Source: Candidatus Woesearchaeota archaeon
GTDB taxonomy: Archaea; Nanobdellota; Nanobdellia; Woesearchaeales; ARS49
Assembly (NCBI GenBank): GCA_003599055.1
Contig: QZIM01000013.1
Span: forward strand, 1 to 50,479
Length of the DNA: 50,479 nucleotides
Direction of reading: 5' to 3'
The notes below the pieces were generated by a model. The model ran no database searches. It saw nothing but the letters and a program-made list of their open reading frames with translations, and had not been told where the DNA came from. Positions 1 through 50,479 of the stretch are shown here, one piece after another (position 1 is the stretch's first letter; the number at the start of each line of letters is the position of its first letter). Made by a program: the position numbers and the translations under genes.

Positions 1-2
1 GG

Positions 3-20
3 CCATATTTAAAGATATGG
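3..20 (-). promoter_or_regulatory. TATA box within an inverted repeat, edge of window
   Basis: The 6-bp arms CCATAT and ATATGG flank TTAAAG. Read on the minus strand this contains CTTTAAATATGG, which matches the TATA boxes used elsewhere in the window. It probably drives a minus-strand gene lying before position 1. The inverted repeat over the box could be an operator, but that is inference. Confidence 0.35.
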
Positions 21-28
21 GTTAAATT

Positions 29-49
29 GAAAAGAAAAAAAGAGAAGAA
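29..49 (-). terminator. poly-T terminator after the 23-residue gene
   Basis: On the minus strand a run of about 20 pyrimidines (CTTCTCTTTTTTTCTTTTC) begins eight nucleotides after the stop codon of the microprotein gene. T-rich stretches of this kind terminate archaeal transcription. Confidence 0.5.
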
Positions 50-56
50 TCACGCA

Positions 57-128
57 TCAATTATCCCAGTCGTCTTCGTCAAAATCCTGCTCGAAGTCTT
101 CGTCGTCATCAGCAACCCAGTGTTTCAT
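57..128 (-). CDS. 23-residue acidic microprotein
   Basis: Product is 23 residues: MKHWVADDDEDF followed by EQDFDEDDWDN. Eleven residues are Asp or Glu and two are Trp. It is too short for normal gene callers, yet it has a full set of signals: a TATA box (TTTTATATA, 168-178) about 26 nt before a predicted transcription start near 146, a strong Shine-Dalgarno GGAGGTG six nucleotides before ATG, and a T-rich terminator straight after the stop. Function unknown. Acidic tails ending in aromatic residues can be protein-interaction peptides, but that is speculation. Neighbour upstream is the DUF5679 zinc ribbon, with a separate promoter. Confidence 0.7.
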   Translation of the reverse strand: MKHWVADDDEDFEQDFDEDDWDN

Positions 129-167
129 GGCCCACCTCCCTGACAGAACACATCAATGGAAACGCGC

Positions 168-178
168 TATATAAAACT
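168..178 (-). promoter_or_regulatory. TATA box of the 23-residue gene
   Basis: Minus strand reads TTTTATATA. Predicted start of transcription is near 146, giving an 18-nt leader that holds the GGAGGTG ribosome binding site. Confidence 0.55.
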
Positions 179-200
179 TGTGAACAAAAAAAAGGGAGGC

Positions 201-350
201 CTATTTGGCCTTGCCCATAATTCGAAAGACATTCGTCCCGCACTTGCCACACGTACCCTTCATCGCCTTCATACCGTTCTTCATTGTGGTCTCTTTTGCG
301 TTCTGAATCTCGACCTGCGCCTTACACTTCATACATCTTCCTTCAACCAT
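201..350 (-). CDS. DUF5679-type zinc-ribbon protein
   Basis: Product is 49 residues with two CxxC knuckles: MVEGRCMKCKAQVEI near the N-terminus and GTCGKCGTNVFRIMGKAK at the end, separated by a Lys/Met-rich stretch. This matches the small DUF5679 family common in archaea; similar ribbons occur at the C-terminus of topoisomerase I. The start was set at 350, not at an upstream in-frame codon (389), because GGAGGGTGAT lies four nucleotides before this ATG. A TATA box at 395-404 gives a leader of roughly 25 nt. Probable nucleic-acid or protein binding; no specific function can be assigned. Confidence 0.8.
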   Translation of the reverse strand: MVEGRCMKCKAQVEIQNAKETTMKNGMKAMKGTCGKCGTNVFRIMGKAK

Positions 351-431
351 CCGTATCACCCTCCTTAGGTAATAAGACGAGAAAACCAAAGACGATTTAT
401 AAGCCTTTTGGCGAATGAGTCTATAGATGAG

Positions 432-474
432 TGGTTGGTTGTCAGTTATCAGTGCTCAGTTATCGGAAATCGGT
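432..474 (+). repeat. degenerate heptad repeat array A
   Basis: Consecutive degenerate 7-mers GTTGTCA, GTTATCA, GTGCTCA, GTTATCG, GAAATCG. Lies between the 3' end of the DUF655 gene and the DUF5679 promoter. The same heptads, in the same orientation, recur at three other intergenic sites. Confidence 0.7.
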
Positions 475-516
475 TTCCGCTAATGAAAAAGCACCCAACG
501 CCGAATACTGCAAACA

Positions 517-1104
517 TTACACGTCCACAAAGAGCCGGTGCTTCTCCTGTCCCTCAAGCTCCTTGAGAATACGCCGCACGATGAGCTTTTCCGGGTCAGG
601 CATCAGCTTCACGCGCGCTTTTAAGTCAGTAAAACTCTCAAACGGCTTCTCATCCCGACGCTCGACGATTTCCCACATATGCTTCTTGCCCAAACCCGGC
701 AAGAGCTCAAGCTGGTGCATTCTCGTCGAAAGCGGCTGGCTCTTATTGAAAAACGTGACAAAACGCGCCTCATTTTTGCGAATCACGTCCTTGAGCACAA
801 GCTCAAGCGTACTTCGCGCGGTCGCGGTCAACTTGTCAAGACCAATTCGGCCAACAATATGGTGAATCTCATCACGCTTGCCCTCGCCCAAATAGACTTC
901 CTGCAAGGGCTGAATCTGCGCTTCCTTCTTCGGAACCAGCTCAAGCAGGACCAAATGCGTTTTCCCAATCGCCTGCACAAGCGGAGTCTTCCTATGCGAA
1001 GGACGCGTATCGAGCGGGCTGCCGTGCGGCAAAAAGTCTAGAACAACTGCAAATTCCTCCCGAACACGCTGCTCGGGTGACTCTCTCTCGTGTGTACTGT
1101 CCAT
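517..1104 (-). CDS. DUF655 family protein, putative RNA-binding
   Basis: Product is 195 residues. DUF655 proteins are archaeal, with an N-terminal OB-like region and a C-terminal helix-hairpin-helix. Here the LLPGLGKKHMWEIVERRDEK stretch near residue 140 is the hairpin and LIVRRILKELEG lies near the end. In archaea the gene sits next to rpl21e and rpoF, exactly as here, so a role in translation or rRNA biology is usually inferred. The ATG at 1104 is preferred over an upstream TTG because GAAGGGG precedes it closely. A TATA-like GTTTAAATA at 1162-1170 gives the gene its own promoter with a leader of about 40 nt. Confidence 0.88.
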   Translation of the reverse strand: MDSTHERESPEQRVREEFAVVLDFLPHGSPLDTRPSHRKTPLVQAIGKTHLVLLELVPKKEAQIQPLQEVYLGEGKRDEIHHIVGRIGLDKLTATARSTLELVLKDVIRKNEARFVTFFNKSQPLSTRMHQLELLPGLGKKHMWEIVERRDEKPFESFTDLKARVKLMPDPEKLIVRRILKELEGQEKHRLFVDV

Positions 1105-1176
1105 ACGCCCCTTCAATTGCCATATATAACATTCTCTAACAAAAAGTCAGAAGACGCGCTTGTTTAAATAAGTATT

Positions 1177-1216
1177 GGTAGCTGGTGGTCGGTTGTCAGT
1201 GCTCAGTTCTCAGAAC
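1177..1216 (+). repeat. degenerate heptad repeat array B
   Basis: Short run of the same heptads (GGTTGTCA, GTGCTCA, GTTCTCA) between the 3' end of rpoF and the DUF655 promoter. Confidence 0.65.
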
Positions 1217-1237
1217 CGAACGAGCAGCGAAAGAAGC

Positions 1238-1579
1238 TTACAAAAACTCGGCAACCGTGTCCGCAATCTTCTTGCAAGACTCCTGAGAAACCGTCACCTG
1301 ATAGCCCTGCAAGACCACCTTCACATCCTTTGCCGTCTTCGGCAAAGAGTCAACAATCTTGTGAAAATGAACGTCACGCAAGCGCGGCACGTCAAGCTTT
1401 TGCAGCTTGTCATACAACTCCTGCGCTTTCTTTGGCTCAAGGAAACCGCCACCCTCAAGATGGTCAAGCGTCTTTTGCGCACGGAAACCAAGCTCGGTGT
1501 CGCGCTCCTTGATTTTTTTCAATTCACCGTGCAACTCACTTGCATTCATCGGCGTTGACGAGAGAACCTTGAGCGCCAT
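1238..1579 (-). CDS. rpoF: RNA polymerase subunit F (Rpb4-like)
   Basis: Product is 113 residues, matching archaeal Rpo4/RpoF, which forms the stalk of RNA polymerase with Rpo7 and helps promoter opening and RNA contact. Visible features: N-terminal KVLSSTPMNASELHGELKKI and the HRDC-like C-terminal half with KTAKDVKVVLQGYQVTVSQE. Start ATG follows the L21e stop directly (TAAATG), so translation is probably coupled. The order rpl21e-rpoF-DUF655 is conserved in many archaea. No Rpo7 gene lies in the window. Confidence 0.9.
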   Translation of the reverse strand: MALKVLSSTPMNASELHGELKKIKERDTELGFRAQKTLDHLEGGGFLEPKKAQELYDKLQKLDVPRLRDVHFHKIVDSLPKTAKDVKVVLQGYQVTVSQESCKKIADTVAEFL

Positions 1580-1990
1580 TTATGCCTCCACCTTTGCCGC
1601 AACCTTGGACGCGGCAACCTTTGGCCTTGCCGCTGCCTTCGGCTTTGCCGCAGGCTTTTCCGCCTTCGCAGCCTTCGCCTGCTTTTGCGTAAGCGTTGCT
1701 GCAAGCTTTTTCAAATGAATCGGATGAACAATAACCATCTTGGTCTTGCCGCCGTCCTTAATCTCGAGCTTGTAACAGTCACCCTGCTTTCCGACAACAA
1801 AACCCGCCTTGCCGTGAAAACGCTGGTGATACAGCGCGTTCTGCACTGCCGGCTCTGCCACAAGAACCGCACGGTCACCTACGGCAAACGGCATAAAGTA
1901 CCTTGTGAGAGAGATTTTTCCGCGGCTCCTTGGCGTCTTGCGGAACAAACGCCTTGTACCCGCACGAGGCCCACCCTTTCTTGCTGACAT
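1580..1990 (-). CDS. rpl21e: 50S ribosomal protein L21e
   Basis: Product is 136 residues. The first 95 are a standard eL21 domain: basic start MSARKGGPRAGTRRLFRK, then the SH3-like FAVGDRAVLVAEPAVQN and KAGFVVGKQGDCYKLEIKDG. The last 35 or so residues are a low-complexity Lys/Ala/Pro tail not usual for eL21, which is about 95-100 residues in most archaea. The tail could add rRNA contacts in this lineage. Probably leaderless: TATA TTTATAAAC centred 27 nt before ATG. First gene of the L21e-RpoF unit. Confidence 0.93.
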   Translation of the reverse strand: MSARKGGPRAGTRRLFRKTPRSRGKISLTRYFMPFAVGDRAVLVAEPAVQNALYHQRFHGKAGFVVGKQGDCYKLEIKDGGKTKMVIVHPIHLKKLAATLTQKQAKAAKAEKPAAKPKAAARPKVAASKVAAKVEA

Positions 1991-2011
1991 AGCACGCAGG
2001 GCGAGAATGGG

Positions 2012-2021
2012 GGTTTATAAA
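2012..2021 (-). promoter_or_regulatory. TATA box of rpl21e
   Basis: Minus strand reads CTTTATAAACC, centred about 27 nt upstream of the L21e start codon, so the transcript should begin at or next to the ATG. Confidence 0.6.
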
Positions 2022-2033
2022 GGTTGCTGTTTG

Positions 2034-2118
2034 GTATTGGTCGTTGGTAGCTGGTTGTTTGTGGTTTGTGGTTTGTGGTTGGTAGTTGGTGCCCGGTTCT
2101 CAGTTATCGGTTTTCAGG
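2034..2118 (+). repeat. degenerate heptad repeat array C
   Basis: Longest array: GGTTTGT units repeated in tandem, flanked by GGTAGCT, GTTCTCA, GTTATCG and GTTTTCA relatives. It fills most of the divergent intergenic region between rpl21e and the surface-protein gene. Confidence 0.7.
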
Positions 2119-2203
2119 CACAAAGCGGCAAAGGGCACACTATCCGAAAAATGCAAAAGATTAAAAAACACGCACGCACTCAAAAAAACAAAAAAAAGAA
2201 GCG

Positions 2204-2821
2204 ATGAGAATTGAAATAAACATTACCAAAAAACACGCAGCACTCTTTGCCGCGCTCACAACACTTCTTATTGCAACTATTATGGCCACGGCATTCGGCG
2301 GCAACAACCCTACGGTTCTTGGCCACAGCGGCGGAGAAATCGACGTTGCGGGCCTCTCCGGCAGCGCGCCATCCCTGAGCGTCGGCAGCGCAACAAACGC
2401 AAACTTTGCAACAACCGCAGGGTCTGCGACGACTGCCAACAGCGCGACCACGGCGAGTTCCGCCACCACTGCAAGCGCGTGCAATAACGATGCCCAATGT
2501 GAAATGTCCGCAGGATTCGTTCAGGGCGGAAGCGTAACGTTCACCAATAATCTTGCAGGCATCGCGTGGAGCAGCATCGCAAGCGGAACTCCCCTTATTA
2601 CGGCAAACGGCAACCTTGAAATCGGAACCTCTCCAGGCGGACCAGTGGTAAGCACACTCCTTCAGGCAGGAAATGTCATCGTCATTCGCGCACAAAGCGG
2701 CGGCGGAGCGAGCGGACGCGCACTCTGCAAAGGCGGCGGCGGAATTACCTCCGTTGGAGCCATCGGCGTGTGCTCAAGCGGCGTTGACGGCGCAGGCGGC
2801 TGCACGTGCAGCGCATCATAA
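2204..2821 (+). CDS. secreted/surface protein, AFGxxNPxVxGHS family (member 1)
   Basis: Product is 205 residues. Start MRIEINITKKH, then one hydrophobic segment (residues 11-30), then the family motif AFGGNNPTVLGHSGGEIDV (30-48) and GLSGSAPSL. Residues 60-95 are an Ala/Ser/Thr/Asn repeat of the type ATTANSATTASSATT, resembling the stalk repeats of phage and bacterial fibre proteins. The C-terminal part is Gly- and Cys-rich (ALCKGGGG, CTCSAS). One TM segment or uncleaved signal suggests an extracytoplasmic, membrane-tethered protein. Five relatives lie at 34.9-45.2 kb. Followed by the Cys-rich lipoprotein gene, a pairing seen twice. Function unknown. Confidence 0.75.
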   Translation: MRIEINITKKHAALFAALTTLLIATIMATAFGGNNPTVLGHSGGEIDVAGLSGSAPSLSVGSATNANFATTAGSATTANSATTASSATTASACNNDAQCEMSAGFVQGGSVTFTNNLAGIAWSSIASGTPLITANGNLEIGTSPGGPVVSTLLQAGNVIVIRAQSGGGASGRALCKGGGGITSVGAIGVCSSGVDGAGGCTCSAS

Positions 2822-2854
2822 CTGATATAAGCACCTTCTCAAATAAGAATCAGC

Positions 2855-3583
2855 ATGAGACACATATTACTCCTTATCCTTTGCGCCTGCGCCGTATGCC
2901 CGCCCGGAACCATCCCGGCAAACCAGACCTCAGGACCGGTCTGCATTTCCGACATTTCTTACTGCAACACGGATACTGACTGCGCAACGGCAAAATTCTC
3001 GTGTGAGCTGCCGTGCGAAAACCTGCCCGTGAACGTGAAAAACCTCGAGAAAGCCAAGGCAAAAGAACAACTCTGCAACCGCGAAAACGCATCGTGCAGG
3101 CTCAGCCCGGAAATCGTGCAAACGTGGTGCGAAGAACACCTGTGCAGGACGCGCACGCTGTATGCAGAAGACTTTGTCACAAGCCCAACACTCCTGCCCG
3201 TAACGAACGACTCCTTTGCCTGCTCCACACGTGACAACGGAAACGTAACCCTGCATTTCTTCATCCAAAACAACGCGCCCCTTGCACTTGAAACGCTCGA
3301 AGGACTCGTTGTTGGAGATACGCCAACCGGCTCAGAAGCTGCACCCTATGAGTTCGCCCTGCTTCCCCTTATCACCGCACCCATCCCAAAAAACGCGCAA
3401 CGGCAAATCAGCGTGTCAGTTCCTATCGCTCTTGGGAATCCGACCACGCTCACCCTCTACCCGTCCCAACACATTTTCTTCGGAAACATCGACGCAGGAA
3501 TTGTTACCCGACGAGTCGCGCCCACCCGCATTGAAAACATCACCCGCTGCACAACCTCACCATTTGCCAATCGAAGAGTTTAA
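2855..3583 (+). CDS. Cys-rich lipoprotein-like protein (paralogue 1)
   Basis: Product is 242 residues. Hydrophobic start MRHILLLILCACAVCPPG suggests a signal peptide ending in a lipobox-like Cys (residue 10 or 12). A Cys framework follows: VCISDISYCNTDTDCATAKF, SCELPC, QLCNRENASCRL, WCEEHLC. The spacing matches the gene at 37645-38349 although overall identity is modest, so the two are paralogues. The second half is beta-rich without Cys until near the end. Probably disulfide-bonded and exported. Lies 33 nt after a surface-family gene in the same direction; no clear Shine-Dalgarno. No function can be assigned. Confidence 0.72.
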   Translation: MRHILLLILCACAVCPPGTIPANQTSGPVCISDISYCNTDTDCATAKFSCELPCENLPVNVKNLEKAKAKEQLCNRENASCRLSPEIVQTWCEEHLCRTRTLYAEDFVTSPTLLPVTNDSFACSTRDNGNVTLHFFIQNNAPLALETLEGLVVGDTPTGSEAAPYEFALLPLITAPIPKNAQRQISVSVPIALGNPTTLTLYPSQHIFFGNIDAGIVTRRVAPTRIENITRCTTSPFANRRV

Positions 3584-3675
3584 ATACATCCGCACCCCAT
3601 TGTCGAGTGACGGCAACAATGTTGCCGACCTCGCGCGCTAACGCACGCGATAGAGAAATGCCAAAATTGGTGTGA
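3579..3675 (+). promoter_or_regulatory. sepF promoter and structured leader
   Basis: TATA TTTAAATAC (3579-3587) overlaps the stop codon of the preceding gene and predicts a start near 3610. The leader of about 78 nt has a perfect 7-bp hairpin, CGGCAAC-AAT-GTTGCCG (3611-3627), and a second imperfect GC-rich hairpin around 3631-3650. An 18-codon open frame beginning ATG TTG CCG (3619) ends at 3675, inside the Shine-Dalgarno region. Most first genes in this window lack any leader, so this one stands out. Confidence 0.5.
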
Positions 3676-3687
3676 GGTGTTGTGAAT

Positions 3688-4080
3688 ATGGGACTATTTT
3701 CCAGCATAAAAGACAAGTTTTCCACTCCGAAATACAGCGAGATGGAACAAGAAAGCGAATACGTTGAACTCGAACAGGACGGCGAAGTTGCGCGCAGCAA
3801 AGTCTTGGTGCGCCCGTTTATGCTTGACGCATTTGATGACGTAAAGCCCGTCCTTGACTCGCTTCGCGAAGGATACACTATTGCCCTTGTCAACATCCGG
3901 CCGCTCAAAGACAAAGACCTCGTCGAACTCAAGCGCGCAATCAACAAAATCAAGAAAACCGCCGAAGCAATCGACGGAGAAATCGCAGGATTCGGCGACG
4001 ACTTCCTTGTCGTCACACCCTCATTTGCAAGCATTTACCGCTCAAAGCAAATGAAGGCAGTCCAGCACGACGCGGAATAA
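3688..4080 (+). CDS. sepF: cell division protein SepF
   Basis: Product is 130 residues, the usual size for archaeal SepF. In archaea SepF anchors the FtsZ ring to the membrane. Residues 1-12 (MGLFSSIKDKFS) form the expected amphipathic membrane-targeting helix, then an acidic linker, then the SepF core (about 40-125): KVLVRPFMLDAFDDVKPVLD, ALVNIRPLKDKDLVELKRAI, and GEIAGFGDDFLVVTPS. ATG at 3688 is preferred over GTG at 3682 because GAGGTG sits eight nucleotides upstream. Ends one base before the convergent endonuclease V-like gene. No ftsZ in the window. Confidence 0.88.
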   Translation: MGLFSSIKDKFSTPKYSEMEQESEYVELEQDGEVARSKVLVRPFMLDAFDDVKPVLDSLREGYTIALVNIRPLKDKDLVELKRAINKIKKTAEAIDGEIAGFGDDFLVVTPSFASIYRSKQMKAVQHDAE

Positions 4081-4767
4081 CTACATTATTTCTTCAATTA
4101 CTTCTTCTTTTTGCTCAGGCACTTTGCCCAAGCGCAAGTCATCCGCTGCGCGCTTTGCCACGCGGTGTGCAACGTGAAGCATCTCGGGCAGTTTGTGCGG
4201 GTGAACAACGCAACGCTTCAAAATCTCAACAGATGTGCCAATTGAGAGCATATGGCCCGGAGAAACAAAGAGGTCGTTTGCGTGCTCTTTTGCGCGGAAC
4301 GTCCTTCCGCGCACCTCATCCTCAACAACAACATCCGCGCCTTCAACACGGCCATCAACAACGCTCTTGGCACAGCCAACCGTCGGCTTGCCAAGCTCAA
4401 CCCCCACAAATGTTGCAAGACCCGCCTTTTTGGGGTGCGCGATTCCGGGGCCCGAAACGACGAGAACGTCCGGCTCGTATTCAAGGTCATAATACAACTG
4501 GCAAATAAGCGGGCCGTCACGGAACGCCTGCAGGCCGGGAACGTAATTCATCACCTGCGGAAGCGCCTGCGTTTTTTTCTCAACGATTTTGAGCGTTTGG
4601 AACTCCATTACGACCGCAGAAACAATAGCCTGGCTTCCGATATAGGCAACGTCAAAACCGGCGACGTACTTTATGTTTTCAATTGAGATTCGGTCATCTG
4701 CAACGGCCTGCCTCTCCAGCTCATCCTGACGCTGGCTGATTTCGGAAAATTGTACGCTTGGCTTCAT
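4081..4767 (-). CDS. nfi: endonuclease V family protein with altered active site
   Basis: Product is 228 residues. The fold signature is clear: KYVAGFDVAYIGSQAIVSAV, YVPGLQAFRDGP, GIAHPKKAGLATFVGVEL, KPTVGCAKS, VSPGHMLSI, and KLPEMLHVAHR. Endonuclease V cuts DNA or RNA 3' to inosine using three metal-binding acids. The first Asp (FDVAY) is present, but the usual Glu in FRE is Asp here, and the usual Asp in DGHG is Ser (VVSGPGIAHP, about residue 108). The protein may therefore be inactive or use a different chemistry. TATA at 4808-4816, short leader with GGGTGGG near the ATG. Ends in an acidic EEVIEEIM tail. Confidence 0.82.
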   Translation of the reverse strand: MKPSVQFSEISQRQDELERQAVADDRISIENIKYVAGFDVAYIGSQAIVSAVVMEFQTLKIVEKKTQALPQVMNYVPGLQAFRDGPLICQLYYDLEYEPDVLVVSGPGIAHPKKAGLATFVGVELGKPTVGCAKSVVDGRVEGADVVVEDEVRGRTFRAKEHANDLFVSPGHMLSIGTSVEILKRCVVHPHKLPEMLHVAHRVAKRAADDLRLGKVPEQKEEVIEEIM

Positions 4768-4805
4768 TGAAACCCACCCTTTTCAGACAGGAATGTGGAG
4801 TTTTT

Positions 4806-4817
4806 AGTATATAAATG
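4806..4817 (-). promoter_or_regulatory. TATA box of the endonuclease V-like gene
   Basis: Minus strand reads CATTTATATACT, predicting a start near 4785 and a leader of about 18 nt. The 158-nt divergent region also holds the promoter of the plus-strand gene at 4926. Confidence 0.5.
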
Positions 4818-4892
4818 TTTCTAAATTCATCATCTTAGAGTGGTTAAAATAAATGTGTCAAAATGACCTAAATGATGCAAAAAAGTCATATA

Positions 4893-4900
4893 ATTTATAA
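4893..4900 (+). promoter_or_regulatory. TATA box of the gene at 4926
   Basis: ATTTATAA centred about 29 nt before the GTG at 4926, which implies a leaderless or nearly leaderless message. Confidence 0.5.
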
Positions 4901-4925
4901 AGAACCGTTGCGCACTTTGCACTGA

Positions 4926-5402
4926 GTGAAGATGAGCTTAGCAGACCGATTGCACCTTTGCGCAAAACAGTGCCCGACCCTTGCCCCTGAAGTTCAGGAA
5001 AGCGACCTTGCACTGCTTGACGCAATCCTTGCCGAACAAGAACCGACAGAAAACCCGTACATCGCGCCAAAAAATGAACACACGCCCAGCCGCAAAGAAA
5101 CGGCAAAACGCAGCGCGCGCTACGCACTCCAGCAATTCTACCACCACCCGCGCGCGTACGGCCGCGAAGAGCGGGAGACGCTTATCCACGACGCCTGCAC
5201 CCTTCTGACCATCGCTGACGCACACGAAGAACACGCACGCGTCACCTACCTTGTTGACGCCCTCTACGCGCTTGCCGTCGAGCGCGACATACGCGCATTT
5301 GACCTGCGCACACAGGAAATAGGGCTCGCTTCTGCAACAAAAGAGCAATACGGAAACGCCCTACCTGAAGTCCAGAATTATATGCTCGACAAATTCCGCT
5401 AG
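4926..5402 (+). CDS. hypothetical protein
   Basis: Product is 158 residues, hydrophilic and mostly helical by eye, with no membrane segment. Not recognised. It has two Cys near the N-terminus (LCAKQCP) and a long helix-forming centre (ARYALQQFYHHP, VTYLVDALYALAVERDI). Either GTG at 4926 or ATG two codons later could start it; neither has a Shine-Dalgarno, which suits a leaderless message from the TATA at 4893-4900. Its stop overlaps the stop of the convergent 49-residue gene by four bases. Codon use resembles neighbours, so it is probably a real gene. Confidence 0.65.
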   Translation: MKMSLADRLHLCAKQCPTLAPEVQESDLALLDAILAEQEPTENPYIAPKNEHTPSRKETAKRSARYALQQFYHHPRAYGREERETLIHDACTLLTIADAHEEHARVTYLVDALYALAVERDIRAFDLRTQEIGLASATKEQYGNALPEVQNYMLDKFR

Positions 5403-5548
5403 CGAAGCAACTTCTTGATACGCTGCTCAACCGCAGCCTCGCGCAGCCGGATTTGCTCCTCAAGATGTTTCACAATGATTTGCGCGTCAAGCAACTTTAA
5501 GTCAAGAAAATCATCCGCGATGAGAAATTCAGGCTTCACCTGTTTCAT
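5399..5548 (-). CDS. 49-residue protein coupled to the ZPR1-type gene
   Basis: Product is 49 residues, beginning MKQVKPEFLIADDFLDLK and continuing as a charged amphipathic helix (AQIIVKHLEEQIRLREAAVE, then QRIKKLLR). Its ATG overlaps the TGA of the ZPR1-type gene as ATGA, the standard sign of translational coupling in this genome. The Leu/Ile spacing would allow a short coiled coil. It is likely to act with or be dosed with the ZPR1-type protein; function unknown. Convergent four-base overlap with the gene at 4926-5402. Confidence 0.68.
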   Translation of the reverse strand: MKQVKPEFLIADDFLDLKLLDAQIIVKHLEEQIRLREAAVEQRIKKLLR

Positions 5549-6090
5549 AGTTTAGACCTCACTGCTTTATCCGACACGATGGCACTGTTGCCCGTCGCAT
5601 CCTCAATAATAATCTTAAGCTTCTCAGAACCCCACAACACGTTCTGCAGCTTCTTGAGCAAATTCTTTGCCTTCTTCCTATCCTCGTCATCTTCCGCAGA
5701 ATCACGCAAAAGCTCAACTTGCTTCTTAAAACGCATAATCAGCCCTTCAATGTTTGTCACAAACCCTTCCGCGTTCACGCCCGGCTCAAGAGAGCCCACG
5801 TGCGGAATCTTCACAAAACCCTCAGAAGAACGAATAACACGCACATTCAAGTCATCCTTGCCCGACACCTCAAATGTGTACTTGCACGGCTCACGCTGCT
5901 CGGCCGCCTCAACATCAGACTTGTGATACTTGCAGTTTGAACAGTGCATCCCAAAGACAAACACCTTGCCAAAAAAAGGCACTTCGGATACCCCTTCTGT
6001 CAGCGTCAGGTTCTTCGTTCTGCACATCGGACAGAGCTGCCCTGCAAGCGACTCAGACTGCAATTCCTTAACCTCTGCTTCTTTTGCCAT
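5545..6090 (-). CDS. ZPR1 zinc-finger domain protein
   Basis: Product is 181 residues, the archaeal single-domain form of ZPR1. The zinc finger is LCPMCRTKNLTLTE (about residues 19-32) paired with GMHCSNCKYHKSDVE (48-62), followed by the family's beta-rich core ending NSAIVSDKAVRSKL. Eukaryotic ZPR1 binds elongation factor 1A and acts as its folding chaperone; a similar role in archaea is plausible but unproven. TATA CTTTTTAAGC (6114-6124) centred about 27 nt before ATG implies a leaderless message. Operon with the 49-residue gene. Confidence 0.85.
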   Translation of the reverse strand: MAKEAEVKELQSESLAGQLCPMCRTKNLTLTEGVSEVPFFGKVFVFGMHCSNCKYHKSDVEAAEQREPCKYTFEVSGKDDLNVRVIRSSEGFVKIPHVGSLEPGVNAEGFVTNIEGLIMRFKKQVELLRDSAEDDEDRKKAKNLLKKLQNVLWGSEKLKIIIEDATGNSAIVSDKAVRSKL

Positions 6091-6113
6091 TCACCGCCAA
6101 AAATAGAGGAACT

Positions 6114-6124
6114 GCTTAAAAAGC
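6114..6124 (-). promoter_or_regulatory. TATA box of the ZPR1-type gene
   Basis: GCTTTTTAAGC on the minus strand, about 27 nt before the start codon. It stands back to back with the plus-strand TATA at 6157-6165. Confidence 0.55.
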
Positions 6125-6156
6125 TTGTGGGCAGAATACCAGTCCAGTGAATAAAT

Positions 6157-6165
6157 GCTTAAATG
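6157..6165 (+). promoter_or_regulatory. TATA box of the Rad50-like gene
   Basis: GCTTAAATG centred about 27 nt before the ATG at 6188; the message should be leaderless. Confidence 0.55.
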
Positions 6166-6187
6166 AAAGCAGACACCCCCAAAAACC

Positions 6188-8230
6188 ATGCGCCTCATCT
6201 CCCTTGCACTTTGCAACATCCGCAGCTATACCGGCGCACACATCACGTTCCCATCGGGAATCGTCCTTTTGTCCGGAGACATCGGCGCGGGAAAAAGCAC
6301 CATCCTCCTTGCCATAGAATTCGCCCTCTTTGGGCTTTTACGCGGAGAGCTGAACGGCAATGCGCTCTTACGAAACGGCGCACTTAAAGGAAGCGCGGAA
6401 CTTGCCTTTGAAATCGACGGCAAAGAATACCGCATCCACCGCACCCTCAAAAGAACCAAGAACACAGTTGAACAAGACAGCGGCTGGATTCTTGCGGGCG
6501 GCACCAAAACAGAAGGGACCGCAACCGAACTCAAAGCCAAAATCTTGCAGCTTCTTGGCTACCCGCCCGAACTGCTCACCAAAGCAAAGAACTACGTGTA
6601 CCGATACACCATTTACACCCCGCAAGAAGACATGAAAAGAATCCTGTCCGATACGCCCGACGAGCGGCTTGCACTCTTACGCAAACTCTTCGATATGGAC
6701 AAATACCGGCGCATCATTGACAACAGCCAAACCTACACCAAAGCCCTGCGCGAACGCAAACGCGCAACCGACCTCTTCCTCTCCGACCTTCCCGAGCGAA
6801 AAAAACAACACGACCACATCACCCGCGACCTTGCCGAAAGCAAGGCAGCACTCGCAACACTCGAACCCGAACTCAAAAAAACACGCGAAGATGCCGCCGC
6901 CCTTCGCGCATCACTCTTCGCGCTTGAACTTGCCCACGCAGAACACGAAAGAAAAATGCGCGAACACGCAACACACCAAGCAACCCTTACCGCAAAGCGC
7001 GCACAGGAAGCCGCGCTCAAAGAGGAAATCACCGAACTCGCACGCCAAATCGCGAATCCCGCCCCGCCTCCTCCCAACCTTCCTCAAATCACCGCACAAA
7101 AAACAGCACTCGAAACACAAAAGCTCACCCGCGAACAAGCCCTTCGCTCAGCACTCGTGAAAGCAGCAGAACTTGACGCGCTCAAAAAACAAAGCGCCCA
7201 CATCACGGCAAAAATCAACACGCTCTCCCAATGCCCAACCTGCCTTCAACACGTCACCGACACGCACAAGCACGCAATCATCAGCGAAGAAACGCAAAAA
7301 ATACAGCACTACGAGTCCTCTTTTCACGAGCACCAAATACAGGCAAAACACGCAGAAGACGAGACAAAACGCATTGAACAGGAACTCCAGGCCATCCGCC
7401 TCAAGGAACGCGAAGCGGCAGTTGCGCAACTCGCCCACACCCAATACCAACAAGTCCAAAAACGCCACGAACTCCTTTGCGCGCAACACCTTGCGCTCAC
7501 CTCCGAAGCTGCCGCACTTGAACAAAACATCAGGACGCTCACCGCACACCTTCACGCAACCGCGCCGCAAACCGCCCTTACCGAAACCAAAAGCGCTTAT
7601 GAAAAACTCACCGCACGCGAGCGCGACCTGAGCATCAGGCACGGAACACTCACCCAAAAAATTGAAACTCTTGACAAAACCGCATCACTCCTCGCCTCAG
7701 AAATCGCGCGCAAAGAACAGGCAAAACACACGCTTGAACACTCCCAAAAAATCAATCACTACATTACCGACGCGTTCATCCCCCTTATGAGTCACATCGA
7801 AAAACACGTCCTTGCAAGAATCCATCACGAATTTTCCGCAACATTCCAAAACGGGTTCACCCAACTCGCAACAGACCTCCTCCTTGCAAAACTCGACGAC
7901 CACTTCACCCCCCTCATCCAACAAAACGGCTACGACCTTGACGTACAAAACCTCAGCGGCGGCGAGCGCACGGCCTGCGCACTCGCATACCGTCTTGCAT
8001 TAACAAAAACCATCAACTCGCTCATCAGCACCATCAGGACCAAGGACCTCCTCATCCTTGATGAGCCCACCGAAGGGTTCAGCGCAGAACAGCTCGACCG
8101 CATGCGCGACGTTTTAGCGCAGCTCGGGCTTGGACAAATCATCATCGTCTCACACGAGCAAAAAATCGAAGGGTTTGCCGACCACATCATACGCGTGCAA
8201 AAAAACGAGCACACCAGCGTCGCCTCTTAA
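6188..8230 (+). CDS. Rad50-like SMC-family ATPase
   Basis: Product is 680 residues. Domains in order: N-terminal ATPase half with Walker A GDIGAGKST (about 36-44); coiled coil to about 345; zinc-hook motif CPTC (about 349-352); returning coiled coil; signature LSGGERTACALAYRLAL (about 589); Walker B LLILDEPTEGF (about 620) and the H-loop IIIVSHEQKI. This is the Rad50 plan of the DNA double-strand-break repair complex, but shorter than typical Rad50 (about 850-900 residues) because the coils are short. The usual partner mre11, and herA/nurA, are not adjacent. It could be true Rad50 at a detached locus or a Rad50-like paralogue. Leaderless by its TATA. Four-base convergent overlap with the BI-1 gene. 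Confidence 0.82.
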   Translation: MRLISLALCNIRSYTGAHITFPSGIVLLSGDIGAGKSTILLAIEFALFGLLRGELNGNALLRNGALKGSAELAFEIDGKEYRIHRTLKRTKNTVEQDSGWILAGGTKTEGTATELKAKILQLLGYPPELLTKAKNYVYRYTIYTPQEDMKRILSDTPDERLALLRKLFDMDKYRRIIDNSQTYTKALRERKRATDLFLSDLPERKKQHDHITRDLAESKAALATLEPELKKTREDAAALRASLFALELAHAEHERKMREHATHQATLTAKRAQEAALKEEITELARQIANPAPPPPNLPQITAQKTALETQKLTREQALRSALVKAAELDALKKQSAHITAKINTLSQCPTCLQHVTDTHKHAIISEETQKIQHYESSFHEHQIQAKHAEDETKRIEQELQAIRLKEREAAVAQLAHTQYQQVQKRHELLCAQHLALTSEAAALEQNIRTLTAHLHATAPQTALTETKSAYEKLTARERDLSIRHGTLTQKIETLDKTASLLASEIARKEQAKHTLEHSQKINHYITDAFIPLMSHIEKHVLARIHHEFSATFQNGFTQLATDLLLAKLDDHFTPLIQQNGYDLDVQNLSGGERTACALAYRLALTKTINSLISTIRTKDLLILDEPTEGFSAEQLDRMRDVLAQLGLGQIIIVSHEQKIEGFADHIIRVQKNEHTSVAS

Positions 8231-8964
8231 TTCCTGCTCCTTACTTTTGTGAGCAGCCGCAACACTTCCAAGTACAGCCAGACTAATGTGACCAAAAGAC
8301 CGAACGCCGCATACCACTCCATATATTTCGGCGCCCCGTGCTTTACCCCTGCCTCAATAAAGTCAAAATCAAGCACCAAATTAAGCGACGCGACAACGAC
8401 CACAAACACGCTAAACAAAATGCCAACCGTCCCCGACTCGTGAATGAGCGGAACGGCAACCCCGAAAAAAGACGCAACCAATGAGATAAGATAGACAAAC
8501 AGAATGCCGAGCGTTGCCGCAAAAACCCCAAGCCTGAAATTCTCGGTTGCCTCAACCCAGCGCGACTTGTACGCAAAGAGCAGGCCAAAGAGAACGCCGA
8601 CCGTAATCAGCACTGCCTGAAGGACAATGCCCGAATACACCGCCTCAAAAACCGCAGAAATCGTACCCAAAACCCACCCCTCAAGCACTGCATAGAGCGG
8701 AGCCAGATACATCGAATACTCCCGCTTAAAGACCGTCACCAGTGCAACAATAAAGCCAAGAATCGCGCCGCCGAAAACACCCACTGCGGCAATTTCCGGA
8801 AAGACCAAAAAAAGCTGCCAGGCAAACCCGCCCACCAGCATAACGAGGAGGAGAAGCATTCCGGTCTTATTCACCGTCCCATCAAGCGTCATCCGATGAG
8901 AATCATACACGTGCGTGAACGTCCGGAACACGCGCTCAGACAGGGCAGGATTTGCCGTTCTCAT
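8227..8964 (-). CDS. Bax inhibitor-1/YccA family membrane protein
   Basis: Product is 245 residues starting MRTANPALSERVFRTFTH, a start also typical of bacterial YccA-type homologues. About seven hydrophobic segments follow, including KTGMLLLLVMLVGGFAW and AVLITVGVLFGLLFAY, with a conserved Asp-containing segment (NLVLDFDFIEAG) near the C-terminus. BI-1 proteins are channel-like membrane proteins, some releasing calcium in a pH-dependent way. The open frame continues far upstream (to about 9606) but that is antisense to DUF456. ATG at 8964 fits the TATA at 8986-8995 (26-27 nt upstream); an alternative ATG at 9009 would add 15 residues. Confidence 0.82.
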   Translation of the reverse strand: MRTANPALSERVFRTFTHVYDSHRMTLDGTVNKTGMLLLLVMLVGGFAWQLFLVFPEIAAVGVFGGAILGFIVALVTVFKREYSMYLAPLYAVLEGWVLGTISAVFEAVYSGIVLQAVLITVGVLFGLLFAYKSRWVEATENFRLGVFAATLGILFVYLISLVASFFGVAVPLIHESGTVGILFSVFVVVVASLNLVLDFDFIEAGVKHGAPKYMEWYAAFGLLVTLVWLYLEVLRLLTKVRSRN

Positions 8965-8985
8965 ACTCCCCGAGAAAGCCGCCCT

Positions 8986-8995
8986 GCTTAAAAAC
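8986..8995 (-). promoter_or_regulatory. TATA box of the BI-1 gene
   Basis: Minus strand GTTTTTAAGC, centred 26-27 nt from the ATG at 8964. This placement is the main reason for rejecting the longer reading frame. Confidence 0.5.
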
Positions 8996-9039
8996 GTATC
9001 CCTCTCCATTAAAATAGGTGCTGCACCATACCTTCCCTT

Positions 9040-9543
9040 ATGCCTGAACTCTTCGCACTCATCATCTTTTCCACCCTTGCCGTCATCGGGCTCATCTTGG
9101 CCGCACTCGGCCTTCCCGGAACGTGGACAATCCTCATCGGCGCAGGACTCTACAACCTCATCACGTGGAACTGGACAATCAGCCCGCCCATCCTCGCACT
9201 CCTTGCAGGCATTGCCCTTGCCGGCGAACTTTTGGAATGGATTGTCACCTACGCCGTCCACAAGCGCGCAAAAACAAGCAAAAACGCATTTCTCGGACTC
9301 ATTTGCGGCGCAATCATCGGCGGCTTCCTTCTTTCCGCCATACCCCTTCTCGGAACCGTCATCGGCATCTGCCTTGGCGCAATCATCGGCGCATATCTTG
9401 GAGAATTCGCACACCACAAAAGCCACAAGCGCGCACTGCGCGCAGCCAAAGCAGCAGTCCTCAGCAGAGCAGCAATTATGGGCGCAAAGCTCCTCCTCGC
9501 CATCATACAAACCGCCATTGTCCTGCACGCAATCAATACTTAA
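9040..9543 (+). CDS. DUF456 family membrane protein
   Basis: Product is 167 residues with four to five hydrophobic segments: LFALIIFSTLAVIGLILAAL, then GLPGTWTILIGAGLYNLI, ILALLAGIALAGELLEW, and the Gly-rich pair GLICGAIIGGFLLSAIP and LLGTVIGICLGAIIGAYLGE. The GLPGTW and Gly-zipper motifs are those of the DUF456 family (function unknown, widespread in bacteria and archaea). A TTAAAATAG box at 9009-9017 lies about 27 nt before ATG. Eleven-base convergent overlap with the glycosyltransferase gene. Confidence 0.8.
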   Translation: MPELFALIIFSTLAVIGLILAALGLPGTWTILIGAGLYNLITWNWTISPPILALLAGIALAGELLEWIVTYAVHKRAKTSKNAFLGLICGAIIGGFLLSAIPLLGTVIGICLGAIIGAYLGEFAHHKSHKRALRAAKAAVLSRAAIMGAKLLLAIIQTAIVLHAINT

Positions 9544-10243
9544 AATCAAACCCGTACTCTTCAACACGCGTCGTCCAGGCAAACTTTTGCGCACGCGGGT
9601 CATCAAGCGGATACGGCGCGTTGAGGCACTTCACCTGCGTGTTTGCCACGCACTTGAATCCCTTTGCACGCGCATCCACGAAAAACTTCAGGTCATCCCG
9701 CCCGTTCGGAAACGCGGCAATTTCAACCTGCTCGAGGACTTTGCGCACAATCATACAACAGCCAAAACCCGCCGCTCCCACCTCAAGAACCTGCGGCGGA
9801 GCGAGCGCTTCGTACGTGTAGAGCTGCGCATTCCCGCCGCCCGCATCCTTAAACACAACCGGCGCAACCACCGTCTTATCACCCAAGTCAAACGCGTCCA
9901 AATAAACACCCGCAACAACATCACCCTGCGTCTTAATGAGCGCCTCAACCGCAAACTGCGGAAGAACAATATTGCCGTCAATGAGAATCAACGCATCGTA
10001 TCCGTTCTCAAGCGCGTGACTGCGCAGCAGCTTTCGCGCGAAAACCATCTTTTCTTTCAGTGTCCCCTGCGCCTTGTCCTCAAACACAGTCTTATTTTTC
10101 GAACGCAAAAGCGCAGCGTATGCGTATTCTGATGTAACAAAAACAACGTCACTTGGCGCGGTCTGCCTTTCAATCGCCTTCAGGACGTGCTCAAGAATAT
10201 GCCGATGGCTTCCGTTTGTCACAACACCAAGGAGCAGTTTCAT
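9533..10243 (-). CDS. family 2-like glycosyltransferase
   Basis: Product is 236 residues with a GT-A type fold by eye: MKLLLGVVTNGSHRHILEHV and HVLKAIERQTAP at the start, then a central ALILIDGNIVLPQFAVEAL, where DGN stands where DxD metal motifs usually lie, and GAAGFGCCMIVRKVLEQV followed by DDLKFFVDARAKGFKC, which matches the acceptor side of GT2 enzymes. Likely transfers a sugar to a surface polymer or glycan; substrate unknown. No membrane segment. The ATG at 10243 is chosen over one six codons upstream because a TATA at 10266-10274 sits about 27 nt away. Confidence 0.68.
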   Translation of the reverse strand: MKLLLGVVTNGSHRHILEHVLKAIERQTAPSDVVFVTSEYAYAALLRSKNKTVFEDKAQGTLKEKMVFARKLLRSHALENGYDALILIDGNIVLPQFAVEALIKTQGDVVAGVYLDAFDLGDKTVVAPVVFKDAGGGNAQLYTYEALAPPQVLEVGAAGFGCCMIVRKVLEQVEIAAFPNGRDDLKFFVDARAKGFKCVANTQVKCLNAPYPLDDPRAQKFAWTTRVEEYGFDFKY

Positions 10244-10265
10244 ACCGTATGCGCCACCCAAGAGG

Positions 10266-10275
10266 TATATAAAAC
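10266..10275 (-). promoter_or_regulatory. TATA box of the glycosyltransferase gene
   Basis: Minus strand GTTTTATATA. It lies between the stop of the upstream thioesterase gene (10275) and the leaderless start at 10243. Confidence 0.5.
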
Positions 10276-10697
10276 TAGCCCTCTACCCTTGCCCGAATAT
10301 CCTGCGGCAAAACCGCACGCCTCCCCCGCTCACAAAACGCAAAAACAAGCTTTGCGTGCACCTTTACCCGCTCATCAACCGTAATTGCCTGCGTATACTT
10401 CAGTTCAGACTGGCGAACCCCCTGCAACGACGGAGCATCATACACCCCCTCAAAACGCGTAATTACGACCGGAGATTCGGATGCGAGAATCGGTCCCTTC
10501 CAAACCGTCTCATCACGAACCGGCATAAATGCGTAGCCGCGCTCCAAAAGCTCAGCAAGACAAAGACCCCTCTCAGCAAACATTGCCTCGTGCGCCTCCT
10601 CAATCAGGCGACGCGCGGCTTCCCAGCGAACAACCCCGTACCGCGGATGAATATCTGACGCGATGAGCTTTGCCTCGTACTTGTGAATGTAGGACAT
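10275..10697 (-). CDS. hotdog-fold acyl-CoA thioesterase-like protein
   Basis: Product is 140 residues. The N-terminal MSYIHKYEAKLIASDIHPRY and VVRWEAARRLIEEAHEAMFA match the 4-hydroxybenzoyl-CoA thioesterase pattern (short strand, then the long hotdog helix ending in ...ERG). Later strands SPVVITRFEGVYD, KYTQAITVDERVKVHAKLVF and FAFCERGRRAVLP complete the fold. The substrate is unknown and archaeal lipids do not contain fatty acyl chains, so the acyl group may come from catabolism. The ATG at 10697 is leaderless relative to the TATA at 10720-10728; an in-frame ATG 14 codons earlier is not favoured. Confidence 0.65.
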   Translation of the reverse strand: MSYIHKYEAKLIASDIHPRYGVVRWEAARRLIEEAHEAMFAERGLCLAELLERGYAFMPVRDETVWKGPILASESPVVITRFEGVYDAPSLQGVRQSELKYTQAITVDERVKVHAKLVFAFCERGRRAVLPQDIRARVEG

Positions 10698-10719
10698 ATA
10701 CGGAAAAGGCAGGACGGGA

Positions 10720-10728
10720 TTTAAAAAG
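10720..10728 (-). promoter_or_regulatory. TATA box of the thioesterase-like gene
   Basis: Minus strand TCTTTTTAAA about 27 nt before ATG at 10697. Confidence 0.45.
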
Positions 10729-10814
10729 ATACTGCTCAAAATATTTCCATATAAAAATTAAATCTTCTTTTGCCAAACCTTTAAATCAAACAAAACCATC
10801 CTTTCCAAAAAAAG

Positions 10815-12902
10815 ATGGTGCGCATCACGCAAATCCGCAAGCGCGACGGAACACTCGCCCCATTCGACCGCTCAAAAATAGAAGAAGCAATCAAAAAAGC
10901 AATCCTCGCTGCAAAAGGAAACCCGAAACTCGCGCCAAAACTCGCCGCCCAAGTCTGCGAAGACGCGGAAAAGCACTTCTCAAAAAAAGTCATCCCAAAA
11001 GTTGAAGACATCCAAGACCTCGTTGAAGAAATCCTTATCAAAAACAAGCTCGCCACCATCGCAAAAGCATACGTCCTCTACCGGGAAAAACACAAGGAAA
11101 TCCGCGAATTCAAAACATTCCTTGGCGTTCGCGACGAACTGAAGCTTTCCCCAAACGCGCTTCGCGTCCTTGCCGGCAGATACCTTTTGCGCGACGACAA
11201 AGGAGCCATCACTGAAACACCCTCCCGCCTTTTTCGCAGGGTCGCAAAAGCAGTCGCCGCAGCAGACACGCTTTACACCAAAGGAACCGCACGCAAAACC
11301 GAAGAAGAATTTTTCCGCATCCTCTCCTCGCTCGAATTCATCCCAAACAGCCCAACCCTTATGAACGCAGGAACACCGCTCGGACAGCTCAGCGCGTGCT
11401 TTGTCTTACCCATCGAAGACTCCCTCTCCAGCATATTTGACACGCTCAAAAACGCAGCACTCATCCACCAAAGCGGCGGCGGAACCGGGTTTAGCTTCAG
11501 CAAACTCCGCCCCCGCGGCGACCTTGTCAAAAGCACCAAAGGAACCGCAAGCGGCCCTGTAAGCTTCCTTTCCATCTACGATACCGCAACCGACGTCATC
11601 AAGCAAGGCAGCAAGAGGCGCGGCGCAAACATCGGAATCCTGCGCTTTGACCACCCGGACATCCTTGAATTCATCACCTCAAAAACAGAGCAGGGAAAAC
11701 TCGCCAACTTCAACATCAGCATTGCCGCAACCGACGCATTCATCGAAGCCGCCCAAAAGAAAAAAGACATCGCCCTCATCAACCCGCGCACAGGCAAAAC
11801 TGCAAAAATGATGAACGCGCACGACCTCCTCGCCCTCATCACAAGCACCGCCTGGAAGACGGGCGACCCCGGCCTCATCTTCATCGACGAAATCAACCGC
11901 AAAAACCCCACCGCCTCCCTTGGCCAAATCGAAAGCACCAACCCCTGCGGAGAACAACCCCTTCACCCAAACGAAAGCTGCACCCTTGGCTCAATAAACC
12001 TTGCCGCGCACGCCCTTTCCGGAAAAATCGACTGGACAAAGCTCAAACAAACCATCCACACGGCAATCCACTTCCTTGACAACGTCATCGACATCAACCA
12101 CTACCCCCTTCCCGAAACCGAACACATCAGCAAACAAAACCGCAGAATCGGCCTTGGCGTTATGGGCTTTGCCGAACTCCTCATCACGCTCGGCCTTCCC
12201 TACGACTCCCCTGCCGCGCTCAAACTCACCGACAAGCTCGCCAAATTCATCGCCGACGAAGCACGAAAGGCCAGCAACAAGCTTGGCGAAACACGCGGTG
12301 CATTCCCCAACTTTGCGCGCAGCACCCTTGCCAAAACCACCAAGACCACAAGAAACGCAACCGTCACCACCATCGCACCCACCGGCACGATAAGCATCAT
12401 CGCAAACGTGACCTCCGGCATCGAACCCCTCTTTGCCGTCTCCTACGTCCGAAACATCCTTGCAGGAGCACACCTCCTTGAAACCAACACGCTCTTTGAA
12501 CACATCGCCCGCAAACGCGGCTTTCACTCAAAAAGCCTTATGATGAAAATCGCACGCACGGGCAGCGTCCAAAAAATCAAAGAAGTCCCAAAAGACCTCC
12601 AAAAGCTCTTCAAAACCGCCCACGAAATCACCCCTGAAGCGCACGTCAAAATGCAGGCCGCCTGGCAAAAACACTGCGACAATGCCGTGAGCAAAACAGT
12701 CAATTTGCCCGAAAGCGCAACTCCCGAAGACATCCGCAAAACATACCTCCTTGCCCACAAGCTCAAATGCAAAGGAATCACCGTCTACCGCTACGGCAGC
12801 AAGCCCGCGCAAGTCCTTACTTTCGGCAAAAAACCGGACGACCTCAGCTTTGCCGAACCGGAATACAGCGGCGGACACCTCTGCTCAGAATGCACGTACT
12901 AA
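10815..12902 (+). CDS. nrdJ: adenosylcobalamin-dependent ribonucleotide reductase (class II)
   Basis: Product is 695 residues. It makes deoxyribonucleotides from ribonucleotides with a B12-derived thiyl radical. Domains: ATP-cone (1-90, RDGTLAPFDRSKIEEAIKKA) for allosteric control; catalytic barrel with NSPTLMNAGTPLGQLSACFV, SGGGTGFSFSKLRPRGD and the active-site stretch STNPCGEQPLHPNESCTLGS (about 374-393); C-terminal LCSECTY, the CxxC that passes electrons from thioredoxin-like donors. No small R2 subunit gene or NrdR is nearby, as expected for class II. It implies cobalamin supply or salvage. TATA TTTAAAT at 10780-10786 gives a very short leader. Convergent four-base overlap with the next gene. 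Confidence 0.93.
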   Translation: MVRITQIRKRDGTLAPFDRSKIEEAIKKAILAAKGNPKLAPKLAAQVCEDAEKHFSKKVIPKVEDIQDLVEEILIKNKLATIAKAYVLYREKHKEIREFKTFLGVRDELKLSPNALRVLAGRYLLRDDKGAITETPSRLFRRVAKAVAAADTLYTKGTARKTEEEFFRILSSLEFIPNSPTLMNAGTPLGQLSACFVLPIEDSLSSIFDTLKNAALIHQSGGGTGFSFSKLRPRGDLVKSTKGTASGPVSFLSIYDTATDVIKQGSKRRGANIGILRFDHPDILEFITSKTEQGKLANFNISIAATDAFIEAAQKKKDIALINPRTGKTAKMMNAHDLLALITSTAWKTGDPGLIFIDEINRKNPTASLGQIESTNPCGEQPLHPNESCTLGSINLAAHALSGKIDWTKLKQTIHTAIHFLDNVIDINHYPLPETEHISKQNRRIGLGVMGFAELLITLGLPYDSPAALKLTDKLAKFIADEARKASNKLGETRGAFPNFARSTLAKTTKTTRNATVTTIAPTGTISIIANVTSGIEPLFAVSYVRNILAGAHLLETNTLFEHIARKRGFHSKSLMMKIARTGSVQKIKEVPKDLQKLFKTAHEITPEAHVKMQAAWQKHCDNAVSKTVNLPESATPEDIRKTYLLAHKLKCKGITVYRYGSKPAQVLTFGKKPDDLSFAEPEYSGGHLCSECTY

Positions 12903-13519
12903 ACAGCCCTTGACCTATCCTGATAGTCCGCAAAACGAATAATTTTGCCGCCCTTTTTCTTCTCGTCCGGAACCGCGACCTTTGGCTGCAAAAAAATGCT
13001 CCCCTCCTGCACCTTCCAGGTTTCACAACCCATCTCACGCGCGACCGCCTCCGGGTCCAGCATCCGCGCGTACACGCGCTGCACAACGTCCTCAAAACCC
13101 GAACGATACTCAGGCAAACGGCACTCCGGCAAACCCGTCTCCAAGGGCGCGTTCACAAAATCCGCCGGCGACGCCCCTGCCAATTCCTCAAGCAAATGCG
13201 CATTCTCCCGATAATCAAACACCGGACGGTCCGGATGAAACGAATTCTCCGAATACAAGACTTTACTCCCCGCGACAAATTCCGGCCCTTTTGGCCCAAA
13301 AGAATACTTTGCCCAAAACGGGCGCACACACTGCTCTTTTCCAAGAGAACACAACCCCTCACGCGCCTCGTGCTGATAACTCAAAACAACATCCGTATCA
13401 CGAAAGAAAAACCAGCCCTTTCGCTGCAAAACAAACACGTTCCCAAACTTCCTGAGCATTCGGTCAAGCGGCACGCTCTCCCTGTACGTCAGCTTCCGCC
13501 ACCGAAAGTGTTCACTCAT
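12899..13519 (-). CDS. hypothetical protein
   Basis: Product is 206 residues, soluble, starting MSEHFRWRKLTYRESVPLDR. Not recognised. Aromatic-rich N-terminal half (VFVLQRKGWFFFRDTDVVLS), Pro-rich middle, C-terminal half with ECRLPEYRSGFEDVVQRVYA and the basic GGKIIRFADYQDRSRAV end. Four Cys are scattered without a metal-site pattern. ATG at 13519 fits the TATA CTTTTAAATG (13542-13551). The gene to its right is also unknown but has its own promoter, so no functional link is implied. Confidence 0.62.
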   Translation of the reverse strand: MSEHFRWRKLTYRESVPLDRMLRKFGNVFVLQRKGWFFFRDTDVVLSYQHEAREGLCSLGKEQCVRPFWAKYSFGPKGPEFVAGSKVLYSENSFHPDRPVFDYRENAHLLEELAGASPADFVNAPLETGLPECRLPEYRSGFEDVVQRVYARMLDPEAVAREMGCETWKVQEGSIFLQPKVAVPDEKKKGGKIIRFADYQDRSRAV

Positions 13520-13563
13520 CACTCAAAAAATACGCGCGACACATTTAAAAGAATTATGACACG

Positions 13564-14175
13564 CTATACTGCTGCGCCTGACACATCATCACCCGCAAAA
13601 TACTCACTCTGCTTTCCCTGCCTCTCAATCGGCAGGCGCTTTGGCGCACCTTTCGCGGCCTCCCTTTTTGCCCGCGCCTCATCACGCAAACGCTGCGATT
13701 CCGCCCTGCGCTTCTGCTCGAATTCCAGCACATCCGCAATTGATTTCGGCTGCTGCGGGCACGCTATCCCCGGACGATAACCGACCTGCTCAGACCACAA
13801 CCACAACAAGTATTTCATCTCCGACGCACTCCTTGGGTCAAACTGGCCCTGATTCGCCGTAAAAATGACTTCCGGCGTTACCGCCCTTTGCGCAAGAACA
13901 TCCAACGTGTACGCGCGGTGCGACTCAGACTCCGGCTGCCCAAACTGAAGAATTGCCCGCAAGTCAATCGGCAAGTCACGCACCGACGGTCCCGGAGCAT
14001 ACTTATCATCATTTACCCTCCTCTCCGCATACGCCCGCAGGACAATAGACGGCATCACCCGCTCAGAACCCGGCAAATATGCCAAAAAAACCTGCGACCT
14101 CCAAACGCCAAACAACCTGCGCGGCCTTTGCAACTCATACTCATCCTTACACACCAACTGCCACAAATACCCCAT
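13564..14175 (-). CDS. hypothetical protein with charged C-terminal helix
   Basis: Product is 203 residues, starting MGYLWQLVCKDEYELQRPRR. Not recognised. A mixed alpha/beta first 130 residues (VFLAYLPGSERVMPSIVLRA, RDLPIDLRAILQFGQP) is followed by SEMKYLLWLWSEQVGYRP and a strongly charged helix (EFEQKRRAESQRLRDEARAK) with a disordered tail. Three in-frame ATGs exist; the third (14175) lies 27-28 nt from the TATA-like TACTTAAACG on the minus strand (14200-14207), the usual leaderless spacing here. Confidence 0.6.
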   Translation of the reverse strand: MGYLWQLVCKDEYELQRPRRLFGVWRSQVFLAYLPGSERVMPSIVLRAYAERRVNDDKYAPGPSVRDLPIDLRAILQFGQPESESHRAYTLDVLAQRAVTPEVIFTANQGQFDPRSASEMKYLLWLWSEQVGYRPGIACPQQPKSIADVLEFEQKRRAESQRLRDEARAKREAAKGAPKRLPIERQGKQSEYFAGDDVSGAAV

Positions 14176-14233
14176 AGAGCAACCCCGCGCACTCATCATA
14201 CTTAAACGTAACGACTTGAACGGTTGGCGGACT

Positions 14234-14290
14234 GCGGTTGTCGGTTATCAGTTGTCGGTAATCAGTAATCAGTTATCAGTAATCAGAAAT
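14234..14290 (+). repeat. degenerate heptad repeat array D
   Basis: Cleanest array: consecutive 7-mers GTTGTCG, GTTATCA, GTTGTCG, GTAATCA, GTAATCA, GTTATCA, GTAATCA, followed by GAAAT. Lies between the 55-residue gene and the promoter of the gene at 13564-14175. Confidence 0.75.
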
Positions 14291-14296
14291 AAGCAA

Positions 14297-14464
14297 TTAC
14301 TCTTCCTCGCGCGAAACTTCCTCATCAAACTCCTCGCGCTCCTTTTCCTGCACGTCCTCAACCTCCTGATGGTCGCGCTTCTCAATCTCATCCCAAAGCT
14401 CCTGCACTTCCTTCTTGTGCTTCTTCTGATGCTCCTCAGGAGTCTCTTCGTGCGGTTTCGTCAT
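14297..14464 (-). CDS. 55-residue highly charged helical protein
   Basis: Product is 55 residues, almost all charged or polar: it begins MTKPHEETPEEHQKKHKK, continues EVQELWDEIEKRDHQEVEDV and ends DEEVSREEE. It would form a single long helix with an acidic end. Below usual length cut-offs, but the promoter is good: TATA TTTTATAAGCC (14487-14496) centred about 27 nt from ATG, so leaderless. Function unknown. Very acidic small helical proteins occur as nucleic-acid mimics or chaperone-like peptides, but nothing here decides that. Confidence 0.6.
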   Translation of the reverse strand: MTKPHEETPEEHQKKHKKEVQELWDEIEKRDHQEVEDVQEKEREEFDEEVSREEE

Positions 14465-14486
14465 AGAAAGAACAAATGCAGATTGG

Positions 14487-14496
14487 CTTATAAAAT
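14487..14496 (-). promoter_or_regulatory. TATA box of the 55-residue gene
   Basis: Minus strand TTTTATAAGC, about 27 nt before ATG at 14464. Confidence 0.5.
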
Positions 14497-14582
14497 TGCC
14501 GAAAAGAGTTCTGACAAGGTCGGAAAAGTTACGACTTTTTCTACAGCAGGCACTTAAAGAAATAAAAAAGAAAGAAAACCAC

Positions 14583-14701
14583 GCCGGGGTCGCCTAATCC
14601 GGTATGGCAACAGTTTGAAAAGCTGTGTCCCTTACGGGATTCGGGGTTCAAAAACCTTACGGTTTTTCAGGCTGTGGGGATTGAAAGTCCCCGCCCCGGC
14701 G
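14583..14701 (+). tRNA. class II tRNA (Ser-type body), anticodon reads GAA, T-loop intron
   Basis: Acceptor GCCGGGG pairs with CCCCGGC (14694-14700). D-arm GCCTAATCCGGTATGGC. Anticodon arm ACAGT-TTGAAAA-GCTGT puts GAA at 34-36. Variable arm TCCC-TTAC-GGGA is long, so the body is class II. Discriminator is G73; CCA is not encoded. D-arm, variable arm and G73 resemble archaeal tRNA-Ser, whereas GAA is the Phe anticodon. The T-arm only makes sense after removal of a 35-nt insert: CGGGG + TTCAAA|T + CCCCG then gives a standard T-loop. A T-run follows at 14705-14709. The amino-acid identity is left open. Confidence 0.78.
14653..14687 (+). other. tRNA intron, position 59/60 (T-loop), 35 nt
   Basis: Bulge-helix-bulge: outer helix CGGGG/CCCCG (the T-stem itself), central 4-bp helix TTCA/TGAA, 3-nt bulges AAA on the 5' side and AGT on the 3' side. 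Cleavage after the second base of each bulge joins TTCAAA to TCCCCG. The inner helix is weaker than in the Lys intron, but the insert has a local hairpin with loop TTAC. Confidence 0.7.
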
Positions 14702-14707
14702 CACTTT

Positions 14708-14932
14708 TTATCGGATTCTTAACCACGAAAGCGACCGTCCAGTCACCAACTGATAAATTGAAATTGAAAAAGCCAAAATGAAGAACAAGATTGTCATCGC
14801 AATAAAGAGCGGCGAGACAGTCTTTTCAAGAAGCGACGTGAACACGAGCACTGAAAAAAGGACAAGAAAAATCAGCGCGAAAACAGAATACCACCGCGGA
14901 ATCTGAATATCAACACGACTGCCTGACTGCAT
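14708..14932 (-). CDS. small two-TM membrane protein
   Basis: Product is 74 residues: polar start MQSGSRVDIQIPRWYSV, TM1 around residues 17-35 (FALIFLVLFSVLVFTSLL), TM2 around 43-62 (IAMTILFFILAFSISIYQ), basic end SLSWLRIR. Not recognised. It starts two bases after the rps7 stop and so is the last gene of the RNA-polymerase/ribosomal operon, where many archaea have EF-2. Its stop lies 7 nt from the 3' end of the opposing tRNA. The ATG lacks a strong Shine-Dalgarno; coupling to rps7 is likely. Confidence 0.62.
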   Translation of the reverse strand: MQSGSRVDIQIPRWYSVFALIFLVLFSVLVFTSLLEKTVSPLFIAMTILFFILAFSISIYQLVTGRSLSWLRIR

Positions 14933-14934
14933 CT

Positions 14935-15531
14935 TTATCGCGAAGCGTCCGCCTGCCTTTCCAGCTCGCCCTTCTTGGAAATTGCAAGCGACTTCGCATC
15001 AAGGCGATACGCGGCAAGAATCTCTTCCGCAAGCGCGTCCTCAACGCCCTTCTTCTTGTTGAAAGAATTGTCATACGCGCCCTGCACAAAATAGCGCAGC
15101 GCCGTGTCAATCCTGCGCTGCGGCGCGCAATCAACCGCCTTCGGATACCTTGCACCACCGTATTCAATTGCAACAATCTCCTCACGCGGAGCGGCGTTCT
15201 CGAGCGCCTTTACAAAAACCTTCACCGGGTTTTCCTTTGTCTTCTCCTCAATAATCTTAAACGCATCAAACACAATGCCGTACGCCTTTGCGCTCTTTCC
15301 CGTCGTGTGGCCCGAACTGCGCAAGTGCTTTTTTGCCTTGTGCCCCGGAATCATCACCTTGTTAATCAAGCGCTCAACAATAAACGTCTTGCTCTTATGG
15401 AACCGTCTGCCCGCATAACGCGCGCCCGTCTTCGGCACATACCTGCCTTCCAAAGAAACATACTTCTGCAAACCGGCATCCTCAACCGAAATGCCATCAA
15501 CCGACCATTTTTCGAACGTGAGTACTGCCAT
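14935..15531 (-). CDS. rps7: 30S ribosomal protein S7 (uS7)
   Basis: Product is 198 residues, usual for archaeal uS7, which nucleates assembly of the 30S head on 16S rRNA. Seen: ERLINKVMIPGHKAKKHLRS, VFVKALENAAPREEIVAIEY, GGARYPKAVDCAPQRRIDTA, and DNSFNKKKGVEDALAEEILA. Follows rps12 with a 118-nt gap filled by two perfect inverted repeats, which is unusual inside an otherwise overlapping operon. AGTAGGAAAAC before the ATG could act as a weak ribosome binding site. Confidence 0.95.
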   Translation of the reverse strand: MAVLTFEKWSVDGISVEDAGLQKYVSLEGRYVPKTGARYAGRRFHKSKTFIVERLINKVMIPGHKAKKHLRSSGHTTGKSAKAYGIVFDAFKIIEEKTKENPVKVFVKALENAAPREEIVAIEYGGARYPKAVDCAPQRRIDTALRYFVQGAYDNSFNKKKGVEDALAEEILAAYRLDAKSLAISKKGELERQADASR

Positions 15532-15542
15532 TTTTTGTTTTC

Positions 15543-15653
15543 CTACTTTCTTGCCTTCCGCAACAAACTTTTGACAAAAGTTTGATCAAAACCACTCAAG
15601 TGGGGTCTTTGACCCCACGACATACTGAAATTCACTTCGTTCATGCGCATCAT
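15543..15653 (-). CDS. possible 36-residue ORF through the rps12-rps7 repeat
   Basis: An open frame of 36 codons begins with an ATG overlapping the rps12 stop (ATGA), reads through both inverted repeats ([16 protein letters not shown], then [20 protein letters not shown]) and stops 11 nt before rps7. The junction looks like real coupling, but palindromic DNA inside a frame argues for an inserted element whose frame happens to be open. No homologue recognised. Confidence 0.3.
15564..15584. repeat. perfect 21-nt palindrome in the rps12-rps7 spacer
   Basis: CAAACTTTTG-A-CAAAAGTTTG: 10-bp arms, one-base centre. In RNA it would make a strong hairpin. It may be a repetitive extragenic palindrome, a processing site or an attenuator. 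Confidence 0.7.
15600..15618. repeat. perfect 19-nt inverted repeat in the rps12-rps7 spacer
   Basis: GTGGGGTC-TTT-GACCCCAC: 8-bp GC-rich arms and a 3-nt loop, 15 nt from the palindrome at 15564-15584. The two hairpins may be one element. Confidence 0.7.
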
Positions 15654-16087
15654 TTTCTCGCCTTCTCAATCTTGCCCTTCAAAAGAGCATCGAGACTTTG
15701 CCCGTTAACCTTGATAACCTGCCAGCGAATGCCCGGAATGTCTCCCTTTGCCTTTCCCTGACAGCCGCCGATGCGCTCAATCATAACCTCATCGTGCTCA
15801 TCAACCATCTTTTGCGCGCCGTCACGCGGCATAAACGCGCCAACCTGCTTGCCGTTCTTGACCAACTGGACACGGCAACACTTCCTCATTGCCGAGTTCG
15901 GCTGCTTTGCCTCAACCTGAATTTTTTCAATAACAATACCGCGCGCCTGCGCTGCACCCTCAAGCGGGTCTGCCTTCTTTGCAAGACCAAGGGTCTTTCG
16001 CACATAGTTCGCATCAAGCCACTTTCCGTGGTGGCGCCTACGCACAAGCGACTTTGCCGTGTTAAGCCCGTTTGATTTGTTTCCCAT
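15650..16087 (-). CDS. rps12: 30S ribosomal protein S12 (uS12)
   Basis: Product is 145 residues, the normal archaeal length. uS12 sits at the decoding centre. Seen: [20 protein letters not shown], the conserved [34 protein letters not shown] and [16 protein letters not shown]. The ATG follows the nusA stop without a gap (TAAATG), so the two are co-translated. Confidence 0.95.
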
Positions 16088-16501
16088 TTATACAACCTTC
16101 AATTCGTCAATCGGAAAATACCGCTTGACCAGCCCCTCGAAAAAACGAAGGTTCGAGGCACCTCGTCCGATGAGCAAGCCACGGGTTTTTAAATCTTTCG
16201 CATCGAGAAAAACAATGCCCCCTTCCTGCCTCATCCCCGCAACCTCAAGCGGTGCAATAACGTTCATAATAAATTTTTGCACGTCCTCAGCAAATTCCAC
16301 AACCTTCACCCGCTTCTTTAGCTTAAACTCAAGCTGGCGCACGTGCTGGCCGCCCTTGCCGATTGCCTTTGCCATCTCACCGATTTCAACCACAAAAACA
16401 ACCATCTGGTCCGTGAAAATGCAGTCACGCACCCCTGCACCCGTGAGCTGCTCAAAGAGCGCAATCGTCTGCAGCGCACCGGTGTCAAGAACACGACTCA
16501 T
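16088..16501 (-). CDS. nusA: archaeal NusA-like KH-domain protein
   Basis: Product is 137 residues with two KH domains and no S1 domain, the archaeal NusA form. KH1 has IGEMAKAIGKGGQHVRQLEF (about 68-87); KH2 has LLIGRGASNLRFFEGL near the end. Bacterial NusA modulates elongation and termination; the archaeal protein binds RNA and its role is less clear. Start ATG overlaps the rpl30e stop as ATGA. Position between rpl30e and rps12 is the conserved archaeal order. Confidence 0.92.
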   Translation of the reverse strand: MSRVLDTGALQTIALFEQLTGAGVRDCIFTDQMVVFVVEIGEMAKAIGKGGQHVRQLEFKLKKRVKVVEFAEDVQKFIMNVIAPLEVAGMRQEGGIVFLDAKDLKTRGLLIGRGASNLRFFEGLVKRYFPIDELKVV

Positions 16502-16764
16502 ACCACTGCCACAACCGCAATACCAAACGGCTTCTTACACAGCGCACCAATCTCCTCGCTGCGCTGCTCAAGCACAAGTGAACCCACGTTACCGAGCCGG
16601 CACAACCGCTCAACAGTCTCGCGAACATCAGGGTCAACATTTGCCGCAAAAAGAACCTTCTGCACCTTTGCCTCCCGCAACAGCTTGAGCGTCTCTTCTG
16701 TACCCAACACCAGCTTGCCCTGCGCAAGCAATTTTCTCAAATCCAATGATTCCTGCTCTGCCAT
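16498..16764 (-). CDS. rpl30e: 50S ribosomal protein L30e
   Basis: Product is 88 residues of the L7Ae/L30e fold: SLDLRKLLAQGKLVLGTEET, KVQKVLFAANVDPDVRE, and the C-terminal PFGIAVVAVV. The start at 16764 follows GGAG with 8-nt spacing; a GTG two codons upstream is too close. It lies two bases after the rpoA2 stop. Somewhat shorter than the usual 95-105 residues. Confidence 0.88.
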   Translation of the reverse strand: MAEQESLDLRKLLAQGKLVLGTEETLKLLREAKVQKVLFAANVDPDVRETVERLCRLGNVGSLVLEQRSEEIGALCKKPFGIAVVAVV

Positions 16765-16766
16765 GT

Positions 16767-17897
16767 TCACTTCTCCTTCTTCGACACCAAAGACGGCAGA
16801 CCCGTACCCACCGGCACGGTCTGGTTGAGCATCACATTCTCAACCACGCTGTTGAGCGTGTCCACTTCGCCTTTGAGCGCCGCATTAATCACGTGCTTAA
16901 TCGGCGTCTCAAACGACGCCCGCGCAAGCACGGATGCCTTCTCAGAAACAACACCGTACCGCGTAATTCCCTTAATCTCGCCGCTTGCCGTCATCGTATC
17001 CGCAACAAGCATAATATGGCGGATATCAACATCAAGACCCTGCGTCTCAATCACGCGGAACACTTCATCAATAATTGCCTGACGCGCAGCCTCAACACCG
17101 AGCACTTCAGAAATTTCGTGAATGTCGTTTGTCGTTGTACGCGTCGTGTCCACAAAATCAAGCTCGAAAAGCTTCTTCAAATTGCTTCCGAACGTGATAA
17201 TCAGGTACTCGTCCTTACGCTTGACCGGCAACACCTGACGAACACCCTTGATACCTGACACGTACACTTCCTTGCACTTTTCCTTGAGCCGGTAGAGCGC
17301 GTTCAAACCACGGCCCTCTTCCTTTTCCTTGAGGCGAAGCGTAAGCCCATCACCTTCCACTTTTACCTGCGCATCAGATGCAAGCGGCTTTTCAATAACC
17401 TTGCCAATAGCTGCAGGAGTGAGCCCGAGTTCCTTAATGCGCTCAGCGCTAAACTTCAGCTCGATTTTCAAATCAACAATATTCATCCCGTACTCGGACA
17501 CGACATCGCCCAGCTTTGTCTCCTTAATCTGGAGCGCTGCCTCACGAATCTTCTCACCCTTGTTATACGGGCTCTTGAGGAAAATTTCCATCGACGGCGT
17601 ACTGATAGACTTGCGCCCGTCCAAAATCTCAATAATACGCGGAAGGCCCATCGTCACGTTCATCTCTGCAACACCTGCGTAGTGGAACGTGTTCAAGGTC
17701 ATCTGCGTGCCCGGCTCGCCAATACTTTCCGCACTGATAAGGCCGACCGCCTCGCCCGCGTCAATTCTTGCCGCCTCGTACTCCTCGAGCACCTTCTTTG
17801 CAACCTTCTTGAGCTTGCTTGCCGGCGCGAGCGCCTCAATCTCATCAAGCAGCTTTAACGGCAGCTTCTCCTGAAATTCTTCAAGGTCCTTGTGCAT
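16767..17897 (-). CDS. rpoA2: RNA polymerase subunit A'' (Rpo1C)
   Basis: Product is 376 residues: the C-terminal third of the largest polymerase subunit, separate from A' as in archaea generally. Seen: [20 protein letters not shown] with the trigger-loop/bridge region, [20 protein letters not shown], and the C-terminal [20 protein letters not shown] and [23 protein letters not shown] at 17897 (MHKDLEEF) is preferred over an upstream TTG, because GGAG at the end of rpoA1 is seven nucleotides before it. Confidence 0.95.
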
Positions 17898-17901
17898 TTT
17901 T

Positions 17902-20637
17902 TTACTCCTCTCCGTCAACAATACGTTTCACATTGATTTTTCCGCTCTCGGAACGCGCAACATCAACCCCGTCCTCACCGTAGGAGAACTGGATGATTCT
18001 GCCTGACGCGTCGCGCACCGTGCCGTCATACTCCACCTTTAAGTCCTGCATTGCATTTGCCAAACGGCGGTACAAATAACCGGACTTTGGCGTACGGAGC
18101 GCAGTGTCCATCAGCGCATCACGGCCGGTAATCGCCTGGAAGAAAAACTCCTTCGGATTAATGCCCTGCTTGAAGCTGTGCATAATAAAGCCGCGCGCCT
18201 CAGGCGAGAGGTCGCCATCCTTAAAGCAGCTCAAGGTTCGCCCGCGATATCCCTTCTCGATACGCTTGCCCCGCATTGCCTGCTGGCCGACACACGCGCT
18301 CATCTGAATGAGCGACAAAATGCTTCCACGGGCACCGGACAAAATCATCACGGCCGCCTGATTCTCATCATTCACGAAGCCCTTGATAATCTGGCCGCAG
18401 CCGTTACGCGCCTTGTTCAGCCGCTCCAAAATCTTGAGCTCAAGCGTCTCACGCATCGTGCGGCCCGGGAACACCTCAAGCTCGCCCTTCTGGAACAGCG
18501 CAATCATCTGCGCCACATCCTCTTCCGCCTGGCGGAGAAGCTGGTCGATTTGCTCGCGCGCCTCAGACGGCAAGTCCTCATCAGCAATGCCCGTACTGAA
18601 ACCGCTGTGGAACAAATGCTCAATACCAAGGCGGAAAATCTGGTGCAGCATCTTGATCGTGCGCTCAGGACCATACTGCTTGTGCAGGTTGCGCAGCAAC
18701 AGGCCTTCACCCTCACCGCCGATTGCCTTGGTGTCAATCGTCCCTTCAACCAACTGGCCCTTCTTAATCACGACCGGCTCACCCGTTCGCGACTGGCCCT
18801 GATAGTCAAAGTCCTGCGGAATCAGCGCGCTGAACACATCCTTTCCGGACACTTTCTTCTTGCCCGTGATTCTGCTGAAATCAGTCACGCCGACCGCTGC
18901 AAGCAAAGCGCACGCGCGCTCAATTGGCATCTCCTTTACCTTTGAGAGCAAATAGTTGCCGCTGATAGCATCCTGAATGCAGCCGATAACGGAAAGGCCG
19001 TACCTTGGCGAAATAAGCTGAGTTTGAACCTCCATCAAAATCTCTGCTTCCGCACGAGACTCCTCGGTTTGCGGAATGTGCAGGTTCATCTCATCACCGT
19101 CAAAGTCCGCATTATACGGGTTACACACCGCAGGATTGAGACGCAGCGTCCTTCCCGGAAGCACACGCACCTTGTGGCACATCATACTCATCCTGTGCAG
19201 TGACGGCTGACGGTTGAAAATCGCAATGTCACCATCCATCAAATGACGCTCAACCACATATCCCGGCTGAAGCTCTTCAATCGTCGCCTCCTTTGTCTCT
19301 TCCGTAATACGCTTCTTCTTCCCATCAGGGCGGACGACATAATTGGAACCCGGGTACGCAGTCGGACCGTTCTGCACGAACTTCTTGAGGTACGCCATAT
19401 TCCACTCATTCACCGTCTCGGGAACCGTGAGCTTCATTGCAATCACTTTCGGAACACCAACCTCGTCAATTGCAATCATCGGGTCAGGACTAATCACCGT
19501 ACGCGCACAGAAGTTCGTACGCTTACCCGCCAAGTTGTGACGAATGCGCCCTTCCTTACTCTTAATACGCTCCGTAATCGTCTTGAGCGGCTGGCCGGAA
19601 CGGTGCCTTGCCGGCGGAAGCTGCGCAATACTATTATCAAAGAACGTTGTCACGTGATACTGCAAAAGGTCCCAGAGGTCCTCAATGATGATTTCCGGCG
19701 CACCCGCGTTAATATTTTCAAACAAGCGCTGGTTGATACGCACAATGTCACCGAGCTTGTGCGTCAGGTCATCTTCAGAACGCTCACCGGTCTCGAGCGT
19801 AATTGACGGGCGAACTGTCACGGGCGGAATTGCCAAAATCGTCATAACCATCCATTCCGGCCTTGCCGTCTTTGGGTTCAATCCCCACAATTCAATATCC
19901 TCATCAGGAATCTTCTCAAGGCGCGCGCGCACTTCAATCGGGCTGATTCTTCGGTCCGCCTCCATAAACGTGGTCGGCTTCTCAATTGAAACTTTTACCT
20001 GCTTTGCCTTGCAATGCGGGCACTTTCCGCCAAGCCGTCCGCCCTCAATTAGCGCCTTCACCGCGATTCTTCGCGCTTCCGGACCTTCCTCACGCTCAAT
20101 CTTTTCCAAATGCGACTTTGCCTTGCCCCACTTATCCGGATGAATCATCAAACGGCTGCACTCCTTGCACGTTGCACGCAAGAGCAAATGAATAATGCGG
20201 GCAAACTTCACGTGAATCACCGGACGCGCAAGCTCAATGTAGCCAAAGTGGCCAATACACTCCTTAAGCTTACTTCCGCACGTCTTGCAGCGAAGACCCG
20301 GGTCAATAACACCCAAACGAACATCCATCAGGCCACCGTCAACCGGATAGCCCTCCTTATCGTACAGTTCAGGCGTCACAATCTTCGCGCTCGCCATCTT
20401 CTTAATCATCTTCGGCGACAACACACCAAACACAACACTTGAAACCTGCTTGTACACGTAATGCTGAATTGATTCCATACGCTCACGCGAGAACTGCGTC
20501 TTATCGAGCTGCTTTACTTCCGGAACGGCATCTACAGGAGCGGCCTCCTGAGGAGCTTCCTTTGGCGTTTCCACCTGCTCAACCGCCTCACTTTGCCCTG
20601 ATTCCTGTGATTCAACGTCTTTCTTCTTGCGCGGCAT
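17902..20637 (-). CDS. rpoA1: RNA polymerase subunit A' (Rpo1N)
   Basis: Product is 911 residues. Catalytic Mg-binding motif [14 protein letters not shown] lies near residue 508. Zinc sites: [16 protein letters not shown] (about 115-130) and the CKEC / CPHC pair. RxxLxGKR-type rudder region: [20 protein letters not shown]. It has an acidic, Pro/Glu-rich N-terminal extension of about 45 residues (after [16 protein letters not shown]) that ordinary A' subunits lack; the conserved part begins near [25 protein letters not shown] precedes the ATG, 12 nt after rpoB1. Confidence 0.96.
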
Positions 20638-20649
20638 TTTTTTGACCTC

Positions 20650-22452
20650 TCAGTACTTACTCTTGAGCTGCAGCTTGGGATAGATTCCCAGCGACTTAAA
20701 CTCATCCAAAATCAACTTGAACGCATAGCTCATCTCGATGTCACTAATCTCCACGTTTTCACCGCAAATCGGGCAGTACCGCTTGTCCTTGAGCGTGTCG
20801 TGGATTGCAATAACACCGCAACCCTCACACACCGGAACAACCGTCTTGTCCGAATCGAAGCGCTCCTTGAGAAGCAAGCTTGCGCCGTGCGCAACAAACG
20901 TGTCCTTCTCCATCTCACCAAGACGCAAACCGCCCTCTTTCGCACGACCTTCGGTCGGCTGGCGCGTGAGCAACTGAATCGGACCCCGCGCACGCGAGTG
21001 AATCTTGTTCGCAACCATATGCTTGAGCTTGAGGTAATACATATTGCCCACGTATATCTTTGCCTCAAGCATCTCGCCCGTGACACCATTATACATTGTT
21101 TCGGTCCCGCGCTCGCTAAAGCCAAGCGCGGCAAGCTCCGCCCGAATACGCTCTTCAGGCTCGCCACCAAAAATCGTGCCGTCAACAATACGGCCGCTCA
21201 ATGCCGCGGTCTTTCCCGCAACGAGCTCAATTAAGTGCGAAATCGTCATACGCGACGGAATACCGTGCGGCGAGAAGAGCAAGTCAGGAACAATCCCGCT
21301 TGCCGTAAACGGCATATTTGCCTGCGGAACAATAAGACCAACAACTCCCTTCTGGCCGTGCCTCGACACAAACTTGTCCCCAATCTCCGGAACACGCTGG
21401 TCACGCAAGCGGACCTGCACGAGCTTGTTTCCCTCCTCATTCTCCGTAATGCAAACAAAGTCAACCACGCCCTCTTCGCCGTGGCGAAGCGACACGGATG
21501 ACTCTCTGCGAATATTGCTTGCCAAACTGTACTCTTCCAAGTTTGACAAGAAACGCGGCGGAGACGTCTTTCCGATAATGACGTCCTCTTCCTTTACCTT
21601 TGCCTCAGGATGCACAATACCGTCATCCTCAAGCAAGCGATAGTCACGCTCACTCTTATAGCCCTTCACGTCCTTATCAGGCATACCAATCGTGTCCATA
21701 AGGCCGCCCGAATACCTGAGCTCTTCCGTTACCGCAGGCTTGTAATACGTGCTTCTCCCAAAGCCGCGCTCAATTGAGCCCTTGTTGATAATCACTGCAT
21801 CTTCCATATTATATCCCTTAAAGGACATAATCGCAACCACAATGTTTTGCCCCGCAGGGTGCGCGTCATAATCAGACAACTCGTGCATCACCGTGCTCAC
21901 GAGCGGCATTTGCGGGTAGTGCAGCAAGTTCACATCCATATCCATACGGAGCGGATAATTCGTCGCGTACATCCCAATAGACTGCTTGAGGTTTCTTGAA
22001 CCGATAATGAGACGCGCAGACTGAATATAGTCCGCGTACGGAATAAGGCCGGTCACAACACCAAGCATTGCAAGCGGAGAAATTTCAAGATGCGTGTGCT
22101 CAGGCGTGATTTCCTGGTCGGAGAACGCAACCAGCGCGTTTTCCTCCTCTGCCGCATCAAGGAATTCAATAATGCCCTGCGCGACCAAATCACTCCACGA
22201 AAGCTCGCCCTTTTGCAGCTGCTTTACGTGGCGGTCAGTTAGCTGCGGCATCCCATCACGCACCACGATTAACGGGCGGCGGCTTCGGCCGCGCGAGCTT
22301 TCCACAAAAATCTGGCCTGCAACATCATCATAATACACGTTGACTTCCGTTGAAACCGCACCGGACCTTCGGTCCTGCTTTACTTTTGCAACGAAGTCCT
22401 TCGGATTGTCAACCGTGCCCACGTACTTCCCGTTCATATATACTTCAGTCAT
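20650..22452 (-). CDS. rpoB1: RNA polymerase subunit B' (Rpo2C)
   Basis: Product is 600 residues, the C-terminal part of the second largest subunit. Seen: SIERGFGRSTYYKPAVTEEL, FVSRHGQKGVVGLIVPQANM, FSPHGIPSRMTISHLIELVA, and the C-terminal zinc ribbon VCEGCGVIAIHDTLKDKRYC followed by PICG. The split between B'' and B' is typical of many euryarchaea and occurs in DPANN. ATG overlaps the rpoB2 stop as ATGA. Confidence 0.96.
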   Translation of the reverse strand: MTEVYMNGKYVGTVDNPKDFVAKVKQDRRSGAVSTEVNVYYDDVAGQIFVESSRGRSRRPLIVVRDGMPQLTDRHVKQLQKGELSWSDLVAQGIIEFLDAAEEENALVAFSDQEITPEHTHLEISPLAMLGVVTGLIPYADYIQSARLIIGSRNLKQSIGMYATNYPLRMDMDVNLLHYPQMPLVSTVMHELSDYDAHPAGQNIVVAIMSFKGYNMEDAVIINKGSIERGFGRSTYYKPAVTEELRYSGGLMDTIGMPDKDVKGYKSERDYRLLEDDGIVHPEAKVKEEDVIIGKTSPPRFLSNLEEYSLASNIRRESSVSLRHGEEGVVDFVCITENEEGNKLVQVRLRDQRVPEIGDKFVSRHGQKGVVGLIVPQANMPFTASGIVPDLLFSPHGIPSRMTISHLIELVAGKTAALSGRIVDGTIFGGEPEERIRAELAALGFSERGTETMYNGVTGEMLEAKIYVGNMYYLKLKHMVANKIHSRARGPIQLLTRQPTEGRAKEGGLRLGEMEKDTFVAHGASLLLKERFDSDKTVVPVCEGCGVIAIHDTLKDKRYCPICGENVEISDIEMSYAFKLILDEFKSLGIYPKLQLKSKY

Positions 22453-23933
22453 CGTGCCACCTTCAGCCCTGCACCCTTGAGCGAGCGCAAAACATCCTCC
22501 TCATCCACATCCTTACTCACCGTCTGGAGCATACTGAAGTTCTTACGCAATCCAATGTTTGTACCTTCGGGAGTTTCCGACGGGCACAACCTGCCAAGGT
22601 GCGTTGCGTGCAGTTCACGCGCCTCAAAATTCTCCTGACTTGACGAAAGCGGAGACACAACACGCTGCAAATGAGAAAGCGTGTTGAGGAAGTTCAGGCG
22701 CTGAATGCGCTGCGAGACTCCCTTCCTTCCGCCAACCCAGTTGCCGGTTGCCATCGCGCTGTAAATTCGGCTCGTGAGCAGCTTGTCCCGAATAATAACC
22801 TTGATACTCGGGAACTTGCCGCGCTTCACAATACGCTGGAAGTTATAGAGCATATCGCCGATAAGCACTTTCAGGTTCGTCCGGAACAAGTCCGCAAGCA
22901 AGTCGCCTGCCATCTTGATGCGCTTGTTTGCATAATGGTCACGGTCATCAAGCGGCGTTTGCTTTGACTCAGCCAGGATAAACTTGCGCCACATCTTGCA
23001 CAAGTTCTGCGCCTTTGTCATACGGTCCTCTTTTCCAAGACCAATATGCGGAAGCAAAAACTTGTCAATCAGCTCAACCATCCGCTCAAGGCGAATCTCA
23101 CGCGCCTGCGTGATACCCATTACTTTCGCAATGCGGTCCATTGCCTCTTCCGAATTCTTCACATCAACATACTCAAAGAGATTAATCAAAACCTCATCGT
23201 ACTGCTTCTCCTTAGTCACCGCCATCATAATCTCCTCATCCTTGAGGATGCCGAGCGCCTTGATGACCAAGACCAGAGGAACGCGCTTGACCCGCGTGAA
23301 ACTCAAATAGTACACACCATCCTTGAGGCGCTCAATTGTGTGCGGAATCTTATAGGAACCCTGCTCACTGAACAGCTTTCCGACATACTCGGAAACACCG
23401 CCCTGGTCCCTATTCATCAGGAAATGGTTCGCGCCCAAATCCTCAATACTGACCAAGACACGCTCGGTCCCGTTAATGATAAAGTAGCCCCCGGGCTCAT
23501 CCGGGTCCTCACCTTTCTCAATAAGTTCCTGGCGCGAGAGCTTGCCCAAATGGCAGGCATTACTCTTGAGCATAATCGGCAAACTGCCGATTTGCGTTGT
23601 GAAACTTTCGCGCTGCACTTCATTTACGTGCGCGGAAACCTCAATGAAAACCGGCGCCGCATAACTAATCTTGCGCAAACGCGCCTCTGCCGGGTAAATG
23701 TTACGCTTGCTCCCGTCCGCTTCCGTAATTTCCGGACGCGTCACCCAAATCTTGTCCAAGCGAATCTTGAAACTGTCCACATTCGGCGGGATAATGGTCG
23801 GAATAACCTCGCGGTTCTCCTCCAAAATCTTTCCGAGCTCCTTTTCCATAAAATTGTTAAAGCTCTCAATGCTCGACTTCACAAAACTGTTCTCCTCAAA
23901 GAACTTTGCAATCAATGTTTTTGCGACGCTCAC
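22449..23933 (-). CDS. rpoB2: RNA polymerase subunit B'' (Rpo2N)
   Basis: Product is 494 residues: the N-terminal half of the second largest subunit with the protrusion and lobe. Seen: SLPIMLKSNACHLGKLSRQE, GGYFIINGTERVLVSIEDLG, DDRDHYANKRIKMAGDLLAD and the final HATHLGRLCPSETPEGTNIG. It starts with GTG overlapping the rpoH stop (GTGA). Confidence 0.96.
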   Translation of the reverse strand: MSVAKTLIAKFFEENSFVKSSIESFNNFMEKELGKILEENREVIPTIIPPNVDSFKIRLDKIWVTRPEITEADGSKRNIYPAEARLRKISYAAPVFIEVSAHVNEVQRESFTTQIGSLPIMLKSNACHLGKLSRQELIEKGEDPDEPGGYFIINGTERVLVSIEDLGANHFLMNRDQGGVSEYVGKLFSEQGSYKIPHTIERLKDGVYYLSFTRVKRVPLVLVIKALGILKDEEIMMAVTKEKQYDEVLINLFEYVDVKNSEEAMDRIAKVMGITQAREIRLERMVELIDKFLLPHIGLGKEDRMTKAQNLCKMWRKFILAESKQTPLDDRDHYANKRIKMAGDLLADLFRTNLKVLIGDMLYNFQRIVKRGKFPSIKVIIRDKLLTSRIYSAMATGNWVGGRKGVSQRIQRLNFLNTLSHLQRVVSPLSSSQENFEARELHATHLGRLCPSETPEGTNIGLRKNFSMLQTVSKDVDEEDVLRSLKGAGLKVAR

Positions 23934-24169
23934 GCTGCCACCCTCCGATAAAAGACTGCCTCGCCCGCAGTCGCACTCTTTCGTATAACCTTCACCACAT
24001 CCCCTTCCTTAACATCAAGCGATTCCAGCGCAGGGTCCTTGAGGAAAATGCGCGGGAGATTCTCGACTTCAATTCCGAACTTATCGAGAACTTCTTTGAG
24101 CTCTTTCTCGCCCACTTTTGCGTGCTTGGGCACGAGCACGTGTTTGCTTACGTCAAAGGTTGTTGCCAT
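23930..24169 (-). CDS. rpoH: RNA polymerase subunit H (Rpb5-like)
   Basis: Product is 79 residues, the archaeal form of Rpb5 containing only the C-terminal domain: KHVLVPKHAKVGEKELKEVL, FGIEVENLPRIFLKDPALES, and GDVVKVIRKSATAGEAVFYR. First protein gene of the operon. No Shine-Dalgarno; the ATG lies 14 nt after the 3' end of tRNA-Lys on the same strand, so the 5' end of the mRNA may be created by tRNA 3' processing. Confidence 0.93.
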   Translation of the reverse strand: MATTFDVSKHVLVPKHAKVGEKELKEVLDKFGIEVENLPRIFLKDPALESLDVKEGDVVKVIRKSATAGEAVFYRRVAA

Positions 24170-24183
24170 GGTATATCATAACA

Positions 24184-24286
24184 CGGGGCGGACGGGACGT
24201 TCAATTCCGGGCGGAAGCCCGCAATTTTTGAACCCGCAACCATTCGGTTAAAAGCCGAATGCTCTACCGAGTTGAGCTACCGCCCC
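24184..24286 (-). tRNA. tRNA-Lys (TTT) with T-loop intron
   Basis: Acceptor GGGGCGG/CCGCCCC; D-arm GCTC-AACTCGGTA-GAGC; anticodon arm TTCGG-CTTTTAA-CCGAA, giving TTT (Lys); short variable loop; discriminator G, no encoded CCA. The T-arm is interrupted: GCGGG-TTCAAA, then 29 nt, then T-CCCGT. Removing the insert restores the standard 7-nt loop TTCAAAT. It stands 14 nt before rpoH and probably shares the RNA-polymerase operon transcript, from TATA boxes near 24421 and 24452. Confidence 0.9.
24198..24226 (-). other. tRNA-Lys intron, position 59/60 (T-loop), 29 nt
   Basis: A canonical bulge-helix-bulge: outer helix GCGGG/CCCGT, 3-nt bulge CGT, central 4-bp helix TTCA/TGAA, 3-nt bulge AAA, inner helix ATT/AAT extended through a G-G mismatch into CGGGC/GCCCG closed by loop TTCC. 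Cleavage after the second base of each bulge gives exon ends TTCAAA and TCCCG. Confidence 0.85.
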
Positions 24287-24523
24287 ATGAACGTGAAGTG
24301 AATATGTGTGAGAAGAACAGTGTGAAACCATGCCAAACGACAGTTGTGAGAATAGTTGGCCTCCGGACCCCATGTGCGCACTACCACTTTGTAACAATAA
24401 TCCCGATGGATTAAGAGGTGGTTTATAAAGCTTTGCTTTTTCTCCCTGACGCCTTATAAAGAATTCATAAAAAACCACGAATGTCACAATACATATAAAT
24501 GAATCAGCTCCCCCCAAAAAAAC
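24287..24523. other. non-coding region with several TATA boxes
   Basis: No convincing gene. Two minus-strand TATA boxes (CTTTATAAAC at 24421-24430 and CTTTATAAGG at 24452-24461) sit too far from tRNA-Lys for direct initiation and predict a leader of about 110-140 nt, containing the palindrome GTGCGCAC. A plus-strand ACATATAAAT (24491-24500) is placed correctly for the gene at 24524. The leader could be discarded during tRNA processing or hold a small RNA. Confidence 0.4.
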
Positions 24524-25003
24524 ATGAGTTACGTCCGCGCATACGTTCTCCAGCAACACGGCCGTCCTGCACGCATTGTGTTTACCGACGAAGAAAACAG
24601 AATCCTCGGAACCCCAAAGGGAGAGGCAGTCAAGCGGCTCGAGATGCCCTGGCAATTTGAAAAGATGTCCCAAGGACCGAACACCACCCCCCACGCACTC
24701 TACGCCATCGGAACAGAAGTCATCGAGCGCTCTTCAAACGACGCATTTATGGATGACGGGCAGGGAACCCCCATCACCCACGCATTCACCCTCCCGCACG
24801 AAGCGTACCAGAGAATCCTTGAGAGACAAGCCAACTGCGCGCGTGAACTCCACCGCTCATACCAAGAAATTGATGCAACCGTACAGGAACACACCAAACA
24901 ACTGCACGCGTGGGCCGCTACGGAAAAAGAACGCGTCTCCAAAGAACAGCCACGCCTTGAACATCTCCTCAAAGCAGAGCTTGACCGGCTCAACACAGAA
25001 TGA
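24524..25003 (+). CDS. hypothetical protein with C-terminal coiled coil
   Basis: Product is 159 residues, soluble. Not recognised. The first 95 residues look globular (MSYVRAYVLQQHGRPARIVF, then PHALYAIGTEVIERSSND); residues 97-155 are a charged helix with heptad-like spacing (AYQRILERQANCARELHRSY and onward to LEHLLKAELDRLN). Leaderless by its TATA at 24491-24500. The downstream acetyltransferase starts inside its stop (ATGA), so the two are an operon. Confidence 0.62.
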   Translation: MSYVRAYVLQQHGRPARIVFTDEENRILGTPKGEAVKRLEMPWQFEKMSQGPNTTPHALYAIGTEVIERSSNDAFMDDGQGTPITHAFTLPHEAYQRILERQANCARELHRSYQEIDATVQEHTKQLHAWAATEKERVSKEQPRLEHLLKAELDRLNTE

Positions 25004-25440
25004 AAATCGTGCCTGCCACAATCCTGCGCGGAAACATCTCAACTGCAGTCTCTCTTGAGCGGCTCATACCTGAATTTCTCCAGCCACACACTGAACAGGA
25101 ATACGCAAGACGGCTTGCCTTGGCAAACCCCCTCATTCTCATCGCTGAAGTTGACGGGCTTCCCGCCGGCTACAAAGTCGGCTACGACCGCTACCGCGAC
25201 GGCAGCTATTACAGCTGGGTTGGCGGAGTCCTGCCTACGTTTCGCCGCCAAGGAATCGCGGAAAAGCTTGCGGATGCACAAGAAGACTGGGCCGCATCAC
25301 AGGGCCATACCCGCATCATCCTCAAAACACAAGAAAAATACTCAGGAATGATTGCATTTGCGCAAAAAAGAGGGTTCATCCTGATAAATGTTGATGTGAC
25401 TGAAAAAGGAGAAGTGTTGGTGCTTGAAAAGAAACTCTGA
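25000..25440 (+). CDS. GNAT family N-acetyltransferase
   Basis: Product is 146 residues. GNAT core: strand ILIAEVDGLPAGYKVGYDRY, then YYSWVGGVLPTFRRQGIAEK, where VxPxxRRxGIAxxL is the acetyl-CoA pyrophosphate-binding motif A, and the last strand pair GMIAFAQKRGFILINVD. The acceptor (small molecule or protein N-terminus/Lys) cannot be told. Coupled to the unknown gene upstream. Confidence 0.85.
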   Translation: MKIVPATILRGNISTAVSLERLIPEFLQPHTEQEYARRLALANPLILIAEVDGLPAGYKVGYDRYRDGSYYSWVGGVLPTFRRQGIAEKLADAQEDWAASQGHTRIILKTQEKYSGMIAFAQKRGFILINVDVTEKGEVLVLEKKL

Positions 25441-25453
25441 CCTTGCCCAAAGT

Positions 25454-26485
25454 TTATTTTTGCCCGTAACGCTCAACCAAACGCCGCGTCAGTTCAACCG
25501 CCTGCACCGGCTTGGACCCAAATGCAGTCTCATACGACAACATAACCCCTTGCGCACCACAACCCAACCATTGCGCAAGGTCGCAAATCTCAGCTCTCGT
25601 CGGAAGACTGAACTTCTCCAAACCCTCCATCAACTGAGTTGCGAGAATCCACGGCTTGCCCGCATCTCGCGCAGCCCTTGCTATTGCACGCACCGAATGC
25701 GGAAGTTCTACCCAATTCATCGTAAGTGCAAGGTCACCCCGCGCAGCCATAAGCGCATCGGCCGCCCGCGCAACTTCCGCAAGATTGCTTATCCCCTGTT
25801 CCGTCTCAATCTTTGCGATAATGGGAAGATGAACTCCCGTTTCAGCCATAACACGACGGGCAACCACAATATCTTCCGGACTTGCGACAAAAGAGACCGC
25901 AATCCCGTCAAAAAGACCGCACTCAAGCACCGCATTCAAATCAGAGATATCTTTTTGCGTCATCGCATTTGGATGAAAAGCCGAACTTACAGCCAGCAAA
26001 CCCCGCCCGGGACGAATCACTCCATCCGTTTGAACCGTGACGCGAATACCTTCCGCAGAAACATCCTCAACTCGAAATACCATCGCCCCATCACCCTCAA
26101 TTATCAGGTCGCCCAACTTAATGGTCATTATCGGACCCGGGTTCTGGAGCGGCAAAACCAATGACTGCACATCAGCTGCGCCAGCAAAAACCAAACGCGC
26201 GGACATTCCCTGCCTCACCGGAATCTCATTGCAACCTTCAACACAAGCAATCCTGCACTTCTCCCCCTGCAAATCGGCAATGATAACAACATCAACTCCG
26301 AGCTCGCTTGCGCAGCTTCGCACAAGACGTGCACGCTCGCATTGCAGTTCCGCAGACCCGTACGAGAATGTCAGCCTCACCCCTGTCGCGCCCGCACGCA
26401 AGAGTTCCCTGACCACACGCGGTTCGCACGATTGCGGACCCATCGTGAACCAAATTTGGGGCGATCTGAATTGCCAAGCAGACAT
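25454..26485 (-). CDS. pyk: pyruvate kinase, short form lacking the C-terminal domain
   Basis: Product is 343 residues versus about 460-480 for typical enzymes. It converts phosphoenolpyruvate and ADP to pyruvate and ATP. Seen: IWFTMGPQSCEPRVVRELLR, AGATGVRLTFSYGS with the substrate Arg, ADLQGEKCRI, the Lys/Glu motif IIAKIETEQGISNLAEVARA, metal-binding AARGDLAL, WILATQLMEGLEKFSLPTRA and VMLSYETAFGSKPVQAVE. It ends after the barrel, so the C-terminal allosteric domain is missing. Odd changes: Asn in RLNFSHG is Thr, SGETA is SYETA. Leader of about 25 nt with AGGAAG before ATG. Confidence 0.82.
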   Translation of the reverse strand: MSAWQFRSPQIWFTMGPQSCEPRVVRELLRAGATGVRLTFSYGSAELQCERARLVRSCASELGVDVVIIADLQGEKCRIACVEGCNEIPVRQGMSARLVFAGAADVQSLVLPLQNPGPIMTIKLGDLIIEGDGAMVFRVEDVSAEGIRVTVQTDGVIRPGRGLLAVSSAFHPNAMTQKDISDLNAVLECGLFDGIAVSFVASPEDIVVARRVMAETGVHLPIIAKIETEQGISNLAEVARAADALMAARGDLALTMNWVELPHSVRAIARAARDAGKPWILATQLMEGLEKFSLPTRAEICDLAQWLGCGAQGVMLSYETAFGSKPVQAVELTRRLVERYGQK

Positions 26486-26554
26486 AACACTTCCTAACTC
26501 GCGCGCATTATTAATCCTTCTTACAAAACAAAATATAAAACAAGAAAAAGATGA

Positions 26555-26627
26555 CGCCGGTGCCGGGATTTGAACCCGGGTTGAAAGCGCGACAGGCTTC
26601 CGTGCTAGGCCGCTACACTACACCGGC
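26555..26627 (-). tRNA. tRNA-Asp (GTC), uninterrupted
   Basis: Acceptor GCCGGTG/CACCGGC, anticodon arm GAAGC-CTGTCGC-GCTTT with anticodon GTC, T-arm CCGGG-TTCAAAT-CCCGG, discriminator G, CCA not encoded. No intron. Its T-loop is exactly the sequence the two interrupted tRNAs reach after splicing. TATA TTTATAAAT at 26656-26664 lies about 30 nt upstream. Confidence 0.93.
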
Positions 26628-26666
26628 AAAAGGTATCACGCGAGCGAGAGGAGCGATTTATAAATG

Positions 26667-27362
26667 TTACGAGTCCCTCCTCATAAAATGCTGCCGACGG
26701 GCGGGCGAGAGGCGCTCGATTGCGTAGCGCAGCATCGTCCGCGGCATTGTTTTTGCGTGCTTTTCGAGAAAACCAGTGAGCGCGTTCTCATCGCGCTTGC
26801 CCACCTCGCGCAGCATCCAGCCGCACGCCTTGTGCATCAAATCGTGCGGGTCGCCCATCAGCCGCTCACACAGCCGAAGCGTGTCTGCAAAATCATTATT
26901 CCGAATAAACGCATACGTTGCCACAACCGCAATCCTGCGCTCCCACAAACTTTTCGAACCCGCAAGCACGAAAAGCACGCTCCGCTCACGATTCAGAAGC
27001 CAATCACCAAGAATATACGGCGCGCTCGAATCCACCAAGTCCCAATTGTTCACCCGCCCTGCATTCTCGAGGTAAAAATTCACCAGGAATTCCTTCTTTG
27101 CCGCTGTCGCCCGCCCATATTGCTCACGCAACACCAACAACGCGCACAGGCGACACTCGTGCACCTGATCGCGCAAAAGTACCCTGAGTCCGTCAATATC
27201 CGCAGCGCTGTTCCTCTTTGCAACCCTGCGAATCTCCGGAACCGCAATTCCCCAAAAAACATCACCTTCACCGTATTCACCCGGACCTGTCCTGAAGAAA
27301 GATTGCGAAACTTTTGCCCGGGCAGGACTTGCAAGACGCCTTAACTCATCACGGATGCTCAC
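26667..27362 (-). CDS. AlkD-like DNA alkylation repair protein
   Basis: Product is 231 residues of HEAT-like helices. AlkD-type glycosylases remove bulky or cationic alkylated bases. Family signs: FWGIAVPEIRRVAK, NWDLVDSSAPYILGDWL, LWERRIAVVATYAFIRNNDF, DLMHKACGWMLREVGKRDEN and PRTMLRYAIERLSP. The GTG at 27362 overlaps the rlmN stop as GTGA; a longer reading frame into rlmN is not needed. Operon with rlmN. Confidence 0.86.
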   Translation of the reverse strand: MSIRDELRRLASPARAKVSQSFFRTGPGEYGEGDVFWGIAVPEIRRVAKRNSAADIDGLRVLLRDQVHECRLCALLVLREQYGRATAAKKEFLVNFYLENAGRVNNWDLVDSSAPYILGDWLLNRERSVLFVLAGSKSLWERRIAVVATYAFIRNNDFADTLRLCERLMGDPHDLMHKACGWMLREVGKRDENALTGFLEKHAKTMPRTMLRYAIERLSPARRQHFMRRDS

Positions 27363-28192
27363 GCCGGCACCACTTTCTTTTTTACCGAAAGCATCCCGCA
27401 CGCAGCACTTGCATCAATCCCTTTTGTGGTTCGGATAAACGTCTTGAACCCTGCCTTTATCAGCGCTGCCTTCATCGCCTCCGCAGACTCCAAAGACGGC
27501 CGCGCAAACCCAATTCCCTCAACCGGATTGTACGGAATCAAGTTCACCACGACAAACGGAATCTGACGCAACAGCGCAATAAGTTCACGCGTATGCTCAT
27601 CGCCGTCATTCACTCCCGCAAGCAACACATACTCAATCATCAACTCTGACTTTCTTCGCAGCGGAAAATCAAGACACGCTGCCAACACATCACGCAGCGG
27701 ATAGCGCGCGTTCACCGGAACAAGCCCTGAACGAAGCTCATCCGTCGGCGCGTGCAGCGAAAGGGCAAGCTTGCACTGGACGTCCCTGCCAAGCTGCCTG
27801 ATTTTCTCCGGCAGACCAACAGTCGATACGGTGATTTTCTGCCAGCTCAACCCCTTCTTTTGCAATGCGCGAATTGCGGCAACGACATTGTCATAGTTGT
27901 GGAGCGGCTCACCCATTCCCATAAAAACCACGTTTGTTATTTTGACACCTGACTCGCGCTCCATCAGGTCAAACTGTCCGACAATCTCATCCGCCGTCAA
28001 GTTCCTTGTAAAGCCCATCCTGCCCGTTGCGCAAAACGCACACTTCATTGCACAACCCACCTGCGATGAGAGGCACGCGCACACGGTTCGCTTATGCTTA
28101 ATAAGAACACACTCAACACGCTTGCCGTCACTTAGCTCAACGAGATATTTTTCCGTGCCGTCCTTTGCGATTGCCCTGTGTGCGACTTTCAC
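27359..28192 (-). CDS. rlmN: RlmN-family radical SAM rRNA/tRNA adenine C2-methyltransferase
   Basis: Product is about 277 residues. Bacterial RlmN methylates A2503 of 23S rRNA and A37 of tRNAs. Radical SAM cluster motif CAMKCAFCATGRMGFTRNLT, substrate loop VVFMGMGEPLHNYDNVVAAI, VTVSTVGLPEKIRQLG, and the C-terminal active Cys in DASAACGMLSV (with the Cys before the cluster in VCACLSSQVG). The N-terminal accessory domain of bacterial enzymes is missing. GTG at 28192 is 26 nt from TATA TTTTAAA (28215-28221); a TTG at 28210 is possible. Family is uncommon in archaea, so transfer from bacteria is possible. Confidence 0.86.
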   Translation of the reverse strand: MKVAHRAIAKDGTEKYLVELSDGKRVECVLIKHKRTVCACLSSQVGCAMKCAFCATGRMGFTRNLTADEIVGQFDLMERESGVKITNVVFMGMGEPLHNYDNVVAAIRALQKKGLSWQKITVSTVGLPEKIRQLGRDVQCKLALSLHAPTDELRSGLVPVNARYPLRDVLAACLDFPLRRKSELMIEYVLLAGVNDGDEHTRELIALLRQIPFVVVNLIPYNPVEGIGFARPSLESAEAMKAALIKAGFKTFIRTTKGIDASAACGMLSVKKKVVPA

Positions 28193-28214
28193 AGACAACA
28201 ACTCGTCCAAACGG

Positions 28215-28221
28215 TTTAAAA
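28215..28221 (-). promoter_or_regulatory. TATA box of rlmN-alkD
   Basis: Minus strand TTTTAAA in the 36-nt gap after the DUF255 gene, 26 nt before the GTG at 28192. Confidence 0.45.
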
Positions 28222-28228
28222 GCCTTGC

Positions 28229-29614
28229 TCAAATCCTGCCGCCGAACTCCTCGAGCGCAAGCGCAAACGTTGCCGCATCAAGTCCTGACTGCGCCGCCTC
28301 TCCGCTCACTGCCTTCAGTGCACGCAGCCCCTTTTCCGCATACCGCGCATCCCGCGTAATCTGCGCCAGCGCACGAAGCACAAGCGCAGCACACGCATTC
28401 TCATACACCGGCCGAAGCGGAACGCGAAGCCTTCCAAACGCGCGCTTCACCGGCACAACATCGCCAAAACCGCCCTCTTTCATCCAGAACGCGTCCAATT
28501 CTTTTGCCAAACCCTTGGCCGAGCGCACATACCGCTTGTCCGAAGTTGCCATCGCAGCAGCAACAGACGCCATCAGCAAATACACCACATCACGAAGCAG
28601 AACCACCCCTGTTGAATCCTCACTGTGTACGCGCTCCCGCGCAAGCAGCCTATCAACAAGGCCAACCGCAACATCCCGATAGTCCGGCTCAAGCCGCGCC
28701 GCCTCAAACAATGCCAGCGCAACCGCCGCGTTCCCATCCAGATATACCCTCTTATCCACAAACGGATGACGCGCACGCAGCCTCTTTTCAAGCGGCAACC
28801 GGCAAAAAGCCTCGTCCGCATCCTGACTCCCGAAAAAAAGCCCGCTTTTCCGGTCGTAGAGAACGGTAAACAAAAAAGACAACAACTTGTTTACCGTCAA
28901 AAGATACTCCTTTCTTCCCAACAATTCAAACGCGCGCACGTACACGACCAACAGGCGCGCATTGTCTTCCAGCAATTTCTCAAAATGAGGAATCGTCCAG
29001 TTCCGATGCGTTGCATACCGGAAAAAACCCCCCTGCACCCGGTCAAACAATTCGCCGCTCATCATCGCACTCAAAGAGCCATCCAGCATCCGAAGCGCAT
29101 CACTATCCTGATGAACCAGACAGCGATACAGCAAATACTCAAGAACATCAAGATGCGGGAATTTCGGCTCAAGACCAAAACCGCCATTCACCGAATCATA
29201 CGCACGGCGAATTTCCGCATACAGCTTCGGAGAAGAAACAGACGCAGGATGCGGCACTGTTCGCACGCGCTTTTTTCCTTCGTGCACCTTTACCCGCGCA
29301 AGGCCTTCCCTTAAAAAGTCAAGCATCTTTTCCTTCGGAACATACGTTGCCGCAAGCACCGGCTCCCCGTCCCCCGCAAGCACAACCGTTGACGGCCACC
29401 CGCCCACATTATAGCGCGCATCAATATCCGGCCGAACGTCCCTATCCACGCGAACCGCAACAAAATTGCGCGCAATAAAACGGGCAATCCCCTTATCCGC
29501 ATACACCAACTTATCCATCGTGTGGCACCAATGGCACCACGACGCCGAAACACAAAGAAGTACTGGCTTTTTCAGGTTTGCAAACGTCCTTGGCGTCCAT
29601 AGGCGCCAGTTCAT
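28229..29614 (-). CDS. DUF255 thioredoxin-fold / six-hairpin protein (YyaL-like)
   Basis: Product is 461 residues. N-terminal thioredoxin-like domain with SASWCHWCHTMDKLVYAD (about 23-40) and DARYNVGGWPSTVVLAGDGE; then an all-helical six-hairpin domain with QGGFFRYATHRNWTIPHFEK, LLEDNARLLVVYVRAFELLG and YLDGNAAVALALFEAARLEP. Typical members (YyaL, human SPATA20) are about 650-750 residues, so this is a shortened archaeal form. Exact reaction unknown; a redox-linked carbohydrate role is often guessed. Start overlaps the trpS stop as ATGA. Confidence 0.83.
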   Translation of the reverse strand: MNWRLWTPRTFANLKKPVLLCVSASWCHWCHTMDKLVYADKGIARFIARNFVAVRVDRDVRPDIDARYNVGGWPSTVVLAGDGEPVLAATYVPKEKMLDFLREGLARVKVHEGKKRVRTVPHPASVSSPKLYAEIRRAYDSVNGGFGLEPKFPHLDVLEYLLYRCLVHQDSDALRMLDGSLSAMMSGELFDRVQGGFFRYATHRNWTIPHFEKLLEDNARLLVVYVRAFELLGRKEYLLTVNKLLSFLFTVLYDRKSGLFFGSQDADEAFCRLPLEKRLRARHPFVDKRVYLDGNAAVALALFEAARLEPDYRDVAVGLVDRLLARERVHSEDSTGVVLLRDVVYLLMASVAAAMATSDKRYVRSAKGLAKELDAFWMKEGGFGDVVPVKRAFGRLRVPLRPVYENACAALVLRALAQITRDARYAEKGLRALKAVSGEAAQSGLDAATFALALEEFGGRI

Positions 29615-30723
29615 TGGCTCAAAAACCTCTCCGCCTTCTTTTTCGCAGACTCGCGCGCCTTTTGATGCCTTTTCAGAAAGTCCTGCACGCGCTCAATTGC
29701 AACCTGCTTCAATTCCGACGTCAGGAGCCGCCCTGACTTATACTCATCGTGAACCTTTGCCAACTTCTTATCGTCCGGCTCAAGCCCGTACCGCAGCAGC
29801 TGAAACGCCACATCCACCTCAGGATTGCCCCCAAACTTTCGATGCTCCTCAACCGTCCCTTTGCCGCCCGAAAACGCGTATTTCTTAATCTTTGCCGCAG
29901 CATCTTCCGGAGTGTCCGTCAGCGCAATATACGATGTTTGGTCAGAGGAAGACATCTTCCCCCCTTTCAGCCCCGGCTGGAAAAAATGATACGTCGAACT
30001 GAGCTGCACAAAACCGAACTCCTTTGCCCTTCCCGCAATGTCGCGCGCAAGACGAATATGCGGGTCCTGGTCAATACCCACCGGAACCACCACCGGAACC
30101 GGCCCTTCAAATTCCGGCAGCTGCGCGTGCAGCATATCCGCTGCCTGAAGCAAAGAACTTGCCATCTTCGCCGGCGAAATATCGCCATAGACCGCACGGA
30201 ACTCATTGAACGTCGCATTCCTTGAAAGCATTGAGGCAAGCCGATAATACGCACTTGCCTTCACCCCATCAACGCTCCGCAGTGACTGGAAATAAAAGTC
30301 AAGATTTTTCGGCTCAAGGCCAAGCGCAATGTAATTCGTCAGATACTCCTCAATTGCAACCCGCCTCAGCTCAGCCATATCCGGATTTCGCGTATTGTAC
30401 GCCTCAATATCCGCCACGGTCACATACAGCTTTGCCCCAAGCCCCTGATAAAAAATCATCTGGTCCGCAACCAGCTTGTGCCCAAAATGAAACTTCCCGC
30501 TCGGCATAAGCCCCGTCATCATCACAAACGGCTTTTTCTGCTCAACCGCCTGCACGACACGCTCAAAATCACGCTGGGCAAAAATAATCCCCCTGCGAAA
30601 CAAGAGATGGTCAAACTTCTTCGGAAGCTGCGCAAGCGGCCTTAAGCCAAACTCGCGCAACAGCTTCCCATACTCAACCTCCCCTTTCACTTCCCACGGG
30701 TTCAAAACCGAATCAGCTGCCAT
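29611..30723 (-). CDS. trpS: tryptophanyl-tRNA synthetase
   Basis: Product is 370 residues of the archaeal/eukaryotic TrpRS type. Class I signatures: HIGH-like SGKFHFGHKL (about 75-84) and KMSSSDQTSY (about 255). Also MTGLMPSGKFHF, KNLDFYFQSLRSVDG, PVPVVVPVGIDQDPHIRLAR and the LSSTYHFFQPGLKGGKMSS approach. Leaderless: TATA CTTTTAAATG (30747-30755) centred about 27 nt from ATG. First gene of a two-gene operon. Confidence 0.94.
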   Translation of the reverse strand: MAADSVLNPWEVKGEVEYGKLLREFGLRPLAQLPKKFDHLLFRRGIIFAQRDFERVVQAVEQKKPFVMMTGLMPSGKFHFGHKLVADQMIFYQGLGAKLYVTVADIEAYNTRNPDMAELRRVAIEEYLTNYIALGLEPKNLDFYFQSLRSVDGVKASAYYRLASMLSRNATFNEFRAVYGDISPAKMASSLLQAADMLHAQLPEFEGPVPVVVPVGIDQDPHIRLARDIAGRAKEFGFVQLSSTYHFFQPGLKGGKMSSSDQTSYIALTDTPEDAAAKIKKYAFSGGKGTVEEHRKFGGNPEVDVAFQLLRYGLEPDDKKLAKVHDEYKSGRLLTSELKQVAIERVQDFLKRHQKARESAKKKAERFLSQ

Positions 30724-30755
30724 ACCCTATCACCAAGAACTTCCCATTTAAAAGA

Positions 30756-31442
30756 TTACTCCCACTTGTCCACAAACACGTGCTCCTTTGGCTGGCCGCG
30801 CCTGTGCAACTCCTCAACAACTCCCTCGACCATCGCAGGAGGTCCGCACACGTACACATCTACGCCCTTCTTCCACACATCACCAAGCAGTGCCTGAACA
30901 CGCCCGCGCCGCCCCGTCCACGCAGGAAAATCAAGCCCTGACGTCACGGTCGGAACCAACTGCAGCCCTTTTTCCCTCAGCCCCTCAAGCTCAGTCCGAT
31001 ACAAAAAATCACTCGGCGACTTCATACTGTACAGCAGCGTCACCCCTGCACCCATCCCGAGCGCCTCGTGAACCATCGGGCGAAACGGCGCAATACCCGT
31101 CCCCCCCGCAATAAACAGATACTCCTTTGCCGGGCGCAGCCAAAACATCCCAAACGGCCCATCCACATACACCTTCGCACCCGGCGGCAAGTCCTGCACG
31201 TGCTTTGAGAACAGCTCGCCCCGCGCAACGCAAAGCTCAAGATACTCATCGCCGGGACTGCTCGCAATACTGAACGCGCGCCGAACCGGCTTATTGTTCA
31301 CGCCAAGAAAATCATCACACCAAACACCCACCCACTGTCCCGGGCGGAATGCAAACTTCTCAACACCCGGCCACACCAAACGAACAAGGCGCACCTTTGG
31401 CGTTACCGGAACAACCTCTTTTACCGCTGCCTCAACACGCAT
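30756..31442 (-). CDS. FAD/NAD(P)-binding oxidoreductase (ferredoxin-reductase type)
   Basis: Product is 228 residues. FAD domain with FRPGQWVGVWCDDFLG and RRAFSIASSPGDEYLELCVA (RxFSxxS flavin motif); NAD domain with YLFIAGGTGIAPFRPMVHEA and DVYVCGPPAMVEGVVEELHR. It lacks the C-terminal Cys cluster of dihydroorotate dehydrogenase PyrK or sulfhydrogenase gamma subunits, ending VDKWE. Moves electrons between NAD(P)H and a partner, perhaps the ferredoxin encoded at 32601. Leaderless by the TATA CTTAAATATC (31463-31472). Confidence 0.82.
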   Translation of the reverse strand: MRVEAAVKEVVPVTPKVRLVRLVWPGVEKFAFRPGQWVGVWCDDFLGVNNKPVRRAFSIASSPGDEYLELCVARGELFSKHVQDLPPGAKVYVDGPFGMFWLRPAKEYLFIAGGTGIAPFRPMVHEALGMGAGVTLLYSMKSPSDFLYRTELEGLREKGLQLVPTVTSGLDFPAWTGRRGRVQALLGDVWKKGVDVYVCGPPAMVEGVVEELHRRGQPKEHVFVDKWE

Positions 31443-31466
31443 ACGAAAAAAATGGCCGCGAGATAT

Positions 31467-32591
31467 TTAAGACTTCTCCTGCCTGCACGACACGCACTTC
31501 TCAAGCACGCGCTTTCGCGCAATCGCAAGCGCGGCCTTCCTTGGAATCACGCCCTCTTCTTTCGCGTGGTCAAGAACAACCCGCGTGTTTTTCACAATCT
31601 TTTCCTCAACCGTCCTGAACATCTGCTCTTCTGTCCCGCCAATGTATTCAACATAGCTTGAAATCACCCCGCCCGCGTTCGCAACAAAGTCAGGAACCAC
31701 AAGAACGCCGCGCTTATGCAACTCTTCCTCGCACTCAACCGACATCGGAATGTTACTCCCCTCAACAATAAGCCTTGCCTTTATCTTGGGCACATCCTCT
31801 TTTTTGACCACATCAGGAATTGCCGCAGTGAACAGCACATCAACATCCTGATAGATAAGCTCATACGCAGGACGCACCGTGCAGCCGGGATATGCCGTAA
31901 CCGTCCCCTTCCCTTTCTTTACATCCATCAACGCATCATACTCCAAACCGGACTCAAGCACGCACGCACCCTTACTGTCCGAAACCGCAACCAGCCTTGC
32001 GCCCGCCTCAGTCATAAACTTGCACACAAACTCACCCACATTGCCAAAACCCTCAACCGCAAACGTAACGTTTCGCACGTCCAATTTCAAATGCTCAAGC
32101 GCGACAAGCGCGGCGTGAAACACCCCAAAACCCGTTGAGCCAAGCTCGTGCGGAAGACCGCCCATTGATTTTGGCTTGCCCGTGCACGCCTTTTTGTCAC
32201 CGTTTGCATTCGCAAACACTTCCATATCCCGCTCAGCCATACTGATATCCGGCCCCGCGCAATAATATTCCGGGCAAACACCCTTGAGCAACCGTGAAAA
32301 AGCCGCAACCCATTCCTCCTTTTGCTCCTTTGTCAGCTTTCGCGGGTCGCCAATAATGCCTGCCTTCGCACCGCCAAACGGCAAACCCGCCATTGCATTC
32401 TTCCACGTCATCGTGCGCGCAAGCCGAAACACCTCCTCCTTACTCACCGTCGGCGTAAAACGAATCCCGCCCTTGCCCGGGCCGAGCGCAGTATTGTCCA
32501 CAACCAGAACGCCCCGCATCCCCAACTTCGGATGGTACACCTCAACAACCCTCTCCGGACCCACCGCATCAAACATTTGCTCATCCTGCAT
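31467..32591 (-). CDS. gdhA: glutamate dehydrogenase (Glu/Leu/Phe/Val family)
   Basis: Product is 374 residues. Interconverts glutamate and 2-oxoglutarate plus ammonia. Seen: LGPGKGGIRFTPTVSKEEVF, MTWKNAMAGLPFGGAKAGII with the catalytic Lys, YYCAGPDISMAERDMEVFAN, the Rossmann motif FAVEGFGNVGEFVCKF, and LIVEGSNIPMSVE and VPDFVANAGGVISSYVEY. Slightly shorter than the usual 410-420. GAGGTG lies five nucleotides before the ATG at 32591; another ATG one codon earlier is closer than ideal. Downstream of the ferredoxin gene by nine bases, so one operon. Confidence 0.9.
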   Translation of the reverse strand: MQDEQMFDAVGPERVVEVYHPKLGMRGVLVVDNTALGPGKGGIRFTPTVSKEEVFRLARTMTWKNAMAGLPFGGAKAGIIGDPRKLTKEQKEEWVAAFSRLLKGVCPEYYCAGPDISMAERDMEVFANANGDKKACTGKPKSMGGLPHELGSTGFGVFHAALVALEHLKLDVRNVTFAVEGFGNVGEFVCKFMTEAGARLVAVSDSKGACVLESGLEYDALMDVKKGKGTVTAYPGCTVRPAYELIYQDVDVLFTAAIPDVVKKEDVPKIKARLIVEGSNIPMSVECEEELHKRGVLVVPDFVANAGGVISSYVEYIGGTEEQMFRTVEEKIVKNTRVVLDHAKEEGVIPRKAALAIARKRVLEKCVSCRQEKS

Positions 32592-32600
32592 CATTCCACC

Positions 32601-32930
32601 TCAGATTATTTTTTCACCCGTCTCATCATCATAAATGTGAATTACCTGCACCGGGCACACCTCTGCCGCCTCCTTATTCAAGTCAAGAACCCGCTTCCCT
32701 TCGGGAGTGAGCTCAGTTTCAGAAACAACAAGCACCTGATTCCCATCCTCATCAACCCGATGACCGACCAAATCCGCCTTCCCGTCATCTTTCATCACCC
32801 AAAACTCAGGAGCCACCGCCGCGCACGCAGCAGCGCCAATACAGTTTTTCTTATCAAACACAATCCGAAACCTGCGCCCCTTTTTCACCGGTTCCGACGC
32901 GGAACTGCCCCCTGAACTCTCAATTTCCAT
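32601..32930 (-). CDS. ferredoxin, probable [3Fe-4S] type
   Basis: Product is 109 residues with a Ser-rich disordered start. Cluster motif NCIGAAACAAVAP gives C30 and C36, with Ala33 where [4Fe-4S] ferredoxins have the second Cys; the last ligand is C92 in EVCPVQVIHI. Only three Cys remain, the pattern of single-cluster [3Fe-4S] ferredoxins. Electron carrier, possibly for the flavin reductase two genes away. Leaderless by TATA GTTTATAATC (32955-32964). Operon with gdhA. Confidence 0.83.
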   Translation of the reverse strand: MEIESSGGSSASEPVKKGRRFRIVFDKKNCIGAAACAAVAPEFWVMKDDGKADLVGHRVDEDGNQVLVVSETELTPEGKRVLDLNKEAAEVCPVQVIHIYDDETGEKII

Positions 32931-32971
32931 AAAAACAAGACCCCTTGTTGCCGATTATAAACTTTTCGCGG

Positions 32972-33394
32972 CTATTTCACGCGGGAAATCACGGCATCAA
33001 CATCAATAATCGGGCGCCGGTCATCAAAACACATACTTGCGTCACGCCAAAAATCAATCCGCTCCTCGCCAAGCTGCCAGCACAAGAACATCTCCTTACT
33101 CGCCCGAAGAGGAAAATCAACCATCCCCTCATCAAGGTCACGAATAATCACACCCATCTCCTGAATCTTCAGCAACGCGTCATAAAACTGATGGTACAAC
33201 CGGTGAAACTCCCGATTCACGCGCACCTGCTCCGTCATAAAAAAATGAAACCCTCCCTCCGAACTCATCTCTGCCACCGCATCATTTGTTTCCAACACAT
33301 ACGCAATCTTATCCTGCAGGCGCTGCGCACGCCTGACCAGCTGACGAACCTTCGGCAGGCAGCGCTCCGCCTCATCAATTGTGAACTTCCTCAC
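32972..33394 (-). CDS. DUF2203 family protein
   Basis: Product is 140 residues. The N-terminal FTIDEAERCLPKVRQLVRRA and the C-terminal GVIIRDLDEGMVDFPLRASK followed by EMFLCWQLGEERIDFWRDA match DUF2203, a small helical family of unknown function found in bacteria and archaea. Start GTG overlaps the pepA stop (GTGA), so it is translated from the peptidase message. Confidence 0.82.
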   Translation of the reverse strand: MRKFTIDEAERCLPKVRQLVRRAQRLQDKIAYVLETNDAVAEMSSEGGFHFFMTEQVRVNREFHRLYHQFYDALLKIQEMGVIIRDLDEGMVDFPLRASKEMFLCWQLGEERIDFWRDASMCFDDRRPIIDVDAVISRVK

Positions 33395-34869
33395 CGAAAC
33401 TCCTCCAAAAACTGAACCAAGAGCCGAACACCAAAGCCGGTCCCCCCTTTGCGCACATATTCCAAATCCTGCTCAGACCACGCAGGGCCCGCAATATCAA
33501 TATGCGCCCACGGAGTCTTTTCCACAAACTGAGAAAGAAACGCACCCGCAGTAATCGCGCCGCCCTCCTTTTGAATATTGCCCAAGTTGCGCACATCCGC
33601 AATCTCTGACTTTATCTGGTCGTGATACTCCTTATAGAACGGAAGCTGCCAAACGCGCTCACCCGTCTTTACTCCCGCGCCAACCAATTGCCCAATGACT
33701 GCCTCATCCTTTCCCATTACTCCCGCACACACGCTCCCGAGCGCCACCACACACGCCCCCGTAAGCGTCGCCAAATCAACCATCACATCCGGCTTTATGT
33801 TCTTCTCCGTCCACGCAAGCGCGTCCGAGAGAATAACACGCCCTTCCGCATCCGTATGCGCAATCTCAATCGTCTTCCCACTGTACGTATTCACCACATC
33901 ACCCGGCTTGTACGCATCCATCCCCGGCATATTCTCCGTTGCCGCAAAAACGCCAAAAAGATGAACGGGGAGCTTAAGCTCGGCTGCCGCCCTCACCGTC
34001 CCAATCACGACGCCTGCCCCCGACATATCACACTTCATCGTCACCATCGCGTCCCCCGGCTTAATCTGCAGGCCGCCGCTGTCAAACGTAATACCCTTGC
34101 CAACCAGTGCAATCTTCTTCTTGCCGCCGCCAGTGTATTCCATCACGACAAAACGCGGCTCGTGCACACTCCCGCGATTCACGGCAAGAAGCGCGTGCAA
34201 GCCCAACTTCTCAATGGCCTTCTTGTCATACACCGCCACTTTCACGCCCTTCTTTTCCAAATCCCTTGCGTGCTCTGCGAGCTCCTTTGGATGCAAATTG
34301 CTTGCCGGCTCATTTTGCAGGTTGCGTACAAACGCCGTGCATTCAGCAACCGCAACCGCCCTTTTCACCGCATCATCAAGGCCCGCCCCAATAATCAGCA
34401 CGCGCTCAAGCTTCTTTAGCTTCTGCACATCCACCGTCTTATACTTCGTGAATTGATATGCGCCAAGAACCGTCCCTTCCGCAACCGCAGCCGCACGCTC
34501 CTTTCCCGTGCTCTTCGGAACCTCAACCTCGTGCAAAACCGTTGCAAAATCCTTTGCACCAAGCGAATCCCGAACCGCGCGCGCGGAAATTCCCGCTGCC
34601 TTTCTCAACACATCAAGCGTTACCTCAGACCCCTTTCCAAGGCCGACCAGCAGAATGTTTTTCTGCGGCAATTTCCCCAAGGCAGCAAACGAACGAAGCT
34701 GGCCAAACTCGCCCTCAAAACTTCGGTCCTTAATGATTTGGCCGATAGCGCCGCCCAACGTTTCATCCGCCTTTGCCAACTCCGCAGGAATTCCTTTCAG
34801 CGGAGCGCACACGCCAACGACAAGAACACTGCACTCAACATCACGATTGCTTTCGACCAGAACTTTCAT
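33391..34869 (-). CDS. pepA: leucyl aminopeptidase (M17, PepA-type)
   Basis: Product is 492 residues. Cytosolic hexameric metallo-aminopeptidase. N-terminal macro-like domain to about residue 170; catalytic domain with ALVGKGITFDSGGLQIKPGD (metal and substrate Lys/Asp), MVTMKCDMSGAGVVIGTVRA, YKPGDVVNTYSGKTIEIAHT and HTDAEGRVILSDALAW (family signature NTDAEGR with His for Asn), then VDLATLTGACVVALG. ATG at 34869 fits TATA CTTAAATAC (34891-34899), so leaderless; an upstream TTG-type start is not used. Operon with the DUF2203 gene. Confidence 0.92.
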   Translation of the reverse strand: MKVLVESNRDVECSVLVVGVCAPLKGIPAELAKADETLGGAIGQIIKDRSFEGEFGQLRSFAALGKLPQKNILLVGLGKGSEVTLDVLRKAAGISARAVRDSLGAKDFATVLHEVEVPKSTGKERAAAVAEGTVLGAYQFTKYKTVDVQKLKKLERVLIIGAGLDDAVKRAVAVAECTAFVRNLQNEPASNLHPKELAEHARDLEKKGVKVAVYDKKAIEKLGLHALLAVNRGSVHEPRFVVMEYTGGGKKKIALVGKGITFDSGGLQIKPGDAMVTMKCDMSGAGVVIGTVRAAAELKLPVHLFGVFAATENMPGMDAYKPGDVVNTYSGKTIEIAHTDAEGRVILSDALAWTEKNIKPDVMVDLATLTGACVVALGSVCAGVMGKDEAVIGQLVGAGVKTGERVWQLPFYKEYHDQIKSEIADVRNLGNIQKEGGAITAGAFLSQFVEKTPWAHIDIAGPAWSEQDLEYVRKGGTGFGVRLLVQFLEEFR

Positions 34870-34962
34870 AAAAAAATACAGCACGGGAACGTATTTAAGT
34901 TTTGTGATAGTGGAAAAACGGCACGTTTATAAATTGACTTCACCAATATGCTCCTGAAAAAG

Positions 34963-35466
34963 ATGGATGTTCGCATTAACGTTGAGAAAAAACACCTGTA
35001 CGGGTTTGCCGCATTCACCCTTCTTCTTGCAAGCGCGCTCCTCACTGTTGCATTCGGAACAGATAACCCTGCAGTCTTTGGTCACAGCGCACTTGAACTC
35101 ATTGTGAACTCATCAAGCATTGTTGACGGGAGCATCCAGGGAGCCGATATCGGCACCAACGCAATCGGCGCCGCACAAATCGACAGCACATCCCTTGCCA
35201 GCGAATGCACCAGCATCACCGGAGGGGCGGGGCTTTGCGACGGAAGCGATGCGGATTCAATCGGAATATCAAGCTGTTCACGATTCAGCGGAAGCCCAAG
35301 CGCAAGCTGCGGCGGAAGCGAGCGCCTCACCGGCGGAGGGTGCAGTTGCCCGGGCGGCGCAGTCGTTTCCCAAACATTCAGCACCCCTGCAGGAAACCTT
35401 GGCGGCGGACTTACCTGCACGTGCACGGCAGGAGCCGCAACCGCAGACGTTATGTGCTGCTCCTAA
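34963..35466 (+). CDS. secreted/surface protein, AFGxxNPAVxGHS family (member 2)
   Basis: Product is 167 residues. Start MDVRINVEKKHLYGFAAF, one TM segment to about residue 28, then AFGTDNPAVFGHSALELIV, the shortest and least conserved version of the motif (SALE for SGGE). The Cys-rich C-terminal half (CSRFSGSPSASCGGSERL, GGGCSCPGG, LTCTCTAGAATADVMCCS) has the spacing of exported beta-domains with paired disulfides. ATG at 34963 is used by analogy with siblings and because TATA TTTATAAAT (34926-34933) predicts a start near 34956. Convergent with nfo, four-base overlap. Confidence 0.7.
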   Translation: MDVRINVEKKHLYGFAAFTLLLASALLTVAFGTDNPAVFGHSALELIVNSSSIVDGSIQGADIGTNAIGAAQIDSTSLASECTSITGGAGLCDGSDADSIGISSCSRFSGSPSASCGGSERLTGGGCSCPGGAVVSQTFSTPAGNLGGGLTCTCTAGAATADVMCCS

Positions 35467-36287
35467 TAATACGCCTTCTTCAGCAAAAGCGCATCCCCCT
35501 CAATATTCGGAGACTCGGTGATAACGACGCCCTTGATTTTGAATTCTCTCCACGCTTTCAGCATATCACGCCAGTTCATATCGGATTCTTCGAAATTGAG
35601 ATGGTTCTTTTCCCCCTTCGGACCATAATTGATTCCGCAACACTGGATGTGCATATTGTCCAGCGCCTCCCGCCCAAGCCCTTTTTCCACCTGCGCCAAA
35701 ATATCGCGAAACTCCTCAAGCGTGTTATTCTTCCCGTTATACCTTGCGTGCAAATGACCAAAATCAACACACGGCAAAACCTGCTCAACTTCCTGACTGA
35801 GCCGGATTGTCTCCTGCAAATCACCCCACTGGGTTTCCTTGCCCGTCGTCTCCGGGCGAATCCAGATTTTAACACCTTCATCCTGAAGCGTCTTTACAAC
35901 TTCTTTTACGCCCTTCACCACCAACTCGTGCACGGCAGGCTTTGGACGCCCCAAATAATAACCCATATGCCACGTCACACTATAGCCGCCGCACTCGGCA
36001 ACCCTGCGCGCAGCAAGCAGCATCCGATTGATTGATGCGTGATACTTTGCAGGGTCAGTTGCGGCAAGATTCACAAAATATTGGCCGTGGCACGTAAGAA
36101 CAATTCCCAAATCTTCCGCAAGCTTTCGTACTTCAGACGCTTTCTCTTCGCTGATATGAACGCTTTGCACAAACTCAAACTCCATCGCATCAAGACCGAG
36201 AGATTTTACCTGCCGAATGCCGTTCATCGTGTCCCGCGGCTGCGTTGACATCGGAATACCCGGAGTTCCGAAAAGAAGAGACTTCAT
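35463..36287 (-). CDS. nfo: endonuclease IV-type AP endonuclease
   Basis: Product is 274 residues of TIM-barrel fold. Cuts DNA at abasic sites with a trinuclear zinc centre. Ligand motifs: LTCHGQYFVNLAATDPAKYH, VTWHMGYYLGRPK, IRPETTGKETQWGDL, LPCVDFGHLHARY, MHIQCCGINYGPKGEKNHLN and VVITESP. The usual Asp of the DxH pair is Lys/Asn-flanked here (EKNHLNF), as in other archaeal forms. ATG at 36287 is 26 nt from TATA CTTTTTATG (36310-36318). A housekeeping gene set within a surface-protein island. Confidence 0.88.
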   Translation of the reverse strand: MKSLLFGTPGIPMSTQPRDTMNGIRQVKSLGLDAMEFEFVQSVHISEEKASEVRKLAEDLGIVLTCHGQYFVNLAATDPAKYHASINRMLLAARRVAECGGYSVTWHMGYYLGRPKPAVHELVVKGVKEVVKTLQDEGVKIWIRPETTGKETQWGDLQETIRLSQEVEQVLPCVDFGHLHARYNGKNNTLEEFRDILAQVEKGLGREALDNMHIQCCGINYGPKGEKNHLNFEESDMNWRDMLKAWREFKIKGVVITESPNIEGDALLLKKAYY

Positions 36288-36327
36288 AAACCCGGACAGG
36301 CCCCCGCACATAAAAAGATTGTGCAAC

Positions 36328-36912
36328 TCAACACGCAGCGGCGCTTACCCTGTTGAGCCGCTCAATACGCCCGCTACTGCAGGTGAGAATCAAGTCAAAC
36401 GGACCCGGCGCAACACACCCATCGCACGTCCCGTCCGCACAGCTGTCTTTTGAGCAAACATTTCCACCCGGAATATCCAGACAAATATCCGCATTTGAAC
36501 TTGAGCCCACGTTTTGACAAAGCGCGGCAAATGTCGCAAAAGTCACTGTACCCAGCGAAGACTCATCAATCTCGGTCCCGCCAATACAATTCGTGCAGGA
36601 CAAGTCATTTGCCGTCGGCCAATTAAACGAGCCCTCCGCAATCTGGCCCGAACCCAAACAGTCAGTACACGAAACACCCGACGCGCTTCCCGCAGTCGTC
36701 GCAAAATTCGCATTCGTCGCGGCGCCCGCAGTAAGACTTGGCGCGCTTCCCGAAAGCCCCGCAACATCAATCTCGCCCCCGCTATGCCCAAACACCGCAG
36801 GATTATTCGTCCCAAACGCATTTGCAAACAGCACAAGAGAAAACAAAACCAGCGCCCCTGAAAAAAGAAACGCGTGATGCCGCTTAACCGTTATTTCAAT
36901 CTTCATATTCAT
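36328..36912 (-). CDS. secreted/surface protein, AFGxxNPAVxGHS family (member 3)
   Basis: Product is 194 residues. MNMKIEITVKRHHAFLFSGA, TM segment to about residue 32, then AFGTNNPAVFGHSGGEIDV, GLSGSAPSLTAGAATNANFA: almost identical to member 1 over this block. Then cysteine pairs (SCTDCLGSG, SCTNCIGGTEID, NVCSKDSCADGTCDGC) and a final VSAAAC. GGAG precedes three close ATGs (36915, 36912, 36906); the start is uncertain by two codons. Downstream of member 4 by 18 nt, so co-transcribed. Confidence 0.72.
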   Translation of the reverse strand: MNMKIEITVKRHHAFLFSGALVLFSLVLFANAFGTNNPAVFGHSGGEIDVAGLSGSAPSLTAGAATNANFATTAGSASGVSCTDCLGSGQIAEGSFNWPTANDLSCTNCIGGTEIDESSLGTVTFATFAALCQNVGSSSNADICLDIPGGNVCSKDSCADGTCDGCVAPGPFDLILTCSSGRIERLNRVSAAAC

Positions 36913-36930
36913 CATTCTCCACTGAAATCA

Positions 36931-37608
36931 TCACGGAATCCTAAAACCAGTATCCGCGGAATTTCCGATACCCGCACACGTACTTGCCGCATCAATCGTC
37001 AGGATACCCGAGCCCGCACCTCCAACATTACACCGCCGGACAACCGTTGCACCACTGCTTGCCGCAATCGTACTTGTTGCAGTGATCGTACTTGAAACCG
37101 CAAGCGCAGCGAAAACATCCACTCCGCCCCCTCCTTCCCGAATGCGCATCGAATTTATCCCGCCCGTTGCATCCCTAAAAATTAAGTTTCCGTTGTTAAT
37201 TGAATTATCAACACGAATGCTGAACTGCCTGCCTGCATTTGTCAGAAGAATCTCGCGCGACAAACCACCACCCGCACTGCCAAGAGATAAGTCGTCACTG
37301 TTTATCGCAATTGAAGAACTGTCCGAATTTTGCAGTCCATCCACATCAATTGTCCCGCAGTTCTGGTCATCACACTGCGTATTCGTATCCGTATCAGCGT
37401 CTGCTGCGCACACAAGTGCACCCGCACCGTCAACCGTCAACTTCTGCGTGCCCGGACAGGTTGTTCCCTGAAGCTCCCCTACCGTATGGCCGAGCACTGC
37501 AGGATTCGTTCCGCCAAATGCGATAACCAAAACACTGCCCAAGGTAAGAACAGCAACTAAAAGAAAGACCAGCATATGCCTCTTTTCAATCCTTATCTGA
37601 ACAGCCAT
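36931..37608 (-). CDS. secreted/surface protein, AFGxxNPAVxGHT family (member 4)
   Basis: Product is 225 residues. MAVQIRIEKRHMLVFLLVAV, one TM segment to about residue 28, motif AFGGTNPAVLGHTVGELQG, then a thrombospondin-type-3-like acidic patch ALVCAADADTDTNTQCDDQN that could bind calcium, and a beta-rich, Gly/Ser/Thr-rich fibre-like second half (FRDATGGINSMRIREGGGG, STITATSTIAASSGATV). GAGG before ATG. Its TATA GCTTAAATAGG overlaps the stop codon of the lipoprotein gene upstream. Confidence 0.7.
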   Translation of the reverse strand: MAVQIRIEKRHMLVFLLVAVLTLGSVLVIAFGGTNPAVLGHTVGELQGTTCPGTQKLTVDGAGALVCAADADTDTNTQCDDQNCGTIDVDGLQNSDSSSIAINSDDLSLGSAGGGLSREILLTNAGRQFSIRVDNSINNGNLIFRDATGGINSMRIREGGGGVDVFAALAVSSTITATSTIAASSGATVVRRCNVGGAGSGILTIDAASTCAGIGNSADTGFRIP

Positions 37609-37644
37609 ATCGCCTCTTTAGCCCCATTACGCAATCATTCCTAT

Positions 37645-38349
37645 TTAAGCATTTCCAACAGAATTCCCGCATTCCGTCACGTTCAGATGCGCAACCGTGT
37701 CTGCATTGCGTACCCCCAGCGTTATACCCTTTGCAGCAACCGGGCGAACGGCAAACAAATACACCTCCCGAGGCGTTGCATTGATTATTTTTTGCTCTAC
37801 CCTGCGCGACTCGTTTGGGCGTATTGACTCATTGAGCAGATTTGCCGAAACCATCACTGAAGAACCATTTTTCAACGACACGTTAAAAAGGGCCTCTACC
37901 TGATTCAAATTCAGCGACGCAGCATTCAACACGTGAAGCCGCACAAGCGCGTCACCCCCAGACACCGCATAACACGCCTGCTTCCCTTCCTCAACCTCCT
38001 CAAATACCGGCAACGGAACCAACTCATCCGCAGTATGCGGAATTGCCACACACTGACTCTTTGCACACACGTGTTCAACATACGGAACCTGCTTACACCG
38101 AATCCCCTCACGATTACAACGCGCAGCAGCATCCTTTGCGTCAAGCGCAAACAAAGAATTTACCGCAACAGGAACACACGGCCTTGCGCAATCAAACTGC
38201 GCAGACGTACACTGCTCATCTTGCGTACAATATGACGCGGCACCGACACACGCAGGAACCCCCTCAACTCTTGCCGCAACATACCCTTCCGGACAACGAA
38301 CACCGGAGCAGGCAACCAGCAGTAAAAACGCCAAAAAAACGAGCCTCAT
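37645..38349 (-). CDS. Cys-rich lipoprotein (paralogue 2)
   Basis: Product is 234 residues. Signal MRLVFLAFLLLVACSG with lipobox-like VAC, Cys at residue 14, suggesting lipid anchoring. The Cys framework matches the gene at 2855: RCPEGYVAARVEGVPACVGA, ASYCTQDEQCTSAQFDCARP, CVPVAVNSLFALD, AARCNREGIRCKQVPYVEHV and CAKSQCVAIPHTADE. The C-terminal half has several N-glycosylation sequons (FNVSLKNGSS, LLNESI, INATPRE). ATG at 38349 is leaderless by TATA TTTTAAG (38373-38379). Followed by surface-family members, as paralogue 1 is preceded by one. Confidence 0.72.
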   Translation of the reverse strand: MRLVFLAFLLLVACSGVRCPEGYVAARVEGVPACVGAASYCTQDEQCTSAQFDCARPCVPVAVNSLFALDAKDAAARCNREGIRCKQVPYVEHVCAKSQCVAIPHTADELVPLPVFEEVEEGKQACYAVSGGDALVRLHVLNAASLNLNQVEALFNVSLKNGSSVMVSANLLNESIRPNESRRVEQKIINATPREVYLFAVRPVAAKGITLGVRNADTVAHLNVTECGNSVGNA

Positions 38350-38560
38350 ACCGCACCAACACAACGCCCGCACTTAAAATGATTTCTCAATTAACACAAA
38401 GCCCGGCATCACTCTTCTCCCAACCGCGTTCCAAAAAACAAGCCGGATTGTTCCGCCAAACGTGCTCACCCGAAAAAACGACAAATGCAAAAAAAACATT
38501 GCATAAAACAGCAGCACTGCGTGCTTCTTCCCGGTGTGAATACACGCCCATACGCCCTTC
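38350..38560. other. 211-nt spacer
   Basis: Holds the lipoprotein gene's TATA box and a minus-strand 54-codon frame (38387-38551, starting MGVYSHREEARSAAVLC) with a GAAGGG near its ATG. Composition and codons do not look gene-like, so I do not call it. Confidence 0.4.
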
Positions 38561-41500
38561 TCACCGTTCTTTTTTCCGCTTTCTTTTACTATTTTCCAAA
38601 CTGCCAATTTCGCTCTGCCAGCGACGGTCGAATTCCCTAAGAACGCGCTCAGATTCGCTGAGCACCCTTTCCGTTGAGCTTCGCCGCGGATAGAACGAAA
38701 CCGCAAGCAACGCCGCTACTGCAGCCAACATAATCAATCCAACCCTGCCATAGGCAAACACCCTCTTCGGCAGTTCTTCTAACACAACGATTCCGCCTTC
38801 TGAATTTTCCTCCTGGCTCAACTCTGCACCCGACGGCACAGCATCAGATACTGCCTTGCCCTGCTCAGTTATTCGAACAGGCTTATCCGCAAACGGAACC
38901 TGAACCCCTGCTTGGTGCAACTTGACTACGCGAAGCACTGCCCTGCGCTGGTACACATACAGCACATCAACCGCAAGGTCATCCCTCCCGTCATCATCAA
39001 GGTCAAAACGAGCCCCCTCGCGAGCCAAAATCATCGCCTCCTTTGGCGCACTTGCAACACGCACAAGCACCCGGTCCGCCAAAACACTCACCACCGTGAC
39101 AGAATGCTCAGCGCCCGCAAAGTCAAAAACAACCCGCTCATTATTCGTCATCGGAGAAGTCACCAGAACCTCAGAAGACATCACCTGATCGCGAATGACT
39201 GCCCGCCCCGGACCTGCGCCTCCTCCGCCCCCGCCCCCTGAAACGGCCGGTGATGCACCGATGGATGAGAGCACAACCGGACACGCAATCGTTTGGCTCC
39301 CCGAAATAACAACCCCTGATGAACACACCCCGTTCACAACCGTCGCATTCACTACCTGCAACCCGCCAACCGATGAATTGATTACCGAACTATTTACCAC
39401 CGAACCCGAACCCACCGACGAATTCTGCATCGACGAATTCGCAACAGTGCCCCCCGCCACTGAGCCATTAGTCACATTCGAATCAGCAACCGTTCCGCCC
39501 GACAGTATTGAATCAGCGACTGACGCATTTTGAACCGTGCCGTTCACCGAACTGTTCGTCACCGACGAATTTATCACCGTGCCATCAACCGTGCTGTTCA
39601 CCACCGTACTGTTCCTCACCAACCCCGCCGCGGTTGAATCTTCCAAAGAGCTGTTCGTCACGTTTGCATTTCCCACCGAACTGTTCGTCACCGAAGAATT
39701 CACCACTTCGCTCCCGCTCAAACTCCCGTTAACCACGGACGAATCCGTGACATTTGAACCCGCCACAGTCCCGTTTGTTACCGAACTGTTTGTCACGTTT
39801 GATTCAGACAAGCTTACATTCACAACCGAGCCGTTATCCACTGCCGAATTCAGGCACGAACCGCCAAGCTCAACACCGTTTACAACCGTACAATTCGTGT
39901 TTGTTGCGCCCGTTACCGTACTGTTCATAATAGTGCTATTCACCTTCGTCGAGTTCACAATACTTGAGCCTGACGCATTCACACCCTCAAGAGAACTGTT
40001 CTCAACATACGAGCCGGACAAAACCGAATCCGCGCAGGACGCATTGAGCTCAACCGAACTCATAACCGAACAATTCACGTTGATTGAGCCATTCACCGTT
40101 GAGCTGATTATTGTGCTGTTCGTTTTTGACGAATTACTGATGTTTGAACCCGAAACAAACGAGCCCGGCAATGACGACCCGAAGACCGCGCTCGTCACCG
40201 TCGTGTTCTCCGACACGTTCAGAACGAAAGACGAGCCCGTGCCGTTTTGGAACGCCAAACTTGCATTATTCACAAGAACCGACCCGTTATTGAGCGCCCC
40301 CGCAACCTGCACCGTGATATTGATTACAACCACCTGAGACTGGTTAATGTCGCCGAGTGACCACGTGTTGTTTGTCCCATTGTCCGGCGCAGGAGACGCG
40401 TTCAGGAAAAGCACACTCTCAGAATACGCCTCAACCACCGTACTGTTAAACGCTGTCCCGTCCGTCACGTTCACCGTAAGCGCATACGTCAGGTTTGCCT
40501 CGGCAGCAACAGGGTCAGAAGAATCAGATTTTGCAAATGAAGCGTTCGTTCCCTGCTCAATTGATGAATACGACGTAAAGGAGGACACGTTAAAGACAAA
40601 CACCCCTCCCGCAAAGCTTATTTCCACACACTTCGGAACATCACAGTTTGCAAAAACACCATCATCATCAACATCAACCGTCGGACGAGGATTGCCAAAA
40701 ACAATACCGCGCAGCGTCACCTGCGCCGAATCATTCAGGAAAGAAACCGCAGAACTGTTGAGAAACGCACGGTTCAGGGAAACATTCAGAACAGACTTAT
40801 TCACCGCCGCACCTGCAGGGACGGAAACTCCCGGAACAACCTGAATCGAGCCATTACCATCCCAAAAGAGCGTTTGGTTCACCGCGTTCACGCCAACCGT
40901 CACTCCGGAAGAAAGGTAGGTAAAGTTTGAAACGAGCACCGTCTGATAGAGCACATTACCCGCGCTCAGCGTAAGCAATTCGAGCGCAGCAGCAGTATCT
41001 GAAATGAACGTGTTGTTCACCAAAACATTACTGAATGCGGAAACAAACGCAACACCCTGACCGGACACACCCTCCGCCGAAACATTCTGCACCACCGACT
41101 CATTTGCATCACTTAACAATAACGCGCCCCCTCCTGATGAAAACACCATACTGTCCTTTACAAAAGAACCAATCGCCCCCGCAAGCGCAAGACCCGTATC
41201 AGTGAAACTCCAAACAACCGCATCCTGCACAGAGACGTTCTGCGCTCCTGACACCTGTAATCCCGGACTTGCGTTTCCGGTAAGCGAAACATTCGCCACG
41301 GACACATTCAGTGAATTCCCATCAATACGCAAACCGCCAAGCTCCGAAAACGAAGAAACATTCCGTACAAGAGAATGATTCACAGCGGCAAACCATACGC
41401 CATATGAGTCACTAACAGAGGCATTCACCTGACTGAACACACAATTCCTCACGGAAACATTTGCCGCCTGCGTTGCGTTCACCCCTGCACCCGCAAACTG

Positions 41501-42658
41501 ATTTGCATACGAGACCGTAAAGCCCGCACAATCAAGGTCAACTCCCGACGAGACAAAAAGAGCAGTTGCAGGACAAGATACATTACCCGCAAGAATCGTA
41601 TCTTCACTAATAACCGCTCCGCACTCGGGAATCAGCATCGCGCCGCTACCCGTCACATTATCAATACGAAACTCGCCGCCATCAACACGAACGGTGATTC
41701 CGCCGATTACCTGCGGGAACGTTCCTGTGAAGTTCACACTGTTCGTACACGACCCGTTCACTTCCTCAAGACGTGTTGCATTGGGACACACACGAACACC
41801 CAACGCTGCAAGCGCAGTCCTGTTCAGGAACAGAGTATGATTGAGCTGAGCGCCCAACACCCCTGACACATTCACCGCAACCGCAGTCTCGTTAAACTCA
41901 ACACGCAACTCAGATGCATTCACCGTCTCTTGATTGAACAAACCGACAAACGCAACATGCCTGCGGTTATCCGTCGAATTCACATACGTAATCACCTGCG
42001 TCACATACGAAGGCTCAGTCACATTTGCCAGCGTCCCGTTCACCGACCCATTCGCCACGAGCAAAAATGCCTGCCCTGCATTCGGCTGCACGTACACCGT
42101 CGAGAGCCCCGCAACGGAACAGCACACCGTAATATTGTACCTGCCTGAAGATACACAATCGGAGATATGCCCATTCGTCAGATTTGCAACCGTGTACACG
42201 CACGTCTCAGACGAAAGACACGAACCCTCTCCTGTTTCGTTCACCCTGCACGCAATCGAGTTATTTGACGCGGAAAGATACGCAGAGAAATTGTACGCTG
42301 AAAGCGAAGGCACTTCCGCGTGCGCATTTGTGGTGTTAAAAAGCCGCATAAAGACCGTTCCCGTTGAATTCGTCCCAATCGTGTTGTTCCCGCTCGTATC
42401 CCCGCAGCACACGCTCACCGGATAATTTGACTCATTTGCGAGCTCCATATGCGCATTTGTCATATTCGTTGCGCCGAGCACTTTCGTGTACCCGCCCGGG
42501 CAAGCACCATCCACGAAAGAACAATCAAGATTCCCATTCGGAAGAACGACCAATGCACCCGTGAGCGACGGGCCAAAACGGAACGCGAACACCGCCGCAA
42601 AGAGAACAACAGCCAACGCAAGAACAACCCACTCAACCCTTCGAACTACCAGTTCCAT
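38561..42658 (-). CDS. giant membrane-anchored surface protein with beta-helix and sequon-rich pentapeptide-like solenoid
   Basis: Product is 1365 residues. Order: TM anchor (about 10-30, VEWVVLALAVVLFAAVFAF); Cys repeats of the form NAHxE...VSVCC (about 45-180); linker; right-handed beta-helix (about 340-650, e.g. ANVSVRNCVFSQVNASVSDS); a beta-domain with VVVINITVQVAGALNNGS; a five-residue repeat solenoid (about 825-1125, e.g. SSVTNSSVGNANVTNSSLED) with about three dozen NxS/T sequons; Gly linker near 1140; a domain with DLDDDGRDDLAVDVLY (calcium-like loop); second TM (about 1305-1325) and a basic cytoplasmic tail ending KRKRKKER. TATA at 42692-42702, GAGG six nucleotides before ATG. Likely a glycosylated stalk. 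Function unknown. Confidence 0.82.
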   Translation of the reverse strand: MELVVRRVEWVVLALAVVLFAAVFAFRFGPSLTGALVVLPNGNLDCSFVDGACPGGYTKVLGATNMTNAHMELANESNYPVSVCCGDTSGNNTIGTNSTGTVFMRLFNTTNAHAEVPSLSAYNFSAYLSASNNSIACRVNETGEGSCLSSETCVYTVANLTNGHISDCVSSGRYNITVCCSVAGLSTVYVQPNAGQAFLLVANGSVNGTLANVTEPSYVTQVITYVNSTDNRRHVAFVGLFNQETVNASELRVEFNETAVAVNVSGVLGAQLNHTLFLNRTALAALGVRVCPNATRLEEVNGSCTNSVNFTGTFPQVIGGITVRVDGGEFRIDNVTGSGAMLIPECGAVISEDTILAGNVSCPATALFVSSGVDLDCAGFTVSYANQFAGAGVNATQAANVSVRNCVFSQVNASVSDSYGVWFAAVNHSLVRNVSSFSELGGLRIDGNSLNVSVANVSLTGNASPGLQVSGAQNVSVQDAVVWSFTDTGLALAGAIGSFVKDSMVFSSGGGALLLSDANESVVQNVSAEGVSGQGVAFVSAFSNVLVNNTFISDTAAALELLTLSAGNVLYQTVLVSNFTYLSSGVTVGVNAVNQTLFWDGNGSIQVVPGVSVPAGAAVNKSVLNVSLNRAFLNSSAVSFLNDSAQVTLRGIVFGNPRPTVDVDDDGVFANCDVPKCVEISFAGGVFVFNVSSFTSYSSIEQGTNASFAKSDSSDPVAAEANLTYALTVNVTDGTAFNSTVVEAYSESVLFLNASPAPDNGTNNTWSLGDINQSQVVVINITVQVAGALNNGSVLVNNASLAFQNGTGSSFVLNVSENTTVTSAVFGSSLPGSFVSGSNISNSSKTNSTIISSTVNGSINVNCSVMSSVELNASCADSVLSGSYVENSSLEGVNASGSSIVNSTKVNSTIMNSTVTGATNTNCTVVNGVELGGSCLNSAVDNGSVVNVSLSESNVTNSSVTNGTVAGSNVTDSSVVNGSLSGSEVVNSSVTNSSVGNANVTNSSLEDSTAAGLVRNSTVVNSTVDGTVINSSVTNSSVNGTVQNASVADSILSGGTVADSNVTNGSVAGGTVANSSMQNSSVGSGSVVNSSVINSSVGGLQVVNATVVNGVCSSGVVISGSQTIACPVVLSSIGASPAVSGGGGGGGAGPGRAVIRDQVMSSEVLVTSPMTNNERVVFDFAGAEHSVTVVSVLADRVLVRVASAPKEAMILAREGARFDLDDDGRDDLAVDVLYVYQRRAVLRVVKLHQAGVQVPFADKPVRITEQGKAVSDAVPSGAELSQEENSEGGIVVLEELPKRVFAYGRVGLIMLAAVAALLAVSFYPRRSSTERVLSESERVLREFDRRWQSEIGSLENSKRKRKKER

Positions 42659-42739
42659 TCAGCGCCTCTTTACCGGAAGAAAAAGCCAAGAAACGTATTT
42701 AAATGTATCGAGGGAGACAAACACGCACCCCCTCAACAA

Positions 42740-43666
42740 TCACCGCAGCACCGCCTGAATCACGCCAGTCTCTTCTCCCGAAGAACACACTGTCTTTGCG
42801 CGGGCAACCACTGCATCACCCCCTGCCTCCCGCCCGGAAAGAGGACGCAAACGGCCGTCGCTTGCAGTCACAAGACGGTCCCCAAATTCAAGCGGCGACC
42901 CATCAGAGCGGAAACAGCGCACTTTTGTAAACTCGTGAACACCCTCAAGCGCAACCGGGAACCAGCCTTCACAACCCGCGTGCCGCCAGTCCTGCGCGTT
43001 ACCGCCAAGCATCAGCTTATTATTCCCCGTGCCGCAGCCCAAATTCAAAATCTGTTCTGCGTGCGTGGTTGCAATACCCACGACTGCAAGCGAAGAATCT
43101 TCCCCGCACCGCTCAAATGCTCCTGACACTGCCGAAATGCAAACGGCGTCTCCCTCTTCCACGCCGCTCACCTGCATCATCTCCGCAAGCGTTGAACAGC
43201 CCGTACAGCTTGAAACCGTAATCGAGCCCATATTGAGCGTCACGCCGTTAAAGCTCACGGAATACAGCGTGCTTCCCCCTGATATACGCTCAAACTGCAG
43301 GGTAGGGTCGCCGCTTCCCGTAATCCGCAAAAAGGTCCCTGAAGAACCCGTATTCCCTATGAAAGAACTGCTTGTCGTCTGCAACGACACCACGTCGCAC
43401 GAAGAATCACCATTACACGCATTTGCCGTCGATGCAGTTGAAGCAGTTGAAGCTGATGATGCACTTGACGCGGACGTCGCAAACCCAACACTCAGGCCAG
43501 GCGCACTCCCTGCGAGCGCCGCAACATCAATCTCGCCGCCGCTGTGCCCAAAAACCGCAGGATTAGCCGTCCCGAAGGCAGTGACAAGAATCGCAGCGAA
43601 CATACCAACAAGTAGCACCAGCAGCACAAAAAAACGGGACTTGGTAATTCTGACTTTGAACTCCAT
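42740..43666 (-). CDS. secreted/surface protein, AFGxxNPAVxGHS family (member 5), fibre-like
   Basis: Product is 308 residues. MEFKVRITKSRFFVLLVLLV, TM to about residue 29, motif AFGTANPAVFGHSGGEIDVA, ALAGSAPGLSVGF, then a Ser/Ala/Thr repeat (SASSASSASTASTASTAN). The second half, from STLAEMMQVSGVEEGDAVCI to AVVGIATTHAEQILNLG and FGDRLVTASDGRLRPL, resembles a domain common near the C-terminus of bacterial and phage fibre-type proteins (LAE...GDVV...VIGV). TATA near 43695-43703. Next gene upstream is member 6, with its own promoter. Confidence 0.72.
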   Translation of the reverse strand: MEFKVRITKSRFFVLLVLLVGMFAAILVTAFGTANPAVFGHSGGEIDVAALAGSAPGLSVGFATSASSASSASTASTASTANACNGDSSCDVVSLQTTSSSFIGNTGSSGTFLRITGSGDPTLQFERISGGSTLYSVSFNGVTLNMGSITVSSCTGCSTLAEMMQVSGVEEGDAVCISAVSGAFERCGEDSSLAVVGIATTHAEQILNLGCGTGNNKLMLGGNAQDWRHAGCEGWFPVALEGVHEFTKVRCFRSDGSPLEFGDRLVTASDGRLRPLSGREAGGDAVVARAKTVCSSGEETGVIQAVLR

Positions 43667-43790
43667 CTTTTTTTAAAGAAGTGAGCAAGAGCAAATATAA
43701 AAATCATTCCATACCCAAACGAAAACAGAAGTCCCGTCTTCCCCCGCAAAGACTATCCCGAACCTATTCTGCCAAGAAAACACCGCACGC

Positions 43791-45146
43791 TCATACATTA
43801 TTGCTTACGGAACAGCCGCCCGCAGTAAGCGTTCCCGTCACGCGGTTGCCCGTAAACGCGCAGGTCGAAGCGCCCGTCCCGTCCAGATTGCCCGAAATGA
43901 AGTTGCCCGAAACCAGATTACCTGACGTGGACGTCACATCCACACCGCCGCTTGTCACAATGTTGCCGCTGATGGCAACATCATTCCCGTTATTCTGTAT
44001 CCCATTCGTCACGTAATTGCCCGCGATTGTGTTGCTGCCGCCGTTTGTTGTTATCCCGATTGCCGGAGAATTTGATACCACAAAATTTCCCGAGATAACA
44101 TTGTTCCCGTTATTGCCGATAATACCCTCCCCATCAATGCCTCCCCCTCCGCTGCGAATATGATTGCCCGTGACCGTTGCAAACCCCTCCGCCCGAATTG
44201 CCGCGTGCGAACCGCCCGCGAGCGACCAGGCAAGAACAGTATTGCCCACTATCACTGCATTCTGGCCGGATGCAAGGATGCCCTCATCCCCTCCAAGCTG
44301 AACCAAATTCGCCTCCGCAATGCTGCGATCGCCCGAGAGGCTTATTGCAGGGCCTGTCGCAGTCTCAACATAGTTGCCTTTCACAATACCCTCACTCATC
44401 GATATACCCGTATCCGCCGCGCGCACCTGATTATCCGTCACCTGCGCCTCGTTCGCCTGAATACCTGTGCTTGCATTCCCCTCTATCACGTTCGATGCTA
44501 CCGTAAGTTCAGCTGCCCCCGCCGGGTTGAAACTTGATGCAAACGCGAGAATTCCTCTCGTCGCAACATTAGTCACAATCCTGTTTCGGCGAATGACCAT
44601 TGTCCGCGGCTGAACCGGCGTTGTCCCAAGATTATTTACCGAAACAGACGTTCCCTGAACTCCCTGAATGTCAATACCCTCAATGAGCCCGGAAACGTTT
44701 GTAAACACAATTCCATCAAGACCTGTTGCGGAACCCGCACGAATCGCAAAATCCTGCAAACGAACATTCTCAACAACCGTTGTTCCGCCAGCTTGGTCAG
44801 TAATCACATCAATACCGTTTGCCGTTGCCTGCAAAATCGTGCCTGAACCCTGCCCAATGATAGAGATATTACTTGTTACGTTAATAGGACCCGCAATCGT
44901 GTACGTTCCGGGGCCGAGCAGGACTGTCCCTCCGCCCTGCGCGGCAAGCTCATCAATTGCCTGCTGAATCTCCTGCTCAGTTCCAACGTCAACCACGATA
45001 ACAGGACCAACCCCTGCAACCTCCCCCCTGCTGTGCCCCACAAGCGCAGGATTACTCCCGCCAAAGGCAATCACCAGCGGAGCTAAGAGAACAAGCGCGG
45101 CAAGTCCCAATTTTGCAACTCTATGCGGACCTCTTTTCACGAGCAT
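43791..45146 (-). CDS. secreted right-handed beta-helix protein, GHS family (member 6)
   Basis: Product is 451 residues. MLVKRGPHRVAKLGLAALVL, TM to about residue 25, motif AFGGSNPALVGHSRGEVAG, then a pectate-lyase-like parallel beta-helix: TEQEIQQAIDELAAQGGGTV, LLGPGTYTIAGPINVTSNIS, then many coils with N-G-N/D turns (VIEGNASTGIQANEAQVTDN, NGNNVISGNFVVSNSPAIG). Such helices bind or cut polysaccharides; catalytic residues were not identified. TATA GTTTATATAGG (45161-45171). The only member with a long enzyme-like module after the motif. Confidence 0.76.
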   Translation of the reverse strand: MLVKRGPHRVAKLGLAALVLLAPLVIAFGGSNPALVGHSRGEVAGVGPVIVVDVGTEQEIQQAIDELAAQGGGTVLLGPGTYTIAGPINVTSNISIIGQGSGTILQATANGIDVITDQAGGTTVVENVRLQDFAIRAGSATGLDGIVFTNVSGLIEGIDIQGVQGTSVSVNNLGTTPVQPRTMVIRRNRIVTNVATRGILAFASSFNPAGAAELTVASNVIEGNASTGIQANEAQVTDNQVRAADTGISMSEGIVKGNYVETATGPAISLSGDRSIAEANLVQLGGDEGILASGQNAVIVGNTVLAWSLAGGSHAAIRAEGFATVTGNHIRSGGGGIDGEGIIGNNGNNVISGNFVVSNSPAIGITTNGGSNTIAGNYVTNGIQNNGNDVAISGNIVTSGGVDVTSTSGNLVSGNFISGNLDGTGASTCAFTGNRVTGTLTAGGCSVSNNV

Positions 45147-45185
45147 AATACGCGCGAACACCTATATAAACTTACTGCGAAAAAA

Positions 45186-45767
45186 CTAGCCGAAACTCTT
45201 CCCGCACCCGCAGCCCTGTTTCGCATTCGGATTATTGATTTTAAACCCGCTTTCGCTTAAGCTATCCACATAGTCAATCTCGGCACCCCCAAGCATCTGC
45301 AAACTGTCCTTATCCAAAAACAGCTTCACGCCACTGTGCTCCAGAACAATATCGTCCTTTTGCGGCGCCTCCTCAAAACTCATCTGGTACACAAAACCGC
45401 TGCAACCGCCCGGCATCACGGCAACACGAAGGCCGTGACCGACCTGATTTTCCTTTTGCAGCAAGTCTTTTACCTTTGCCGCGGCAACTTCCGTGAGCGT
45501 CACCTTATCACTCTTCGGCGCAGGCGGCGCCTTTGCCTCCGCAATAAACGCGTTAATCTTCTCAATGAGCGAATCAACCACTGCATCATCAAGACCGTGC
45601 ACCCTGCAGCCGGACTCAATCGTATCAAAAACGTTTGCGTGACAGCCCACACAGTGCAGCCCGTGCTCAAGCATAATCACGGCAACATCAGGATACTTCT
45701 TCAAAACATCCCCGATTACCATATCCTTTGTCACTTTTTCAACCGTCATCATTTCATTTGTTTCCAT
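45186..45767 (-). CDS. DUF1858 - HesB/IscA fusion protein
   Basis: Product is 193 residues. N-terminal DUF1858 domain (about 12-75): VTKDMVIGDVLKKYPDVAVI, MLEHGLHCVGCHANVFDTIE. C-terminal A-type Fe-S carrier (about 88-193): KVTLTEVAAAKVKDLLQKEN, AVMPGGCSGFVYQM and GCGCGKSFG, giving the three cluster Cys. A-type carriers pass Fe-S clusters to target proteins; DUF1858 often occurs with hybrid-cluster proteins. The fusion suggests one substrate-specific carrier. Starts 14 nt inside sufU with GGAGG seven nucleotides before ATG. Last gene of the SUF operon. Confidence 0.84.
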   Translation of the reverse strand: METNEMMTVEKVTKDMVIGDVLKKYPDVAVIMLEHGLHCVGCHANVFDTIESGCRVHGLDDAVVDSLIEKINAFIAEAKAPPAPKSDKVTLTEVAAAKVKDLLQKENQVGHGLRVAVMPGGCSGFVYQMSFEEAPQKDDIVLEHSGVKLFLDKDSLQMLGGAEIDYVDSLSESGFKINNPNAKQGCGCGKSFG

Positions 45768-46161
45768 CTTCTGCCTCCAATTGCTTTCCCAGATATTGAC
45801 ACACCCCTACTTTCAGGACCTTGAACCCGAGCAAGGCACACTTGAGCCGCACACAGGAAATCGGAATTGAAATTAAGCCGAGCACGACCCCCTTATTAAA
45901 CTTCGCAACCTCCTCAAGAGGCTTGCCCAGCGCATACTCCGTCAGCATACTCGTCGATGCCATACAAATCGCACACCCCTTCCCCGTAAAGCGGATGTTT
46001 CCCACGTTGCCGTCCTTGACGAGCACCTGCACCGTGATTTCATCACCGCAACTCGTGTTCACGTCGTGCGAAATGATGTCTGCATTCGGGAGCTGGCCGA
46101 AATTACGCGGCCTGCGATAATAGTCCAAAATGATTTCCTTATACATTTCTTCCGCGCTCAT
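45754..46161 (-). CDS. sufU: SufU/IscU-type scaffold protein
   Basis: Product is 135 residues. Assembles new Fe-S clusters or relays sulfur from SufS. Three ligand Cys: NTSCGDEITVQV, GKGCAICMASTSML and RLKCALLGFKVL. N-terminal EEMYKEIILDYYRRPRNFGQ is typical. ATG overlaps the sufS stop as ATGA. Confidence 0.9.
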   Translation of the reverse strand: MSAEEMYKEIILDYYRRPRNFGQLPNADIISHDVNTSCGDEITVQVLVKDGNVGNIRFTGKGCAICMASTSMLTEYALGKPLEEVAKFNKGVVLGLISIPISCVRLKCALLGFKVLKVGVCQYLGKQLEAEDGNK

Positions 46162-47369
46162 ATTCCAAACACCTTCTTTGCCTTTCCGATTGCCGCAATA
46201 AGCGCATCAACATCCTCCTTTGTATTGTACACGCCAAAACTTGCACGGACACACGCAGGGATTCCGAGCCTTCGCATCAGCGGCTGCGCACAATGATGCC
46301 CTGCCCGCACACAAATTCCCGCCTCATCCAAAATCGCCGCAACATCGTGCGCGTGCATATCGCCTACGTTAAAACTGACCAAGTTCAGCCGGTCGCGCGG
46401 GCCGTACACCGTAATTGCCGGGTCCTTCGCGAGCACGTCATACGCATAGCGCGCAAGCTCTTCCTCGTGCGCCTGCACATTTTCCATTCCGATTTTTTTC
46501 AGGTAATCGATTGCCGCGGCAAGGCCGACCGCGCCCGGCACATCAAACGTTCCCGCATCAAACTTTTCTTGGCCATCCTTAAACGTCGCCGATTCAAACG
46601 TCACTTCCTTCACCATCCCGCCGCCGACCAGGAACGGGCTCATCCTCTCAAGAAATTCACGCTTCACGTACAAGACACCAATATGCGGGCCGAGCATCTT
46701 GTGCCCGGAAAACACCAAAAAGTCACAATCAAGCCCTTTGACGTCAATTGGCATACTCGGGATACTTTGCGATGCGTCAAGCAAAACAGGGATTTTCAGC
46801 TTGTGCGCCTCCGCAATAAACTCCTTTGCAGGATTAACCGTCCCAAGCACATTACTCACGTGCGAAAACGCGAACAGTTTCGGGCGCATTGCAAGCTTTT
46901 CCCGAAGAGCAGATATTTCGATTACACCCCTCTCCGTTATCGGCACAACATCCAGCCGACCGCCCTTTTCCCTTGCCACGCGCTGCCAGGGCAAAATATT
47001 ACTGTGATGCTCCATCTCCGTCACCAAAACAGAATCACCTGCGCCAACGACGTTTCGCGCAAAACACTGCGCAACCATATTTATCGCCTCAGTCGCATTC
47101 CGCACAAAAATAAGCTCGTCATCCCTTGCGCCAATGAACCCCGCAATTATCCTTCTTGCCTCATCATACTTTGCCGTTGCCTTTTCCGCAAGCTGATACA
47201 TCCCGCGATTCACATTCGCATTATTGCTCTCATAAAAACCAACAACCGCGTTCAAAACCGCCCTTGGCTTTTGCGAGGTCGCCGCGCTATCCAGATAAAT
47301 TAAACCCTGCCTGAAGAACGGAAAATCCTTTTGCACCTGCACTGCGTTCAGTTTCTGCACTACTGCCAT
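46158..47369 (-). CDS. sufS: cysteine desulfurase SufS
   Basis: Product is 403 residues, PLP-dependent; releases sulfur from cysteine as an enzyme persulfide. PLP Lys in FLVFSGHKMLGPHIGVLY (about 225), active Cys in RAGHHCAQPLMRRLGIP (about 360), IYLDSAATSQKP at the start, TEMEHHSNILPWQ for the cofactor. Starts 10 nt inside sufD with GGTG just upstream. Confidence 0.94.
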   Translation of the reverse strand: MAVVQKLNAVQVQKDFPFFRQGLIYLDSAATSQKPRAVLNAVVGFYESNNANVNRGMYQLAEKATAKYDEARRIIAGFIGARDDELIFVRNATEAINMVAQCFARNVVGAGDSVLVTEMEHHSNILPWQRVAREKGGRLDVVPITERGVIEISALREKLAMRPKLFAFSHVSNVLGTVNPAKEFIAEAHKLKIPVLLDASQSIPSMPIDVKGLDCDFLVFSGHKMLGPHIGVLYVKREFLERMSPFLVGGGMVKEVTFESATFKDGQEKFDAGTFDVPGAVGLAAAIDYLKKIGMENVQAHEEELARYAYDVLAKDPAITVYGPRDRLNLVSFNVGDMHAHDVAAILDEAGICVRAGHHCAQPLMRRLGIPACVRASFGVYNTKEDVDALIAAIGKAKKVFGI

Positions 47370-47884
47370 TTTTTCACCACGTGCTCAAAACCCGAAGGTA
47401 CCCGCAAAAATCCGCGCACCAGCAACGTTCTCGCCTCCGATTCATCCATTCCCCTGCTGGCCAGATAAAAAACCGCACCCTCATCAAGCGGCGCCACTGC
47501 CGCCGCGTGCGACGCCTGCACGTCACTTTCCTCAATCTCAAACGCGGGAAGCGCATCAACTTTCGCAGACTCATCAAGCAGCAGGAATTTCTGCACGACG
47601 CGCGTATCACACCCCTGCATTCCTTTCGGAATCACGACTTTTGCGTGCGCGCGAACCTGTTCGCCCTTTCCGACAACACCGCGCGAGGACACGTTGGAGC
47701 GCGTCCCTTTTGCCGCGTGCTCGATACGAAGCGCACTTGCAATGCCGCCGGAAACAAACACTTCCTCAACCTCAACCGAAGCGCCTTCACCCGCAAGCAC
47801 AATCCTGCGCGATGCGGACTCAGGAATATCGTGAACAAGAACCACTTTTTGCTTCTCGCCCGCACCTATCACGAGGTCCATCAT
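47360..47884 (-). CDS. sufD: SufD, half-length form
   Basis: Product is 174 residues against about 400-440 for typical SufD. It keeps the C-terminal beta-helix and helical end: VEEVFVSGGIASALRIEHAA, KGMQGCDTRVVQKFLLLDES, DVQASHAAAVAPLDEGAVFY (His of the SufB-SufD cluster interface) and LASRGMDESEARTLLVRGFL. The N-terminal half is missing and no frameshift remnant was seen before it, because its ATG overlaps the sufB stop (ATGA). With SufB and SufC it forms the scaffold complex. Confidence 0.87.
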   Translation of the reverse strand: MMDLVIGAGEKQKVVLVHDIPESASRRIVLAGEGASVEVEEVFVSGGIASALRIEHAAKGTRSNVSSRGVVGKGEQVRAHAKVVIPKGMQGCDTRVVQKFLLLDESAKVDALPAFEIEESDVQASHAAAVAPLDEGAVFYLASRGMDESEARTLLVRGFLRVPSGFEHVVKKWQ

Positions 47885-49284
47885 CCCACCGAGCCCTCCA
47901 TATCCATCTCAACGAGCTTGTTGAGCTCAACCGCGTATTCCATCGGAAGCTCCCTTGTGAACTCGCTCAAAAACCCAAGAACGATAAACGCGAGCGCCTC
48001 ACTTTCAGAAAGGCCGCGCGACATCAAATAAAACAATTCCTCCTCACCGATTTTCCCCACCGTCGCCTCGTGCGCAACAGTCGCCGACGGCTCCCCAATC
48101 AGCATTGACGGATAGGTGTCCGAGCGCGCCGCCCTATCAAGCAGCAACGCATCGCACTTCACCGACGTCTTCACCCCGCGCATCCCTTGCGGAATTCTCA
48201 CCAAACCGCGATAGGTTGCCCTCCCCGAACCCCTGCTCACTGATTTTGACACGATACGCGACTGCGTTTTTTGCGCAAGATGAATCACCTTCGCGCCCGC
48301 ATCCTGATGCTGTCCGCTTGCCGCGTACGCAACACTCAAAATGTCCGCACGCGCGCCCTCCCCTTTCAGAATAACACACGGATACTTCATCGTCAGCTTA
48401 CTTCCCAAATTGCCGTCGACCCACTCAACCACCGCATCCTTGTGCGCAACCGCGCGCTTCGTCACAAGATTATACACGTTACTGCTCCAATTCTGAATCG
48501 TAGTGTACCTCACTTTTGCGCCCTCAAGCGCGATAACTTCAACCACTGCCGCGTGCAGGCTGTCCGTACTGTACACCGGAGCCGTGCAGCCCTCGATATA
48601 GTGCAGCTCCGCGCCCCTGTCCGCAATGATAAGCGTTCGCTCAAACTGGCCGACATTCTTTGCATTAATCCGAAAATACGCCTGCAACGGAATCTTCACC
48701 TTCACATTGGGCGGAACGTAAATGAAACTCCCGCCGCTCCACACCGCAGTATTCAGCGCGGCAAACTTGTTGTCACCCGCAGGAACCACTGTTCCGAAAA
48801 ACTTTTTGAACAGCTCCGGATGCTCGTGAAGTGCCGTGTCCGTATCGGTAAAAATAACCCCCTGCCTTGCCAAATCCTCGCGCAGCTTATGGTACACTGT
48901 TTGCGACTCGTACTGCGCGCCAACGCCCCCCAAAAACTTCTGCTCCGCCTCCGGAAGACCCAAACGCTCAAACGTGCGCTTGATATCCTTTGGCACATCC
49001 CCCCAATCGTGCGCGGTCCTTTCCGCAACACTTGCATAATACGTGTACTTCTCAAAATCAATTCCGGAAAGGTCACCGCCCCACTGCGGCATTTCCTTAC
49101 TCCTGAAAATACCCAGCGCGCGCAGGCGAACATCACGCATCCATTCCGGCTCGCGCTTTACCTTTGTAATTTGCTCAACAACTTCTTTTGAAAGGCCGGG
49201 ACGCGTCTTAAAGACCAACTGCTCTTTGTCGGCAAATCCATACTTTGCCTCATACTCATTATTGATGACATTGAGCTGCGTCAT
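47881..49284 (-). CDS. sufB: Fe-S scaffold protein SufB
   Basis: Product is 467 residues, full length. De novo Fe-S cluster assembly scaffold. Seen: VGAQYESQTVYHKLREDLAR, NKFAALNTAVWSGGSFIYVP, EGCTAPVYSTDSLHAAVVEV, the catalytic Cys in GVKTSVKCDALLLDRAARS and the His in SATVAHEATVGKIGEEELFY. Start overlaps the sufC stop as ATGA. Confidence 0.96.
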   Translation of the reverse strand: MTQLNVINNEYEAKYGFADKEQLVFKTRPGLSKEVVEQITKVKREPEWMRDVRLRALGIFRSKEMPQWGGDLSGIDFEKYTYYASVAERTAHDWGDVPKDIKRTFERLGLPEAEQKFLGGVGAQYESQTVYHKLREDLARQGVIFTDTDTALHEHPELFKKFFGTVVPAGDNKFAALNTAVWSGGSFIYVPPNVKVKIPLQAYFRINAKNVGQFERTLIIADRGAELHYIEGCTAPVYSTDSLHAAVVEVIALEGAKVRYTTIQNWSSNVYNLVTKRAVAHKDAVVEWVDGNLGSKLTMKYPCVILKGEGARADILSVAYAASGQHQDAGAKVIHLAQKTQSRIVSKSVSRGSGRATYRGLVRIPQGMRGVKTSVKCDALLLDRAARSDTYPSMLIGEPSATVAHEATVGKIGEEELFYLMSRGLSESEALAFIVLGFLSEFTRELPMEYAVELNKLVEMDMEGSVG

Positions 49285-50003
49285 TGGCGCGCGTAGCCCT
49301 CCTCCTCAACCTTTACCGCAAGACGCATATCTCCCGACGCAACTATTTTCCCATCCTGCAACACGTGCACAACATCCGGCTTCAGATACTCAAGAATCCT
49401 CGGGTAATGCGTCACCACCAGCGCAGAAAAATCCGGCCCCTTCTTGCCGGTAATGACCTGCGCGAGCGCACGCAAGCTATCCACATCAAGGCCCGAATCA
49501 AGCTCATCCAAAATCACAAAAGACGGGCCGAGCGTCAAAAGCTGCAGCATTTCAGCCCGCTTGCGCTCACCGCCGGAAAACCCCGCGTTCACATCGCGCT
49601 CAACAAACGAGCGGTCAAGGCCGATTTGCGCAAGATTGGCATCAAGACGCTTTTTAAAATCAATCACGGACAATTCCGGCTGCCTTGCCTTTGCAAGCGC
49701 AAAGAGAAACTTGAACACGCTCACCCCCTCTATGCTCGGCGGCTGCTGGAAGGAGAGGAATATGCCGAGCCTTGCGCGCTCCGCAGGAGATAGGCCAAGG
49801 ATGCTTTTTCCGTCAACCAGAATATCCCCTTTGGTCACCGCATACTTCGGATGCCCCGCTATCACGAATGAGAGCGTGCTTTTCCCGCTGCCGTTTGGCC
49901 CCATCAGCGCGTGCAGCTCGCCCGGATTTATCGTCAGAGAAAGCCCGCCCAGCACCTGCTTTCCCTCAACCGATGCGTGCAAATCCCGAATTTCGATGCG
50001 CAT
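49281..50003 (-). CDS. sufC: SUF ATPase SufC
   Basis: Product is 240 residues, an ABC-type ATPase that drives SufBD. Walker A HALMGPNGSGKSTLSFVIAG, signature NAGFSGGERKRAEMLQLL, Walker B PSFVILDELDSGLDVDSL, H-loop VVTHYPRIL. Start chosen at 50003 (MRIEIRDLHASVEGKQ) with AGGTGG upstream; the ATG shares one base with the TGA of the 34-residue gene (TGATG). Confidence 0.95.
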   Translation of the reverse strand: MRIEIRDLHASVEGKQVLGGLSLTINPGELHALMGPNGSGKSTLSFVIAGHPKYAVTKGDILVDGKSILGLSPAERARLGIFLSFQQPPSIEGVSVFKFLFALAKARQPELSVIDFKKRLDANLAQIGLDRSFVERDVNAGFSGGERKRAEMLQLLTLGPSFVILDELDSGLDVDSLRALAQVITGKKGPDFSALVVTHYPRILEYLKPDVVHVLQDGKIVASGDMRLAVKVEEEGYARQ

Positions 50004-50107
50004 CACTCGCCACCTTCCTGATACCTTGAACTGCACGGAGTGCAGCCCTCATCGTACTGTTCCAGCAATTCGAGCGCTTCACGCATCTTGTCTTTCTTTT
50101 GTTCCAT
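50003..50107 (-). CDS. 34-residue CxxC microprotein in the SUF operon
   Basis: Product is 34 residues: MEQKKDKMREALELLEQYDE then GCTPCSSRYQEGGE. An N-terminal amphipathic helix is followed by a CTPC motif that could hold metal or a cluster or act in thiol exchange. AGGTG lies before the ATG; it begins eight nucleotides after the regulator gene and its TGA overlaps the sufC ATG (TGATG). Position and coupling make it a real gene despite its size. Function unknown; a role in Fe-S assembly or its sensing is inferred only from context. Confidence 0.7.
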   Translation of the reverse strand: MEQKKDKMREALELLEQYDEGCTPCSSRYQEGGE

Positions 50108-50114
50108 TACGCAC

Positions 50115-50462
50115 CTATTCAAAACACAAGTTGCAGCCCACCGGCACCTTTCCAAGCGATGCGTGCATCTGACAAATCATCCGCTCACTCCTTGCGAGCT
50201 GCAGCAACTTTTGCGTTTCCCTGGTCATTGTCTGCCCGCACGCAATTTTGCCTGCAGAATCGGCAAACGCCGCCTTGAGCTTTTCGTTAAACTGTATCTC
50301 GCTCCCGCGCTTTGCCGAAATATACTGCGAAACCGCAGCGCCGGTCACCCCAAGGAGCGCTGCGATGTCCTTTTGCGACTTTCCCTTTGCCTTCAGGCAA
50401 TGGGCAAGCTCTCTGCGAATCGCAGGAAGGATGTAAAACACCTCAATTTCCTGCGGCTGCAA
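50115..50462 (-). CDS. HTH (XRE-like) transcriptional regulator with C-terminal cysteines
   Basis: Product is about 115 residues. N-terminal QEIEVFYILPAIRRELAHCL then the helix-turn-helix GKSQKDIAALLGVTGAAVSQ and YISAKRGSEIQF, as in the archaeal COG2522 regulators. C-terminal half has four Cys (KIACGQT, MICQMHAS, GCNLCFE) suited to bind a metal or Fe-S cluster. Heading a SUF operon, it is probably an Fe-S or iron sensor that represses it, like bacterial SufR/IscR by analogy. Start is uncertain: TTG at 50462 fits the family, TTG at 50477 is also open, and the window ends two bases further. Confidence 0.75.
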   Translation of the reverse strand: MQPQEIEVFYILPAIRRELAHCLKAKGKSQKDIAALLGVTGAAVSQYISAKRGSEIQFNEKLKAAFADSAGKIACGQTMTRETQKLLQLARSERMICQMHASLGKVPVGCNLCFE

Positions 50463-50479
50463 AATACGATTAACCAAGA

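What the first reader, a model, noticed from the sequence alone, without database searches (positions are those of the whole stretch)
2204..45146. Six-member secreted family with a fixed post-TM motif and exchangeable C-termini
Proteins at 2204, 34963, 36328, 36931, 42740 and 43791 share: short start of the M-x-V/I-x-I type, a Lys/Arg-rich pair with His, one hydrophobic segment, then AFGxxNPAVxGHSxGE. What follows differs completely: fibre-like Ala/Ser/Thr repeats, Cys-rich tails, a bacterial fibre-type domain, a pectate-lyase-like helix. A constant address next to a variable cargo suggests a sorting, anchoring or assembly signal, such as a processing site or a handle for a shared surface scaffold. 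I know similar NPAVxGHS strings only from uncharacterised DPANN proteins.
Basis: partly seen in the sequence, partly recalled or inferred. Interest (0 to 1): 0.82.

Follow-up and report, generated by a model that had tools for sequence, protein, structure and literature searches.

The report
Shared export address, interchangeable surface tips
Tiny archaea of the Woesearchaeota group carry a family of exported proteins that share one unusual N-terminal address but end in unrelated, sometimes phage-fibre-like tips, and the genes often sit next to a second undescribed surface protein, so they may be how these cells display exchangeable adhesins.

Summary
The six window proteins, and two elsewhere in this Woesearchaeota-type genome, share a constant N-terminus: an amphipathic strand MxIxINIxKKHxY, one hydrophobic segment, a signal-peptidase-I-type site, then (N)P..GHSxxE(I/L). 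Its profile hits 84 of 371 genomes of the phylum, own included. In 139 proteins from 101 loci the His is kept in all 122 that align there. C-termini fall into 82 groups; the recognised minority includes phage-fibre, tail-spike, S74-chaperone and one collagen-IV-NC1 module. The 20-residue motif alone finds only these N-termini at E<1e-6 in 22 genomes. A sortase is not supported (0 of 30 carriers). A candidate partner appeared: a secreted protein with, typically, three "C..LS..NAH..Y..CC" repeats. It is immediately beside a family gene in 24 of 29 cases (9.4 expected) and co-occurs by genome (36/58 versus 64/287 after removing the genomes that seeded its model), though many copies stand alone. 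Best reading: an extended signal peptide plus a mature docking segment for exchangeable, probably trimeric, surface fibres. Function is inferred; both structure predictions failed.

The parts
2204..2821 (+). Family member 1 (205 aa): address, then Ala/Ser/Thr-rich stretch and Gly/Cys-rich tail; C-terminus related to a protein of genome G009
   Evidence: C-terminal group with L141 8133-8777
34963..35466 (+). Family member 2 (167 aa), Cys-rich tail
36328..36906 (-). Family member 3 (192 aa); residues ~32-75 nearly those of member 1, then unrelated Cys-rich tail
36931..37608 (-). Family member 4 (225 aa)
42740..43666 (-). Family member 5 (308 aa), Ala/Ser/Thr repeat then C-terminal domain of no database match
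43791..45146 (-). Family member 6 (451 aa), right-handed beta-helix / tail-spike type C-terminus
36874..36906 (-). Example of the extended n-region (residues 1-11, MKIEITVKRHH) in member 3; same place in the others except member 6
36817..36873 (-). Hydrophobic segment and predicted signal peptidase I site (cut after residue 30, A|FG) in member 3
   Evidence: -3/-1 composition over the family; archaeal signal peptidase I in own genome
36769..36828 (-). Motif block of member 3 (FANAFGTNNPAVFGHSGGEI)
2282..2341 (+). Motif block of member 1
35041..35100 (+). Motif block of member 2
37471..37530 (-). Motif block of member 4
43529..43588 (-). Motif block of member 5
45018..45077 (-). Motif block of member 6
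38561..42658 (-). Candidate partner: 1365-aa secreted protein, N-terminal hydrophobic segment, three NAH repeats, beta-helix, C-terminal hydrophobic segment; begins 81 bp after the end of member 5
42404..42505 (-). NAH repeat 1
42287..42364 (-). NAH repeat 2
42116..42223 (-). NAH repeat 3
38687..38743 (-). C-terminal hydrophobic (likely transmembrane) segment of the partner
   Evidence: hydropathy

Best explanation
The constant N-terminus is a two-part address of a family of Sec-exported surface proteins of DPANN archaea (the phylum that holds the Woesearchaeota). Part one is a signal peptide with an extended, conserved, strand-like cytoplasmic region (MxIxINIxKKHxY), removed by signal peptidase I after the -3/-1 V-x-A site. 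Part two is the new mature N-terminus, [FYQ]G..NP..GHSxxE(I/L), with a His kept wherever it aligns. The variable C-termini are short Cys-rich tips or, in a minority, phage-fibre, tail-spike and other modules, several of which are trimeric in known structures. Proposed mechanism: the extended n-region slows or steers export so that three chains can assemble; the mature GH segment starts the trimer and docks it to a surface partner; and the C-terminal tip recognises an external ligand, plausibly a host or neighbour cell. In many genomes the partner would be the adjacent NAH-repeat protein. Shown by sequence: the address, its position, the cleavage-site pattern, the C-terminal exchange, and the gene pairing. 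Inferred: cleavage, trimer state, docking, ligand binding.
For: One N-terminal family: 84 of 371 phylum genomes (own included) at E<=1e-3. 139 proteins at E<1e-4 in 101 loci from 60 genomes. -3 V80% A12%, -1 A88% G8%; of 139 rows, 122 align at the Gly-His pair with Gly 97% and His 100%; Glu 82% of 109; -3/-1 rule met in 134 of 137. Archaeal signal peptidase I in the own genome. Median n-region 12 residues versus 7 in 109 other secreted proteins of the same loci; alternating strand in 48 of 64 members found by the mature motif alone versus 6 of 109 controls. No second hydrophobic segment over the threshold in 139. C-termini: 82 groups among 135; same-genome pairs share 48% N-terminal identity, yet only 31 of 170 show C-terminal similarity. 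Pfam matches among 139: S74 chaperone 4, NosD 2, pectate-lyase-like 2, collagen IV NC1 1, tail collar 1, gp10_C 1 and three others; up to 15 members match one tail-fibre PHROG. Partner: 24 of 29 NAH genes immediately next to a member, 9.4 expected, maximum 18 in 5000 permutations; 28 of 29 on the same strand as the nearest member; genome co-occurrence 36/58 versus 64/287 without the 26 genomes that seeded the NAH model (odds ratio 5.7, p=7e-9), 62/84 versus 64/287 with them.
Against: No structure: both AlphaFold jobs failed (pLDDT 41 and 38), so trimerisation and docking are unmodelled. At most 14 of 139 members have any Pfam match at E<=1e-3, so the trimer inference rests on a minority. 17 of 139 rows do not align at the Gly-His pair; several of these show a His in another setting. 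22 of 84 carrier genomes have no NAH hit, and 64 of 287 non-carriers have one. Two of the three NAH proteins of the own genome are not beside a family gene. Of 21 NAH genes in 20 further loci, two had a neighbour with fibre-type repeats and three more only a loose His-motif match. Family genes on own contigs C11 and C13 have no NAH neighbour in the fetched stretch, the C13 gene lying at a contig end. The co-occurrence test is not corrected for phylogeny; the permutation uses approximate gene calls. Part of the n-region conservation is circular, because members were found with a profile that includes it.
Confidence: 0.5

Rival explanations
1. The hydrophobic segment is not cut: the family are membrane-anchored surface proteins, and the n-region and GH segment flank a permanent, possibly trimeric, membrane anchor.
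For: Conservation on both sides of the segment, its length of about 17-19 residues and the absence of any other membrane anchor in 139 proteins.
Against: 88% Ala at -1 with V/A at -3 (134 of 137 obey the rule) is the signal peptidase pattern and has no obvious reason in an anchor; the genome has a type I signal peptidase.
Confidence: 0.22
2. The GH segment is only the first folding element (N-cap) of a trimeric fibre and docks to nothing; the shared N-terminus reflects common ancestry and C-terminal swapping, and the neighbourhood with NAH proteins is a general clustering of surface genes.
For: S74 fibres with ordinary short signal peptides in non-carrier genomes also show a His motif just after the cut (L182, L189: VVGHDA; L179: TQSHPANQV). 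NAH genes often lie elsewhere.
Against: The n-region would not need to be conserved; the segment is kept before beta-helices, short Cys-rich tips and GIGT fibres alike; the pairing exceeds a within-locus permutation.
Confidence: 0.21
3. The genes are tail-fibre genes of integrated viruses of these archaea.
For: Tail-fibre and tail-spike PHROG matches in the C-termini.
Against: No confirmed relative in viral contigs in one scan with the pattern AFG[GT]xNP[ATL]V and no match of member 5 or of the member-3 address in 50,697 phage records; window neighbours scanned include housekeeping genes (RNA polymerase, ribonucleotide reductase, Fe-S assembly); they carry signal peptides, which phage fibres lack (general knowledge).
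Confidence: 0.04
4. Type IV pilin-like (class III signal peptide) proteins cut before the hydrophobic segment and assembled as filaments.
For: Short basic leader followed by a hydrophobic segment.
Against: The PibD-type cleavage pattern (recalled) is present in only 3 of 139; conservation peaks at an A-x-A-like site after the segment.
Confidence: 0.02
5. GHSxGE is a catalytic nucleophile elbow, as in acyltransferases.
For: The profile's best PDB matches are stretches of polyketide synthase acyltransferase-containing chains (E=0.026), which carry GHSxGE (recalled).
Against: The Ser is only 52% conserved while the His is kept in all aligned rows; the stretch sits ~11 residues after the predicted cut with unrelated sequence behind it.
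Confidence: 0.01

Closest known systems
Extended signal peptide region (ESPR) of type V autotransporters, including trimeric adhesins (passages of PMC8151025 seen)
   Same: Conserved N-terminal extension in front of an otherwise ordinary signal peptide, on large surface proteins with variable passengers; [quoted passage not shown]
   Different: Sequence, length (about 11 rather than 25 residues), domain of life; no outer-membrane translocator; the constant address here continues into the mature protein; no Pfam ESPR match
YSIRK/GXXS signal peptides of Gram-positive surface proteins (abstract of PMC5962339 seen)
   Same: Conserved motif in the signal peptide that gives special trafficking to a set of otherwise different surface proteins
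   Different: Different motif and place; those proteins are, by general knowledge, sortase substrates; no sortase found in 30 carriers here
Phage tail fibres and tail spikes with S74 intramolecular chaperone
   Same: Constant N-terminal attachment part, exchangeable receptor-binding C-terminus, some of the same C-terminal modules
   Different: Cellular genes with signal peptides, no virion context seen, no relatives in phage records
Trimeric autotransporter SadA with its helper lipoprotein SadB (passage)
   Same: Fibre plus a membrane-associated helper
   Different: The NAH protein is, as far as seen, unrelated and larger, and its role is inferred only from gene position

Membership tests
Sec signal peptide / signal peptidase I substrate | Small residues at -3 and -1 after a hydrophobic segment | tested here: met
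   134 of 137; -1 A88/G8, -3 V80/A12
Sec signal peptide / signal peptidase I substrate | Enzyme present | tested here: met
   TIGR02228 over its cut-off in the own genome, partial match 35-119 of 158
Sec signal peptide / signal peptidase I substrate | Cleavage of the protein itself | not testable with these tools
   Needs N-terminal sequencing or proteomics
ESPR (type V secretion) | Match to the ESPR family | tested here: not met
   Not among the 9 Pfam families matched at E<=1e-3 by any of 139 members
YSIRK/GXXS surface proteins | YSIRK family match and sortase | tested here: not met
   No such Pfam match; sortase in 0 of 30 carrier genomes
Archaeosortase / exosortase substrates | C-terminal TM sorting signal and enzyme in the genome | tested here: not met
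   No second hydrophobic segment in 139; enzyme family not found in own genome nor in 26 of 30 carriers
Class III (type IV pilin-like) signal | Charged-charged-G/A cleavage pattern before the hydrophobic segment | tested here: not met
   3 of 139
Phage tail fibre | Fibre-type C-terminal modules | tested here: met
   A subset of members only
Phage tail fibre | Virion gene context or viral relatives | tested here: not met
   within their limits (one pattern scan; two queries)
Homotrimeric fibre | Three chains per particle | not testable with these tools
   Only single-chain prediction offered; both models poor
Surface adhesin | Binding to a cell or surface | not testable with these tools
   Inference from domain content

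The most novel reading that the evidence does not exclude
DPANN archaea own a dedicated two-component display system for exchangeable recognition fibres: a homotrimeric fibre, exported through a private extended signal peptide, docks by its mature GHSxxEI N-terminus onto the three NAH repeats of a surface protein (one repeat per chain), and swapping of fibre C-termini retunes which host or neighbour cell is recognised.
Probability: 0.2. Interest if true: 0.88.

Novelty: new variant of a known kind. Interest (0 to 1): 0.67.

Why it matters
How DPANN cells recognise and hold their hosts is open; a 2024 study of a Nanobdellota attachment organelle states that its proteins are unknown (passage of PMC11420986). 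This family gives a list of candidate recognition proteins in 84 of 371 sampled genomes, a candidate anchor beside many of them, and a short motif with a strongly kept His that can be mutated. It would also be, to my knowledge, the first conserved extended signal-peptide class described in archaea; that rests on the listings of ten paper searches, in which I saw no description of it, over an open-access library that lacks most subscription journals.

Tried and rejected
Sortase and archaeosortase as processing enzymes: not supported in 30 carriers and 30 non-carriers. Class III pilin signal: rejected. Acyltransferase elbow: chance resemblance. Viral origin: no support. Structure prediction of the NAH domain and of member 5: pLDDT 41.1 and 38.4, not used and not sent to a fold search. 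A third gene type (pilin-like 'KSQITVFMIIGI' proteins) near the loci: a 9-genome cluster, but my pattern found only 4, one of them 67 bp from a member; not pursued. PDB search for 42740 and 43791: nothing. NAH profile in PDB: nothing. Pfam on 10 NAH-protein ORFs: no curated match over the repeats. Distribution outside this phylum could not be tested: the single genome-contig scan used one strict pattern and returned only two places, both in one Woesearchaeota genome.

Rows dropped before counts: the 139 members are the ORFs with E<1e-4 among the 150 domain rows. Exactly 100 hit regions were fetched (five calls of 20), from the hits, mostly the strongest; several weaker listed hits (E about 1e-6 and above) were left out and the table itself was cut. 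C-terminal grouping used the 135 members with more than 30 residues left; the pair comparison used members over 110 residues. The L143 member (genome G010) has the motif but only a short n-region, and the L140 member is cut at a contig end. The NAH model was seeded from the same family-centred loci, which favours co-occurrence; hence the count without the 26 seed genomes.
Full report
Observation. The window is contig C10 of a 1.15-Mb genome with housekeeping genes; the only named relatives found are in a Woesearchaeota genome. Two more members lie on other contigs of the genome (C11, C13), one of them ending in a Peptidase_S74 chaperone (E=8.3e-9) and one in a beta-helix grouped with that of 43791.

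Extent. Own genome included, profiles of the N-terminus hit 5 of 37 close genomes, 37 of 279 genomes of the phylum with a 15-row profile and 84 of 371 with a 36-row profile. Distribution is patchy: of 21 other genomes of the same GTDB family only 3 were hit, and the one other species of the genus (G001) was not. I fetched 100 regions; with the window this gives 101 loci from 60 genomes, each with at least one of 139 members at E<1e-4.

Anatomy. Over the family the order is: start; residues 3, 5 and 7 hydrophobic (about 96% I/L/V/F/M each; all three in 122 of 125) alternating with polar ones, Asn 64% at 6; Lys or Asn at 9, Lys/Arg at 10; His 46% at 11; hydrophobic segment; -3 V80/A12, -1 A88/G8; then Y/F/Q, Gly 58%, Pro 89%, Gly 97%, His in all 122 aligned rows of 139, Glu 82%, Ile/Leu/Val (percentages of aligned rows). 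The 17 rows that do not align at Gly-His include ones with the His in another setting, such as SFHDILY or VVSHKLS. The -3/-1 rule holds in 134 of 137; the His lies 6-18 residues (median 11) after the predicted cut in 121 measured. To reduce circularity I split the profile: the mature half alone (E<0.1) found 72 ORFs in the loci, all of them family members; of 64 with a Met start, 48 have the alternating strand, against 6 of 109 other secreted proteins in the same loci, and their median n-region is 12 versus 7 residues. Genome-wide in 22 genomes the 20-column mature motif found 16 places at E<1e-6, all at these N-termini.

Cargo. 135 C-termini fall into 82 BLAST groups, the largest of 29; none of 139 has a second hydrophobic segment over the threshold. 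Pfam matches are few: S74 chaperone (4), NosD (2), pectate-lyase-like (2), and one each of collagen IV NC1, apextrin C-terminal, tail collar, temptin C, gp10_C and bactofilin; tail-fibre PHROGs match up to 15 members. From general knowledge S74, NC1, collar and gp10_C are trimeric modules, which is the ground for the trimer inference. 88 of 139 have a Cys in the last six residues, and 49 of 139 lie in tandem clusters. Exchange is visible: same-genome pairs share 48% of the N-terminus (32% across genomes) but only 31 of 170 have similar C-termini; of 75 pairs over 60% identical at the N-terminus, 50 show no C-terminal hit, one of them (L122/L123) at 97%. In the window, members 1 and 3 agree almost completely from the motif to residue ~75 and then diverge; at DNA level the similarity between members is confined to about codons 26-73.

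Partner. A clustering of neighbouring ORFs showed recurring large secreted proteins with repeats of the form C..LS..xNAH..Y..CC. Of 29 such ORFs, 20 have three repeats, 7 two, one six and one a single repeat; Pfam showed no curated family over the repeats in the 10 scanned and the PDB none; 11 have a later hydrophobic segment, 9 of these near the C-terminus, in 8 preceded by P-F/V-F/Y. Of the 29, one per locus in 29 of 101 loci, 24 are the immediate neighbour of a family gene against 9.4 expected when the other genes of each locus are permuted, maximum 18 in 5000 (approximate gene calls); 23 lie within about 100 bp, several overlapping, and 28 are on the same strand as the nearest member. By genome, 62 of 84 carriers have the repeat against 64 of 287 non-carriers; because the repeat model came from these loci I removed its 26 seed genomes, which leaves 36 of 58 against 64 of 287 (odds ratio 5.7, p=7e-9). 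Neither is corrected for relatedness. Against a strict partnership: 22 carriers lack it; in the own genome two of three NAH proteins stand apart from family genes; and of 21 NAH genes in 20 further loci (15 loci of non-carriers), two had a neighbour with fibre-type repeats (G097, G093) and three more only a loose His-motif match. For a wider link: S74 fibres of the non-carriers G093 (two loci, ordinary short signal peptides) and G114 (start not in view) also sit beside NAH genes.

Processing. Sortase: 1 of 60 genomes, a non-carrier. Exosortase family: 4 of 30 carriers (one below the cut-off), 7 of 30 non-carriers. Archaeal signal peptidase I: present in the own genome. No dedicated processing enzyme co-occurs among those tested.

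Mechanism. The most economical reading is a signal peptide of the ESPR/YSIRK kind in function, though not by membership, followed by a mature docking or trimer-start segment, on exchangeable fibres. The steps shown are the address, its place, the cleavage pattern, the swapping and the gene pairing. Cleavage itself, trimer state, docking on NAH repeats and recognition of a host are inferences; the three-repeats-to-three-chains match is a conjecture.

Known context. Conserved signal-peptide extensions on surface proteins are known in bacteria (passages of PMC8151025; abstract of PMC5962339). I saw no description of this family in the listings of ten paper searches. Cryo-tomography of DPANN pairs has seen attachment organelles of unknown protein content (passages of PMC11420986) and, on the host cell, antennae with a bulb-like tip likened to tail fibres (passage of PMC11329633). 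Passages of PMC8144416 on hypermutation were also looked at and were not used.

Noticed in passing
L093 4042-5214 (-), genome G218 contig C14: A family member ends in a tandem collagen type IV NC1 domain (Pfam C4 1.4e-53; PDB 1m3d, E=7e-34), an animal basement-membrane trimerisation domain, in an archaeal locus with other family genes.
   Followed up: partly
window 38561-42658; L065, L128, L072 and others: NAH-repeat proteins are a broad, apparently undescribed class of DPANN surface proteins: 126 of 371 genomes have a hit, 57 of those exactly three repeat matches.
   Followed up: partly
L065 5880-7562, L084, L128, L072, L096, L087, L070, L059: C-terminal hydrophobic segment with a P-F/V-F/Y motif just before it and a mostly basic tail in 8 of 29 NAH proteins; might be a sorting or membrane-anchor signal.
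   Followed up: no
L063 2615-3874, L066 2576-3805, L125 5248-6555; also L166, L176: Proteins starting K-S/G-Q-I/L-T-V/A-F-M-I/L-I-G followed by a hydrophobic stretch lie near NAH and family genes; possibly a pilin-like third component.
   Followed up: no
window 37645-38373 (-): Cys-rich secreted protein with a lipoprotein-like start (LLLVACSG) inside the same surface-gene cluster; no Pfam match.
   Followed up: no
G000:C1:32662-32979 (L196): A second signal-peptidase-like frame in the own genome, below the family cut-off, is interrupted by one TGA.
   Followed up: no

Follow-up and report, generated by a model that had tools for sequence, protein, structure and literature searches.

A sequon-dense five-residue solenoid, probably three-sided, predicted in a large surface protein of a Woesearchaeota archaeon

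Pentapeptide-repeat (Rfr) proteins such as QnrB, MfpA and HetL are parallel beta-solenoids with five residues per side and four sides per coil, in which the residues at i-2 and i point inward and the units follow an A(D/N)LxG-type motif. Sugar sites on such a fold are known from SV2, whose luminal domain, a quadrilateral beta-helix of the pentapeptide type, has three N-glycosylation sites that are conserved (PMC5923319), and a solved triangular relative of the pentapeptide solenoid is the bacterial Knotted Solenoid fold, 9RDS and its relatives (PMC13123833). TibA and AIDA-I are hyperglycosylated beta-helix rods, and the sugar sites of TibA have a patterned, solenoid-like distribution (PMC4358343). 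In archaea, the thread subunit of S. acidocaldarius carries five glycans in about 206 residues and forms a glycan-covered filament (PMC9715654), and SlaA has 31 sites in about 1400 residues, or about 2 per 100 (PMC2948927). Both are surface proteins with NxS/T sequons that are modified by AglB. The spruce budworm antifreeze protein is left-handed and ice-binding, and we take its structures 1m8n and 1eww to have 15 residues per coil on three sides of five residues each.

Here we analysed a window of 50,479 nucleotides (the whole stretch of DNA) from the 1.15-Mb draft genome of a Woesearchaeota archaeon, which encodes a surface protein with NxS/T sequons and a predicted solenoid of its own. This solenoid has in common with Rfr proteins the five residues per side, the inward i-2 and i, the parallel beta-solenoid architecture and a locally similar structure alphabet, but it shows a three-unit repeat, units of the type S-(S/T/N)-(V/I)-x-N and a predicted extracellular location. 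It resembles the fourth luminal domain of SV2A/SV2C as an extracellular pentapeptide-type beta-helix with N-glycosylation sites, but that domain is quadrilateral, has three sites where the solenoid has 36 potential ones, and belongs to a eukaryotic transporter (PMC5923319). The autotransporter adhesins TibA, AIDA-I and antigen 43 are surface beta-helix rods as well; TibA and AIDA-I differ in being bacterial, in their longer, irregular coils and in their heptosylation by TibC-family heptosyltransferases. Such heptosylation is O-linked, on Ser/Thr, and Pfam found no autotransporter barrel family in the archaeal protein, which is TM-anchored. The Knotted Solenoid differs from the archaeal rod by its trefoil knot, its shortness and its restriction to one bacterial group, and it is not sequon-rich. 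The sequence-only reading had regarded a glycosylated extracellular pentapeptide solenoid as new, which is too strong in view of SV2 and TibA/AIDA-I (PMC5923319, PMC4358343); what appears to be new is the combination of sequon density, sequon coupling and a five-residue geometry with three sides, and a search of the open-licence literature found no relevant paper on archaeal glycosylated pentapeptide solenoids.

The protein of 1365 residues is encoded on the reverse strand at positions 38561-42658, as are all of its parts given below, and its layout was derived from the open reading frame, Pfam matches, a TM/composition map and paralogues. An N-terminal TM segment or signal anchor (residues 8-26, 42581..42637; hydropathy 2.61 over 19 residues) is followed by an N-terminal domain with 23 sequons and 12 Cys (residues 35-343, approximate boundaries, 41630..42556), delimited by composition and paralogue identity and common to own-genome paralogues on contigs C1 and C18 (53% and 48% identity). 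Next come a parallel beta-helix region with 22 sequons (residues 344-705, approximate boundaries, 40544..41629), in which the Pfam Beta_helix match covers residues 442-579 (E 2.6e-10), and a DUF11-like repeat domain with 13 sequons (residues 706-829, 40172..40543). In the protein itself, residues 706-829 match no Pfam family; they align with tandem repeats of the paralogues on C4 and C2, and the C4 paralogue matches DUF11. The five-residue solenoid with its 36 sequons occupies residues 830-1122 (39293..40171), predicted as a beta-solenoid of about 19 coils of three units, and it ends in a cap (residues 1112-1137, 39248..39325). Homologous solenoids close with a conserved cap as well, of the type C-xSG-xIxFNGxxFxCPxxLSSI. 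A Gly-rich linker and a membrane-proximal domain without any sequon (residues 1138-1298, 38765..39247), a C-terminal TM segment (residues 1306-1324, 38687..38743) and a basic tail (residues 1325-1365) complete the protein; linker, membrane-proximal domain, TM segment and tail were read from the TM/composition map. Thus the position first proposed for the solenoid, after a beta-helix and between two TM segments, held. The charge of the solenoid is low (14 D/E and 3 K/R in 293 residues), and this weak charge together with export ruled out an acidic DNA mimic.

The stretch pointed out at the start (39222-40190) corresponds to residues 823-1146, and the estimate of about 36 sequons in residues 825-1125 proved exact, as 36 N-x-S/T with x not Pro were counted there. 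Composition-preserving shuffles of residues 831-1122 gave 13.8 ± 2.8 sequons (n = 2000, maximum 24) against the 36 in the native order. On the repeat this amounts to 12 sequons per 100 residues, compared with approximately 2 glycosylation sites per 100 in SlaA. The whole protein contains 94 sequons, none of them C-terminal of residue 1122, and no N-P-S/T; the excess therefore spans the whole ectodomain including the other folds and ends at the membrane-proximal domain. In the solenoid 36 of 42 Asn lie in sequons, compared with 11% in 85 genes without TM segments of the same genome, and these cytoplasmic genes had no excess (102 sequons, 98.5 expected). Codon identity among identical residues at repeat lags of the solenoid gene was about 0.34, the same as in random pairs, and Tandem Repeats Finder found no DNA tandem repeats in the gene, which means that the repeat pattern is old and has been maintained at the protein level; the same two results ruled out that it stems from a recent tandem duplication. 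The protein thus combines what is expected of an AglB N-glycoprotein, an N-terminal TM export signal and NxS/T sequons in the exported part, and judged from its sequence the sequon pattern looks selected for sugar attachment rather than incidental.

The five-residue period was clear in autocorrelation analysis, in which V/I/L/M/F were enriched 2.1-fold at lags 5 and 10 and Asn 2.8-fold at lag 5 and 3.2-fold at lag 15; hydrophobic residues, Asn and Ser/Thr all repeat at lags 5, 10, 15 and onward. With this period, a small residue at i-2 and a hydrophobic residue at i, the solenoid has an Rfr-type register. A register model of 20 solenoids placed the sequon Asn at i-2, i, i-1, i+1 and i+2 in 0, 0, 83, 49 and 228 cases, respectively; the model was trained on the same 20 solenoids, which accounts in part for the scarcity of Asn at i-2 and i, but the coupling described next is free of this circularity. 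Asn at i-1 destroys the sequon that starts at the preceding i+2, and exactly those units gain Ser/Thr at i+1: among the 20 solenoids, Ser/Thr was found at i+1 in 78 of 104 units with Asn at i-1 but in 173 of 542 others (OR 6.4, p 3.6e-16), and with Asp at i-1 in 4/12. In the protein itself Ser/Thr was found at i+1 in 6/6 units with Asn at i-1 versus 12/48. Counting only distinct pentapeptides left the coupling in place (OR 4.3, p 5e-8), and a further homologue set, nearly all from genomes absent from the first one, gave 87/108 versus 99/466 (OR 15, p 7e-31).

Structure prediction was carried out for residues 826-1145 by AlphaFold2 (AF2) with ten homologous regions in the alignment. The model had a mean pLDDT of 81.8, a pTM of 0.78 and 177 residues at 90 or above, with short strands every five residues, and confidence fell below 50 only at the end and over roughly the first 40 residues. 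For a homologue belonging to a second subtype, the pLDDT was 90.4 and the pTM 0.85, with five concordant models. Disorder, which had been named as the outcome that would speak against the fold, was not predicted. AlphaFold2 can yield confident but unrealistic beta-solenoids for perfect repeats (PMC11795689), and because of this tendency the sequence evidence for the predicted fold counts more. In Foldseek searches the best matches by E-value were four-sided pentapeptide proteins, but they superposed poorly (TM 0.13-0.44, rmsd 7-13 Å); the best TM-scores among the matches listed were those of AlgE4 and TSP3 (0.51) and Ag43 (0.44), which we take to be three-sided right-handed beta-helices. These scores are only suggestive of a right-handed coil. 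A viral structure search gave at best an uncharacterised predicted poxvirus protein (TM 0.64). In PDB profile searches the protein's own subtype matched 1m8n best (E 5e-4), followed by 1eww (E 1e-3), both weak and possibly composition-driven, and the type-2 profile matched pentapeptide proteins, both designed and natural ones (E 2e-7 to 3e-6).

Besides the five-residue step, the solenoid has a longer period of 15 residues. Similarity between its five-residue units was raised at lags 3, 6 and 9 (z 4.2) and not at lags 4 and 8 (z -1.0), and 19 homologues gave z 4.8 at lag 3 against z 0.04 at lag 4; when seven homologues of the same subtype were taken alone, lag 3 gave z 3.0, but lags 3, 6 and 9 combined only z 0.5. 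Ordinary pentapeptide proteins of related archaea served as the positive control and peaked at lag 4 (z 3.7), as expected from four-sided coils, and at lag 2, while lag 3 gave z -1.9. A core motif in the solenoid consists of an inward K followed by N (+15), C (+18), E (+25) and C (+30); its first copy lies in residues 845-875 (40034..40126) and its second, exactly 60 residues further, in residues 905-935 (39854..39946). This spacing of inward K, N and C at +30, with C at +18 and E at +25, was identical in all 12 motif copies found (seven proteins), and paired copies were always exactly 60 residues apart (five proteins). With a three-sided coil, K, N and C at spacings of 15 and 15 would lie above one another in a single column. 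Apart from the two K and two E of this K-N-E-C motif, no inward residue of the solenoid is charged. In the first AF2 model long strands begin at segment residues 89, 104 and 119 and at 169, 184, 198 and 212, with spacings of 15 and 14. The number of sides was taken from the sequence and this strand spacing, and on that basis the solenoid is probably three-sided with 15 residues per coil, as in the spruce budworm antifreeze type, and not the four-sided pentapeptide fold with its 20 residues per coil. The last 11 coils (residues approximately 945-1110, 39329..39826) have 1, 12 and 9 sequons on their three sides, and the sequon-poor side holds 12 of 17 Gly (permutation p 0.00025), which would leave the rod sugar-coated on two sides and bare on the Gly-lined third.

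The genome was searched for aglB, whose absence would have counted against glycosylation, and one STT3/AglB was present (E 2.6e-37, about 1015 residues, WWDFG motif); its match to the STT3/PglB core scored 21.6 bits, just under the cut-off of 23. The enzyme (L054:9127-12168, contig C3) has a C-terminal FKBP-type prolyl isomerase domain at residues 908-1011 (E 1.3e-16) and aligns over its full length with homologues in G001, G018 and G016, an oligosaccharyltransferase fused to a folding enzyme; weak matches of the same query in G017, G029 and G049 cover the FKBP-like tail (908-1011) and not STT3. STT3 was present in 50 of 57 related genomes. The coupling was 156/194 in genomes with STT3 versus 9/18 in those without, and the share of Asn in sequons 64% versus 44%, with only four genomes on the negative side. 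Two of these, G017 and G029, are near-complete and have no detectable STT3, yet they retain solenoids with sequons, and the coupling in G017 alone was 5/7. The missing STT3 of G003 (94% complete) and G025 (65%) may reflect incompleteness; G018, a sister genome in the genus of G003, has a full AglB.

The genome encodes further giant surface proteins, the longest open frame being 4445 residues, that share the N-terminal domain, beta-helix units or DUF11-like repeats with the protein described here. Their open reading frames of 2289-4445 residues, with beta-helix or DUF11 repeats, lie on contigs C1, C2, C4, C9, C22, C23 and C26, contain 4-7 sequons per 100 residues and take up a large share of the 1.15 Mb. 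The solenoid module itself also occurs on C1, C18 and C26. Within the phylum, 39 of 279 genomes gave profile matches, the weakest of which may be chance or ordinary repeats; the open frames concerned reach 6057 residues. Two subtypes are seen, marked by the K-N-E-C motif and by VDPS-x-TGS, respectively. Searching the genome contigs with the full protein returned no named homologues. A Nup98-96 autopeptidase Pfam match (E 2.1e-9) was seen at residues 2290-2396 of the giant archaeal surface protein L046, and a 2726-residue frame on G325:C57 (L168) has many Cys-rich solenoid-like stretches, possibly a disulfide-rich form of the module. Around the solenoid gene, four small exported proteins (34948-35466 on the forward strand; 36328-36915, 36931-37608 and 42740-43666 on the reverse strand) share an N-terminal TM segment and a leader of the type AFGTxNPAVFGHSxGEI; they had no Pfam match and may be paralogues that serve as surface proteins or filament subunits. 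A NosD-like beta-helix protein of 456 residues (43791-45161, reverse strand, E 2.6e-6) is also nearby, and the RNA polymerase subunit encoded in the window (17902-20637, reverse strand) is 83% identical to a Candidatus Woesearchaeota archaeon subunit, which places the genome among the DPANN archaea.

The reading of a pentapeptide solenoid bearing glycans can be kept in part: the five-residue solenoid, the outward sequons, the TM segments at both ends and AglB stood, and the assignment to the classical Rfr family did not. A secreted, N-glycosylated Rfr fold with four sides and 20 residues per coil would account for the register with inward i-2 and i, for the rank of pentapeptide proteins in Foldseek by E-value and for the type-2 profile matches, and SV2 provides a luminal N-glycosylated example. 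We consider it unlikely, since the unit similarity peaks at three where ordinary pentapeptide proteins peak at four, the inward K-N-C column has its 15 and 15 spacing in every copy, the superpositions are poor, and PF00805 had no match anywhere in the genome; on the 1365-residue protein Pentapeptide_4 (PF13599) reached E 0.09 and 13.2 bits against a cut-off of 38, and NCBIfam HetL 13.9 against 260. The classical four-sided protein was likewise not supported by the unit-lag analysis with its pentapeptide control. A disordered, mucin-like linker rich in S/T/N, glycosylated or not, with an artefactual AlphaFold solenoid, would fit the low-complexity composition and the known over-prediction of repeat beta-solenoids (PMC11795689). 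It is very improbable against the strict alternation of inward and outward residues, the conserved K-N-E-C spacing and 60-residue motif distance in five proteins, the conserved cap, the old repeats under protein-level constraint, and the same kind of fold obtained in five concordant models from another alignment and homologue.

The sequons could also be unused on a real solenoid, with Asn, Ser and Thr serving strand packing, turn geometry or Asn ladders. Sequons arise almost automatically where a turn Asn at i+2 precedes S at i-2 and S/T at i-1, ordinary pentapeptide proteins show a weak tendency for Ser/Thr at i+1 after Asn at i-1 (OR 1.7), and the module is kept in two genomes without detectable STT3; but the coupling is far above that of ordinary pentapeptide proteins and fails for Asp, the excess extends across the other ectodomain folds and stops at the membrane-proximal domain with none in cytoplasmic genes, and AglB is present, so that we regard this explanation as decidedly unlikely. 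Binding of a regular surface such as ice, in the manner of the 15-residue coils of the spruce budworm antifreeze protein, has the 1m8n and 1eww profile matches in its favour, weak and possibly composition-driven as they are. Across the homologues T at i-1 gave S/T at i+1 in 85/267, not above background and thus no T-x-T array for ice binding, and a flat face would be hidden by glycans; this explanation is extremely improbable.

We therefore favour, as the likely reading, an extracellular three-sided solenoid that forms the AglB-glycosylated stiff stalk of a giant surface glycoprotein. The N-terminal TM signal would export the protein, which stays membrane-anchored, and residues 830-1122 would fold into a parallel beta-solenoid of about 19 coils with three five-residue sides each, its core filled by small residues at i-2 (S/A/G) and hydrophobic ones at i (V/I/L). 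Outward Asn at i+2 (then S-S/T) and at i-1 (then V-T) would be kept as AglB sequons, and the organism's own AglB would N-glycosylate many of them after export. In the C-terminal half most of these glycans would lie on two sides, the third, Gly-rich side being nearly sequon-free; where sites are five residues apart, steric hindrance may make it difficult to occupy all of them. With 19 coils at 4.8 Å each, the rod would measure about 9 nm, and we infer that such a glycan-coated stalk holds the N-terminal domain and the beta-helix at a distance from the membrane and shields the protein. A wider proposal, which we put forward tentatively as possible rather than probable, is a separate DPANN solenoid class with three sides of five residues, an inward K-N-E-C lock in pairs 60 residues apart in one subtype, an AglB-selected surface with a near-continuous two-sided glycan ladder and a bare Gly side for contacts.

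If the favoured reading is true, a single protein sequence fixes a glycan position roughly every eight residues along a rigid rod. This would amount to a glycan ladder that can be programmed genetically, and it would test the density limit of an archaeal oligosaccharyltransferase on a repeat. A three-sided five-residue solenoid would also join a group whose best-known form is the four-sided pentapeptide fold. For the Woesearchaeota, it would give a first idea of how their giant surface proteins look, and these proteins are candidates for contact with partner cells, a poorly understood process.
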